The notes beneath the pieces were generated by a model, which searched no databases, was not told the DNA's origin, and worked only from the letters and a program-made list of their open reading frames with translations. The position numbers and the translations under genes are program-made. Source: Ipomoea triloba (lineage: Eukaryota; Streptophyta; Magnoliopsida; Solanales; Convolvulaceae). Taken from it: a DNA stretch of 64,000 nucleotides. Positions 1-64,000 of the stretch are shown piece after piece. The stretch is taken from positions 21,168,302 through 21,232,301 of the forward strand of contig NC_044930.1 of NCBI RefSeq assembly GCF_003576645.1, in the 5' to 3' direction. Numbering within the stretch: position 1 is the first letter of the stretch; each line of letters begins with the position of its first letter.

Positions 1-3000
1 AAACAAAGCCGGGTAGCGCCGCCTCATATCGTCCTCCATCTCCCAAGTTGCCTCCTCGACTCCATGGTTGGACCAAAGCACCTTCACTAGCTTGATTGCC
101 TTGCGCCGGGTCTCGCGCGTCTTGGAGTCCAAGATCCTCACGGGCTTCTCTTCATAAGACAGCGCCTCGTCCAACTCTAACGTGTCGGGAGCTAACACAT
201 GCGAGGCGTCGTGCACGTACTTCTTCAACTGGGAGACATGAAACACGTTGTGCACTCGATCTAACTCTGCTGGCAAGGCTAAACGATACGCCACCTGTCC
301 AATCCTCTCCAAGATCTCATAAGGTCCGATGAAGCGGGGGCTCAACTTCCCTTTCTTCCCAAATCTCATTACTCCACGAGTTGGGGAAATCTTCAGCCAC
401 ACCTTTTCGCCTGCCTGGAATTCCACGAATTTCCTTCCCAGATCAGCATAAGATTTCTGGCGGTCTTGAGCGGCTTTCATTCTACTTTGAATCAGCTTGA
501 CTTTCTCGGCGGCTTCTTGCAGATATTGGGGTCCCAAGGTTACTGGATTCACCAAGTCTTCCCAACACAACGGACTTCTGCACTTTTGCCCATAGAGCGC
601 CTCATACGGGGCCATCTGAATACTGGAGTGATAACTGTTGTTGTAGGAGAATTCAATCAAATCGAGATGCTCTTCCCACGACCCTTGCAAATCAAGCATG
701 CAAGCCCTCAGCATATCCTCCAAAGTCTGTATGGTACGCTCAGTCTGTCCGTCAGTGGCAGGATGAAAAGCTGTACTCATCTTTAATCTCGTGCCCAAAG
801 CTGCCTATAGTGACTTCCAAAACTGTGATAAGAACCTCGAGTCGCGGTCAGACACGATGTCGCGAGGCACCCCGTGGTACTTCACCACCTGGTGTATGTA
901 AGCCCTAGCCAACTGATCCATAGTCCACGTCTCCTTCATGGCGATGAAATGGGCTGTCTTGGTGAGGCGATCCACTATCACCCAAATCTTGTCTTTCCCG
1001 GATCTGGTCAAAGGCAACCCTCCTACGAAGTCCATAGATATAGATTCCCACTTTCCTTCGGGCACTTCCAGGGGTAGTAACATTCCTTTAGTCTTGCACC
1101 TTTCTGCCTTGACTTTCTGACAGTTCAAACAGCGGCTCACGAAGTCAGCTATTTCCTTTTTCATGTTCGGCCACCAGAACAGTTTCTTCATGTCTTTATA
1201 CAACTTGTCGCCACCAGGATGTACTGAATACGGAGTGTAGTGGCTTTCTTCCAATATCTGTCGCTTCAAGTCTTTACACGAAAGTGGCACGCACCACCGC
1301 CCTAAATATCGAATACTGCCGTCGGGGTAGAGCTCGAAGGGTCCCTTCTTGCCATTAACCATCTTGGCCCTCACTCTGTTCAACCGGGCATCGCCCGTCT
1401 GGCCCCTTCGGATCTCGTCGAGCCAAGCTGGTAAGATCTGCATGCTAAAGAGTCGAACTTCTTCCTCTACTTGCCCTTCCTCCACCACAGCAATGTTCAA
1501 CTTTTGAAATTCCTTACACAGATCGTCTGCTAGTACCCACGTGGCATTGAGTGAATGGCTCGTCTTTCTGCTCAGTGCGTCGGCCACTACATTTGCTTTT
1601 CCCTCATGATACTGAATAATCAAGTCGTAGTCTTTAATGAGCTCTAACCAACGTCTTTGTCGCATATTCAACTCCTTCTGTGTGAAGATATACTTTAAAC
1701 TCTTGTGATCGGTGTAAATCTTACACTGCACCCCATACAAGTAATGCCTCCAAATCTTGAGTGCAAAAACAACAGCAGCTAACTCCAAATCGTGCGTGGG
1801 GTAGTTCTCTTCATGACTCTTGAGCTGTCGAGATGCGTACGCCACCACTCGGCCCTGCTGCATCAGTACACAACCCAACCCTTTCTTTGACGCGTCACTG
1901 TATACTTCAAACCCTTCGGTTCCGGACGGTAAGGTTAGGACCGGGGCGGACGTCAATCTTTCCTTCAATTCTTGAAACGCTTTAGCACAATCACTGTCCC
2001 ACTTGAAAGGTGTAGTCTTCTTCATGAGTTCCGTGATAGGTCGGGCTACCTTGGAGAAATCCGGAACGAACCTTCTGTAATATCCTGCCAAACCCAGAAA
2101 CCTTCGAACTTCAGACGGAGTCGTTGGTGCCGGCCATTCCATCATCGCTCGAATCTTAGCGGGATCCACCGAGATTCCCTCCTTGGCTATCACGTGACCC
2201 AAGAAAGCCACGCTGGTCTTCCAGAATTCACACTTGGATAGTTTGGCATACAACTGTTTCTCCCTTAGAATGTGTAACACGGTTCGGAGATGTTTTTCAT
2301 GCTCGGCCGGATCAGGAGAGTAGACCAGGATGTCGTCGATGAACACAACCACGAACTCATCTAGATGCGGCTGAAATACCCGGTTCATCAAATCCATGAA
2401 AGCGGATGGAGCATTCGTTAACCCGAACGGCATTACTGCGAACTCATAGTGGCCATAACGGGTCCGGAACGCCGTCTTCGGAACATCCGCCTCCGCCACT
2501 CTAAGCTGATGATACCCGGATCGCAAATCAACCTTCGAGAAGATGCCGGCTCCCTTCAACTGATCAAACAAGTCATCAATTCTCGGCAGGGGATACTTGT
2601 TCTTAACTGTCACCCGGTTCAGCTCTCGGTAATCGATGCAGAGACGCATGCTACCATCTTTCTTCCTCACAAAAAGCACCGGAGCTCCCCACGGCGAAAC
2701 ACTCGGTCGAATATACCCTTTGTTTAACAAATCTTGCAGCTGCTCTTTCAACTCCTGCATTTCCTTCGGAGCCATACGGTATGGGGCTTTCAATATTGGG
2801 GCTGTCCCCGGCATCAAATCAATGGTGAACTCTAATATTGGGGCTGTCCCCGGCATCAAATCAATGGTGAACTCTACCTCTCGGGGAGGCGGTAATCCAG
2901 GATCAATGGTGAACTCTACCTCTCGGGGAGGCGGTAATCCAGGAATCTCCTCGGGAAAGACATCGGGGAACTCACGTAATCCAGGAATCTCCTCGGGAAA

Positions 3001-3257
3001 GACATCGGGGAACTCACGTACTACGGGTATTTGCTGCACTCCATTTTTCGGAGCACTGAGATCCTCAACTGCACACAAGAAAGCTTCATGCCCCTTGGCG
3101 ACATATTTCTTGATCTTGATCATCGAGACCAGCTTGACCTCGGGCTCCTTAGTTACCCCTCTATACGATACCCGTTTGCCCCCAGGGCCCTTCAAAACCA
3201 CCTTCTGCTCGCTGCACAGAATCTGAGCCTTATACTGTCCCAGCCAGTCCATACCCA
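1..3257 (-). pseudogene. Ty3/gypsy Pol (PR end-RT-RNaseH-INT-chromodomain-like)
   Basis: One minus-strand frame runs from the gap to position 1 with a single in-frame TAG (805-807). In order: end of the aspartic protease (GMDWL just after the gap), RT with [20 protein letters not shown] and the catalytic FIDDILVYS (about 2328-2345), RNase H starting at [11 protein letters not shown], the integrase zinc-binding HHCC region, and the DDE core with DFVGG near 1030 and SDRDSR near 850. Beyond the stop the frame stays open: the third catalytic region, a GPYEIL (GPY/F) motif, then EEATWE of a chromodomain-like tail near 40-60. Gag and the protease active site fall in the gap. The stop and the tandem duplications at 2792-3019 make it non-functional as assembled. 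Confidence 0.9.
2792..3019 (-). repeat. Three serial 42-bp direct duplications in E1 pol
   Basis: Three different 42-bp units are each duplicated once in direct tandem: starts 2792/2834, 2860/2902 and 2936/2978. All have a period of exactly 42 bp, so the frame is kept, but the conserved stretch between protease and RT ([29 protein letters not shown]) is stuttered. Family members have each block once. The identical period and the scaffold's 41-bp overlap plus one N at 43215 point to unmerged contig ends rather than biology. Confidence 0.8.
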
Positions 3258-3778
3258 NNNNNNNNNNNNNNNNNNNNNNNNNNNNNNNNNNNNNNNNNNN
3301 NNNNNNNNNNNNNNNNNNNNNNNNNNNNNNNNNNNNNNNNNNNNNNNNNNNNNNNNNNNNNNNNNNNNNNNNNNNNNNNNNNNNNNNNNNNNNNNNNNNN
3401 NNNNNNNNNNNNNNNNNNNNNNNNNNNNNNNNNNNNNNNNNNNNNNNNNNNNNNNNNNNNNNNNNNNNNNNNNNNNNNNNNNNNNNNNNNNNNNNNNNNN
3501 NNNNNNNNNNNNNNNNNNNNNNNNNNNNNNNNNNNNNNNNNNNNNNNNNNNNNNNNNNNNNNNNNNNNNNNNNNNNNNNNNNNNNNNNNNNNNNNNNNNN
3601 NNNNNNNNNNNNNNNNNNNNNNNNNNNNNNNNNNNNNNNNNNNNNNNNNNNNNNNNNNNNNNNNNNNNNNNNNNNNNNNNNNNNNNNNNNNNNNNNNNNN
3701 NNNNNNNNNNNNNNNNNNNNNNNNNNNNNNNNNNNNNNNNNNNNNNNNNNNNNNNNNNNNNNNNNNNNNNNNNNNNNN
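3258..3778. other. Assembly gap (521 N)
   Basis: Run of N between E1 pol and the first base of its 5' LTR (TGTGACACCC at 3779). PBS, gag and most of protease are expected here and would need more than 521 bp, so the gap length is probably not accurate. Confidence 0.95.
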
Positions 3779-6381
3779 TGTGACACCCCCAACCTCACAC
3801 CGGCTGAGATAGCTAAAGCTTAACACAACAGCTGCCAACCTCAACCATCAAACGAAAACATAGCGGAAGCGATTTAAAACCTAAGGGGCGTCATGCCACA
3901 TCTAGGTATAACACAGCCTAGATGCACAGGCTAATCATAAAACGGACTAAGCTGTCATAGATATAAACCAAGATAAAATTCTCAAAACATAATCCACAAT
4001 CATCGAAAGTACTCAAACCACTAATCCAGAGTATACTAATGATATCTCAAGGCACACAGGCCAAAACCAAAGTTTGAACAAGGTAAACTAAGGCTAAACA
4101 TCCTCATAAGGAAAGCTCTAGCGCGCTCTCGCATAACTACTCCATACCTGGAAAACACACAAAGAACCATTAGCAAAAGAATGCTAAGCAACCACCATTC
4201 ACACCCGCAAGGAGATATAGATATACATAAGCTTGTAAATAGGTTTACACACCCATATAGAATATAAACACCAACGAACTATTCAGTAGTTGAAAACGAT
4301 ACTCAACAATAATAAGCTGAACGAATCACAAACCAAGACTCAGTCAAACAAAGCCAATAGCCAACAACAAAACATAATGCAATAACGAACCATAACCGAG
4401 ATCCATAAGGTATCGACCGAATTAGCATAAAGAGCTCATAAAACGGACCAAGAAGGAACCCCAACTCCCACCTCCAAACCAAGTCAACCCAACCACCAAA
4501 CCAAGTCAAACCACATAGTCAGAAGTCAGGTGTCAAGAGTCAATCCCGGAAAAACCGGTACACAGGGGTGACCAACCCAAAGTCAGTGGTCAAGAGCCAA
4601 ACCCGGAAAACCGGTACACAGGGGTGATGAGCCCAATCACAGGGACCGAAGTCCAATCACAGGGACCGAAGTCCAATCACAGGGACCGACAGTCCAATCA
4701 CAGGGACCGAAGTCCAATCACAGGGGTAATCAACCCAATCACAGGGACCGAAGTCCAAAGTCAGCAGTCAATAGTAGCACAGTCAATAGTAGCCAACAAC
4801 CACCAACAACCTCAACCAAACCACCATCACAACCTCATACTCCAACATCACTCAAAGCAACCAAAACAAAGTGTTCATCTCAAATATGAACACAAACCAA
4901 CTCCCAGATAATGAATCAAAGGATCAATAGATCAAGAATACCAAAAATGGAAACCAAAGACATGAATCAATACTCCAAGCTAAGGTATAAAATACCCAAT
5001 AAATGACATGAATAAATACTCCAAAGACATGGTAAAATACCCAACAAAACAATCCAACAATAATCAGAAACAAAGGAGAACAACAGACAACAACAACAGA
5101 GAAACCGTTCACTGGAAATCAACTCCCAGTGAACTTGCGGAACACTCTCACCGATCACTGCCTTCTGCCAGTCTCCTCCGCGAGAAGGAGACGGCCTCCC
5201 TCGGCGGACCACCCTCCTCCGCCCAAGCCAACCGTCGCCACCTTGCGGATCGCCCTCGCGGGTTACATTGTGCCGTTCAGGTCTTCCGCAAGGCCAACCC
5301 AAATCCCTTCCAGAGACAGTTCAACCCAGATCAACAAATCCCACTTCCAGAATACAAAATCAGACCAAATACACTCACATTTCATCCCACTTAGAGTCCA
5401 AAAATAGGGAAATCCATAACATCATTGATCATACAACACAAGACAAATGATCAAGATGAAAACCAACAAAATACATCCAAGAAATAGGCCAAATAACAAG
5501 GAATTTCAGGATTTCCAACACCAAGATCATTATATATAGAATAGGTGAATAAAATAGATTTGATGGACATGGATGGTTACCTCAAAGAGCTTTTCCTATT
5601 CCAACAAGCCTTTTGCTAGCTCACAAAGCCCCACCTTCACCTTGATCATATTTTTCCCAAAGAACCCCAAAAGAACACTTATAAGATTATGTAAAAAGAC
5701 TAACTAAAACACAAAATGCAAGATGGGTTCTAGGATAGATGCACTTACCCACTCCCAACCAAGCTTAAAAGAGCAACCTTTACTTGAAATCTTGTAGGGA
5801 AAATGAAGATGAATTCTTAGGGAATTTGAGAGGAAAATGGCGTGTAGGAGTATAGGGTAGGAGGAAGAAAGAGTGAAAGTCTTAGGGTAATTTGATCTTC
5901 AAATTATATACCAAGAATACATACAATATTTAGGTTGTAAGACATTAAATGATGTGGGCTTAAGTAACTTATAAAATAATGGGTGTAGGAAATAAATATA
6001 ATCAAGACTAGTAAGTTGGGCTTATTAAATTCACCCCTTACAAATTAAATACAAGAATTAGCCCATAAGAATGTCTTAGGATCAATATATATACATATAT
6101 AATGTATGATCAAGAATGTGGGCTTGTAAGAATATTTAATAACAAACATTGTAAGGGTCCAAATTGAATAAAATCCCTTACAAGAATAAATTCAATTAAT
6201 TGGGCTCTTGATTAGAATAATTAAGTTAGGCATCAAATATATATACAAGTGTATATATATATATTAAATTGGAAGAATTAGCCCAATTGGAATTTAATTA
6301 AATTGCCCGAAGAATTAATTAGATTGCCCAAGGAATTAATTAACTATCGAAAGGCTTGAAATGAATTTACGGGGTGTTACA
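3779..6381 (-). repeat. 5' LTR of E1 (2.6 kb)
   Basis: Bounded by TGTGACACCC on the left and GGGTGTTACA on the right, the inverted TG...CA ends typical of Ty3/gypsy LTRs. Minus-strand reading fits the pol orientation: a TATA-like TATATAATTTG near 5915 is followed downstream by a consensus splice donor (TTTGAG|GTAACC near 5585), as in other long plant LTRs with a leader intron. The 3' half is A/C-rich with minisatellites. Small open frames at 4924-5450 lie inside this LTR and match nothing I recognise. Positions 4770-6381 are repeated at 7484-9095 by the duplication described separately. Confidence 0.8.
4515..4757. repeat. Minisatellite in E1 LTR
   Basis: Two ~65-bp units containing CCGGTACACAGGGGTGA are followed by about six copies of a 20-bp unit CCAATCACAGGGACCGAAGT with small variations. 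The array is internal to the E1 LTR. Confidence 0.85.
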
Positions 6382-7482
6382 AGGGGTGCATGCCAAAGTT
6401 AAGCCAAAGGATTGATTATTGTAGGCAGCTTGGAATTGAGTTTCGGGATTGATCTAGGGAGTCACGGTCTTTGTATTAAGTGGCGTCACACTCAAACTCT
6501 CAATCCTCATTCGGTTGAGGCATTTTATCGAACACCTTGCCTACCACTCCTCTCGGATCTCATCCTTTCGGATTAAGAGCGGAGATATAGATGAGTTGGG
6601 CTCGTGAGAGGCCGCTATCGCGCACTCTCTCACTTCCACTCGGTTTACTAACTACCCCGGCCGGAAATAGAAGCAAAGATTGAACAACATCATCCATACA
6701 TTCATTAATCATACTCCCACAATACCAAGATCATAATATCAAATTATAAGCATCAATCCATAGATCAACAAGGGCACACACACCCAACTACTCTACTCTA
6801 CCATAATAAACACGAATAGAAGCAATAAAATAAAGATTACTTTCAATAAATAAATATAGCCTAGCAATTCAATGAAAAGAGTATGTTACCCAAGGAGTGT
6901 TGAGTCTACATCTTCAATCCATCTTCAATCCTAAGATCTAAATTAATCTAATAGGAATTGGGTGTGTTTTTCCTCCCCAAAGGGGAAGGAATGATAAGAG
7001 AATTCAGATCTGAAAGTTGGGAGGGTCCTCCTCTCCAAAATGAGAGAGAAGGGTTTAAATAGCTGCTCAAAAATCGAATTTCCGCTGTTGCCCTACTGGT
7101 CTGCTTCCACGCCTGTCACACGTGTATGGCCTTGCGTGGGAGCTCTCTGGATAAAATCCACGCCTGCTCACACGCGTGTGAGGGCGCGTGGCAGCCTCCT
7201 GCAAGATGAATTCTTTGATTGTTGCTTCCTTTGGCCTAAAACTTTGTTGTATCCTCCGGAAATGATTCGAAGTATTTTCCTTGAGCTGGATTTGTCAAAT
7301 AGAAGTTAATTAGAGATTTAATCCATGAAAGTGATCATAATTGGGTGTAGGAACATTAAAGCGTTATCTAAACATGACCCGAAATTGACTGTTTTTGGCA
7401 CTTATCAAAGTTTCCACACTTTAAATCTTGCTTGTCCTCAAGCAAGCATACTATCAAATCCTAAACATCTAAGTGCCAAGAA
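4770..7482 (+). repeat. 2,713-bp duplicated block, copy 1
   Basis: Repeated with a constant offset of 2,714 at 7484-10196 with no indel that I can find. The only substitution noticed is C/T at 5397 versus 8105. It spans the right part of the E1 LTR, the truncated E2 LTR and the first bases of E2 interior. The copies are separated by a single N at 7483, and the block cuts across two unrelated elements, so it looks like one locus placed twice. Confidence 0.9.
6382..7407 (-). repeat. E2 3' LTR remnant, duplicate placement
   Basis: Same sequence as 9096-10121. It begins in mid-LTR where E1 inserted and ends at TTATCA. U3 hairpins lie at 7107-7191 and the TATTTAAAC TATA-like box (minus) at 7053-7061. 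Probably an assembly duplicate. Confidence 0.8.
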
Positions 7483-7483
7483 N

Positions 7484-10196
7484 AATAGTAGCACAGTCAA
7501 TAGTAGCCAACAACCACCAACAACCTCAACCAAACCACCATCACAACCTCATACTCCAACATCACTCAAAGCAACCAAAACAAAGTGTTCATCTCAAATA
7601 TGAACACAAACCAACTCCCAGATAATGAATCAAAGGATCAATAGATCAAGAATACCAAAAATGGAAACCAAAGACATGAATCAATACTCCAAGCTAAGGT
7701 ATAAAATACCCAATAAATGACATGAATAAATACTCCAAAGACATGGTAAAATACCCAACAAAACAATCCAACAATAATCAGAAACAAAGGAGAACAACAG
7801 ACAACAACAACAGAGAAACCGTTCACTGGAAATCAACTCCCAGTGAACTTGCGGAACACTCTCACCGATCACTGCCTTCTGCCAGTCTCCTCCGCGAGAA
7901 GGAGACGGCCTCCCTCGGCGGACCACCCTCCTCCGCCCAAGCCAACCGTCGCCACCTTGCGGATCGCCCTCGCGGGTTACATTGTGCCGTTCAGGTCTTC
8001 CGCAAGGCCAACCCAAATCCCTTCCAGAGACAGTTCAACCCAGATCAACAAATCCCACTTCCAGAATACAAAATCAGACCAAATACACTCACATTTCATC
8101 CCATTTAGAGTCCAAAAATAGGGAAATCCATAACATCATTGATCATACAACACAAGACAAATGATCAAGATGAAAACCAACAAAATACATCCAAGAAATA
8201 GGCCAAATAACAAGGAATTTCAGGATTTCCAACACCAAGATCATTATATATAGAATAGGTGAATAAAATAGATTTGATGGACATGGATGGTTACCTCAAA
8301 GAGCTTTTCCTATTCCAACAAGCCTTTTGCTAGCTCACAAAGCCCCACCTTCACCTTGATCATATTTTTCCCAAAGAACCCCAAAAGAACACTTATAAGA
8401 TTATGTAAAAAGACTAACTAAAACACAAAATGCAAGATGGGTTCTAGGATAGATGCACTTACCCACTCCCAACCAAGCTTAAAAGAGCAACCTTTACTTG
8501 AAATCTTGTAGGGAAAATGAAGATGAATTCTTAGGGAATTTGAGAGGAAAATGGCGTGTAGGAGTATAGGGTAGGAGGAAGAAAGAGTGAAAGTCTTAGG
8601 GTAATTTGATCTTCAAATTATATACCAAGAATACATACAATATTTAGGTTGTAAGACATTAAATGATGTGGGCTTAAGTAACTTATAAAATAATGGGTGT
8701 AGGAAATAAATATAATCAAGACTAGTAAGTTGGGCTTATTAAATTCACCCCTTACAAATTAAATACAAGAATTAGCCCATAAGAATGTCTTAGGATCAAT
8801 ATATATACATATATAATGTATGATCAAGAATGTGGGCTTGTAAGAATATTTAATAACAAACATTGTAAGGGTCCAAATTGAATAAAATCCCTTACAAGAA
8901 TAAATTCAATTAATTGGGCTCTTGATTAGAATAATTAAGTTAGGCATCAAATATATATACAAGTGTATATATATATATTAAATTGGAAGAATTAGCCCAA
9001 TTGGAATTTAATTAAATTGCCCGAAGAATTAATTAGATTGCCCAAGGAATTAATTAACTATCGAAAGGCTTGAAATGAATTTACGGGGTGTTACAAGGGG
9101 TGCATGCCAAAGTTAAGCCAAAGGATTGATTATTGTAGGCAGCTTGGAATTGAGTTTCGGGATTGATCTAGGGAGTCACGGTCTTTGTATTAAGTGGCGT
9201 CACACTCAAACTCTCAATCCTCATTCGGTTGAGGCATTTTATCGAACACCTTGCCTACCACTCCTCTCGGATCTCATCCTTTCGGATTAAGAGCGGAGAT
9301 ATAGATGAGTTGGGCTCGTGAGAGGCCGCTATCGCGCACTCTCTCACTTCCACTCGGTTTACTAACTACCCCGGCCGGAAATAGAAGCAAAGATTGAACA
9401 ACATCATCCATACATTCATTAATCATACTCCCACAATACCAAGATCATAATATCAAATTATAAGCATCAATCCATAGATCAACAAGGGCACACACACCCA
9501 ACTACTCTACTCTACCATAATAAACACGAATAGAAGCAATAAAATAAAGATTACTTTCAATAAATAAATATAGCCTAGCAATTCAATGAAAAGAGTATGT
9601 TACCCAAGGAGTGTTGAGTCTACATCTTCAATCCATCTTCAATCCTAAGATCTAAATTAATCTAATAGGAATTGGGTGTGTTTTTCCTCCCCAAAGGGGA
9701 AGGAATGATAAGAGAATTCAGATCTGAAAGTTGGGAGGGTCCTCCTCTCCAAAATGAGAGAGAAGGGTTTAAATAGCTGCTCAAAAATCGAATTTCCGCT
9801 GTTGCCCTACTGGTCTGCTTCCACGCCTGTCACACGTGTATGGCCTTGCGTGGGAGCTCTCTGGATAAAATCCACGCCTGCTCACACGCGTGTGAGGGCG
9901 CGTGGCAGCCTCCTGCAAGATGAATTCTTTGATTGTTGCTTCCTTTGGCCTAAAACTTTGTTGTATCCTCCGGAAATGATTCGAAGTATTTTCCTTGAGC
10001 TGGATTTGTCAAATAGAAGTTAATTAGAGATTTAATCCATGAAAGTGATCATAATTGGGTGTAGGAACATTAAAGCGTTATCTAAACATGACCCGAAATT
10101 GACTGTTTTTGGCACTTATCAAAGTTTCCACACTTTAAATCTTGCTTGTCCTCAAGCAAGCATACTATCAAATCCTAAACATCTAAGTGCCAAGAA
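7484..10196 (+). repeat. 2,713-bp duplicated block, copy 2
   Basis: Second copy of 4770-7482. It is the copy that continues properly into E2 interior sequence at 10197, whereas copy 1 ends at the N. If the copies are merged, the E1-E2 junction exists once. Confidence 0.9.
9096..10121 (-). repeat. E2 3' LTR (right part)
   Basis: Nearly identical to 25491-26480 of the 5' LTR except for a ~30-bp indel and scattered substitutions, so E2 is fairly young. It ends GGCACTTATCA at 10121. The next bases give, on the minus strand, the polypurine tract AAAGTGTGGAAACTT (10122-10137). Confidence 0.85.
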
Positions 10197-10415
10197 CAGT
10201 AGAAAGAAGATGGAGTAATCAAAAATCTGTGATCAGGTGTGTCGGAATGGAGTGGGTGAAATTCTCTTCACTATCTACCAAGACTATTAAGCTTAACTCA
10301 GACAAATGCAAGGAATATACTGAGGAAGCAAATGCTTTTTAAGTGTAGGTTTCAAAGATAACAATCACACTTATTCAAATGATGCAATTATTGGGAAATC
10401 GTCTTCTATTTTATT

Positions 10416-11011
10416 GGGGCCTAAAAGCCGATCCCACTAGTGGGAACGATGTGCACATCCTAGCCACAAATTCCAACCATACGCCAAAGCCCCTGTACTG
10501 AAAATTAAGTGAGGGCAGGGACACGGACCGCTCATCGCCATGGCTTGGGCGATCGCTCTATTTTCTCACCTCCTAAGATAACGTCATCGGGCTACCCGAC
10601 TCCACATGGAGATCCATGCTTTTTCGAAGACAGTGCAATGGGTGCCCGAATCCTAGCGAGGCGGCTCACCTCCTCTCATTCTTCTCTTCTCCTAGGAACA
10701 TTTTAAGTGGACAACCGACTCCAGATATAGCATTCGAAGACTATGGTTGAACACTTCCTAGCGAGAAGGCTTTCCTCGGATTTTATCTCAGGGAGTGGCC
10801 TTTTCGAAAGCCTTTATTCACGTTTCACCATATCAACCCCTCATGCCTTTTTCTAGGGATTAGGGATTATTTTCACTCTAAGCTCACTTTAAAGCTCTCC
10901 TTTTGCCCCATGTCCTGCTGGATTTAGTTCATTTCCGGGCTTCGCAATTTTTATCTTTCTAAAGCCTAAGGGGTGCACACTCCCACTTCGAGCGATCCTT
11001 GACTAAGGTCC
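10416..11011 (-). other. Structured non-coding domain upstream of E2 3' LTR
   Basis: About 596 bp with counterparts in E3 (12720-13324) and E4 (38627-39227), from GGGGCC to GACTAAGGTCC. No long ORF. On the plus strand it contains the palindrome CCCACTAGTGGG (about 10433), a hairpin ATCGCC/GGGCGAT around a conserved GGCTT loop (about 10537-10556), and two stem-loop units. Unit 1 pairs 10586-10597 with 10640-10651 around an inner CATGGAGATCCATG hairpin. Unit 2 pairs 10705-10716 with 10745-10756. Each unit keeps CCGACT and CGAAGAC in the loop and is followed by a CCTAGCGA-type motif. Stem sequences differ between elements while complementarity persists. RNA function is inferred. Confidence 0.75.
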
Positions 11012-11074
11012 CATTAAGATAGAAGACAAAAGACATGCAATCATACAAAATTTTCAAGTTTTTGATGGTGGTGT

Positions 11075-11079
11075 GTGTC
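11075..11079 (+). other. Target site duplication of E3 (left)
   Basis: GTGTC just outside the left LTR. The same five bases occur at 20817-20821 right after the right LTR, which proves both ends of E3. Confidence 0.95.
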
Positions 11080-12407
11080 TGACGTGGTGTGTATTGTGGT
11101 GAGGTGAATGTGAAGGTATGGAGGGTGTTAAAACGAAGAGTCATAAACTCCCCAAGTGTCGGTCTCGAAGGAGGGACGTGGAGATGTGTCAAACGTTCGA
11201 GAGTTTACTAGATGGAGTCATGCATAGGATTTGAGAGTGGTGAAGGGTGGATTTGCAAGTGAGAGTGTAGTTCATTGGTTGGTTGTGAGTGCAAGAGAGT
11301 AGTAAAGTATAAGTGATTTTGGGATAACGTAAAAAGGTAGGGATTGGATAGTGTTCATGAATATTGCATAGTGAGTGTCTAAGGTCATGGATTAGGATTG
11401 CTAGGATATTGTCTATTCAAGAGTGTGTTGTCTTAGTCCTTTTCCACTTTGTGTACTAAGGCTTCTTTGACTTAGGAGTGCCTAAAAGCATCCAAAGTTC
11501 TAAGAGGAATTTTATCAAACACTTAAGCTACACACTATCCTACTATTCTTAAGAAGTCCATAGGAACTTTGATTGTGTAAAGCTTCAAATCCTAACTCTA
11601 ATCAAAGACATGAAAGAGTCAAGAGCTCAATCTCTCATCTAGATTGGCCAAACCCAAACAAGATCTCATCAAAACAACAATCAAAAGACAAGAATAGATA
11701 ATCCATCAACACAAACTCATAGATCCAAGATATAGAAATAAGATCATCACAAAAGCAATATTCAATCACACAATCCAAATCCCTAGACTAAATTAGCTAC
11801 TCATGATATGAAATGAAAGTAAAAGCTAATTCAATCCAAGAACAAGACAACTAAAATTATAGAAATGAAATAGAGATCACCTAGAGAGAAGAAGATCTTT
11901 AATCCAAGCTTGTTGTCTTCTACAATGGAGATTGGTCTAATCTAAAAACTAAGAAAAAAATGGAGAAAACTCTCCAAAGAAAAACTAAGAAAAGTGAAGA
12001 CTAAAAATCTGGAAAATCCCCTTGTGAAAATTCATCAAAGGGGTTTAAATAGTCTCCGAAATGACAACCCTAGTAGAAATTCGCGCATCATGCCTCCACG
12101 CCTCTCACACGCGTGTGAGCGTGCGTGGGGAGCTTCTGGAAAGTTTCCACGCTTGCTCACACGCGTGTGGCCTCCCAGTTTGGTCCTCCGGGGCTCTGCT
12201 TTTGCCTGGTTTGCTCTTTAAGCTTATCTTTTGGTCCTATATGCTCCCGGGGCTCCTATTTTACTTCTTTTAAACTGTAAGTAGCTTCTGTGCACTAGTT
12301 AGTAATTTTCAAGCATTTAAGCACATAATTTACCAAATAAGGATGCTATAGATGCGATAAAACACCCTAAAATGTGCTTGAAATAAGGGTATCTCGGAGT
12401 CTTATCA
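11080..12407 (-). repeat. E3 3' LTR (1,328 bp)
   Basis: TGACGTGG...CTTATCA. In minus reading, U3 carries two CpG-rich palindromes (12096-12180, cores CACACGCGTGTG), then TATTTAAAC at 12043-12051, then a leader with a splice donor (CTCTAG|GTGATC near 11885). It differs from the 5' LTR mainly in the first 90 bp, where this copy keeps the fuller version. Confidence 0.95.
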
Positions 12408-12424
12408 AATTTTCCACACTTTGA
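12408..12424 (-). other. Polypurine tract of E3
   Basis: Minus strand reads AAAGTGTGGAAAATT directly before the 3' LTR start TGATAAG, the expected place for plus-strand priming. Confidence 0.8.
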
Positions 12425-12719
12425 TTCTTGCTTGTCCTCAAGCAAGACATTTTACTCTCTAAGCATATAAGTCTCCGAGATACTCTCCCATGCAAAACAA
12501 AGCTTTTGGCAAGTCAAAATAACGGGTGTCTAAGACTTTTGAAACGGGGGAAATCACTTGTGTTATCTACAAAGGATTTTGGTCAGATGCCAGCAACTCA
12601 AAAAATATTTTCGAGAAATAAAAACCTTTCGTAGATAAACAATTAAAACAAAGGATCACACTTCTCGCACCATACGCAAGCATGCATTTCCAAAGTTTTG
12701 GTTCACCTTTAATTTAAAT

Positions 12720-13324
12720 GGGGCCTCTAGCTGATCTCACTAGTGAGAACGATGTGCACTAGCTAATCAACTTTCCATCCTTATACGCCAAAGCCCAACG
12801 TAAATGTAAATGAGGGTAGGGGCACGGACCACTCACCGCTTTTGGCTTAGCGCGGTCCCTCTTTCTTCTCACTTCCTAGGATAACGTCATTGAGCCACCC
12901 GACTTCACATGGAGATCCATGCTTTTTCGAAGGTCAGTGCAATGGTACTCGAATCCTAGCAAAGCGGCTCACCTCAGCCCTATTTTCTCAATTCTTGGGA
13001 TCTTTTTATGTGAACAACCGACTCCAGATAAAGCTTTTTGCTTACCGAAGACTACGGTTTGGACATAACCCAACGAATTGGCTTCCCTCAATTTTAAACT
13101 CTTTGGTGATTGGCCTTTCGCCTTTTCGACTCCTCCTCGTGTCAACCCCTCATGCCTTTTTCTATTTAATGTTCAAGGGTTTTGTTTTCTCATTAAGCTC
13201 ACCATTAGGCTCTCCTTTTGCCCCATGCCCTACCAAGGTTAGTTCAATTCCGGGCTCGCTAGTTTTATCTTTCTCAAATTAAAGAGTGCACACTCCCACT
13301 TCGAGAGATCCTTGACTAAGGTCC
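12720..13324 (-). other. Structured non-coding domain upstream of E3 3' LTR
   Basis: Counterpart of 10416-11011 with the same order of parts but altered stems. The palindrome is CTCACTAGTGAG instead of CCCACTAGTGGG. The second hairpin is ACCGC/GCGGT around the same GGCTT loop. Unit 1 stem is TGAG(12891-12894)/CTCG(12948-12951) plus a CCC/GG clamp around the unchanged CATGGAGATCCATG hairpin. Unit 2 stem is 13007-13019 with 13056-13067. These paired changes are the main evidence for structure. The 130-aa open frame across it is not conserved and is probably chance. Confidence 0.7.
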
Positions 13325-14259
13325 TACGTAAATAAGAGGTGAACATCATGCAAGCAGGCAAGAATATAAACTTATTTGGCTCTAAACACTCTCATGGGTG
13401 CGAAAAGTAACTTCCTCAAAGATATTTCGAGAGTAAAAATTTTTGGGCATCTAGTTAAAATTCTCCATAGATAACACAAATAATAAATCTCTTTTCAAAA
13501 CTGCAAATGCACCCACTTATCATTCCCAAGAGCTTCAACTTCTAAAACTAAGCATGTAAGCATGTAAAGCACGAAGTGCGTCCTTTCCACACTTTAAAGT
13601 AAACATCGTCCTCGATGTTTCTATACGTACAGGGTAAAAGAACGAAACAGGGATTCTAAGGATAGACAAATAAAAATCCCTTTCCACACTTTGGAAATTG
13701 CTCTGGGATAAAGGGTATGCATTAAACGATCCTATTAATCATGGCAAACTCTAATATACTCATACACAAAGCTATAAAGAAAATATTTCCACACTTTAAA
13801 GTCAAAACGGGGCTTAAAATTAGAAAAGGGATAAGATGATAAACCAAGTATGCATCCCTCTTTCCACACTTTAGCTTCCAGCATAGGTCTGCTCCCGTTA
13901 TAGATGCTCTATAAGAAATGGAGACATAACATATAAAAAGGGTTTTCGGAGCACTATTCATTTATTATAAACCGATAGAAATATAAAAGTAATAAAAATA
14001 ACAAAAACTTAGATAATAAAGCATAAAAATAAGTAGAAATAGCTGAATAGGAATGCAAAAAAGTAAAGCAGTTGGAATTTAAATAACATAAAGCGATAAA
14101 GTAAAGTAAAGCATAGAAAAGAAATAAAAGAAATAAAAGTCGGAACCCCGCGCATAGGGATCCTAGTGTTCAGGTGGAACCATCAATCAAAGTAACCAGT
14201 GTCACAGAACTCAGAATCAAATGTCAGTCAATCAGGATCGAGAATAGTTGAGGAAGGCT
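13325..14259 (-). other. E3 3' non-coding region with PPT-like repeats
   Basis: No gene. Repeated TTTCCACACTTT (minus AAAGTGTGGAAA) occurs near 13587, 13681, 13787 and 13861, each resembling the true PPT at 12408. Two of them adjoin sequence close to ACATCGTCCTCGATG. The rest is A-rich. Confidence 0.7.
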
Positions 14260-15492
14260 TCAATCATCACCGAAGGGATGGAATTGCCTACCGAATCGAG
14301 CTTCAAGAGCGGCAATTCTTCTATCATTTTCCTCCACCGCTTGTCTCATGCGGTTGAGGTCCTCGGTGTGAACATCCTGTATCGCAGAGATTGATGTGAA
14401 ATGGCTTTCCTGCCCAGTGTGCTGCTCACGCTAGTATTTCATTTGTTCCTCATGGAGCTGCCTATGAAAATCTTGCGACGTGGTCCACTCCATTGGAGTA
14501 GGGCCTTGCTCCTGTGTAGCGTCTTCCTCCTCATTCTCTTCTTCGTCCTCATCATCATCCGAAGCATTTAAATCAGGTGCATCATCACCTCCAAGCCTTA
14601 GTTCTGCAGCAAAGAACTCATCCACGGTAAAAGGAATTGAGCAACCATCCGATCTCTCTCCCATCAACTGGTTCAGCAGGCTCAACCCATAGCACACTTT
14701 CGTCACAAAATGTCCAATAAACACGGTCTGAACCTTTGGCTTTTGTTGGGTCTGGAGTCATTTCCTAGCCTGAACTCCCATATGGATACTGACATTATTC
14801 TCCATGCACCACATGTAGAATAAGTCCCGCCTGTATACCTTGTTTCTATTCGTGGTTCGGCCAGAGAGATTTATAGCAAAGGCTAATCTGATAGCCTTCA
14901 AAGCATTCCGCGTAATGAGCTTTGCTTTCAAGTTTGAAGAGTTGTATGGGGCATTGTTTGTGATGCTTCTCCAGTATCTCCTAGCAACTTCATCCGAATC
15001 AAAATCTTCTTTGAAATCTCTGAAATATGGCATGGACACGCTTGTGGCATCATGAAAATCGAGTGTAACACCCAGAGTGTTAATAGACATACTGTAGTGG
15101 TTGCCGAAAAGAGTGAATGAAATGGACTCCCTTGCATCGTTGACTTCCTTCCTGATGTTCAGGGTTGCAAAGAATTCATAGGTGACAGGCGCATAGGTGG
15201 GTCTTCTCCACTGAAACAGATAGCGGAGCTGTGGGTGCCCAAGGAGCATATTCACTTCTTGCAAACAACCGAATTCTCTTAAAACATTGTCCTCAAAGTG
15301 ACGGCCAACAGAAAGCTGCTTTCCTTTATAGTTGTCTACTGTTGCGAGTTGAATGGGCGTCAAGTGTCGTAGTGACCTTAATCCCGGCTCTTGCATAGCT
15401 TGTTGAGTTGTAGTGTGCTGCCGTGTCCTTGATCGACTCGATTTTCCTACATCATGTTTCGATTTCTTTGCAATCTCTTTTGAGCGTCCCAT
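14260..15492 (-). pseudogene. Athila ORF1-like protein, E3
   Basis: From ATG at 15492 to TGA at 14260 the frame has 411 codons interrupted by stops at 14758-14760 and 14431-14433. The N-terminus is basic (MGRSKEIAKKSK). The middle resembles the ORF1/plant-transposon family of Athila elements (LFQWRRPTYAPVTYEFFATL, a YSMSINTLGVTLDF stretch, RDLFYMWCMEN). The C-terminus is very acidic (DDDEDEEENEEED), then a short coiled coil. The start is chosen because a consensus acceptor (TTTGTAG|G) ends one base before it. The function of this family is not known. It aligns loosely with the E2 copy at 21520-22881. No transmembrane segment is visible, so I do not call it an envelope protein. Confidence 0.75.
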
Positions 15493-15493
15493 C

Positions 15494-16465
15494 CTACAAA
15501 TTATAGAGATTATCATTCATGGTCTTTGAATAAGTCAGCATTATATTTATGTAAAATTCCTTGTCAAAATAATGAGTTTCAAATATATAGGGCTAAGAAT
15601 TTTCGAAAATTTCGCCATAGTTTCCCCTATATTTTGGAGAAATCAAGCATAAGAATATCAACAATATCATTCCATTATCACACACATGCATAAATTCATC
15701 ATAAGATATGTCAATTTGATAGTCAAATAAGAAGTCAACTACAAAAGTTAAGAATTTCAAAAAGTCAACTTCATCTTCTTCCCCAAATTCAAAATTAGGG
15801 TTTTGAAATTGAAAATTCAATTTGGGCAATGTAGCATGTGAAAAGTCAAATTGATGAAATATAATAGTTCTATAACAAGTTTAATCATCAATGCAAGCAT
15901 CAATTTCATAATTTCAACAAGAATTCTAACAAACCCATTTGTTCATCAATGGTGTTCACACTTTGAAGTTCAAGAATATATAACAATCCATCAATGTAAC
16001 CATCAATAGTGAAAGAAATCATCAAAGGATAGTTCTATTGAGCATTATAACCAACTTAATCATTCAAAATCATGCTAGGCAATATAGAATAAATTTCACA
16101 TTCAAGCTCTTCCAAACTCATGAATATCCAAGGATAAAAAGTTAAAAAGATGAAAAATTACCTTGATGTTGATGTTTTAATTCTCCTTGAAGGTAAAAAG
16201 TAAGAAATATGTTCAAACCTTTAGTTTGGTTCTTCCTTGCGTGGAGAAGAGAAGAGAAAAATTGATTTTGGGAGCAAAATATGATGGGATGGCCGAACAA
16301 GGGTTTAAAACCCGTAGGGAGTCTTCCACGCCGGTCACACGCGTGTGACCGTGCATGGGAGCTCTCTACCTCGCTCCCACGCTGGAAAACACGCGTGTGA
16401 GCGTGCGTGGGAGCTTACTGCTTCGTTCCCACGCACGGCTACACACGTGTGAGCCTTGTGTAGGT
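15494..16465 (-). promoter_or_regulatory. Internal promoter-like cassette and leader intron before E3 ORF1
   Basis: Read on minus: three CpG-rich palindromes with CACGCGTGT-type cores (16465-16325), a TATA-like TTTTAAACCC (16310-16301), a short presumed 5' exon, donor CATCAAG|GTAATT (GT at 16161-16160), a 668-bp presumed intron, and acceptor TTTGTAG (AG at 15495-15494) next to the ORF1 ATG. The same order occurs in the LTR U3 and before the E2 ORF1. Promoter activity and splicing are inferred. Confidence 0.55.
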
Positions 16466-16599
16466 CCACTGCATCGTTTTCTTCTGATTTTTGGCTTTCC
16501 CTTCCATACCTATATCCAGTTTAAGCTCTTCCAAAGCAATTTTTAGTCCCGAATCCTACAAATTAGTCCTCAAAACATGGTTCCAAATGATTATAGCAA

Positions 16600-16731
16600 T
16601 TTATTAGAACAAAAACATTAAAAACAAAAGCATAGCAATAATGTAAAACATTTTATTAAAATCTTGGGTTGCCTCCCATGTAGCGCCACGGTTTACGTCA
16701 CTGGCTAGACGCATTATACCTTGGTTTGAAT
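16600..16731 (-). other. Post-pol conserved tail of E3
   Basis: Minus strand contains GACGTAAACCGTGGCGC then GGGAGGCAACCCAAG, a stretch commonly found after integrase in Athila/Tat elements. Directly after protease here, it marks where the RT-RNaseH-INT block was deleted. Confidence 0.6.
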
Positions 16732-19320
16732 TTAACCGGATTCCTTGGTGGTGGGTAAGAAGCATTTTGGTACCCACGTGTTTTTCCAGGTAAGCTTATC
16801 GTTCCTCCGCTTCGGTTTTGGTTTCACCTTCGATTTGACCTTTGCCCTTTTATCGTCATCAACTCCTTCTTTTGTCTTTTCCTTGTCATCATTCGTGGCT
16901 TGTCCTTCAAATCTCAGGGTGATTTCTCCTGAACTAACATCTATTCGTGCACGACAAGTAGCCAGAAATGGTGTTCCAAGAATTAAAGATTCATGGGGAT
17001 CATCATCTCCCATCTTACAGACAATAAAATCGACAGGCACGAGAAATCTTCCTATTCTCACTAAAACATCTTCCGCTAAGCCTTCAGGATACCGGGTGGT
17101 TCCGTCAGCCAAACGTAGAGTCAGCCTTGTCGGTTTCAAACGTGGTAAGCTTAATTTTTCAAAAAGATTTAAAGACATGACAGTGATAGAAGCACTAAGA
17201 TTGGCAAGAGCGTTTCTAGGTTCTATGTTCTATATAGAACATGGGATCAATAAAGCTCCAGGGTCACCCTTCTTTCTGGGGTTTCCCTCAGTCAAACAAG
17301 CCGAAGATTCTTGGCTTAAACATGTAAGATTATCACAAATGTCATTCTCAAACAATTCACGGCATTCTTTGCTATTGAATAAGTTTCAAATAAAAGCTTT
17401 AAATTTACCTTCTCGAGCCGTTTCTTTTTCTTTTGCGCTTTTGATGTTGTCTTTTGGTAGTTCCTTTTCTTTCGGGCCTTCTTCCGAAGTGGTTTCCTCC
17501 TTGCGTTCCTTCATTGATATGGTGCATGAACTGTTCGCATTTTTTAATTCAAGATTAAGACTACAAGAGGTAGCCTTGTTTCGTTGGTCGTCTACCTTAC
17601 ATTGACAAGTTCCACAGATAGCATCCATTGGATCACATTTCTCATGTGTTTCTTCTTTGGCATCAATGGCGTTGACTCTCTCTTTTGGGTTGTTTTCAGT
17701 GTTGCTCGGGAGTTGTCCGTAGTGTCGATCTGACATAATCTTAAACATCTGAGAGATTTGGTTCTCAATTGTCTTTAGTGTAGCCTTCGACTCTTGACGA
17801 AGACTAGAAATTTCTTGCCTAATCTCTTGAGTAATTTCTTGTTTCAGGTTTGTCCGATCATTTTTGAGTTCCATGATCGTCCTTGTAAGTCTTTCATCTA
17901 CCTCACGGATGTCATCCCTTCTTTGTTGAGTAAAATCAAGTTGAGAGTCGTATTGTGGCCTGAACTGGGTCATTTGATTTCCATTTCCTTGGTTTTGATT
18001 GTACATCAATCTGTTCTTGTCATTTTGTCCATATGCAGGCTTCTGTCCATAATTGTATTGTCTTTGCGCTTTATATCCGTCATTATGGCTATTATTCCAA
18101 CCCTCTCCCTGTTTCCAATTGTTGTTCGATCTTTGGTTTTGTCCATAAGCATTGAAGTTGGAGTTCCTTTGATAATCTACCGCCTCAACTTACTCAGATG
18201 CAGACGTAGAAGTGCAAATATTGGTGTCATGAGGTCCTCCACAGATATTACAGTAAAGTGCCAATGCCATACAAGGCTTGGGTTTTCCTTCTAGTTTTTC
18301 TACCATAGCCTGAAGCTTCTTGATTTCGTGATTCATTGCTTCGATTTTAGCCTCACTTGCCACTCGATTATCAACTTCATAAATTCCTCCATGATCTCCC
18401 CTTCGTTCATACCAACAGGATGTGTTTTTAGATATTTTATCGATTAGTTCCTCAGCCTCTTGCAAAGCTAGAGAGACAAAAGCACTGCTGGAGGATGAGT
18501 CAAGCGACATTTTTGCTTCATCCGTCAACCCTCCATAGAATGAGCTAATCATGTCCCATGGGTGCATCAGATCTTGTGGGCATTGCCTTTTAAGAACCTT
18601 AAATATTCGCCAAGCTTCTCCCAAACTTTCAAGTCTTCCTTGCTTGAATTCCTGTATCATCCTTCTAATCCTCATAGTTTTTGTAATGGGAAAGAACTCG
18701 TTCATGAACTCACGGTGCAACTGCTGCCACGTTCTGAAATGATTGTCGTCATGGCTTTCCAACAATCGTGTTGCCTCTCCTATAACTGAAAATGGGAATA
18801 ATTTAAGTCGAACTATTTCCTCGCTAACGCCTTCCTGTCTGTACATCCCACATGCTCGTATAAACCTTGTGATGTGTGTGTTGGGATCTTCAGATGGTAA
18901 TCCCGAGTATTGACTGTTTTGAACCAGTGTGAGAATAGTTGGATGCACATGAAAGTTGACATTCTCCATTGGAGGTACATAGATCGAGTTGTGCATGTTA
19001 AAGTCCGGAGTCATGTAATCTGCAATTGATCTTTGTGGTTCTTGAGGGTTTCCATAATATTCCTCTTCACGAATGTTCTCTTGATTATTTGCTCTGTTAG
19101 CTTGAGGTTCTTCAATGATTGGTTCTTCATGGTTAATCGGTACTTGTGGATTGATTGGAACTGGTGGTGGATTTGGTACTGTTGTGCCTCTTCCTTGTGG
19201 GTTTCTTGTTGCGCTTGATGAAGCCATTAGTGATCCTTGTGTGTTTTTCCTCCTTGTTGCTCTATTGATTTCAGGAATGTAGGGTAGTAAACCTTGATTT
19301 CCTTTTGCTCTCGTGTGCAT
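16732..19320 (-). pseudogene. Athila-like Gag-Protease, E3
   Basis: One frame from ATG 19320 to the stop at 16732, broken by stops at 18190, 17386 and about 17237. Gag N-half: retrotransposon gag domain (LKLFPFSVIGEATRLL, FFPITKTMRIRRMIQEF, WDMISSFYGGL), a zinc-knuckle-like CNICGGPHDTNIC. Then a Q/N/Y-rich linker, a coiled coil and NPKERVNAI, the usual gag end of Athila. Protease: DPGALLIPC, then the active-site region reads NLSAS where the family has DLGAS, so catalytic Asp is replaced by Asn; LILGTPFLAT follows. RT does not follow. An acceptor (TTTTACTAG|G, AG at 19326-19325) lies just upstream of the ATG. Usual role: particle formation and Gag cleavage; this copy cannot do either intact. 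Confidence 0.88.
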
Positions 19321-19497
19321 TCACCTAGTAAAATTATCAACCAAACGAAAAGTTCCACAATTGACTAAAAGTAGTCAATTGGGTTAGTAGCAAAAACAAA
19401 TAGTAATAAAACAAAATTAAGCGGAATGGATTAACATTTCTCAAATCTAGCATTCATGCAATCAAAGTAAACAAAAACATATGACAACCTATTGCCC

Positions 19498-19515
19498 TCC
19501 CCGGCAACGGCGCCA
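19498..19515 (-). other. Primer binding site of E3 (tRNA-Asp)
   Basis: The plus strand reads TCCCCGGCAACGGCGCCA, identical to the 3' end of plant tRNA-Asp(GTC) with CCA, so the minus-strand RNA would anneal that primer over 18 nt. It is 3 nt from the LTR end at 19519. Confidence 0.9.
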
Positions 19516-19518
19516 TTC

Positions 19519-20816
19519 TGACGTGGTGTGTATTGTGGTGACGTGGTGTGTATTGTAGTAATGAATGTCGGTCTCGAATGAGGGACGTGGAGGTGTGTCA
19601 AACGTTCGAGAGTTTACTAGATGGAGTCATGCATAGGATTTGAGAGTGGTGAAGGGTGGATTTGCAAGTGAGAGTGTAGTTCATTGGTTGGTTGTGAGTG
19701 CAAGAGAGTAGTAAAGTATAAGTGATTTTGGGATAATGTAAAAAGGTAGGGATTGGATAGTGTTCATGAATATTTCATAGTGAGTGTCTAAGGTCATGGA
19801 TTAGGATTGCTAGGATATTGTCTATTCAAGAGTGTGTTGTCTTAGTCCTTTTCCACCTTGTGTACTAATGCTTCTTTGACTTAGGAGTGCCCAAAAACAT
19901 CCAAAGTTCTAAGAGGAATTTTATCAAACACTTAAGCTACACACTATCCTACTATTCTTAAGAAGTCCATAGGAACTTTGATTGTGTAAAGCTTCAAATC
20001 CTAACTCTAATCAAAGACTTGAAAGAGTCAAGAGCTCAATCTCTCATCTAGATTGGCCAAGTCCAAACAAGATCTCATCAAAACAACAATCAAAAGACAA
20101 GAATAGATAATCCATCAACACAAACTCATAGATCCAAGATATAGAAATAAGATCATCACAAAAGCAATATTCAATCACACAATCCAAATCCCTAGACTAA
20201 ATTAGCTACTCATGATATGAAATGAAAGTAAAAGCTAATTCAATCCAAGAACAAGACAACTAAAATTATAGAAATGAAATAGAGATCACCTAGAGAGAAG
20301 AAGATCTTCAATCCAAGCTTGTTGTCTTCTACAATGGAGATTGGTCTAATCTAAAAACTAAGAAAAAAATGGAGAAAAATCTCCAAAGAAAAACTAAGAA
20401 AAGTGAAGACTAAAAATCTGGAAAATCCCCTTGTGAAAATTCATCAAAGGGGTTTAAATAGTCTCCGAAATGACAACCCTAGCAGAAATTCGCGCATCAC
20501 GCCTCCACGCCTCTCACACGCGTGTTAGCGTACATGGGGAGCTTCTGGAAAGTTTCCACGCTTGCTCACACGCGTGTGGCCTCCCAGTTTGGTCCTCCGG
20601 GGCTCCGCTTTTGCCTGGTTTGCTCTTTAAGCTTATCTTTTGGTCCTATATGCTCCCGGGGCTCCTGTTTTACTTCTTTTAAACTGTAAGTAGCTTCTGT
20701 GCACTAGTTAGTAATTTTCAATCATTTAAGCACATAATTTACCAAATAAGGATGCTATAGATGCGATAAAACACCCTAAAATGTGCTTGAAATAAGGGTA
20801 TCTCGGAGTCTTATCA
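19519..20816 (-). repeat. E3 5' LTR (1,298 bp)
   Basis: TGACGTGG...CTTATCA, flanked by PBS and by the GTGTC target duplication. Minus reading: U3 palindromes 20590-20505, TATTTAAAC at 20460-20452, leader, donor CTCTAG|GTGATC (GT at 20289-20288). The inner end is rearranged: the first ~20 bp (TGACGTGGTGTGTATTGTGG) are repeated and about 40 bp found in the other LTR are missing. Confidence 0.95.
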
Positions 20817-20821
20817 GTGTC
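20817..20821 (+). other. Target site duplication of E3 (right)
   Basis: GTGTC, matching 11075-11079. Confidence 0.95.
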
Positions 20822-21519
20822 ACAGATAGCTTCCGGAGCATATTTCTAACATTTGTTTTGTCGTAAAAGTAAGAGTCTTCTTAGATAATGCAGACAAAAA
20901 CACACTCTTTTATCCTAACATCTTATCAACTCAACTGATTACTTATCTAATGCAAGGCATCCTTTCCACACTTTAAAAGTTGACATTGTCCTCGATGTCG
21001 CCATGAGGCACGGTGGAGAAAGAGTTGGGTCAAAGAATTAACTAACAAGGAGCACCTTTCCACACTTTAAAAGTGTTTCCCGGGCTCGGACTAAACCTTT
21101 TAATTTTTAACACCCAAAAAGATCTTTCATTAACTCAAAGAATAAGAATGTTATACCAAATATTGAACAACCATCCTTCTTTCAAATGGGAATAGAAAAT
21201 ATACCTTTCGTAGTTCTTCATTTAAGCGTTGACCGCCCCTTTTCCTAGAAAATATTGCATAAAAGATGAAAGATGAAAGATGGAAAGTAAGAATTGTACC
21301 TCGTTTGATCATCGTTTGGGGTACTTCTCAAGAGTGCCACGTTTAACGTCCTTAGCTAGACGAAACGCAGTAGAATAGAAACAAGGTGCTAGTCATAACA
21401 AAAACAAAAGAAAACAAATAAAGATATAATATTGTTTCCATGCAGATTGTCAATAGTTTAAATAGAAGTTATTCATCCCTTCAAATATCTTGCAAAGGCA
21501 AGATTTCCTCAAATGTCTT
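20822..21519 (-). other. E2 non-coding interior right of E3
   Basis: No gene. TTTCCACACTTTAAAAG occurs twice (about 20968 and 21058), the second followed by more pyrimidine-rich sequence. A GACGTTAAACGTGGCAC stretch (minus, about 21350-21330) resembles the post-pol tail seen at 16600-16731, here after ORF1 instead. Confidence 0.55.
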
Positions 21520-22881
21520 TTAAAATCCCGAGCTAGGTCCTCTTCTTGCCAATTCTTCTCGTAGAAATGCAATTTGCATGTTCAAATCCTGGATGAGTTC
21601 ATAGTGTCTTGCGTCCCTTTGTTCCAAGAGGTTTTCATGCTCCATGTGCTACTCGTACTGAAATCTTTGCATTGTTTCCCAATTAGTGACTTTTGTGAAG
21701 CGTGCTGGAGCTGCAGGTGATGATGGTGATGGGATAGTATTTGGGTTGTCTGAAGGTGGTGCATCATTGGAGATTGAGATGTTCAGAGATAGGGTTGGCG
21801 AAGAATGATGTTGATTGTCCGAAGGAGTATGGGTTTGTTCCCTTGGTGTGTTTGGTTTGGGAGATTCTGAGAATGGGAAGGGAGGTGATGGATCGATTTT
21901 CTTATTTGGTTTCTTGGGTAATCTTTTCTTAGTTGCTCTTGTTCCCGTTCTCATTCGCAAGTTCCGACCAATTTTTAGTTCAGATAAATCCGTCATAGAC
22001 AACGGAGTCATGGCTGCGCTGCTCAGAACTTAATTGGTTTCTTCCATCTTTGCCTGATACCCTAAACCAAGGCACAGTTGAGTGACTAAAGGTCCTACGA
22101 ACAAAGTAGCAACTTTCTTAGACTGTTGTGCCTTCAACCATCTTTTGCACACCACCCCCATGTTCACAGGTGTACTTGTGTCCATGCTCCAAAGTGCAAA
22201 CAAATCAGTCCTGTAGACTTTTGCGAAGTTCCCCGTGCGTCCTTCCCAAGATTGAGCAATTATTCGTCGGATAATTCGAATGTCATCTCTTCTGAGTTGA
22301 GATTGCAGTACCCTCAATCCACTCCATTCGACTCCTGGTTTAGCGATCCTTTTCCAATAAGTCCTTGGAGTCTCGGAGTCACCAAAATCGATTGGAAGTT
22401 CTTTGTACCACATGCTCTCTTAGTCCTCCTTGGTGTAGAATCCAAGCAAAATTCCTAGAGTGTTGACCGAGATATGATGCGGTTCGTTGAAGAGATTGAA
22501 CTTAATTGTTGGGCTTTTCAGGTCGCCAGTTTTTCCTGTAACTTCCAAAGTGGCCACAAATTCGAAGACTGTAGGTATATAAGTTGAGTGGCGCCATCCA
22601 AAAATTTTGCTCCAGAAGGGTTGATGGATGAGACATGCTAGCGAGTTTCGACATTGAAAGGGATTCAACGTTGCCAAGTCAATGAATTTCCAACTGGCTA
22701 TTGGAAGGTAAACCGCATATTCAAAACGTCTCTGTTGCTCTTCCGTTAAGAATATTCTATTTTCTATAGTCCTTTCATTCCTTTCTTCCTTGGGTTCTGT
22801 TAGCTCAGTCTCCACCATTGGGGCTTTTCCTTTCCTAGCCCTCATTTCTTCTTGATTAGCCGTGGATGAGTGTGAAGACAT
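21520..22881 (-). pseudogene. Athila ORF1-like protein, E2
   Basis: From ATG 22881 to TAA 21520: 454 codons with in-frame stops at 22420, 22030 and 21649. The core parallels the E3 protein: RFEYAVYLPIASWKFIDLATL, FGWRHSTYIPTVFEFVATLEV, HHISVNTLGILLGFY, YRTDLFALWSMDTSTPVNMG. The C-terminus differs: a basic patch (RATKKRLPKKPNKK), a Pro/Ser-rich linker, then a short coiled coil (EHENLLEQRDARHYEL). An acceptor (ATCTAG, AG at 22886-22885) lies three bases before the ATG. Function unknown. Confidence 0.75.
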
Positions 22882-22884
22882 TGC

Positions 22885-23748
22885 CTAGATACCATCAACA
22901 AGATTAGAACAATATATGGACTTATACTTTATAACATAGAATTCATCCATTGTTTTTACTTCAATCATGCTTCTTTTCAAGAGAATGAATCATGTCATAT
23001 ATGGGTAATATCATGTAAGATTCAAAAATGGTCAATATAAGATCAATTTCTTCTTCATCTAGCTAGCTAGGAATTGAAAAATGAGAAAGCAATGAATCTT
23101 TTGAAATTGACAGAGTAATATGTGGGGATTGTCATACTCAAAGCCTACTAGACAACAAATTTCTTCATTTCACACTTCTTATTTCCCATTTCATCTTGAA
23201 TTTCATACAATAAAAAGATACCCACAATACCTAGGGTTTGCAATCTAAACATCAAGAAATTCTCACATCATGCAATGTTCATCATCTAATAGCAAATATA
23301 GGTCCCTAACAAGTCCTAGAATCTATTTCTAAGCCATTTCGATCATAAGAAATCATTGTGTTACTACATTCATACAAATATGCCTTCCAAAGAAAATAGA
23401 TCTCAAAATCTGTAAAGGAAGATAGAGGGAAGGAATATTACCTTTTGAAGAGCTTAGGAAGAAGATTCAAGAGATTTGCACCCAAAATTACTTTGGAGAA
23501 GCTTAGTCTTACCTTGGAAGAAATTCATAGCTCTTGGGTGAGGTGAAATGAGAAATGGGCAAGGGTTAGAGCACATTTGCGCCTTATTTACGCAGGTTTT
23601 CTGGTGCCCGTCCACGCCACTCACACGCGTGTGAGTGGGCGTGGCTTGCTTCTAGAAGATTCCCACGCCGGCTCACACGCGTGTGAGCGGGCGTGGCGGC
23701 TTTCTGGAGAAATTCCACGCCTACTCACACGCGTGTGAGTGGCGTGGA
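22885..23748 (-). promoter_or_regulatory. Internal promoter-like cassette and leader intron before E2 ORF1
   Basis: Minus order: three near-perfect hairpins spaced about 52 bp (23748-23714, 23696-23662, 23644-23611; each CCACGCC..CTCACACGCGTGTGAG..GGCGTGG), a TATA-like TAAATAAG (23590-23583), a presumed 5' exon, donor CTTCAAAAG|GTAATA (GT at 23441-23440), a 557-bp presumed intron and an acceptor at 22886-22885. It is the same arrangement as in E3 and in the LTRs. Function inferred. Confidence 0.55.
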
Positions 23749-24151
23749 CCGTGTTTTGCCTGCCTTCTTCAACTTTTTGCTCATCCCCTTTTGAGTCCGG
23801 TTAATATCTTTAGCCAGTAAAAACATTCGTCAAGGGTCATCGTGGTATCGAGAATCTGCTTGGTTAGCAAAAGGAAACTATACGAAAGATAACATTCATT
23901 AAAAAGGAAAATAAACAAGAGATGGTAAACTAAAATCTAAGTCCTATGGATAACGTTGGGACTGCCTCCCAAGTGCGCCCTTGTTTATAGTCTTTGGCTA
24001 GACTTGGATTATGCTATCCATCTAAGCACATAGACTTGGGGACTTTGCCAAGCGTCCCGTGAACTTTCGATTTAAGGTATGCCCCAAGATGGGAAATATC
24101 CTTGAATTGGGAACCTAAGGAGAGGGAAATAAAATTTAACGATAAGTAAGC
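23749..24151 (-). other. E2 post-gag tail, no gene
   Basis: Contains, on minus, GCGCACTTGGGAGGCAGTCCC (about 23981-23961), the Athila/Tat post-pol tail. It directly follows the gag remnant, so protease and all of pol are deleted. Confidence 0.55.
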
Positions 24152-25240
24152 TCAGGATATTATTTCAAGAGGTTCAAGGATGACATACCCCTCATCTTCT
24201 TCCTCCTTATAGGTCCCATCCCCTAAAAGTTCGTCCTTAAAGGTCTCCCAATGAACACTTTCTCCACCGCTTATCTCATCTAAAGCATTTTCTCTCCACT
24301 CTTGTTCTTTCGGGTTGTCAATGGTGACAATCCTTTCCCTTCTTTCCCTTTTTCCTTCTATGATCCCTAATAACTCGATATCATCCTCACTCCCCAAATC
24401 ATCACAAAATTGTAAGGAATCACTCTCCCATGAGCAAAAAGAAGCTTTATCACAGTCATCAAAATTATCATGAAGTACAAGGGAATCATCCTCACAAACA
24501 TTATAAGAATTTTCGATAAGAGTTGGAGTGAGAGTCTTACCTTGGGTGGGTTTTTCGTCTTCCCACACAATTTCAATGTGGTCATCGTCTTCACTCTCAA
24601 TTTATCCCCATTGTTGTGTGTTCAACTCAGGAGTCGAAACTTCTTGGAGCACTAGGGTGTCAAGTTCTGTGGATTCTTTTACGCACACCTCTTCATCATT
24701 AACCATTTTGTCCATCTCGTCATTACTTTGCGGGTTGGTTTCCATTGTCGGGTGATCATCTACGAATGGGTTGTTAGCTTGTGGTAGCATCCTTTTCATT
24801 AGCTCTTCCGACATCGATAGCATTTTAGCTTCAATTTCGTCCAGTGGAAGTCCTTCCTCGCGAAGAGTGGCGAGATTCTTCTTGATTTCACTCCTAATTT
24901 CATTTCTTAAGTTGATAGTATCCTCCTTGGCCATTTGGATAAACATTTCTAATTTATCCTTCAAGATTTGGATTTCGTCATTGACCGGAGGAAGATACTC
25001 ACAAGATGGTCTCTCATATGGTATGGATTGGGTGAAATTTTGAGCAAAGGGTGGTGTTTCGTGGAAATATTTATCATGTTGTTGAGGTGGGGGTGAATAG
25101 CTAGGATGAGTGTAAGAATGAGAATACCTATTTCTCTCAGGATTATAATTTGATGGAGGGTTATAATGAGGTGTAGGTTTAACAATTGAAGGAATTGTGG
25201 CCTGTAATGCCGGTTCACAACTGGGATCAATCTCCTTCAT
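24152..25240 (-). pseudogene. Gag C-terminal remnant, E2
   Basis: One frame of 363 codons with a stop at 24602-24604. The N-part is rich in Pro/Tyr/His/Asn (NYNPERNRYSHSYTHPSY), like the linker of Athila Gag. A long amphipathic coiled coil follows (EIQILKDKLEMFIQMAKED, EEIEAK-type heptads), then an acidic tail. The gag domain proper and zinc knuckle are missing; the ATG is only 13 bp from the PBS, so a deletion removed the 5' part of gag up to the primer site. No protease remains. Confidence 0.65.
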
Positions 25241-25253
25241 GACTTGAATAAGT

Positions 25254-25267
25254 CGGCAACGGCGCCA
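25254..25267 (-). other. Truncated primer binding site of E2 (tRNA-Asp)
   Basis: Plus strand CGGCAACGGCGCCA, 14 nt of the tRNA-Asp 3' end, then TTT and the LTR at 25271. The E3 site has four more matching bases (TCCC), so the deletion in E2 cut into the PBS. Confidence 0.8.
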
Positions 25268-25270
25268 TTT

Positions 25271-26480
25271 TGATGTTGTGTGTATTGTGGTGAGGTGAAT
25301 GTGAAGGTGGAAGTGGTAAAACGAAGAGTCAAGACTCCCAGAGTGTCGTGTCTCTCAAGGATGGCGAATAGGAACCGAATATGTGTGGCATTTAGGAAGT
25401 TGAAAGGTAAGAGTTACAAGAATCGAAGGGGAAGGTTTTGTTCATGGTTGGTTGGGTAAAAGGGATAGAAAATACAAAAGGTAAAAGGGAAGGGGTGCAT
25501 GCCAAAGTTAAGCCAAAGGATTGATTATCGTAGGTAGCTTGGAATTGAGTTTCGGGATTGATCTAGGGAGTCACGGTCTTTGTATTGAGTGGCGTCACAC
25601 TCAAACTCTCAATCCTCATTCGGTTGAGGCATTTTATCAAACACCTTGCCTACCACTCCTCTCGGATCTCATCTTTTCGGATTAAGAGCGGAGATATAGA
25701 TGAGTTGGGTTCGTGAGAGGCCGCTATCGCGCACTCTCTCACTTCCACTCGGTTTACTAACTACCCCGGCCGGAAATAGAAGCAAAGATTGAACAACATC
25801 ATATCATAATATCAAATTATAAGCATCAATCCATAGATCAACAAGGGCACACACACCCAACTACTCTACTCTACCATAATAAACACGAATAGAAGCAATA
25901 AAATAAAGATTACTTTCAATAAATAAATATAGCCTAGCAATTCAATGAAAAGAGTATGTTACCCAAGGAGTGTTGAGTCTACATCTTCAATCCATCTTCA
26001 ATCCTAAGATCTAAATTAATCTAATAGGAATTGGGCGTGTTTTTCCTCCCCAAAGGGGAAGGAATGATAAGAGAATTCAGATCTGAAAGTTGGGAGGGTC
26101 CTCCTCTCCAAAATGAGAGAGAAGGGTTTAAATAGCTGCTCAAAAATCAAATTTCCGCTGTTGCCCTACTGGTCTGCTTCCACGCCTGTCACACGCGTGT
26201 GGCCTTGCGTGGGAGCTCTCTGGATAAAATCCACGCCTGCTCACACGCGTGTGAGGGCGCGTGGCAGCTTCCTGCAAGATGAATTCTTTGATTGTTGCTT
26301 CTTTTGGCCTAAAACTTTGTTGTATCCTCCGGAAATGATTTGAAGTATTTTCCTTGAGCTGGATTTGTCAAATAGAAGTTAATTAGAGATTTAATCCATG
26401 AATGTGATCATAATTGGGTGTAGGAACATTAAAACGTTATCTAAACATGACCCGAAATTGACTGTTTTTGGCACTTATCA
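25271..26480 (-). repeat. E2 5' LTR (1,210 bp)
   Basis: TGATGTTGTG...GGCACTTATCA. Minus reading: U3 palindromes 26265-26179 with CACACGCGTGTG cores, TATTTAAAC at 26134-26126, leader, donor CTCCTTGG|GTAACA (near 25962). It is the uninterrupted partner of 9096-10121. Confidence 0.9.
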
Positions 26481-26485
26481 GCACC

Positions 26486-29348
26486 ATACCATTAACCTTG
26501 AATTTCCTATTTAATTAAATTAGCCCGTAGCAGTGAAAATTTATTTCGACCGTAGCATCGCTATATTTCGCGATGTACCGAACATTGCCCGATTTTAGAA
26601 ATTAAGGTTAGAATTGAGTTTGGGATAATTTTGGTTTCGAATTTACCCCTACCTAAATTATTTCCTATCGTAACTATATCTGTTTTAACCTTTAACATTC
26701 TAGCCAAAGATATTTTCCTTGAGTTACCACATGAATTTGACACTTGGCAACTCCCTACACCACATGCTTGTATTAAAGTTGCTTGATCTCCAAGTTTCTT
26801 CATTCTTATCCCATTTGGCCGAAAAATAGAGAAGGGAAAAGGGAGAAAAATTCTTCATCTTCATCCTTAAGCTCAAGAACCTCCATAGCTAGAATCCTCC
26901 ATCAAGACCACAAATATTCGGTAAATTTCTATTTTTGTTCGGTTAAAAGCTTTGTTTTCTTCCCTAGAATCTAACTATAGGTTAAAATCTCTTAAAAATT
27001 ATTGTTATGGTCGTATGTTTTGCTTAGGAATTTTTGGTGAAAGAATTGAGGAAAGGTTCTAAGCTATTATTGCAAAAGAGCTTCACCCAAGAGGTAAGAA
27101 ATCCCTTAAGTTGGTTTTGTCACTTAAGATTTGATGATTGATAGTTGAAATACGAATTTATGAGCTTTGTGTTAAAATATATGGATATATGTAAGTGTTA
27201 GTAGAATATATAGGTGGGTAGTATATGTTATAGATGTATATATATGTATATATTCTCGGTTCAAGTGATTCATATATGTGTGTAAAATATTGTAAATAAA
27301 AAGAAAATCTTTATATAAATATACATATACTTGTGACGTATATATATATATGTATAAGTACCATAAAGGATGAATATGCATATGAATATACATATATGTG
27401 TATGTAGGTATAAGGAAGAGGTTATGTTGTACATACTTGCTACCTATGAGTAATATGTATAGATGATATGTACATGTGCATAAAGTGTGTTTTGTGTTAC
27501 TAGTATTGTATATGATGAAGTGGTGAGATGTGCACATGATTTTGGGAACTATGCTTGAAAAGCCTTTGGGCAAATAAAAATGTTTATGAAACTTACGTCG
27601 AAGAACGTATGCTATTTTGGTAAATATGTTGTCAAAAACCTTTTTTTTTTTTTGAGGAAAATGTCACTATTAGTAAGTGGGTACCTTACTTGAAAGATGA
27701 GAAAATGGTATTCGGAAAGCCTGCGGGCACTGGAAGTATTTTGAAAATCCATTTTAAACAAAATCACCATCTTGGGCTAACGAGGTAGCCAATTTCAAGT
27801 ATTGGACTCAAATGTGAAATATGCCCAAAAGGAATGATTTAAGGAAGAAAAACTAAAGAAAGGAAAATGTTTTCCAAAACCTTAGTTTCTAAGTAAGTTG
27901 AGGAGGACCTTGATTAGCCTACGGGATAAAGCGGGCTTAAATGCCATTTCCCAATGGTTGTCTACATCGTATGATCAGTTCATACTAAAAGGGACGAACT
28001 CTATTCGCCGAGTACTGTATAACTCATAGGATGTGGTATTCCTATGGGGGTGTGCACACTTAAGGTATAGTCACTCCAAAAGTCCGGGTAGGTGTCGTTT
28101 CAACGGACCTGGCTAGGCCAGCTAGGAATCATTTTAACGAACCTTACGTCCAGGGGATTAGTGTTAGACCGGGGGACTACTACTGAACCCGAGTTCGATG
28201 ATCCAAGTGGTCAAAGAGGGAGTTAAGATAATACTCCAAAGGCCTCACGCTTGCTAATATGAAACTAAGGAAGATTTAAAAGTAAAAAAGAGTTATTATG
28301 TATCGACACTAAGAAGAGATGATTGTATCCAAAATGAAAGGTTGATATTGGTTCACTAATCTTTTTGTACAAGTCTTCGTTGTTAACTTATGTGCAGGTG
28401 AAATCTCAACAAATGGGTAAAGTCGCAAAACTCTTACATACTTGTTTTTGAAAAACCTTTGTTGAATTTTGGGTGACCATGGATTTTCTTACTTAGCCGT
28501 CGTGCTAACTACACTTCAATGTGCCTTTATTTAACAGATGTTGTCTAGCGTGGGCTCATGTAGCCCGATGAGCTCTGGGAGCTCATCCGAGTTTACGTTC
28601 CCAATAATGGACTACGATGATTATACACAGTTCCTGTTAGGCGATGACCCCTATACTCCCGGTTACGCTCCTGCTCCTCCTACTCCTCCCTCTCTGACGT
28701 ATACTCCTCCTCCAGCCTATCCTACTGCACCCGCCTACACTCCTGTTCCCAGTGGACCGCCGAGTTTTCTTGATAGAGCCCAAGCTAGGCATGGATTCTA
28801 CCCCATGGAAGTGTTAGAGGGGAGTAATCCCCTGGAGTTTGTTGTCTTTTATCCCTACCCGTGGGACCCCAATCCTCCGAAGTTTTGGGATGAGTGGCCC
28901 ATGGTAAGCATCCCTTGCTACTTCCTAGATCACCTCACTGGGTTCGCAGGTGGGTGGCACCTGGTATGGGGGACGTACACAGGACCGGTGTACCGTTCTT
29001 TAGATTAGATGACGTGGTTTGGGGAAAGTCTAGATTGACTCTTTTTGTGTGAATATCTTTTGTAGCCACAGTAGTGTTAGTTGGCTAGTAAGGTTGTAAC
29101 CAACATAAACCTCTATGTTTTTGGACCCTAGAGGCCAATCCTTGTGTATATATTCGTAGCTAACCTAGCTACTTTTGTTTCTTTCTACTGCAACGTATAT
29201 ATAATTATGTCGGGAAGAAAATGTATGTATCAGATTCCTTCTTTAGCCTGTGCATCTAGAGCGGACTCTTTCTTGACCTGACAGGGTTCAATCTAGGTGT
29301 GGCGGTAACTACTCCGGATGTACGGTATAGCCGGGCCGGGGTGTTACA
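26486..29348 (+). repeat. E7: Tekay-like LTR (right part) interrupted by E2
   Basis: It ends CCGGGGTGTTACA at 29348, the same kind of end as the E1 LTR, next to a transposase reading frame that continues on the other side. The left end is not present because E2 inserted here. In plus reading there are possible leader donors (ATATTCG|GTAAAT near 26920; CCCAAGAG|GTAAGA near 27094) and acceptors (GTGCAG near 28398; TTTAACAG at 28537). AT-rich microsatellite-like sequence fills 27170-27420, where minus-strand Tyr-rich frames are chance. Confidence 0.65.
28538..29008 (+). CDS. 156-aa Pro/Tyr-rich ORF inside LTR E7
   Basis: ATG follows a near-ideal splice acceptor (CCTTTATTTAACAG) with no spacer, and the frame is open for 156 codons. 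The N-part is Ser-rich, the middle has PAPPTPPSLTYTPPP-type Pro/Tyr runs, and the C-part is Trp/Phe/Pro-rich (YPYPWDPNPPKFWDEWP). No known domain, signal peptide or membrane segment. It may be an LTR-encoded accessory protein, a captured gene fragment, or a chance ORF in GC-richer sequence; the acceptor favours a real exon. Confidence 0.4.
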   Translation: MLSSVGSCSPMSSGSSSEFTFPIMDYDDYTQFLLGDDPYTPGYAPAPPTPPSLTYTPPPAYPTAPAYTPVPSGPPSFLDRAQARHGFYPMEVLEGSNPLEFVVFYPYPWDPNPPKFWDEWPMVSIPCYFLDHLTGFAGGWHLVWGTYTGPVYRSLD

Positions 29349-29759
29349 TTATTGTTTCACCAGAACATTGAAATCGCTCTCCAACATCTCTATTTGAAGC
29401 ACCCATAGCAAGTGTGTATATAAATATACCAACTTTCTCACAATTGACATATTCCTAGTATATCGTAATCAATATTTTGAATATAAGTCTTCACATAATT
29501 GCTTAAACAAAGTGGAGTCCATTCTAAATGCATTTACACATCGAATAGGATGTCCATTCAAGACTTCTCTCATCCATTCATGTCCTCTAAAAAGTGAAGT
29601 CATACAAGGTTCTTTATGAATATATTTATAGTAATATGTTTTGGTTAAAGCAATTGTGGCATACGATGTTATAATTGCACAAAGTGCATGCTTTCTCTTT
29701 TTTTCTTTTCCGTTCCAACTCCATGATGTACCTAATAAATATAAAATAATGAAAACCAA
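29349..29759 (-). pseudogene. PIF/Harbinger transposase N-terminal fragment
   Basis: The minus frame has KRKHALCAIITSYATIAL then FRGHEWMREVLNGHPIRC and FRMDSTLFKQLCEDL, the usual N-terminus of plant Harbinger/HARBI1-like transposase. After a stop at 29469 the next conserved block (IYTLAMGASNRDVGERFQCS) is still readable in 29349-29430. It is cut by the E7 LTR; the catalytic DDE part would lie left of the nest, outside the window. Confidence 0.75.
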
Positions 29760-30537
29760 GCTTTTCTAACATTATTACTTTGAGATTGTCTAGGTACTTG
29801 AGTACCACTAACATCCTGGTTACCAACACAATGGTTCACCTCACTCATGAAATTATTCCAAAATGAAGACTCATCTACCTCCAAATCATGCAATTGGGAA
29901 GAATGTTGGTTATCCTGAGAATATAACAAATCTTCAAATCCTTGCCTAGTCTTATTCTCTTCTTCACTTTCTATATTTTCTTCCTCAATATCCACAGGTT
30001 GCACTAATTGAGGATCAATAGTGGGTGCAACACAACCTTCACCATTTGCGTAGCTATCTTCAAATAATTTAGATGACAAATCATCCATTGCAAGATCGAT
30101 GGATTTATTACGAAATTTTTTATACTCGAAGTTCTCCTACAAAAGAAATGAGAAGAATAAGTTTACAATCAACACCAAAATATAATTATGTTTTAATCTT
30201 AAAAATCTATAATACTAACCTTGATTTTTTTCTCCCACCATTCATTAGAGCTACTAATCTTATGTGTACTAGGATCCCACCCTAAACCAGTTTCTTCACG
30301 TTTCAGCTGCTTCCAAGTTCTCCATTCTTTTTTCATAGCATCCCACTTATTCTTTAAACTTTTATGTGAAATTTTCCGTTTGGCGGTAGCTTCAAACTCT
30401 TCTTTAATTTCTTTCCATTTCATTAATCCACGCCCATGCTTTCGAATATATTTGATACAAATCTCACAAAAGACCACCACGTACTCATTGGTCCACTTAA
30501 AATTCTCTCCATCCATATTATCATTTGTTGAAGCCAT
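29732..30537 (-). pseudogene. MYB/SANT-like protein of a PIF/Harbinger system
   Basis: Exon 1 30537-30220 (106 codons, phase 0): a MYB/SANT-like domain (FKWTNEYVVVFCEIC, GRGLMKWKEIKEEFEA, KSLKNKWDAMKKEWRTWKQL, EWWEKKIK) as in L10-interacting MYB proteins and Harbinger ORF1. The donor is ATCAAG|GTTAGT. Exon 2 starts at 30136 after TTTTGTAG and continues in frame (ENFEYKKFRNKSIDL, acidic middle) to a stop at 29732. The transposase frame follows directly on the same strand. In active PIF/Harbinger elements this protein binds DNA and helps transposase. Likely a relic, since its partner is broken. Confidence 0.7.
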
Positions 30538-30550
30538 ATTGCTAATTTAG

Positions 30551-31161
30551 AAATAACAACAACAATAATATAATAATAATTCAATTTAAACAAGCATTAG
30601 TAGTTGAATACTTGAATAGAAATATATATATATAAAAAAAAAAGAGCAACAGGAAATAGTGATTGAATACTTGAAAATTATTTCATATCTTTAATATACA
30701 TATCAAAAATAAAAAACAAAAACAAAAGGAAACAATGGTGTTGAATACTTGAAAACCATTTCATCATATCTGTTATATATATATATATATATATATATAG
30801 TTTGTTTAGAGATATGAAATAGTTTGTTTGCAGGCAATTTTGTATTACCCAACCATATATAAATGAAGGACACAGTGGTTGGGTAATACAAAATTGCCTT
30901 CAAACAAACTATTTCATATCTCCATCCATATCATAGCATAAAAATGAGATGATAAAACTTGGGTAGAATCCTACAAGATTATAAATACTGTAGAAACTTA
31001 CTTTAATTCTTCAAATTACATTATATCAAAAACACTGCAGATTTCATTAATATATATATTATATCAAAAACAAACACTGTAGATTACATTGATAAAACTT
31101 GGGCCTAAGATTACAAACACTGTAGAAACTATATATTATATCAAAAAGAAACACTGTAGAT
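30551..31161. other. AT-rich intergenic DNA with a long hairpin
   Basis: No gene. An inverted repeat pairs about 30809-30855 with 30876-30922 (46-47 bp, one mismatch, ~20-nt loop). A (TA)n tract lies at 30773-30799. Beyond it, AACACTGTAGA-containing units repeat four times at 31020-31161. Confidence 0.7.
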
Positions 31162-31573
31162 TGTTAGACTCAATTTATCACATAATACTATAATATGCAA
31201 TAAACAGGACCGTACTAACCTCTAACCGTAGCTCTTAATCAAATTCCCTGGACTGTTTGCAGTAGCGGAAGCAAAAGATCTCTTGTAGAGACAGTAGACC
31301 GTCAACCATATTTGGCTCATACTTGACTCAAAACCCTAGATGGTGTATTGGTGTCTACTGAGCAGTATGAGTACTGTGTGACTGTATGTGCTATATAATG
31401 AAATAATCCTGTATCCCATCAATCCAGGTTTATATGGGCACAGAGTCTGATTGGATAACAACTCTTAGTTATTTAGTCCAATCAGATTCCTTAATAAGCC
31501 TAAGTAACTTGCACCACTTAAATTAAGGCCTTAATATAATATGTGGTATATATTATTTAGGGAAAATCTCACA
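31162..31573 (-). repeat. Copia-like LTR with polypurine tract
   Basis: TGTTAGAC...TCTCACA. On minus, CCAAGTGGGAGAA (31587-31574) precedes the LTR start TGTGAGATTTTCCC, the standard plant Ty1/copia PPT-LTR junction, and a TATA box (CATTATATAGC) lies near 31395. No partner LTR found. Confidence 0.55.
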
Positions 31574-31587
31574 TTCTCCCACTTGGT

Positions 31588-34500
31588 GCAAGTATTAGCA
31601 CAACCCTCATCAAAGAACAAAACACACGAATCATAATGATATGTCCTCTATTTATAAATCAGAGTAGTATCCATTATGGTCACATGCATTTTAATTCTCC
31701 AACTTAGACCCCTCATGAACAAACCCGATGTTTATTCTCAGTAACTTAAGGGATGTTTCTCAAAATATATTATGTGCACAACTGAAGAGAAGAAACCATC
31801 CAAAAAACTATATGACCTCTAAAATCCTTAAAAGCATGCTTTAAGTAGAGATCTCTTAATGTTAGCATAATGCTAACTGTATTCCATGACTTCTTTATAA
31901 CTGAACTTAAACACTACCTCTAACAGTTAAGAGCTCAGAGTTGACACGTCTGTCACTCCCACTCATTGAAATAGCCAAAAAACAGTTAAGTCACAGAAGT
32001 ATTCCAATAACTTAGATAATGAACCAAAACTCTAAGTCTATAAATTTGGAATCTTAGCATACACCATAACTTCCCAAATAATCTCAATGTCCACTTAAAA
32101 AAAAAACTGAAACATTATGAGTCTTACTTTCATGTCTCACAAAATTGACTTGAGCCTTACAAACAAAATGGCCCAAGATCAATTTTGAAGAAACTAGAGA
32201 CTCTATCAAAGCTAAAGAAATAACAGTGCACCACAAGTTAAATGTTTTTATTCTAATAAACTCATTAATATTTGTTACAACATTTTCACAAATATGTTGC
32301 ACAACCAAATGTTCCATGATTTGAACTTATGAATTTATACGAACAAATACAATATTTAATACTTGTGAAATTGTATGGACTTAGTGTTTGACATACAATC
32401 CAATTTGCATTGGGATGTACGTAAACAATAATTAAATCCATAACATTTAGTGGAGCGTCTTAATGATCTTTTCTAAATGATCACTCCCACTGTTCTTCAG
32501 CAGAATTAATGATATACGCGTTCATAATTGATTTGACCAACTAATAAATGAAGATACAATTCCCCACCATTAGTTGGACATACTAAATAATCAATATTTT
32601 GTTCCAATTAAAGTTCAACTAGATAATGAAGATATAATTCTCCACCATAGTTGGACATACTAAAAGAAACAAAATGCACCTTCCAAAACCAAGTTCGAAT
32701 TTGGCTAGAAAGATACATTTTATTCTTTGGAAACCAAAAAAATAAGTATATCATATCACGTAACTTACTATAGTTAGTCCAAATAACCAAGTAAGTCCCG
32801 TGGATTAAATAACAAGAGTGGCTAAATTTTGGAAAAATAACTAAATACATGTTTTGCCTATGCAAACCATGAAACTTAGAATTATAACTGAACTAAATTT
32901 ATAAATTCTAAGAAATTGTGATAAAATTATTATCTTACGGGTTGAGGAATTTAGAGACATAAAACTTGCTGTGGGCTTAAGTTTTAATCCTATTTAAATC
33001 CAATTAAGAAAACCCTTATGATAATGGTTTTATCTCAATTTACTAAATAGTCAGAAGAATCTAGAGACATAAAACTTGCCTGCGGGCTAAAGTTTTAATT
33101 CAATTAGATCCAACTGAAAAAGTTTTATTTATGATAAAACAATTATCAAATGAGTTGAAGAATCAAGTGACATAAAACTTGCCTATAGGCTAAAGTTTTA
33201 ATTCAATAAGATTCATGACAACCTGTATGATAAAAACTTAAAGAAATCAAGTTCCTTTTCCTTAACCCCGTGGGCAATTCAAGAAATATGACCCAAAGTT
33301 TGCATCATAAATTGACTTCATGATAGAATTGAAATTATTTACAAATAACCTTAAAGTAAATAAATTGATTTATTTCTATCATCAATGATAAAACTACTAA
33401 ACTACATTCCGATACATAATTGCCTGTGGGCTCAATTATGATCGTAGTCCAGTATTTCACCGTAATTAATTATACAAATATAACGAAATTGCTTGTGGGC
33501 GAAATTCCATCATATTACATATAATTAATCACAAACGATATGTCCAAAACCTAATGTGATCAAAATAAACCGCTTAATATATAATTTTAACTGATTAAAG
33601 GATGTTGTGGCTACTCCCCAACCAAATTAAGATTATAGGATCACTAGACATTTATCTAATCCTTGTGTAATCTTTATGTGATTAAGATAAAGATATATAT
33701 AATGTAATCTGATTAAAGGATGCTGTGGCTACTCCCCAACCAAATTAAAATTATAACATCAAAACTTAATAATCTTAGGTAGTTGAATATGTTGTGGTTA
33801 TTCCCTAATCAACCAAGATTATAAACTTAAGAGAATTCAGTAAATTAAAGATACTACCGCTATTAATTTTGACAAGGAAATTAATTTTGTCAAATCACAT
33901 TGGCAAGGAAATACTTGAAATTAATTTTGAAAAATTATACCAAATATGATGGGAAATTTCAAAAGTATATACCCCAAGAAAGTTGGTAACATAAAACCAC
34001 ACTAAAGACCAACTACTTTAAGGAGACTAGTGGCCCAAGATGTTCTTAAGTCATGGCCATAAAACTAGTATACCTCCCCGATTTATATATACATAATGTA
34101 TAACTGTTTGGGGTTTTAAACTGAACTGTAGGGTATAATTCAAAATTGAATAGTTCACCTATGATTAAAGCATAAAATAAATTGGTGAAGTAAATTAACT
34201 GTCCAAATGTGCTAAGTTCAGGCACTAATGTAACCAAAGTTTATGCATAAGTCCAACTTAATTAGGAACTAATATAATTCATCCTAAATTTATGCATTGC
34301 TAAAGGCATAAAAATATATTGCATAACAAAATATTATGCGTTGGAAAAATTAATATGCACAAAATTAGGCATTTAACTCATATATTCTAAACAAATTGCA
34401 TAACTTAGACAATTTTTAATATGAGCTTCCAAAGTATAAACTTAATGTTCAAATTCTAATGAGTCCAAACCAAAGAGACCCAAAATTTTGAATAATAAAG

Positions 34501-35640
34501 TAATAAATATATACTTTGAAATTTTCAAACCTTAAGCCCATTACAAAATGTTATAATGCAGCACACTAAATTTATGAGAAATAGACCGAATTTACAAATT
34601 CTAACAATATCTTACCAAAAGTATATATCGTCATTTGTAAATCAAAATCTCACAAACCCAATTGCATAATTAAACTTAATATTATGCACTTAATGTGATT
34701 GAATGCATAAAACTAACTGAAAAGTATGAACCAACTAGAAAGTGTGAATTTACACTAAATATTCTTTATTCATACTTAATATGGGCCTAACGTACTAAAT
34801 TCATAATTCAAATAACTTAAAGAATTATGAAATTAGTGGCGATAGCCAATTGCCTAGAAATGTTTTTCCAAAATTACTAAATTGATTCAAAATCACTCTC
34901 CATAACTCAATTAATAATATTATTGTCATTAATGGCAAGATTGCAAATAATCCAAAAGTAATAAATAGCCATAATAATATTATCACATCAAATAGGAGAC
35001 TAAATATGGAAAAACAATAGTTAAAATCGCTAACTGTAGAAACATTTTTTTCGGATATAATTTTGAAACTCAATAAAATTTGAAGTCTGAAAAAATGCCA
35101 AAATAATAATGACCAAAATATTTTCTTAACTGCAACATGGTCACATAAACTTAATTGGAAACAATTCAGGATTTATAACTGAATACCATATTAATCTTAA
35201 TGGTTTCATTAATTAAAATATTTGATGGTAATAAACAACATTATAACCACCATTAATATTTAACAATGACAACCAAATTATGATAATACCTTCTTAATGT
35301 TCCCATATTTGTAAAGAAAATATGTGACTAGTCCAAATTAGCGGTTAACTGAAGGCATGGTTAGGATTTTCGAGGCACATTATAGAAAGAGAGTAACTGA
35401 AAACATAATACTACCGAAACTGAATGGTGGAAACGAAATGGGTACGGTTTGGGTAAGGTTTATCCACCCTTAATGACAAAACTACCAAACTATATGCTGA
35501 TACATAATCCCTGTGGGCAAATTATGATAATAGTTTAGTATTTCATCCTAATTAACCCTACAAATATAACAAAATTGCCTGTGGGCTAAATTTCGCCATA
35601 TAACGCAAAGTTAACTACAAGGTTTCTTGCCTAAACTTAG
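31588..35640 (-). other. Non-coding interior of a degenerate LTR element
   Basis: About 4 kb of AT-rich sequence without a believable ORF. Short blocks recur: CATAAAACTTGCCT..GGGCTAAAGTTTTAAT near 32955, 33070 and 33180; GGATG(C/T)TGTGGCTACTCCCCAACC near 33600 and 33720; and a ~130-bp block around CCTGTGGGC at 33390-33530 repeated at 35470-35600. It follows the LTR at 31162 on the interior side, so it is probably a LARD-like or heavily decayed copia interior. Confidence 0.45.
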
Positions 35641-35777
35641 GTAGCGTTGAAAAATAAGCTCCTATTTTAAGCTACTAGCTTATTTTATAAACATTACCAA
35701 ACAGAGCTTATAGCTTATTAGTAGCTTTAAATAAGCTATAAGCTCCTAAATAAGCTCTGCCAAACAGAGCCATATTA
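35641..35777. mobile_element. Small MITE-like sequence
   Basis: Internally repetitive in both orientations (AATAAGCTCC, TAGCTTATT, AAATAAGCT, CCAAACAGAGC twice). Such AGCTTATT-rich, partly palindromic units of 100-150 bp are typical plant MITEs. No clear target duplication. Confidence 0.4.
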
Positions 35778-35782
35778 GAAAT
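35778..35782 (+). other. Target site duplication of the copia element (left)
   Basis: GAAAT, repeated at 45647-45651 immediately after the 3' LTR. Confidence 0.9.
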
Positions 35783-36116
35783 TGATGGAATTCACGTACA
35801 TGCACAACGGCTCTCATCACAAGATATAGAAGGATCACCAACGGCTCTCATCACAAGATATGGAAGGATCATTAATTTTTGGAAAACGATATATTTTCCA
35901 TGTAATCTTACCTTTTGTATTCCTTAATTCTTGCCCATACATATCTTAGGATTCTTAGCAGATTACATTTCCTGTATATATATATATTTCTTCATTCCTT
36001 TGTTTCAACAGCAGAATACAATATACGATAAAATAATTATTTCATCTTCCTCACCCTGTTCTGTCTCATCCTTGCATATAGCAAGTAGATTTCCGACAAC
36101 CTTCTCCTTTTCTTCA
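35783..36116 (+). repeat. Copia 5' LTR (334 bp)
   Basis: TGATGGAATTCACG...CTTCA. A ~33-bp unit around CTCTCATCACAAGATAT is present twice in tandem, as in the 3' LTR. A TATA-like TATATATATAT stretch lies near 35976. A few percent divergent from 44840-45099 plus 45562-45646. Confidence 0.9.
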
Positions 36117-37027
36117 TGGCATCAGAGCCACCATCGCCAAAGACATTGGTAGAAGAGGCAAACGAAAAGGACAACAGTCGGCAACAAAAGGGGGTTGGAA
36201 TGATGATTGATCCAATGTCACCTTATTACTTACATGCCTCGGATGCTCCTGGACAAGTATATGTTGCAGAGTTATTACGAGATGGAAATTATGGTGAATG
36301 GTGAATGACATGCGTGATGCATTATTTGCAAAAAAATAAAATGAGTTTTGTGGATGGAACTCTTATTATGCCAACACCAAATTCACCATATGCGGTGCAA
36401 TGCTATGGTCAAAGGTTGGCTTAAAAGTGCTATGGACAAGGATATTCGTGGTAGTGTTAGATTTGCTGTTACTGCTAGAGATATACAGTGTGATCTAGAA
36501 GAGAGGTTTGGCAAAGAAAGGGCACCAAGGGCCTTCGAAATCAGACGGGCAGTAACACTTCTCCGCGAGGATAAAGCTACTGTTTCAACCGATTATACAA
36601 AGCTTAAAAGCTTGTGGGATGAGATGAATTGCACAGCACCCTTGCCCACGTGTAACTGTCAAGGTTGCAAGTGTAACTTAACAAAGAAATAAGCAGAGTT
36701 GCGTGAAAAGGAGCAACTTTATGATTTTCTTATGGGTCTGGATGAAGATTTTAATACAGTGAAGAGTCAAATTCTTGGTACGAAACCCATACCAAGTCTT
36801 GGTGTTGCTTATCACATGGTCTCTAAAGATGAACAACGGCTTGTTTCCTCCACGGCTAAACATGGAACAGAGATGACAGGTTTCCATGTGCAGAGTCGGC
36901 ATGTTGAAAAATCACGTGAAGAGCCCATAGATAATAAGAATACACGAAAGGATAGGCTCACTTGTGGTCATTATGGGAAATTTGGGCATAAAGAAGAACA
37001 ATGTTTTGAAATAATTGGCTACCCGGC
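36116..37027 (+). pseudogene. Copia Gag remnant
   Basis: Begins MASEPPSP at the LTR/PBS boundary. The recognisable Gag has PYYLHASDAPGQ, then after a stop and frameshift near 36302 DKDIRGSVRFAVTARDIQ, DLEERFGKERAPRAFEI and KLKSLWDEM. A stop at 36690 is followed by LYDFLMGLDEDFNTVKSQIL. A zinc-knuckle region CGHYGKFGHKEEQC has Tyr where the second Cys is expected. GYPA is the last copia residue before E4. Confidence 0.8.
36117..36129 (+). other. Copia primer binding site (initiator tRNA-Met)
   Basis: TGGCATCAGAGCC directly after the LTR, one mismatch to the usual TGGTATCAGAGCC. With the last A of the LTR it also forms an ATG that opens the gag frame. Confidence 0.85.
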
Positions 37028-38330
37028 TGATGTTGTGTGTATGGTGGTGAGTGTGTGTGAATGTGAAAGTGGTAAAACGAAGAGTCAAGACTCCCCGAGT
37101 GTCGTGTCTCTCAAGGATGGCGAATGGGTACCGAATTTATGTTGGCATTTATGAGGTTGAAAGGTAAGAGTTGCAAGAATCGTAGGGAGAGGTTTTGTTC
37201 ATGGTTGGTTTGAAGGTAAGGTTGAAATAGAAAATACACAAAGGGAAAAGAAGGGGATGTATGCCTATGCTAAGCCAAAGGATTGATTATCATAGGTAGC
37301 TTGGAATTTGGTTTCGGGATTGAACTAGGGAGTCACGGTATTTGTACCGAGTGGCGTCACACTCAGACTCTCAATCGTCATTTGGTTGAGGCATTTTATT
37401 GAACACCTAGCCTACCACTCCTCTCGGATCTCGTCCTTTTGGACTAAGAGCGGAGATATAGATGAGTTGGGCTCGTGAGAGGCCGCTATCGCGCACTCTC
37501 TCACTTCCACTCGGTTCACTAACTATCCCGGCTGGAAATAGAAGCAAAGTTTGAACAACATCATCCATACAAACATCAATCATACTCCCACAATTCTCAA
37601 GATCATAAGATAAAATCTAAGCATCAATCAATAGGTTAACAAGGGCACACACACCCAAACTACACTACTCTAGCATATAAAGCATTAATAACACAAAAGA
37701 AACAAAGCAAGAATATAAAAGATCAAACTTTATAATAGAAGAAGTATATTACCTAAAGAAAGCTTTGAATCTACATCATCTTCTTCATATCCTAAACTAC
37801 TCTAATCTAAGGAGGAGTATTTGTCTTCCTCCCCAAAGGGGAAGAATTGAGAAAAGAAAACTAGATCTAAAGATTGTTGTGTGCCTCCTCCTCCTCCTCC
37901 TCCAAAGGTCTGAAATAATGAGCCTTATATAGGAGGAACAAAATAGGGGCAAGATAGACATTTTCCCGCAGCAGATTTTTAGGGTTGATATAGGGCTCTC
38001 GACGCCTGTCTCGACGCGTCGAGCCCTGAAGAAGTTTTCTACGATCTGTCCACACGCGTGGTGGAGGGCGTGGGGAGCTACTGGAATTATTCCACGCCCC
38101 TCCACATGCGTGAGAGGCTCCTACTTCATGGCTTCTTCATTTTCTGCTTAGTTTTGGCCTTAAGTCCTCCTTTTGGCTGTAGAATAGCTTAAAAACATCT
38201 TCCATACTCACGTTAGAAGTTTTGGTCACATCTGAGTCTAAATGCATGATATTCTTATGAAATGGGTAATAAACTATACAATTCTAACCCGTAAATGACC
38301 CTTAAAACAAGCTATTCTTGGTGCTTATCA
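37028..38330 (-). repeat. E4 3' LTR (1,303 bp)
   Basis: TGATGTTGTG...GGTGCTTATCA, a diverged relative of the E2 LTR. In minus reading U3 has palindromes of changed sequence (CTCGACGCGTCGAG near 38013; CCACACGCGTGG near 38050), then a textbook TATA box CTATATAAGG (37932-37923). The PPT AAGTGTGGAAACTT follows at 38331-38345. Confidence 0.85.
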
Positions 38331-38626
38331 AAGTTTCCACACTTAAATCTTGCTTGTCCTCAAGCAAGCATACTTTTCTAAACTCTAATCATCTAAGCAC
38401 CAAGGATAGTTCGTTTTCTCATTGTTAATTGATCAAGCGATGTGTGGGTGTTCGGAGTTGAGTGGGTGAAATCCCTTACACTATCTACCAAGACCACTAA
38501 ACTCATGCCGACCAAACGTAAGAAATATGCTAAGGAAGTTAAGGTCTCAAGAGATGGATATATCATAAGAAGTTTTACACCTTTCAAGCATGCAAATGAC
38601 AAAAGGGTTTCACCTTGTATTTTCTA

Positions 38627-39227
38627 GGGGCCTCCAGTCGATCCGACTAGTGGGACGATGTTTACCCCCTAGCCAATTTCCAACCAAAACGCCAAAGCCC
38701 TTTTACGTTAAAATAAGTGAGGGCAGGGACATGGACCGCTCATCGCCATGGCTTGGGCGATCACTCTATTTTCTCACTTCCTAAGATAACGTCATCAGGC
38801 GACCCGACTTCACATAGAGCCCCATGCTTTTTCGAAGACAGTGCAATGGGTGCCTGAATCCTAGCGAAGCGGCTCACCTCCTCTCTATTTTTCTCATCTT
38901 TCAGGATCTCTTCGGGGTAACCGACTTCACATGGATCTCCATGCTTTTTCGAAGACGGTGCAATGGTTACCCTGTATCCAGACTAGATGGTTCACCTCTG
39001 TTTTTATCTCTCGGGGTGGCCTTTGCCTTTTTTTTTTCTTTTCACCGTATCAACCCCTCATGCCTTTTTCTAGGGAGTAGGGATTTTTTTCACTCTAAGC
39101 TCACTTAGGCTCACCTTTTGCCCCATGTCTTGCTAAGATTAATTCAATTTTCGGGTTTCGTAATTTTTATCTTTCTAAAACTTAAGGGATTCACACTCCC
39201 ACTTCGAGAGATCTTTGACTAAGGTCC
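38627..39227 (-). other. Structured non-coding domain in E4
   Basis: Counterpart of 10416-11011. Unit 1 stem TCAGGCGACCC (38795-38805) with GGGTGCCTGA (38848-38857); unit 2 stem GGGTAACC (38915-38922) with GGTTACCC (38965-38972), a perfect 8-bp pair unlike either stem in E2 or E3. Unit 2 keeps the inner CATGGATCTCCATG hairpin, and both units keep CCGACTTCACAT and TTTTTCGAAGAC. The ATCGCC/GGGCGAT hairpin is also present. Confidence 0.75.
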
Positions 39228-39474
39228 AAACAAAATGCAAGGTGAAGAACATGCAAGCACACATAAAAATTTTCAATTTTGGGTCAAATTGTGCAAATTG
39301 GTGCAAAGTGTAACTTCCAAAGCATATTTAAAACATTCAAATTTGGCACAAGGTTAGGAGCCTTCCTAGATAGTATTGGCAATAACACGCCCTCTAGTTC
39401 CTATACCTTATCACTCAATTAATCAACTATTTCAAGAAGCATAAATCCTTTCCACACATAAAAGTGAACATCGT

Positions 39475-40724
39475 CCTTGAAATTTGGTTGTCTTGCATAT
39501 GCCCATTGTCATGATAATGACAAATTTCAAGCTCGTAGCCACCCTTGCATTTTCGTTGGTTACCCCGGTGGACAGAAAGTATATAAGCTTTATGACATTA
39601 TAGATCAAAAGTTTCTTGTATCCTGAGGCGTTGTTTTCCTGGAAGATATTTTTCCATGCAGAAATCAAAGCTTTGATCTAAACCATACTTCTGCCACTCA
39701 CTCTCAACCTGGGATTATTGATGATGAATATCTTACAAACTTTTAAAAATGTATAAAAGAGGATATCACACCGATCGATGTACCAAGTTCCACGGTTGTT
39801 GTTGAAGCCACACATGATCAACAACCCACTGCTTCCCCATCACCAAGCTCACTAGAAACAACCAGCTCACCTCCCACGACTACAGACATCCGCCGCCAAC
39901 CTGCTCATTTAGCAGATTTTCAAGTTGATTTACCTCAATCTTTCAACAAGTCATCAAAATCTCCGACTAGAAACATGGTATATCCTTTATCCTCTTTTGT
40001 TGCTTATGATAAACTTTCAAACTCACATCGCGCTTTTTTGACGGCCATCGCAAACCTTGATGAGCCTAAGCATTTTTATCAAGTAGTTCGACATTCTTAT
40101 TGGCGTGAAGCCATGCAAAGGGAAACTCAGGCACTTGAACAAAATGGAACGTGGGACATTGTACCCCTATCATCCGGGAAGAAAGCCATCGCTTCTAAAT
40201 GGGTCTACAAAATAAAATTCAAACCCAATGGAGAGGTAGAACTCTATAAAGCTCGCCTTGTTGCCAAAGGTTTTTCCCAAGTAGGGTGTAGATTTTCACC
40301 AGACATTCGCTCCCATCGCGAAATTGGTCACTATTCGTTGTTTGTTGACCATAGCATTTAAGAAAGATTGGGAAATTCAACAACTTGACGTTAATAATGC
40401 TTTCCTCCATGGTGATCTCCATGAAGATGTTTACATGCATGTTCCACAAGGCTTTGTAAAACCGGGAGATATGCGAGTACGTAAGCTTAAGAAATCTTTA
40501 TATCGTCTCCGAAACTGGTACCATAAATTCACCACAGCTCTCCTCAGTGTGAGTTTTACTCAATCTCATGCTGATCACTCCTTATTCATACACTCACGAG
40601 GTACTACATATGTGGCTGCTCTCATTTATGTCGATGATGTGCTCTTAGTTGGCAATGACAAAGAAAAGATACACTCCCTTAAGGCCTTTCTTGACGATAA
40701 ATTTGGAATAAAAGATTTGGGTTC
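39475..40724 (+). pseudogene. Copia integrase end and reverse transcriptase N-part
   Basis: Starts with FGCLAYAHCHDNDKF and CIFVGYPGGQKVYKLYD, the integrase-RT connection. After two stops comes RT: HSYWREAMQRETQALEQNGTW, SKWVYKIKF, a frameshift near 40290, DWEIQQLDVNNAFLHGDL and the catalytic YVDDVLLVGND (40627-40659). At KDLGS it is split by E5. Confidence 0.85.
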
Positions 40725-41397
40725 TGATGCATGTAGTTTTCGCGGTGGATGGAAAGAAGTAGGTGTTAAAACGGGAAGAAGTTCCCGAGTATCGTTCTCA
40801 AAGGATGGCAAGGAGGGAATTTGAGCGGTAAGGGGATTAAGCACAAGAGTGTTTAGTGTTTAAAAGCTAACCCAAGCATAGTAAGAAATGTGCATGAAAA
40901 ATAATGAAAATAAGGAACAAACGTTGGAAACAATCAATTGGAAAAGAGGATTTGGACCTTGCAACTCATATAGGTATCCTTGATTTCCTAAGATACTAGG
41001 CTAGCAACACTTAGATAATGAAAATGAGGCAAGGCAACAATGCCAACGCCACTCTCGTGGTCATTAGCCTATCATCTAGTCCATGGTCCCATTCTCATGG
41101 CAACTAGGCTAGGTGAGGCAAATTATCGAGCACGTGGTGTGCTATTTGCCTTCCAATCCCCCTTCTCTCGAAGGCGGGAAGGAAATGTGCTAGGCTAGGC
41201 TAAGGAGTAACCCTACTCTCGTAGGTGAGACTCCTTCTCCAAACACCTCTCATATAGGTTGATCACCCCTACACAAGAGTCAAAGTAGATAACCACTCAC
41301 ACAATCAAACTCATAATCAAAGCAATTGCGAAACCTAATTGATCAATTCAAAGCTCAAGAATATCCATACAAAATTGCTCAATCCAAATCCACAATG
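39566..41397 (+). repeat. 1.8-kb duplicated block, copy 1
   Basis: Equals 41399-43214 at a constant offset of 1,833, spanning copia RT and the start of solo LTR E5. A single N at 41398 separates the copies. Confidence 0.9.
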
Positions 41398-44003
41398 NCG
41401 GTGGACAGAAAGTATATAAGCTTTATGACATTATAGATCAAAAGTTTCTTGTATCCTGAGGCGTTGTTTTCCTGGAAGATATTTTTCCATGCAGAAATCA
41501 AAGCTTTGATCTAAACCATACTTCTGCCACTCACTCTCAACCTGGGATTATTGATGATGAATATCTTACAAACTTTTAAAAATGTATAAAAGAGGATATC
41601 ACACCGATCGATGTACCAAGTTCCACGGTTGTTGTTGAAGCCACACATGATCAACAACCCACTGCTTCCCCATCACCAAGCTCACTAGAAACAACCAGCT
41701 CACCTCCCACGACTACAGACATCCGCCGCCAACCTGCTCATTTAGCAGATTTTCAAGTTGATTTACCTCAATCTTTCAACAAGTCATCAAAATCTCCGAC
41801 TAGAAACATGGTATATCCTTTATCCTCTTTTGTTGCTTATGATAAACTTTCAAACTCACATCGCGCTTTTTTGACGGCCATCGCAAACCTTGATGAGCCT
41901 AAGCATTTTTATCAAGTAGTTCGACATTCTTATTGGCGTGAAGCCATGCAAAGGGAAACTCAGGCACTTGAACAAAATGGAACGTGGGACATTGTACCCC
42001 TATCATCCGGGAAGAAAGCCATCGCTTCTAAATGGGTCTACAAAATAAAATTCAAACCCAATGGAGAGGTAGAACTCTATAAAGCTCGCCTTGTTGCCAA
42101 AGGTTTTTCCCAAGTAGGGTGTAGATTTTCACCAGACATTCGCTCCCATCGCGAAATTGGTCACTATTCGTTGTTTGTTGACCATAGCATTTAAGAAAGA
42201 TTGGGAAATTCAACAACTTGACGTTAATAATGCTTTCCTCCATGGTGATCTCCATGAAGATGTTTACATGCATGTTCCACAAGGCTTTGTAAAACCGGGA
42301 GATATGCGAGTACGTAAGCTTAAGAAATCTTTATATCGTCTCCGAAACTGGTACCATAAATTCACCACAGCTCTCCTCAGTGTGAGTTTTACTCAATCTC
42401 ATGCTGATCACTCCTTATTCATACACTCACGAGGTACTACATATGTGGCTGCTCTCATTTATGTCGATGATGTGCTCTTAGTTGGCAATGACAAAGAAAA
42501 GATACACTCCCTTAAGGCCTTTCTTGACGATAAATTTGGAATAAAAGATTTGGGTTCTGATGCATGTAGTTTTCGCGGTGGATGGAAAGAAGTAGGTGTT
42601 AAAACGGGAAGAAGTTCCCGAGTATCGTTCTCAAAGGATGGCAAGGAGGGAATTTGAGCGGTAAGGGGATTAAGCACAAGAGTGTTTAGTGTTTAAAAGC
42701 TAACCCAAGCATAGTAAGAAATGTGCATGAAAAATAATGAAAATAAGGAACAAACGTTGGAAACAATCAATTGGAAAAGAGGATTTGGACCTTGCAACTC
42801 ATATAGGTATCCTTGATTTCCTAAGATACTAGGCTAGCAACACTTAGATAATGAAAATGAGGCAAGGCAACAATGCCAACGCCACTCTCGTGGTCATTAG
42901 CCTATCATCTAGTCCATGGTCCCATTCTCATGGCAACTAGGCTAGGTGAGGCAAATTATCGAGCACGTGGTGTGCTATTTGCCTTCCAATCCCCCTTCTC
43001 TCGAAGGCGGGAAGGAAATGTGCTAGGCTAGGCTAAGGAGTAACCCTACTCTCGTAGGTGAGACTCCTTCTCCAAACACCTCTCATATAGGTTGATCACC
43101 CCTACACAAGAGTCAAAGTAGATAACCACTCACACAATCAAACTCATAATCAAAGCAATTGCGAAACCTAATTGATCAATTCAAAGCTCAAGAATATCCA
43201 TACAAAATTGCTCANGATCAATTCAAAGCTCAAGAATATCCATACAAAATTGCTCAATCCAAATCCACAATGAACTATCTAATCATACTTGGAATTGAAA
43301 TAGCAAAAGGCAAAAGTAATGACAAGAAATTAAGATGAAGACTTAGCTTGAAATTGAACTTTGAACTTGAACTTGAATGTTAATCTCAATCTTGCAACAA
43401 TGGAATTCTTCTCTAATTCTAATCTAAACCTATGAATTGCAATGTGGAGTGAATTGGGAGAGATCTCTCTAGGCTAATCCTAGAGAGAGAAATATTCTAA
43501 GATGATCTCAGATTGAAGTGTTGGATCCCTAAGTCTAAGTCTAACTCCTCTGAAAATTGGCTTATTTCCCCTTTTAAACATTGCGAAACTGCCAAAACTT
43601 CCGCGACGGACGCTAGGGTGGACGCGCGTCCACAGCGTCCCTCGCGTCCAGATTTGAAACTTCAGAGCGGGAGCTGATGGACGCCGGCCTGGACGCAAGT
43701 CCAGGGTGATCTTCTGCTGAACTGGGCAAACTTCAGAGAGCAAAAACTTGGACGCAGGCGCGTCCAAGGCCTACTTTTGCCTTCCAACTCCGCTTGTGAA
43801 TCTATCTCCGAAATCCATGCCGTTTTCCACCTTTTTGCACATCTTTTTACCTACAAAACAATTAACAAAGCATGGAACGGGGTCCAATGGCTATAACAAG
43901 CATTCTAACGCAATTAAGGGCCAAATCAATCACAAAAGTAACGAATTGTGCACTAGACGATCCGATAATGACCTTATAAAGGTGGCATCTTTTGCACTTA
44001 TCA
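40725..44003 (-). repeat. E5: solo LTR in copia RT
   Basis: TGATGCATGTAG...GCACTTATCA flanked by GGTTC at 40720-40724 and 44004-44008; the copia frame resumes as GSIKFFLGIEVAR. Without the duplicated block its length is about 1.4 kb. Minus-strand U3 shows GGACGCGCGTCC-type palindromes (about 43615-43760) upstream of TTTAAAAGG, the same layout as the other Athila-like LTRs with a different palindrome sequence. Confidence 0.85.
41399..43214 (+). repeat. 1.8-kb duplicated block, copy 2
   Basis: Second placement of 39566-41381, bounded by single Ns at 41398 and 43215. The 41 bases before the second N (43174-43214) are repeated right after it (43216-43256). This looks like an extra contig inserted into the scaffold; the RT frames here (41808-42657) are not a second gene. 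Confidence 0.9.
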
Positions 44004-44829
44004 GGTTCCATTAAATTCTTTCTTGGTATTGAGGTAGCTCGAACTCCCCATGGATTGGTTTTAAGCCAATGTAAATATGCACTTAACATTTTAGCTAAGA
44101 GTGGATTAGAAGGATGTCGCCCAAGTGCATTCCCCATTGAACAAAATCATAATCTACATGCTGATTGTGATGGGGTTCTCGTTGATGCCTCTCAGTATCG
44201 TCGCTTAGTTGGACGACTATTGTATCTTACAGTAACAAGGCTAGACATCACTTATGCAGTTAATATCCTTAGCCAATTTGTCAGTACCCCGCGACAAGAG
44301 CACATGGATGCTGCTTATCGGCTGCTACGTTATCTATAAAATGCCCCAGGTCAAGGAATCTTGCTTTCTAACTCAACCGAATTGGATATACTCACCGTTC
44401 ATGCATGGGATATTATATCACTTTGGGCAGCTCACCAATCTCATGGCGTACTAAACACCAATATGTTGTTTCCAGTTCCTCAGCTGAGGCTGAATATCGT
44501 GCTATGGTCGTTACTATAAGTGAAATTTTATGGCTTTGTTGGCTCCTAAGAGATCTTTGTGCTCCTCAATCTCGTCCAACTACTCTATTTTGCGATAACC
44601 AAGCCGCTATATATACAAATAACAACCAATCGGGTTTATCATGAACGCACGAAGCACGTCGAGATGGATTGCTATTTTGTTCGGGAACGAGTTCAATCCA
44701 TTGAAATTGCACCACGAAAAATTCACAAGCGCGCTAAGCTAGCAAACATCTTTACTAAGGCTCTTGGTAAAGATCGTTTTCACTCTTTGCTTGTCAAGTT
44801 GGGCATTCTTAACATCCATGCGCCAACTT
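44004..44829 (+). pseudogene. Copia RT end and RNase H
   Basis: Continues RT: KFFLGIEVARTPHGLVLSQ, DASQYRRLVGRLLYLT, then after stops RNase H: VVSSSSAEAEYRAM, FCDNQAAIY, and the end HVEMDCYFVRERVQ, LANIFTKALG, GILNIHAPT. Stop at 44829 next to the PPT. Frameshifts near 44340, 44400 and 44640. Confidence 0.88.
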
Positions 44830-44839
44830 GAGGAGGGCG
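44825..44839 (+). other. Copia polypurine tract
   Basis: AACTTGAGGAGGGCG immediately before the 3' LTR. Confidence 0.8.
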
Positions 44840-45646
44840 TGATGGACTTCACGTACATGCACATCACCAACTGCTCTCATCACAAGATATGGAAGGATCA
44901 CCAACGACTCTCATCACAAGATATGGAAGGATCATTAATTTTTAGAAAACAATATATTTTCCATGTAATCTTACCTTTTGTATTCCTTAATTCTTACACA
45001 TACATATCTTAGGATTCTTAGCAGATTACTTTTCCTGTATATATATATTTCTTCATTCCTTTGTTTCAACAGTAGAATACAATATACAATAAAATAATTG
45101 GAGTTTATTATCGAAATGGTCTCTCGACTATTGTCAAATTACCAATTTGGTTCTCGACAATTTTTCGTGCCAAATTAAGTCCCTCGACTTTGAAAATTTT
45201 AACCAATTTGGTCCTTTGTTTATTTTGCCGTTAAACATCCGTTAAAATCAGGACCAAATTGGTGATTTTGTTATAGTCAAGGAACCAAATTGGTAATTTT
45301 GCTATAGTCAATGGACCATTTCAGTGAAAAATTAATTACCAATTTGGTCTTTTGACTATAGAAAATTTACCAATTTGGTCCCTTGACTATAGCAAAATTA
45401 CCAATTTGGTCCCGATTTAACGGATGTTTAACGGTAAAATAAACGGAGGACCAAATTGACTAAAATTTTCATAGTCAAGGGACTTAGTTGGACACGAAAA
45501 ATTGTCGAGGACCAAATTGGTAATTTCGCAATAGTTAAGGGACAATTTCGGTAATAAGCTCAAATAATTATTTCATCTTCCTCACCCTGTTCTGTCTCAT
45601 CCTTGCATATAGCAAGTAGATTTCCACAACCTTCTCCTTTTCTTCA
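44840..45646 (+). repeat. Copia 3' LTR, split by a MITE
   Basis: TGATGGACTTCACG...TTCTTCA. LTR parts 44840-45099 and 45570-45646 match 35783-36116. Confidence 0.9.
45100..45561. mobile_element. Foldback MITE (462 bp) in copia 3' LTR
   Basis: Flanked by AAATAATT at 45092-45099 and 45562-45569, where the 5' LTR has it once. Ends GAGTTTATTATCGAAAT and, inverted, GAGCTTATTACCGAAAT. Almost the whole element is an imperfect palindrome of ACCAATTTGGTC and GACTATAG motifs. An 8-bp (possibly 9-bp) target duplication fits hAT or Mutator; I cannot choose. Confidence 0.85.
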
Positions 45647-45651
45647 GAAAT

Positions 45652-47559
45652 GCCATTAACGAAATTACAGTAAAAAGAGTGTTGGTGTACTGTTATATTT
45701 ACAGAGCAGTTCGTAAACTCGTGACAAAGAGATAGATTGAGTTCTTACTCCGAAGATAAAACCGTATGTTCTGTAATATACCTACATACAACAATATTAT
45801 GATGGCAATGAAGTTAGAGAAATGATCTGCAAAAACTACTAAAATGAAACTACTTAATGACCCATTAACATGAAACACAATGAAATAATAATCAGGACAG
45901 AACAACATAATAATAAATTAAATTATATTATGATCTGATGTTTCCTGCTGCATCCAATGAATTCAAGATAAGTCACTTTTCATTCTTACCATAGAAGTAT
46001 CTGCCGCAGCTAATCTCATTATTCAAGCAAGGTAACACCCCTACCATTCCAAATGGGTGGTTGTAAGTTCAATCGGGAAACTTAAATTCTTTAGATTAAA
46101 AATGTTTGAGAAAGTATAAAACAAATAATACTCCGTACTATTTAAAGAATCATGAGTATTTTAAAAAGAATAATTAATTAATACATATATATTAAAGTTT
46201 CATATTGATCGAATGCATAAACAATTATATTTTTTTTCATTTCTTTCTTTCCTATTTTTAATTCCATTGTTCAAAAGGCATGAGAGGAAAAGAGTAATTA
46301 ATTTAAATTTTATGATTACTAAAAGATTTGAATCCTGTATTATTTAGCATGTGCAAGGAACAACCTTCGTGAACTCCTAGGTGCTCTGTATACCAAACTG
46401 TGACTCTCATATGATCTTCAATACTCCGAGCAGGAAAGGTCAAAACTTTAGTGCCCCCATGCACAAACATGTAGTCCAAACTACACTCGTCACACTCTGA
46501 GTGTTGTTATATGTGGTTTGGTTCAACGTGTACCGATGTTTTACTTTCTTATGCCTACAAATACTTGCGGCTAAAAAGGTTAGGGACTCATGATGGAATA
46601 ATATAATATGTCAAATTGTTATTATCATTATTATTATTATTTATAATAATTATATTAGTCCAAGGATAAGAAGTCATGACAAGAAAATAGGAAAGGCTAC
46701 GGGAAATTGTAACCGCACATAAAAGACCTAAAGGCTCTGGGATCAGACAAGGGGCAAGCCTATTCAGTCCTAAATAACCTCTCTTCTACGTATTCTTCTT
46801 CCTCTTTCAATCCAGTCCATGGCCATGGTTGTCTTTGTACGTGTTCTACACCTACAACATACATAATGTATTTTAACTTGTCTTAGCCCAAAAAGACCTG
46901 TGATTTTCACCGTTTTAGTTTTCACGTTAAATATCCTTGATTTGTTTATTTATTAGGTCCCTGCAATCATTTTATACTATTCATATTTTCTACGGAGAAA
47001 TCTATTTTCTCCGTCAGGTGGGTTTAGTTATTCATTTATCATGATTTTAATATTTGTGAGTTTTTTAAAGTATTCATCACCCATGTACGTTGTGTTTGGG
47101 TTTGTTGTGCACCAATTGCATTACTGTGATGCATTTTTAAAAAGGTGATGCCGTAATCGTGCAGTTCTGGTAAGAAAGAGTGCACATGCATGATGCATTC
47201 TGATTTTGTCCTTTTATTTTGGATTGGTGTGCATTTTGTTTGGTTTAGGTGTGCACTTGTGTTTTTAGTGTTGTGCACTACACGTACTTAGTTATGCACT
47301 CCAATATTTAATAGTATTTGTTTCATGATTAATATCAAAAATTTTGAAGATACACATTTATGTGTTTAATATTTGTATGTTTTACTATGTTACCTAGTTT
47401 TTTTTTTTTTTTTTGATGGATGTTACCTACCTAACAAGGTAAATTATTGCATGAAACGTGGTTAACACATTTATGTGAACTACTACTACCCAAAACGACG
47501 TCACTTTAACGTAAAAAAAATAAATTCAATAGTCAATAACGGTGTGATCTGCTATGCCG
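45652..47559. other. AT-rich intergenic DNA, nothing recognised
   Basis: Continuation of the pre-copia locus. Contains an (ATT)n-like tract near 46620 and a T16 run near 47400. No supported gene on either strand. Confidence 0.6.
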
Positions 47560-48890
47560 TTCATATGTTAGAATAATAAACCTTATGGGATAATATAATG
47601 TATTTTATGTTTTAGAATAATATACTTTATGTGTAACATACTTTATGTGTTAAAATAATAAATTTTATGGGGTAAGATAATGCATTTTATGAGTTATAAT
47701 AATGTAATTTATGTGTTAGAAATTTAGAATAATGTATTTTATGAGTTAGAATAATGTACTTTATGTGTGTTAGAATAATTAGCATTCTGAAAAAGATATA
47801 TAATATATTTTATAAATTAGAATAATGTACTTTATGTTTCAAAATAATGTACTTTATGAGATAAAAATGTCTGTTACAACAGTGGAGAGGAAAATGTAGG
47901 TCGCGTGAGAAAAAAAGAAGTGCCTAAACTAACGGCCCCATCTCCTCTAATGAGGAAACGATGAAGTTTTTCGATCATGGTTTACACAACTGTATGGATC
48001 ATGATTTACGCAACAAGCCAACAATGATTGAGCTAACAAATACCGAAATTAAAAATGAACATATAAAAATGGACCAAGCCCAGTGAACATAGAACTACTT
48101 CTTTCAATAAAGACAAAAATTGCAGTGTAAATATTTGTTAAATGGGCATTGAAAGAAGAGCGTTAACACAAAACTAACATATCGGTCATATCCCCTTAAT
48201 TTTTCAATGTAGCCTATATAAACAAATCTTAGCGACTTAGCCCCGTGATACATCCCTGTTTTCAATTATAGGTGTGCAGCGAATTTTATTTTATTTTTGT
48301 TGGTGCATGCAGAGAATATTTTCTACATTAATTAGATGAGCTGTAAATAGATGTGTCAAATGAACAGGTTGGGGCCGGCCTAGTTGGGTCTGTCATCAGT
48401 TGTGATACAGTTGATCACATGGTCCGCAGATTACTGTGATAGTCGAATGAAATTGTAGTAGAATTAAAATGATACTTTAGTATTTCTATAATGAAATTAG
48501 TGCGTGGGAAAAATAAAACTTGTAAAAATAAAATTGTAATATAATTAAAATGATATTTTAGTATTATTATAATGAAACTAATATGCATGGAAAATGAAAC
48601 TAAAATCTAGAGCCATACAATAACATATATTGTCAAATGACCTGAAGTGCAATTAAAATTATATTTCAACATTACTATAATTAAACTAGTGTATGTTGAA
48701 AATGATACAAAAATATAGTAGAATTAAAATGACACTTTAGTATTGCTATAATGAAACTAGTGTGGAGGAAAAATGAAACTAAACAACATAGTAATATTGT
48801 CAAATGAACCTGAAGTGTAATTAAAATGATACATACTTAATAGTTTGTGATGCTACATAAACCATGGTCCATAGTATAATCTGCCGCCTG
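47560..48890. repeat. Two degenerate AT-rich tandem arrays
   Basis: 47570-47870: units around TTAGAATAATGTACTTTATG, ~20-30 bp, about a dozen copies. 48440-48840: five units of 80-120 bp around GAATTAAAATGATACTTTAGTA and ATAATGAAACTAGTGTG. Between them is plain AT-rich sequence. Confidence 0.7.
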
Positions 48891-49456
48891 CAATCGTTAT
48901 ACCCTGCACCACACCACGTACGTAAAACGACATCGTTTTGATGTTAGTGGACGCGGACGCGAATGACTCCAGGAAATTCATTATCTATAATACACATAAT
49001 TATTATCTAGAATACACAGAACGTTTGCCTAGAATACACAGAATGTTTGCCCAGAATACACAGAATATTGACACACAATACACATAACTCATCCTCTTAA
49101 CATTCGAATGCACAAACACATCACAACCTATGTTAATAACATCAATACACAGAATATTGACACAAAATACACAGAACTCATCCTCCTAAACATTCGAATG
49201 CACAAACACATCACAACATGTGTTACTAACATGAATACACATAACGGTTGCCTAGAATACACAGAACGGTTACCTAGAATACACAGAATGATTGCCTGGA
49301 ATACACAGAATATTAACATAAATACAGAGACCGGCCGAAATGGAAACGTGATTTCTAAAAAAAACCGACGATTAGTTTACAATGCTCAAAACGACGTCGT
49401 TTAGGTACGTGTGCACATTGCTATGTGTACCGTGGTGCACGGTATAATTTGCCGGT
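48891..49456. mobile_element. TIR element with 22-bp minisatellite core
   Basis: Left end TTATACCCTGCACCAC...ACGTAC..AAACGACATCGTTTT; the right end, inverted, gives TTATACCGTGCACCAC...ACGTAC..AAACGACGTCGTTTT, so about 60-bp terminal inverted repeats. The core 48980-49320 is a 22-bp array of AGAATACACAGAACGGTTGCCT variants. No transposase; a non-autonomous DNA element is the best reading. Boundaries are approximate. Confidence 0.6.
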
Positions 49457-50159
49457 TGTTATTGCTTGGTTGATAGGTTTTTAGAATACTATTATGATTT
49501 TGGAATACCCCATTAATTGGAAAACTCATACCCTAATAAAATAAGGGTTTCATTCCCCTTCCTCCTTTCTTCCCCAACTAGTAATAATCATTCTCATTCC
49601 ACTATACTACCAAACATGCAAAATACTTTCACCAAAACTCATTACCCTTACCAAGTATTTGATACCCATACCAATTCTGATTTCCATGTTTGGACCAAAC
49701 AAACCCCTAGTTATACTAAATTGAGATACATCGATATTAAAGTTCACATTCGTTGTGAATTTCTAACTTATCTTCATGCATGTAAATTCTATGTAATTGT
49801 AGGCTCATCAAAACAATGCTCAAAATTGTAAATAGAGAAAGAAAGAGAAGAACCACCATATGAACCCCATAACTCAAAATGACATTTTAATTGATAATTG
49901 TAAGTATATATATCTTCGATCAGGGACGTATCAGGAATTTGTTCCAGCGGGGGCGAAATATAATTAAAATAAAATAGATAGTTAAAAAAAAAAAGAAGAA
50001 ATACTTAAAGAACTATAATCATAAATATTGTTGGATATATGTGATAAATAAAACACATCAAAACTTTATAAAAATATTTATAAAAAAATATGAAACATAA
50101 TTAATTTGATAAATTAATTCAAATAGAAAATAAATTATAAATTACATATCTCATTATTA

Positions 50160-50200
<41 letters not shown>

Positions 50201-50349
50201 TTTTAAAAAAGTTTTATGAATTTATATATAATAAATCGTCAAAAGATATGTGTGTAGTAAAACGGAAAGTCAATGACTCCCCGAGTGAAGATGCAGTTTT
50301 GTGTTGAACGGATACTGCAGTTGTGTTGAACGAATGAACGACCTCTGTT
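49457..50349. other. Intergenic DNA and a displaced LTR fragment
   Basis: No gene. (TA)n at 50163-50199. A 54-bp segment at 50234-50287 is identical to 50382-50435 inside LTR E6 and is followed by AAGATGCAGTTTTGTG, the E6 LTR start. Confidence 0.6.
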
Positions 50350-50354
50350 CCGAG

Positions 50355-51699
50355 TGAAGATGCAGTTTTGTGTAGGGGTTGAATCGTCAAAAGATATGTG
50401 TGTAGTAAAACGGAAAGTCAATGACTCCCCGAGTGTCGGTCTCGAAGGAAGGACGTGGAGGTGTGTCAAGTGTTCGAGTGTTCACGTGATTGAGTCATGT
50501 AATAGATTTGAGCGTGGTGAATGACGAGTTGAGAGTGTAAGAGTTCATAAAGTTTGTGAGAGGAAAAAGGGGTAAAGTAAATAAGATTGAAATGTATGTA
50601 AAGAGGTAGGGATTGGATAGTGCTCATCTATGTTGCATCCTAGTGTGTCTAAGGTATTGGATAAACAAGACAAAGATGTTGGCTATTCAAGAGTGTGTGT
50701 TTTTAGTCCTTTTCCACCTTTGTGTACTAAGGCTTCTTGGACTTAGGAATGCCTTCAAGCATCCAAAGTTCTAAGAGACATTTTATCAAACACTTTAGTT
50801 ACACACTTTCCTACTATTCTTAAGAAGTCCATAGGATCTATGCTTGTTACAAAGCTTCAATCCTAACTCTAATGAAAGACATGAAAGAGTCAAGAGTTCA
50901 ATTTCTCATCTAGATTGGCCAAATCCAAACAAGATATCATCAAAACAACAATCAATAGACAAGAATAGATAACCCAACAATCCAAGCATTTAGATCCAAA
51001 AATAGATATAAGATCATCACACTAGCAACATATCTTCACACAATCCAAATCCCTAGATTAAACTAGCCACTCATAATAAGAAATTCAAGGCAATAGCTAA
51101 TTCAATACAAGAACAAAATAGTAAATAGATTAGAAATGTAATAGAGATCACCTAGAGTTGAAGTGATCCTTCAATCCAAGCTTGTTGTCTTCTACAATGA
51201 GAATTATCTAAACTACTCCTAGAAATTATCTAAAGTGAATCCCAAAATTGGGAAAGGAAAAACTAAAATTGGGAAAATAAGATTCCTAAAAATTGGGGAA
51301 AGAAGTTCCTCCTCTGAAAATCTATCAAGGGAGTTTAAATAATCTTCAAAAAGTAGCCCTAGGGAAAAGTTCGCGCATTGCAGTCTCCACGCCCCTTCAC
51401 ACGAGTGTGGCCATGCGTGGATGGCTACTGGATCGTGGCCACGCGCACCACCATGCGTGTGGAGGTCTTCTTGAGTCCTTCGGGGCTCCGGTCTTGCTTG
51501 GTTCGTTCCTTAAGCTCGGTTTTCGTTCCTATTGGCTCCCGGGACTCCTGTATTGACTCAATTTATGCTAAAAGTAACTTTACGTGCTGGTTAGTGAATT
51601 TAAAGCATATTTGATCATAATTTATCATGTAAGGATGCTAAGAACGTGGCAAAAAACCCTAATATGTACTCAAATTATGGGTATCTTGGAGGCTTATCA
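50355..51699 (-). repeat. E6: solo LTR (1,345 bp)
   Basis: TGAAGATGCAG...GGCTTATCA with CCGAG at 50350-50354 and 51700-51704. A diverged relative of the E3 LTR (shared GTGTCGGTCTCGAAGG and AGTCCTTTTCCACC). Minus reading: U3 palindromes about 51460-51390, TATTTAAAC at 51341-51333, leader donor CAACTCTAG|GTGATC near 51150. Confidence 0.85.
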
Positions 51700-51704
51700 C
51701 CGAG

Positions 51705-52330
51705 CAACTGCAATTTCCTTTCAACATAACTGCAGTATCTTTTCAATACAATTGCAGTATCCTTTCAACACAGCTGTAGTATCAGCCATGACCATGGTCC
51801 ACAATGTCCTTTCAACATAATTGTAGTATCAGCCATGATCATGGTCCACAATGCATTGTGGACCATGGTCAACCGTATAAATTGCGATCATTCACGCGAG
51901 TCATTGTGGGCAGAGTTTCTCCGGAAAACCTCCCTTCCAACAATTTTCTCTTACTTTTTTTTTTTTTTTGTCGTTTTCTCCCATCTCTTTCTCCTTGGTT
52001 GAAAATGCTCTAATAGTCAATATGTTCGAATAGAATAAATGTTTTACTTCGATAAGTCTTAAGAATAATAATAATTGATTGGAGAAGTTTTTTTCACAAA
52101 CTATATATTCTATTTTAATATTGATGGAAACTTCAATGTATGGTGATGTTTGGCCATATCCAAGGAATTCACCAAACACCATTTTGGTGTAAAACTTTGG
52201 TGCAATATTGCTCCAAGGAAGACACCAAATTTTACACTAAAATGGTGCAAGTGAATAGTGTTACACCAAATATGGTGACACACTCACACACTATTCATTT
52301 ACACCATTTTGGTGTGGAACTTTTTAAATT
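51705..52330. repeat. Inverted and tandem repeat DNA right of E6
   Basis: 51705-51790: ~22-bp units CTTTCAACAC(A/T)ACTGCAGTAT; the inverted form lies left of E6 (50292-50335), so E6 landed inside a foldback element. GACCATGGTCCACAATG palindromes follow at 51790-51875. 52140-52320 is another foldback rich in ACACCAAATTTGGTGT-like words. Confidence 0.55.
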
Positions 52331-53279
52331 TTTTTTGCTAATTGTTTTCTTTAAAAGTTTATATTATTAAAAGTAAATTATAAAGATTTAAAGATCTCAT
52401 TGAGACGTTTAAATCAAGATCAATATTGAGTATAAAATAATTAAAAATTAAAATACATAAAAACATTAAATCCATTTTAAAATATTATTATTTATATCAA
52501 AATTATATTTTTTATTACAATAATTAAAGTAATAAAAATCAATATCTCTCCCTACTTTTTTCAAAAAAAAAAATAAAAAATCTCTTCCTATGAAAATGTG
52601 TAATAAAGTTGTACATAAATGCACACAATCTACTTTAGAGTAATTTGTGCGCATCTCTATAATAGATTAGAGTTAATTCCATTTTTGGTCCTATATTTAT
52701 AGATGATAATTTACTTTTAATCTTTTTTTATTAAAACATCTTCATTTGGTTCTAGTATTATTGTGGCCTGACCATTTTTAGTCATACATCAACAAAATCG
52801 TTGTAATATTATTAAAATACAAAGACATTTCAATCTTTTTTATACAAAGTAGGTTGAACCGCTATATTTTTATGTTTAATTTTTTTTAAAACATCCATAA
52901 TTAAAGACCAACATGTCTTTGTATTTAACGATATTTAAACTGTTTTTCTAATAAAGGACGAAAAATGATCATTCTACAATAATACAAGAACTAAAAATGA
53001 ATGTTCTAATAAAAAGAGAATTAAAGTAGACTGACACCTATGAATTTAAGACAAAAAATAAAATTAACTCTAATAGATTATGTGTATTTATGTTGATTAT
53101 TACGTTCTCAAACATATACACATATAAATACAAAACAAAAACAAATGATAAAAGAAGAAGAAAAAGGGCAAGTTGGTCAATTTCCCATTAACTAAAGCGT
53201 ATATGTCTATTCCAATTTCCAATGGCCAATTATTAAAAGAGTAATACTACATATACTACCATTTTATACTCCATTTCTG
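52331..53279. other. AT-rich DNA, nothing recognised
   Basis: No gene or clear repeat beyond short A/T runs. Confidence 0.5.
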
Positions 53280-54240
53280 ACTCCAAACTTAGGTGTCATA
53301 TTCTGATTCATCTAAACGAGGCGCAATTCTTAAATGCATTTGTATGTGCCAATGCTCAATTCTTAAAAGTATTTGTATGTTCCCATGCCCAATTCTTAAA
53401 AGCATTTATGTGTTTCAATGCCCAATTCTTTCCTCCCACAATATACACTCAATGGCCAATTCTTACCAGCATTCGTGCGTATGGCCAAATTTTTTGAACT
53501 GAACAAAATTTATAGGCAAATTTTATTGTGTACCATATTTAACACACCATTGTGGAACATCGTCTAAAATTATACCCTTTTAGAAAAAAATAAAAAATAA
53601 AAAAAACCTGCTCCACGTAATTAGCTCTAGTTGTATAGTATATTCAGTTTCATTTTATATGCATTGTAGTTTTATTTCAACACAACCATACTTTCATTTT
53701 GTTTCAATTACAGTTTCATTTGACATATATAAACAATAATCTTATATTATTACAATGAGACATGTTATTAAATTTCATTTTGTACACACTATAGTCTTAT
53801 TATAACATTACTAAATTATAATTCTAATTCAACTACGATTTTATTGGACAATATACACTCAAATATATGAAACTATTATTCAGTTTCATTTTATATAGAC
53901 TGTAGTTTCATTACAACACAACTCCAGTATCATTTCGATATAACTACAGTTTCATTTGACAATATATACTCAATATGTGAGATATGTTATTCAATTTCTT
54001 TTTATACATACTATAGTTTCATTTCAGCAAAAACTAAAGTATCATTTATATTCAACTACACTTCTATTTGATAATATATACTCAATATGTGAGACATGCT
54101 ATTCAATTTTATTTTATACATACTACAGTTTCATTTCAACACAACTAAAGTGTTATTTTAATTCAATTATAGTTTCATTTGATAATTTAAACACAATATG
54201 CGATATAGTTTCATTTTAGAGACACTGTAGTTTCATTTTG
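53280..54240. repeat. Degenerate tandem arrays
   Basis: 53290-53480: ~35-bp units CCCAATTCTTAAAAGCATTTGTATGT. 53640-54240: ~22-bp words AGTTTCATTT(C)AACACAACT grouped in ~80-150-bp higher-order units. The 87-aa frame at 53956 is a by-product. Confidence 0.65.
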
Positions 54241-54443
54241 TTATGAACGCACAAAAAATACGAAATTTATTAAAATGTAATGGTTGTCGTTTCTTTACTT
54301 AAAGAAACAATGTCGTTTTCGAACCATGATCCACGGTATAACAATCGAAATTTATATCTACCCTATTGGCTAAACTACAAATACTCCTATTTTGAAAAGA
54401 GTATTTAGGCGGGAAGTTGGTTCTTTGCTTTTATGGAGAAACA

Positions 54444-54725
54444 TTATATATATATATATATTCAAATGTGGCCGCGCCCTTACGTGCGGCCGTGCGGCCG
54501 TGCGGTTTACACCACTCAATGTTAAGAAATGCACCACTCAATGTTACGAAATGCACCACTCAATAACATTGAGTGTTGTATTTCATATTTAAGAAATACA
54601 TCACTCAATGTATTGAGTGGTGTATTTCGTAACATTGACTGGTGCATTTCTTAACATTGAGCGGTGTAAATCGCACGGCCGCACGTAAGGGCGCAGCCTC
54701 ACCTGAACATGACCCTATATATATA
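54444..54725. mobile_element. Foldback element with 22-bp repeats in its arms
   Basis: Arms about 120 bp: GCGCCCTTACGTGCGGCCGT at 54475 and its complement near 54675; inside, both arms consist of AAATGCACCACTCAATGTTA units. Flanked by TATATATA on both sides, perhaps part of the target. Probably a MITE. Confidence 0.6.
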
Positions 54726-55299
54726 CATTATATCGTTTAAAAAATGTGCGGGTCAATGAGCTAGGCTGAGTTGTCTCGGTCCATGAATCATAAATTAAAA
54801 TCCGACCTTATCTATAATACTTGTTTTTTCTATACATTTTGTGCGAAGACTTGTGTCCAATATTTAAACCCAATTAGTAAATCATTTTGAAATAGATATA
54901 ATGCATTTTTTTTTTGAGTTGTCCAAGTTTCATACATATAGGAGTAAAATTTTTGTTGGGTATGTATTTGAAATTGACATAAGAAATTCAAATTCATTGT
55001 GATGAATATATATTTGACTGTAATTTTAAGGGTACTCAACGTTGTATTACAACTTTTTTGTCTTTGAAAATGAATAATTTTTTTTTAAATGTAGTTTTCT
55101 TCTAATAATTAGAGATATATCTCTTATTATAAATTCATATTCATATATGGATATACATAATACTTGATTTCAACTATCTCAATTCAACAACTTTCGCAGA
55201 TTGATATCCGAAAATGTTGTCTCAATTCAACTGCAAATGCATTATGTTGCTGCTCATTTATAATATTAATATTTTTTCAAAATAATAGTGTATATATAC

Positions 55300-55359
<60 letters not shown>

Positions 55360-56139
55360 GTAGAATTCATATTAATATTATTGAAGTAAGAATTATAGAA
55401 ATGATAAATTATTACAAATATAACTATGGTAATATTTAATTAATTAAAATCTAAATGAATTCAAACTTACCATTGAAGAAGGTAAGAAACAATATTGTGT
55501 ATGCATGTGTATGGTAATTATAAAGTGAAAAGATAACAGAAGTTATGACAGTATGGATATTTTTGTCCAAAAAATTATGTAGTACAACTTTTATAACATA
55601 AGGTACAACAAAAATTAACAGAAAAAACGGACATAAACCAAAGGTTATAACCTGGATTGAAACTTATTATGTTTTTAGATAAATAAGTTAGCTCTTGTCC
55701 GTCCATTGTAGCAAATGGACTAACCTGGCCCGGACCAAACGGATCAACTTGGATTGAACTTCGAGGGCAAATTATTGTGCGGACCATGGTCCAAACAGTG
55801 TTGTGTATGGTAGACCATAACAAAAATACAATTTTAATATATTTAAAGTACATTATTCGTGTACGGGATGTCCGTACAAAATAATGTACTTTCAGTACTC
55901 AAATAGTATATTTTTCCTTAAATATAATGTAGGTATATTTTTAACATAATAAAAGTACATTATTTGTATATTAAATGTATATTATTTAATAATACGGTAC
56001 TGTGTGAAGTGTGAACCATGGTCCATAATGATTGAACTTAGAGCTAAGTCGTCTGTTCCACAAATCTAATCTTGATAAGATATACTTATATGTGTTTAGT
56101 TAGACTGTATATAAAGGTTAAAAAGTCCATTATGCCACC
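54726..56139. other. Intergenic DNA, nothing recognised
   Basis: AT-rich; a long (TA)n at 55312-55357. GGACCATGGTCC palindromes near 55783 and 56012. No supported ORF. Confidence 0.55.
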
Positions 56140-56285
56140 ATATGCGAAACAACAAACTGAAGAGTTATGGCTTTTGTTGGTAGTGACATCTCTAGCAGAA
56201 GTAGTGGAAACAAACTTCCGACATTATCAAAGGATTCAAGGTTCTCTGTCGCCAAAAGTGGAATCGGCGCTTTTTTTAATATAAA
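56140..56285 (+). pseudogene. Relic of an NLR N-terminus
   Basis: ATGGCTTTTGTTGGTAGTGACATCTCT at 56167-56193 corresponds to the start of the intact gene at 56856, with one extra base that shifts the frame. Across the shift it reads VVTSLAEVVETNFRHYQR, like the first residues of Rx-type coiled coils; the 5' leader (AACTGAAGAGTTATGG) also resembles that of the intact gene. Nothing of the NB-ARC follows. Confidence 0.65.
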
Positions 56286-56855
56286 AAATTAATTAAATTA
56301 CGGTGTTTTAATTAGGGCTTATATATATCAGAGGTTTTTTTTTTTTTTTTTTTTCGAGAGTTCAGAGGTTATTTTTATTTTTATTTTTTATTTTTCAAAA
56401 TTTTAACTTACTATCCTGACTTAGTTGTACTTATCTTAAGGGGTAGTTCAAGTAACAGATGAATTCTCTTTGTGGGAAGAATTTCCGGAGAACTCAGGCC
56501 CCATGCTAGTGGAGCCGCGAATGCAGTTAAACGGAACGACAAAGACCCGGTGAATTTATGAACAAAATCTTAAGCCTATAGAATCCTTTTTTACAAATTA
56601 TTCTGTGCATCCGGATTCAAAATACATAATTTATATATTTAATGTTCACAATTTACATACTGAATGTTCATAATCAAATTGTGAGCATTCAGTATGTAAA
56701 TAGACACGAGTCCACCTTTAGCCCAGGGTATAACTATTGATCCCTTTTTAGAGTCATTGTAGTGATAAATAGACCAGTTAGATCTAGTCTTGTGCGTACT
56801 AGAGATCCAACTGAGCTTTTCTTGCAGTAACAACAGAGCAATCAACTAAACAGTT
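56286..56855 (+). other. Upstream region of the NLR-PP2 gene
   Basis: No ORF of note. A 16-bp perfect inverted repeat, ATTTACATACTGAATG (56651-56666) and its complement (56686-56701), with a 19-nt loop lies about 155 bp before the ATG. A T19 run sits near 56338. No confident TATA box. Confidence 0.5.
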
Positions 56856-59800
56856 ATGGCTTTTCTAGCAGTAACATCTCTGATGAGAACTGTAGAGCTC
56901 CAGTTCCTACATCCCCAACCACGTATTATTCTTACAAACAAAGAGCAGATTAAGTCTCTTCATGAAAAACTTGGGCATTTGCTAGTTTTTCTTGAGGAAT
57001 GCGAGAAGATAGGCAATAACCGCGCTGAGATGAAAGAGCTGACAGAAAAAATTAGAAAAGTGAGTGTGAAGGCTGAAGATGACATTGAAGCAGAGCTTTT
57101 GAATGTTCATCATTATCAGAAGCTGGATCAAGCTTTGCAGCGTGTTGTTGAGGACATTGAAGAGCTGATGCAGACTACAAGGAACACTAACCACCACCTT
57201 GTCAACAATCTCACAGTTGGAGCTCCCTCTCAACCTACCTCAAATGTGGAGGATAATGCAATGGTAGGACACTCAGAAGAACTGGATGAGGTGAAGTCTC
57301 AGCTCTTTCGTGACTCGCTTAAACAACGCCAAGTAATGGCCATGGTTGGCATGGGTGGCATCGGCAAGACAACTTTTGCTAAAAGAATTTATAATGACCC
57401 TCTAGTCACATCTCGTTTCAAGTTTCGTGCTTGGACAACCTTGTCCCAAGAGCATAACAAACTACAAGCTCTTACTGACCTCATTCGTTGCATCTTGCCA
57501 ATGAGCAACAAGAAAATAGGAGGTGATCCAGAAGACCTACTGCGCAAAAGTTTATTGGGCCAGAGGTACCTTATTGTTGTGGATGACATATGGAGTACAA
57601 AAGCTTGGGACGATATCCAGAGATGCTTTCCAGATGACAATAATGGTAGCCGAATATTGTTGACTACTCGGGTTAGAGAGATAGCCCAGTATGCTGATTC
57701 TGGTGAGTATTCTTATAACTTGCGTTTCTTAAATCTATATGAAGGTTGGGATTTGTTTTATCAGAAGCTTTTGGATAAGGACTTTCTGAACAATGAATTT
57801 GAGACAATTGGGAAAAACATTGTTCAGAAATGTCATGGTTTACCGATTACAATTGTGGTGGCAGCAGGGCTTCTATCTACTATCAATAAGTCAGTAGATG
57901 AATGGAAAAAAATTGAAGCTACAATAAATTCACTCCAGACTTTAGACCATGATGAACAATTTTCAAGAATACTTGAATTGAGTTATAACAACATGCCTAG
58001 CCACTTGAAGGGTTGCTTTTTGTATTTGGGAATTTATCATGAAGATTGTGATATTCCAGTTAAAAAGCTTATTAGGTTGTGGATTGCTGAGGGATTTGTA
58101 GAGACAATGAGTAATAGGAGGCCATCAGAAGAAGTAGGTGGAAATTATTTGCAAGATCTTATTGACAGATGTCTAGTTATGGTTCATGGGAGAAGCTCTG
58201 GTCATAAAATCAAGACTTGTAGGATGCATGATCTCTTACGTGAGTTGTGTGTGACCAAGGCTAAAAAAGAGAACCTTTTGTACCTTGAAACTACGGGTAG
58301 TTGCCATGGTTTTGATCACTTTGTTCGATTAGGTGATAAGCCTTGGTTAAGTCTTAAAGTAGTAAAACCACATTTTCATTTGGCCATTGCTTCCAGGAAA
58401 TGTCGTACCATTGTATGTTTTAATATGGTTGGAAACTGTGATTATGAATGGTATTTGCTTGCCAACTCTTTTAAGAAGTTAAGAGTGTTAGACTTGAGCA
58501 AGATTAACTTCAGTTTAGGTATGCCTCCAGATATTACACAACTTGTTTTCCTAAGGTACCTAGAAATAGCCTCAAGTAAGGTTCTAAACTGTATACCTTT
58601 GTGGAAGAATTGGAATCTACAGGCACTAGTTGTGACAGAAGATGACAATGGTGCCCGCAGGCTGCCTCCTGGAATTTGGGACTTGCCACAACTAAGGCAT
58701 CTTGAAATCAACCATCAAGTTCCTATTGATGATCTTCCAAAAATGGTTCAAGAAAATTTGCAGACACTCTATTGGCTCTCTACCTTACAGTGTACAAAGG
58801 AAGTGTTTATGAGAATTCCTAATGTTAAAGATTTGGGAATAATTGCAAGATGCCAAGTGTCATCGTCACATGGTTTAAATGACGACCTGTGGTGTTTAAA
58901 TCATCTTGAGAAGCTAAGAGTTCGGGGCTCTTACCACCCTTTACACTTGCCTTCTCAGGGTGATATTTTCCCACAAAACCTTAAGGAGTTGACATTTGAG
59001 AGAACCCTTATACCATGGGAAGCTATGACTATTATTAGCTTGCTACCCAATCTGGAGATTCTTAAGCTCAAAAACTTTGCCTGTGTGGGACAAGAGTGGC
59101 AACTAATTGAAGAAGGCAGCTTCCCTCAGTTAAAGGTTTTGCTCATTTCTCTCACAAATTTGAAGGAGTGGAAGGCATACGTGGAGTCTCCTTTTCCCAA
59201 ACTTGAGCACTTACTCTTAAGAAATTGCTTCGAGTTGAAAGAGATGCCAGAGTGGATGGAAGATATCATCACACTCCAGTTAATTAAGTTGGAGTATTGT
59301 TATTCTTCCCTCGTTACTTCCGCTATGACGGTTAAAGAAGATCAGCTTGACAATTACGGGAATGACAAGTTAGATGTTCTTGACTTCCATACTCGACCAG
59401 GTATATATGTCTCTTAAATAATTCTTTTCCATCTTTCTTTTGTCTACTAATCTATAATTTTAATTAATATTTCATTTTTAATAAAATACTAGACGAGGAC
59501 CATGTTGGAGTAGAAGAAGAATGTTCTAATGAGCAAATCTCTGGAGAAGAATGTGCTCCCAATAGTTTAAGAGTAAGTTATCTCATATTTAATTATATTG
59601 TGTGTACTTTATGAGTTTATATCATTTTTTATATATCAAATATAGTGGCATGGTCACACTTGTGTTAGACTGTTTCATGAATCCTTATTCGTAAGACGGG
59701 TTAGGTTGGGTAGGATTAACATGCAAATGTCATACTTATTTACGCAAATATCATACTTATATGTTCGAATGTAATACTAATCAGGAATAAAGTCCTTGTT

Positions 59801-62582
59801 ACTTTATAAGAAAAAATGTAATACTTTTATATTTTGATATAAAAGAATTGTATTTTCTATAAAAATATTACATTTTCCCTAATAAGTAATACTGACAAGT
59901 GTTTGTTACTTATGTAAAGGGAAAATATAATACTTTTAAATCAAAATATAAAAGTATTACATTTTCCCTTAAGATTGTGTTTGGAAATTAAACCTGGAAA
60001 ATGTTTTATGGAAAATGAGTTATTTCCTTGCATTTTGGAAAACTGTCTTGATGTGTTTGGTTTATTTTCTAGAAAATAAGTAGAATTGTATAATTAAATA
60101 TTTTAATTATTTTATGTAAAATATAAAAATATTAATAAATTATTAAAAATAATATTATTTATTTTTTTAAATCAAATAATATTATTTAAAAAAAATTTTA
60201 AAAGAAGGGCAGGAACCAGAGCAATTCTCTAGTTTTCGCAGGAAACTAGAGAACACTTTTCAGAACTGGTGGAAAGCAGACAAAGTTTATGCGCAGGCCA
60301 ATTTTTGCGGTCTGAAAAATGACTTTTGCCAAATTTTGACAGAAGTCATTTTGCCCCAAAGCAACATTGTTTTCCTTTGACCCGGAAAATGATTTTCGTT
60401 TAATTTCGATTTTCCAAGCTCTTCCAAATACTAGAAACCCGAAATCATTTTTCGAGTTTCTAAAACATCCTAAAAGTATTACAATTTTCCATATAAGTAA
60501 TAAACAATATATTCTTAATTAGTATTACATTTGTGCAAATAAGTATTACATTTTTATCTTGATCCGACCCGTATTATCACGGTGAGATAGTTTCACGTAA
60601 GTTTTTACCTTTAACTTATGCAACTCTATTTTATTTTATTTTTATATTGTTTTAATATTTTTAAATGTTTCATTTAACAGTAATCCAAAATCTTTGAAAT
60701 TTTGTTACATTGTGAAACTCTCATCGAATTTTATCTTATCCTGAGCAATTTAAATATCAATATATTTAAAGAGTTACTTCCAGCGGAGTTCCCTTTTCTT
60801 TGGTAGCAATTTCAAATTTAGTACTAGACTATCGTTTTTGTCATTTAGCACCTTAGATTATCATATTTTGGACACTTTTGATCTATTCGATGACTTTTCT
60901 AGTGAAACTCTATTTTAGACAGGATATTTTTGTCTCTTCAAACCTTTTATTATTTTTCCAATGAGTTAATTCTAGCGGAGGTCCCTTGTCTTTAGTGGTA
61001 ATTCCAACTTTTGTCTCAGGCAATGAATTTGCCATTTAACAACCCATATTATCATATTTTTGACACTTTTGGTCCTTCCAATGACTTTTTTTTTTAGGTG
61101 AACCCCTATTTTAGGTAAGGACATTTTTTTGTTGTCAATTTTTTTTTAATTTTCCAATTTTACAAATTTAGTATCAAACAATCGTGATTTGCACAATTTC
61201 CTTCACCAGATTCTTGTCTTCATCTTCTTCACCCTGGCCCCAAAATCGTCTTTCGTTAATGGCGATACCGAGTACGTGAGGACTTATGGGTACGGGGGAA
61301 TCATTTTACAATGCAGTTGGAAAATTCATGATGTCCCCACCCGATTGGCTTCAATCTTACTGCTATTGTTTTAGTCCACGGTTCTGTGAATCATCTACTA
61401 TAGTTGTAGAGCAAAAAGGAAAAATAAAAAGAAGAAATAAGTCTCTTATTTGTCATCGAAAAATAACCTTTCCTAAAATTGGATTTTACAAGAAAAGTCA
61501 TTCGAATGACCAAAAGTGCCCAAAATATGATAGTTTATGGGTTAACTGAGAAAAACGAATGTCTAGGACTAATTTTGGAAGTGACACCAAAGACAAGGGA
61601 AAACCTGTCTAAAATAGAGTTACACCAGAAAAGTCATAAGAATAACCAAAAGTGTCCAGTTTGGGATGTTAAATGACAAAAATGATAGTCTGAAACTAAA
61701 TTTAAAATTGACACGAAAAGACAAGTACCGTTGCTGGAATTGACTCTATGTTTAAATGTTTAAATATTTTCAAGTTTAGAAGTTGAGAATCTTACATGGA
61801 AATGTCATTATCGTTTATGAAATAAAAATTGGTCAAACTTAATTTTATTTTACTTACCTTTGAAGAATTTAATTTGTTTTTAATTTTCACACGAGATATT
61901 GATCACATTTAAACATTAACTTTGGATCGATGTTACGTTTTATATATGTAGAGCCTTTGCTTTGAAGCAAGGAAGCTAAGGATTTCCGGTGGTGAAGAAC
62001 CTAGTTATTGGTCATGGACTTTGGACTCTACTACTGGGTATGCAAATCTATCTGGGCAAATATAACTTTAATTAACTAGAATAACAAGCTAAGCTAAGTA
62101 TATATTAATTATACTGCTCCTTTTGATCTATATAAAGATGGTTAATTGCGTGTAGGTATGAGGTTGCAGAACTTTTGCAAATGAGCTGGTTTGAAATCGG
62201 ATTTACCTGTGACATTCGGTGCCTATCAAAGATGACTTGTTACTCTGCATATCTTGTATTCAAACTTGTAGTGGGAGGCTTTCAGGATGTCAACACAGCA
62301 CTCACATGCGTAAGATATTCAAAGGACAAGAACCTATATGGTAAGTTGCGGGGACAGAATCGGAACTCTCAGGTCTTTTTAGCAAAGACAAAGTCTTATG
62401 GTGATTGCGGTCAGTTTCCGGCCGATGACCGTTCTGATGGATGGATGGAGATCAAGCTTGGAGACTTTTACGTTAGCAGTGGAAATGAAGGTGGGGTTGA
62501 ATTTCAACTATGGCATGTATCAGATCAGTACTGGTTATCTGGCTTTGTGGTTAAGGGCATTGAAGTTCGACGAACAAATTAA
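56856..62582 (+). CDS. CC-NB-ARC-LRR receptor with C-terminal PP2 lectin domain
   Basis: Exons 56856-59400, 59493-59572, 61952-62037, 62156-62582; introns GT-AG with phases 1, 0, 2; predicted 1045 aa, no internal stop. Residues 1-130: Rx-like coiled coil with an EDVID-type EDDIE (about 74-78). NB-ARC: P-loop GMGGIGKTT (165-173), kinase-2 YLIVVDDIW (238-246), RNBS-B GSRILLTTR (264-272), GLPL (328-331), RNBS-D CFLYLGIYHED, MHD (457-459). LRRs about 520-830 (LRVLDLS, LEILKLKN, LEKLRVRG). A short acidic linker (849-875) leads to PP2 (876-1045). NLRs act as intracellular immune receptors; PP2 proteins bind glycans in the cytosol. If intron 1 is kept, translation stops at 59417, giving an 853-aa NLR without PP2. 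Motifs needed for ATP binding are intact, so it is probably functional. Splicing is predicted only. Confidence 0.88.
59641..60610. mobile_element. Nested MITEs in NLR intron 2
   Basis: Outer element: TAGACTGTTTCATGAATCC..AGACGGGTTAGG at ~59668 and, inverted, ACTATCTCACCGTGATAATACGGGTCGG at ~60600; its body is repeats of AAGTATTACATTTTCCCT. Inner element ~59985-60470 with inverted ends GTTTGGAAATTAAACCTGGAAAATG / CATTTTCCGGGTCAAAGGAAAAC-like, interrupting the repeats. Both lack coding capacity. Confidence 0.55.
60770..61748. mobile_element. Foldback element with single-copy centre in NLR intron 2
   Basis: Left arm 60770-61150 has two ~190-bp tandem units (GACACTTTTG, CTATTTTAG); the right arm ~61400-61748 is the complement in reverse order (CTAAAATAGAGTTACACC, CCAAAAGTGTCC). 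The centre, 61190-61400, is unrelated and GC-richer, with open frames on plus. Confidence 0.65.
61952..62582 (+). CDS. PP2 (Nictaba-like) exons of the NLR fusion
   Basis: Exons 3 and 4. Exon 3 encodes CFEARKLRISGGEEPSYWSW, matching the family start (C..sAr.L.I..g..p.YW.W); exon 4 continues YEVAELLQMSWFEI, SAYLVFKL, DGWMEIKLGDFY and GFVVKGIEVR, the ordered motifs of PP2 and Nictaba lectins. The domain is near full length. The acceptors (TATATGTAG, GCGTGTAG) and donor (ACTGG|GTATGC) are consensus. There is no ATG-led stand-alone PP2 start upstream in frame, which favours fusion over a separate gene, although an unseen promoter in intron 2 cannot be excluded. Confidence 0.85.
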
Positions 62583-63318
62583 GGATAGAAATTTAAGTTG
62601 TGGGATGTGAATATCAAATATTGGATATTGATCACAAAATGTGCCCATGTCTTTAGAGGCATTAATTGCGTTGACAAGTGTTCATTCTTTTAGGGTGTTT
62701 TTGGAAAGCATAAAAATAACTTTATGAAAATTGAGTCATTTATCAAAAAAAACACTTTTCTTTCTAGTGTTTGGTTGCATGCATTCAGGAAAGTTGTCTT
62801 GGTGTCATGCCCGGTTGCCCTCTGGCAAGGGCACAACACGACTAGCCGCCACCTCGGGCGACCTAGCACGCAGCCACAGTAGGAGGGCACATTCGGCGCC
62901 TTGACATCGGGCGGCGGTTGCACCCTCAGGCGACCCCCTCTGGTGTGTCGGCTGCACCCGGCGCCCCACGTCTTGGCTCTCCATCTTGTCTTGTAGCGCC
63001 TTGCCTAGTACCTTGCACGACCTCTCCTTTTGGTCTTGCTTGACTCTATCTTGCACCCTAGCTATTTTCTTGCCTACCTCCCTGCCATGCAGCCAGCACC
63101 CCGCCATACCACGCTTCGCCATACCGCCACGCACGCACACTAGTCGCCACCCCGGTGGCCATGCACACCTTCGGTATTGTGCCCCCCTTCCGGTGGGGCG
63201 TCGTAACCACAACACGGGCCACCCTAGGCTCGCCGGGGGCGCCGTGGTCAGAGGTGGCAGGTTGGCCTCGCCGTCGGCGAATTATCGGCCGACCGATAGG
63301 CAGTCGGGGGGGGGGGGG
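62583..63318. other. NLR 3' flank and a GC-rich segment
   Basis: 62583-62800 is AT-rich 3' flank with MITE-like words also seen in intron 2 (GTGTTTGGTT, AAGTTGTCTTGG). From 62806 base composition jumps to high GC up to the gap. Minus-strand frame 63215-62805 is open for 136 codons with no recognisable domain. The segment ends in a G13 run. Confidence 0.5.
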
Positions 63319-63903
63319 NNNNNNNNNNNNNNNNNNNNNNNNNNNNNNNNNNNNNNNNNNNNNNNNNNNNNNNNNNNNNNNNNNNNNNNNNNNNNNNNNN
63401 NNNNNNNNNNNNNNNNNNNNNNNNNNNNNNNNNNNNNNNNNNNNNNNNNNNNNNNNNNNNNNNNNNNNNNNNNNNNNNNNNNNNNNNNNNNNNNNNNNNN
63501 NNNNNNNNNNNNNNNNNNNNNNNNNNNNNNNNNNNNNNNNNNNNNNNNNNNNNNNNNNNNNNNNNNNNNNNNNNNNNNNNNNNNNNNNNNNNNNNNNNNN
63601 NNNNNNNNNNNNNNNNNNNNNNNNNNNNNNNNNNNNNNNNNNNNNNNNNNNNNNNNNNNNNNNNNNNNNNNNNNNNNNNNNNNNNNNNNNNNNNNNNNNN
63701 NNNNNNNNNNNNNNNNNNNNNNNNNNNNNNNNNNNNNNNNNNNNNNNNNNNNNNNNNNNNNNNNNNNNNNNNNNNNNNNNNNNNNNNNNNNNNNNNNNNN
63801 NNNNNNNNNNNNNNNNNNNNNNNNNNNNNNNNNNNNNNNNNNNNNNNNNNNNNNNNNNNNNNNNNNNNNNNNNNNNNNNNNNNNNNNNNNNNNNNNNNNN
63901 NNN
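63319..63903. other. Assembly gap (585 N) with poly-G edges
   Basis: N run between G13 (63306-63318) and C+G16 (63904-63920). Poly-G on both sides suggests sequencing failure. Frames spanning it are meaningless. Confidence 0.95.
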
Positions 63904-64000
63904 CGGGGGGGGGGGGGGGGTTTAGTAAATCTGCCCACCCAGAATGTAGGGAATAAATATAAGAAGTAACGACTTAGTACACAAGTGATTGGGTTGCCCG

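What the first reader, a model, noticed from the sequence alone, without database searches (positions are those of the whole stretch)
10416..39227. A covarying multi-stem RNA domain shared by three diverged retroelements
E2 (10416-11011), E3 (12720-13324) and E4 (38627-39227) each carry a ~600-bp non-coding block between their 3' genes and the 3' LTR. At least four stems change sequence but stay paired. Palindrome: CCCACTAGTGGG (E2) vs CTCACTAGTGAG (E3). Hairpin 2: ATCGCC/GGGCGAT (E2, E4) vs ACCGC/GCGGT (E3) around a shared GGCTT. Unit 1: CGGGC/GCCCG (E2) vs CAGGC/GCCTG (E4). Unit 2: AAGTGGACAACC/GGTTGAACACTT (E2), TATGTGAACAACC/GGTTTGGACATA (E3), GGGTAACC/GGTTACCC (E4). Loops keep CCGACT and CGAAGAC. 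Two copies of the unit per domain, with different stems, suggest a selected fold: packaging, export, translation or host-factor binding are possible roles.
Basis: partly seen in the sequence, partly recalled or inferred. Interest (0 to 1): 0.9.

Follow-up and report, generated by a model that had tools for sequence, protein, structure and literature searches.

The report
Folded RNA domain in plant retrotransposons
Hundreds of virus-like jumping genes in this plant genome carry the same 600-base non-coding block, whose paired bases change together so that the element's RNA would keep one elaborate fold; the fold likely helps that RNA travel out of the nucleus, which nobody here has tested.

Summary
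E2, E3 and E4 are Athila-type retrotransposons on the minus strand; each has a ~600-nt non-coding block about 300 nt before its 3' LTR. I gathered 160 copies from the same genome. A structure predicted from E2/E3/E4-family copies stays paired in 49 held-out, more divergent copies: 872 broken cells against 1266±76 under a tree-based null, 159 compensatory cells against 77.5±13.9 (0 of 200 simulations each). Only 5 of 159 single pairs reach E<0.05. On internal branches pairs change to G·U 52 times and to A·C 19 times, and double compensation is 14% of changes against 1.1% for random pairs, pointing to selection on the sense RNA. A long-range helix closes the block; inside is a 70-nt hairpin unit: one full copy plus a shortened one in E2 and E3, two in E4, three in a second lineage. 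The block is ~75% identical between E2 and E3, their proteins 27-35%. No Rfam match. My preferred role is a CTE-like transport element for genomic RNA, with packaging the main rival. The fold is well supported; the function is inference.

The parts
10416..11011 (-). E2 RNA domain (~600 nt, non-coding, sense = minus strand)
12720..13324 (-). E3 RNA domain
38627..39227 (-). E4 RNA domain
10960..11011 (-). E2 closing helix P1, 5' arm
   Evidence: consensus fold mapped to the window; one pair E=0.0067
10417..10467 (-).
13274..13324 (-). E3 closing helix P1, 5' arm
12721..12770 (-). E3 closing helix P1, 3' arm
10909..10919 (-). E2 helix P3, 5' arm (partner 10514-10525)
   Evidence: full-alignment fold only; best single pair E=0.071; absent from the hold-out structure
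10514..10525 (-). E2 helix P3, 3' arm
10684..10769 (-). E2 unit 2, shortened form, with its outer stem
   Evidence: unit model hit 10703-10758, E=0.0016
10584..10653 (-). E2 unit 1 (70-nt hairpin)
   Evidence: E=4.9e-26
10526..10554 (-). E2 hairpin 2
   Evidence: kept paired, no compensatory excess
12987..13081 (-). E3 unit 2, variant form, with its outer stem
12887..12956 (-). E3 unit 1
   Evidence: E=6.3e-21
12827..12857 (-). E3 hairpin 2
38909..38978 (-). E4 unit 2 (full form)
   Evidence: E=7.3e-26
38792..38861 (-). E4 unit 1
   Evidence: E=1.9e-25
10127..10135 (-). E2 terminal polypurine tract core, preceded by hairpin CTTGCTTG-AGGA-CAAGCAAG
12413..12421 (-). E3 terminal polypurine tract core with hairpin
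38336..38344 (-). E4 terminal polypurine tract core with hairpin
13586..13594 (-). E3 extra polypurine tract upstream of the domain, hairpin AAACATCG-AGGA-CGATGTTT
20965..20973 (-). E2 extra polypurine tract (beyond the E3 insertion), hairpin decayed in this copy
11157..12407 (-). E3 3' LTR
   Evidence: 98.3% identical to 19566-20816
19566..20816 (-). E3 5' LTR
9095..10121 (-). E2 3' LTR (repeat-matched part)
   Evidence: 95.0% to 25490-26480
18190..19320 (-). E3 gag
   Evidence: PF03732, 56.4 bits, above cut-off
14758..15516 (-). E3 ATHILA ORF-1 protein
   Evidence: PF03078, 45.4 bits, above cut-off
22420..22884 (-). E2 ORF1 relative
   Evidence: 35% identity over 79 aa to the E3 ORF1; no Pfam hit of its own

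Best explanation
The block covaries as one sense-strand RNA fold in Athila-type retrotransposons, was likely kept by selection while the elements replicated, and is predicted to act as a constitutive-transport-type docking site that would help unspliced genomic RNA leave the nucleus. Shown by comparison: predicted pairs stay paired in held-out copies beyond a tree-based null; the 70-nt unit keeps its internal-loop letters (ATTGCAC.GT, CTTCGAAAAAGC, GAAGTCGG) while its stems are rewritten in pairs; pairs on the transcribed strand drift to G.U more than to A.C. Predicted by folding: a long-range helix joins the two ends of the block and the units sit inside it. Inferred: the constant loops are the contact surface of a protein, several units raise the affinity, the closing helix lets the domain fold apart from the rest of the transcript, and the partner is a host RNA-transport factor, by analogy with retroviral transport elements in the same place between the last gene and the 3' LTR. 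Since the window copies of E2 and E3 show no pol yet keep the domain, it likely acts in cis on RNAs mobilised in trans.
For: Fold: hold-out test, 872 broken cells against 1266+-76 and 159 compensatory cells against 77.5+-13.9, 0 of 200; partners slid by 1-3 columns pair in 34-47% against 89.0%; units 98.3% paired, 50 doubly changed cells against 18.2+-2.7, 0 of 500; matched TCTC/GAGA middle stems 106, mixed 0 and 3. Strand: internal branches G.U 52, A.C 19, p=1e-4; even pairs taken from the antisense fold give 45 to 23. Importance: the block is 74.5-76.4% identical between E2 and E3 copies while ORF1 is 35% over 79 aa and the post-gag ORF 27% over 98 aa. Export: same place and similar size as the ~750-bp MER11 region shown by others to be a CTE (PMC11379458, Discussion part 1; passages).
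Against: No experiment. Only 5 of 159 pairs are significant singly, only 5 of the top 40 column pairs of the whole alignment are in the structure, and only 5 of 17 helices exceed the null in compensation. The structure from the window families shares 114 of 167 pairs with the full consensus. An antisense fold from E2 passes the blind test nearly as well, and one cell count for antisense-only pairs leans the other way (42 to 113). Nothing found here ties the units to a known export factor, and I did not test whether these elements have a spliced RNA at all.
Confidence: 0.4

Rival explanations
1. The domain is a packaging or dimerisation signal: the repeated hairpins bind Gag and bring genomic RNA into particles.
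For: Repeated hairpins with constant loops would suit Gag; copies without pol keep the domain, as expected for RNAs packaged in trans; [quoted passage not shown]
Against: The Ty3 paper places tRNA annealing, dimerisation and packaging signals in the 5' end as the common feature; a 3' block would also be in any spliced RNA, so it would not single out genomic RNA (inference). Inner hairpins are not consistently self-complementary at the tip (AGAT, ATCT and GGCT beside AGCT and ATAT).
Confidence: 0.27
2. The domain works in reverse transcription: lying between extra polypurine tracts and the terminal one, it would hold the 3' end of the RNA in a shape that favours plus-strand priming or strand transfer.
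For: A tract-hairpin module lies upstream of the domain in 48 of 60 loci and one downstream in 49 of 60 (a few of these belong to neighbouring elements). An inverted repeat spans the PPT/LTR junction. Similar junction repeats in Ty1/copia elements were proposed to help PPT use (PMC2829016 sections 8 and 18).
Against: The tract modules are separate from the block by about 200-300 nt and have hairpins of their own; a 600-nt multi-branched fold is not needed for priming in known elements (recalled).
Confidence: 0.12
3. The domain is a cap-independent translation or stability element of the 3' UTR.
For: Plant RNA viruses use structured 3' translation enhancers (recalled); the block would be in the 3' UTR of the gag and ORF1 messages.
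Against: No Rfam family matched in the window at gathering thresholds.
Confidence: 0.1
4. No selected fold: the resemblance reflects template switching and shared ancestry, and the pairing is a by-product.
For: The block is much more alike than the proteins, as exchange between elements could cause; L085 carries an extra unit copy; many high-scoring column pairs are not paired positions.
Against: Exchange does not explain the compensatory excess over tree-based nulls, the G.U over A.C asymmetry that is strong on internal branches (52 to 19) and weak on terminal ones (226 to 168), or the near absence of mixed stems.
Confidence: 0.05

Closest known systems
Retroviral constitutive transport elements (MPMV CTE, MusD element, SERV-K/MER11 CTE)
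   Same: Structured non-coding RNA between the last gene and the 3' LTR; [quoted passage not shown]
   Different: No shared sequence was tested or claimed; plant Ty3/gypsy host lineage; tandem 70-nt units; activity untested.
Sirevirus 3' linker motifs (multiple PPTs, junction inverted repeat)
   Same: Several tract copies upstream of the 3' LTR and an inverted repeat across the PPT/LTR junction (PMC2829016 sections 6, 8, 17, 18). The same paper notes one extra PPT in Athila4 and Calypso.
   Different: Those are Ty1/copia elements and short motifs; in the outline and the four sections read no 600-nt covarying domain is described.
Yeast Ty3 genomic RNA folds
   Same: Ty3/gypsy genomic RNA with folded functional elements (PMC11381356 passages).
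   Different: Mapped by SHAPE; 'covariation' does not occur in its main text; no such 3' domain in the passages seen.
Retand long pol-3'LTR region
   Same: A long region between pol and the 3' LTR in a related plant lineage (PMC11963269 passages).
   Different: The abstract speaks of tandem repeats and antisense ORFs; the terms secondary structure, RNA structure, stem and hairpin do not occur in its main text.

Membership tests
Athila lineage of Ty3/gypsy LTR retrotransposons | ATHILA ORF-1 protein (PF03078), reported in 16% of Athila elements (PMC6317226 passages) | tested here: met
   E3: 45.4 bits, cut-off 20.2. E2: no Pfam hit of its own, but 35% identity over 79 aa to the E3 protein. E4: assigned only through DNA similarity to E2.
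Athila lineage of Ty3/gypsy LTR retrotransposons | Reverse transcriptase on the Athila branch | tested here: inconclusive
   No pol domain in 10 ORF fragments of the E2/E3 interiors; relatives upstream of other copies could not be fetched.
Constitutive transport element | Position between last gene and 3' LTR | tested here: met
Constitutive transport element | Conserved RNA secondary structure on the sense strand | tested here: met
Constitutive transport element | Export of unspliced RNA without a viral helper protein | not testable with these tools
   Needs a reporter assay
Constitutive transport element | Binding of an export receptor | not testable with these tools
   Needs pull-down; Mex67 is reported as not found in plants (PMC8421043 passage)
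Packaging signal | Gag binding and encapsidation in cis | not testable with these tools
   Needs binding or encapsidation assays
Any Rfam family | Match at gathering score | tested here: not met
   0 matches in the window, 4227 families

The most novel reading that the evidence does not exclude
A plant retrotransposon transport element: tandem hairpins with constant loops hijack the still unidentified plant counterpart of the Mex67/NXF1 mRNA export receptor, so the domain is bait for finding that receptor.
Probability: 0.2. Interest if true: 0.9.

Novelty: new variant of a known kind. Interest (0 to 1): 0.72.

Why it matters
Cis-acting RNA signals of plant LTR retrotransposons are little known although these elements make up much of many plant genomes. 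Here a non-coding block stays about 75% identical while the element's own proteins have fallen to 27-35% where they can be aligned, which suggests a function under stronger constraint than the proteins. The repeated constant-loop hairpins are a compact bait for a host or element partner, and a review states that Mex67 has not been found in plants (PMC8421043, passage). My ten paper searches listed no title or abstract that reports such a domain in Athila elements; that library lacks most subscription journals, and Wright and Voytas 2002 on Athila4 and Calypso was not held.

Tried and rejected
Rejected: the local palindrome as a functional hairpin (broken in E4 and several relatives; it can pair at long range). 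Rejected: sense coding; antisense frames are longer (maximum 183 codons), so antisense coding is unlikely rather than excluded. Rejected: a DNA-level or antisense-RNA signal as the main constraint, although the antisense-only cell count (42 to 113) leans the other way. Rejected: a tandem repeat array (no row).

Led nowhere or told against: a blind fold from E2 alone was mixed. Cells paired 85.3% against null 76.3±1.9 and doubly compensated cells 676 against 325±67, but compensated pairs 60 against 60.5, and the antisense fold did about as well (87.2% against 78.0±2.0). An earlier run on 36 copies gave two in-structure pairs at E=0.033, one non-paired at 0.10 and many non-paired column pairs after them. 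Of the top 40 column pairs, 5 are in the structure. Helix P3 is not in the hold-out structure. Two of 17 helices were not supported at all.

Dropped before counts: L095, L115 and L116 (deleted or partial) and the 13 group II loci from the group I alignment, leaving 144; 73 of these kept at under 96% identity; 12 of the 73 used to predict and 49 to test, 12 left out as too close. Of 105 distinct units, 46 were aligned; shortened unit 2 forms of E2/E3 type were not in that model. The junction search used 83 sequences, 63 matched the hairpin motif, among them 11 of the 20 newly fetched; many single stem scores do not exceed their shuffles, so that claim rests on position and on agreement across families.
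Full report
What was checked. The window lies in a 462-Mb, 17-contig genome, plant by its gene content (an NLR gene, Athila elements). On the minus strand lie nested LTR retrotransposons. E3 (LTRs 11157-12407 and 19566-20816, 98.3% identical) sits within E2 (matching LTR stretches 9095-10121 and 25490-26480, 95.0%); E4's 3' LTR lies near 37251-38330. E3 encodes gag (PF03732), a protease-like stretch below its cut-off and an ATHILA ORF-1 protein (PF03078). No pol domain was seen in the window copies of E2 or E3, where about 1.2 kb lies between the gag/protease part and ORF1 (Pfam on 10 ORF fragments).

Copies. DNA searches with the three blocks gave 2,076, 1,982 and 2,012 first-look candidates, of which 40 each were scored. 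A unit motif occurs at 907 places and its reversed control at none. I held 160 domain loci, two of them the window's own. They form group I (144 copies used; 73 under 96% identity; mean pairwise identity 79.5%, minimum 69.7%) and group II (13 loci: L081-L087, L092, L099, L101, L110, L111, L157), whose middle part differs.

Fold. RNAalifold on group I gives a long-range helix P1 joining the first and last ~50 nt; helices P2 and P3 within it; small hairpins; GGCCACTCC/GGAGGTGAGCC enclosing unit 2; unit 1; hairpin 2. Single-sequence folds of three group II copies show a closing helix of the same letters and three tandem units, the third where group I has hairpin 2.

More than chance? (a) Hold-out. 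The structure predicted from 12 window-family copies was applied to 49 copies under 88% identical to any of them: 872 of 7,940 cells broken against 1266±76 when the observed numbers of substitutions are scattered over the tree; compensatory cells 159 against 77.5±13.9; 0 of 200 simulations reach either value. Partners slid by 1-3 columns pair in 34-47%, against 89.0%. Of 17 helices with three or more pairs, 12 have fewer broken cells than all but 12 of 200 simulations, three are marginal (14, 17, 34 of 200) and two are unsupported (141, 177 of 200); compensation alone exceeds the null (10 or fewer of 200) in five. That structure shares 114 of its 167 pairs with the full consensus and lacks P3. 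(b) Single pairs, by an in-house R-scape-like test: 5 of 159 pairs have E<0.05, null mean 0.07 per replicate. The two best of about 197,500 column pairs are in the structure; of the top 40, five are. P3's best pair has E=0.071. (c) Direct comparison of the E2 and E3 window copies: 12 pairs doubly changed and still paired, 2 doubly changed and broken, 11 singly changed and paired, 14 singly changed and broken; random partners give 4.7 double changes, maximum 9 of 300. (d) Units: 46 units, 14 shared pairs, 98.3% paired against 91.5±0.6, 50 doubly changed cells against 18.2±2.7 (0 of 500), but pairs with a double change 5 against 3.6±0.6 (40 of 500) and further pair types 13 against 13.5. Over 105 distinct units one inner pair is A-U in 73 and G-C in 24, another G-C in 74 and A-U in 23. 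Genome-wide the middle stem TCTC/GAGA has 106 exact matches; the two mixed forms have 0 and 3.

Which strand, and when. On internal branches of the held-out tree Watson-Crick pairs went to G·U 52 times, to A·C 19 times (p=1e-4) and to another Watson-Crick pair in 17 of 124 changes; random Watson-Crick-like column pairs gave 218, 198 and 8 of 724. On terminal branches the ratio is 226 to 168. Pairs from the antisense fold still give 45 to 23 on internal branches. This is what selection on the sense transcript during replication, followed by decay after insertion, should leave. A cruder count of tip cells is mixed: 172 to 113 for the sense structure, 42 to 113 for antisense-only pairs.

More conserved than the proteins. 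E2 and E3 copies align over the block at 74.5% (667 columns) and 76.4% (632), and elsewhere only in pieces of 22-97 nt. Their ORF1 proteins are 35% identical over 79 aa and the ORFs after gag 27% over 98 aa. Selection or exchange between elements could both contribute.

Neighbours. Before the 3' LTR lie a hairpin (TTGCTTG-AGGA-CAAGCAA), the tract AAAGTGTGGAAA and an inverted repeat that reaches into the LTR; its arms differ between families and stay complementary (E2 ACTGTTCTTGGCACTTA, E3 GTATCTCGGAGACTTAT, E4 CTATCCTTGGTGCTTA, group II a 20-nt arm in L179). About 210 nt (E2 loci) and 260 nt (window E3) upstream of the domain lies another tract-hairpin module with a different stem and the same AGGA loop. 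Junction repeats and multiple tracts are known in Sireviruses, and one extra tract in Athila4 and Calypso (PMC2829016 sections 6, 8, 17, 18).

How it likely works. Constant loop letters on interchangeable stems, in one to three full copies, look like a docking array for a protein, and a closing helix would let the array fold independently (inference). Some simple retroviruses use a transport element in this place; MER11 is a ~750-bp example (PMC11379458, Discussion part 1), and Cer1 shows that a nematode LTR retrotransposon also has to export unspliced RNA (PMC10309623 passages). I put export first (0.4), packaging second (0.27), then reverse transcription (0.12), translation or stability (0.1) and no selected fold (0.05). 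Pairing and strand rest on comparative evidence; protein binding, export and the partner are inference.

Known or new. No Rfam match, and no such domain in the titles and abstracts of my ten paper searches. Structured 3' transport elements are a known kind; a covarying, modular one in plant Athila elements is new to the sources I could search. Membership in the CTE class is not claimed, since its defining activity could not be tested.

Noticed in passing
window 10127-10135, 12413-12421, 38336-38344 with flanks; L001-L060, L161-L180: A hairpin, the polypurine tract and an inverted repeat that spans the start of the 3' LTR; the repeat's arms differ between families but stay complementary, and the hairpin was found in 63 of 83 sequences examined.
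   Followed up: partly
window 13586-13594, 13683-13691, 13788-13796, 13863-13871 (E3); 20965-20973, 21059-21067 (E2): Extra copies of the tract core AAAGTGTGGA upstream of the domain; one per element has its own hairpin with loop AGGA (decayed in the E2 window copy).
   Followed up: partly
L034 about 1051-1262: The upstream tract-hairpin module is repeated in tandem (42-nt period, 4-5 copies) in this copy.
   Followed up: no
L085 (group II): A copy with an extra unit: unit 2 letters occur twice in tandem before units 1 and 3.
   Followed up: no
window 4770-7488 and 7484-10202: A 2.7-kb direct duplication, 99.9% identical, that includes part of the E2 LTR.
   Followed up: no
window 39566-41381 and 41399-43214: Two identical 1.8-kb copies side by side with a Ty1/copia reverse transcriptase frame (RVT_2), next to E4.
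   Followed up: no
window 50406-51699: A stretch about 76% identical to the E3 LTR, away from the E3 element; possibly a lone LTR.
   Followed up: no
window 56850-59417 (+): An uninterrupted 855-codon frame with NB-ARC, winged-helix and LRR matches: a plant NLR-type gene.
   Followed up: no
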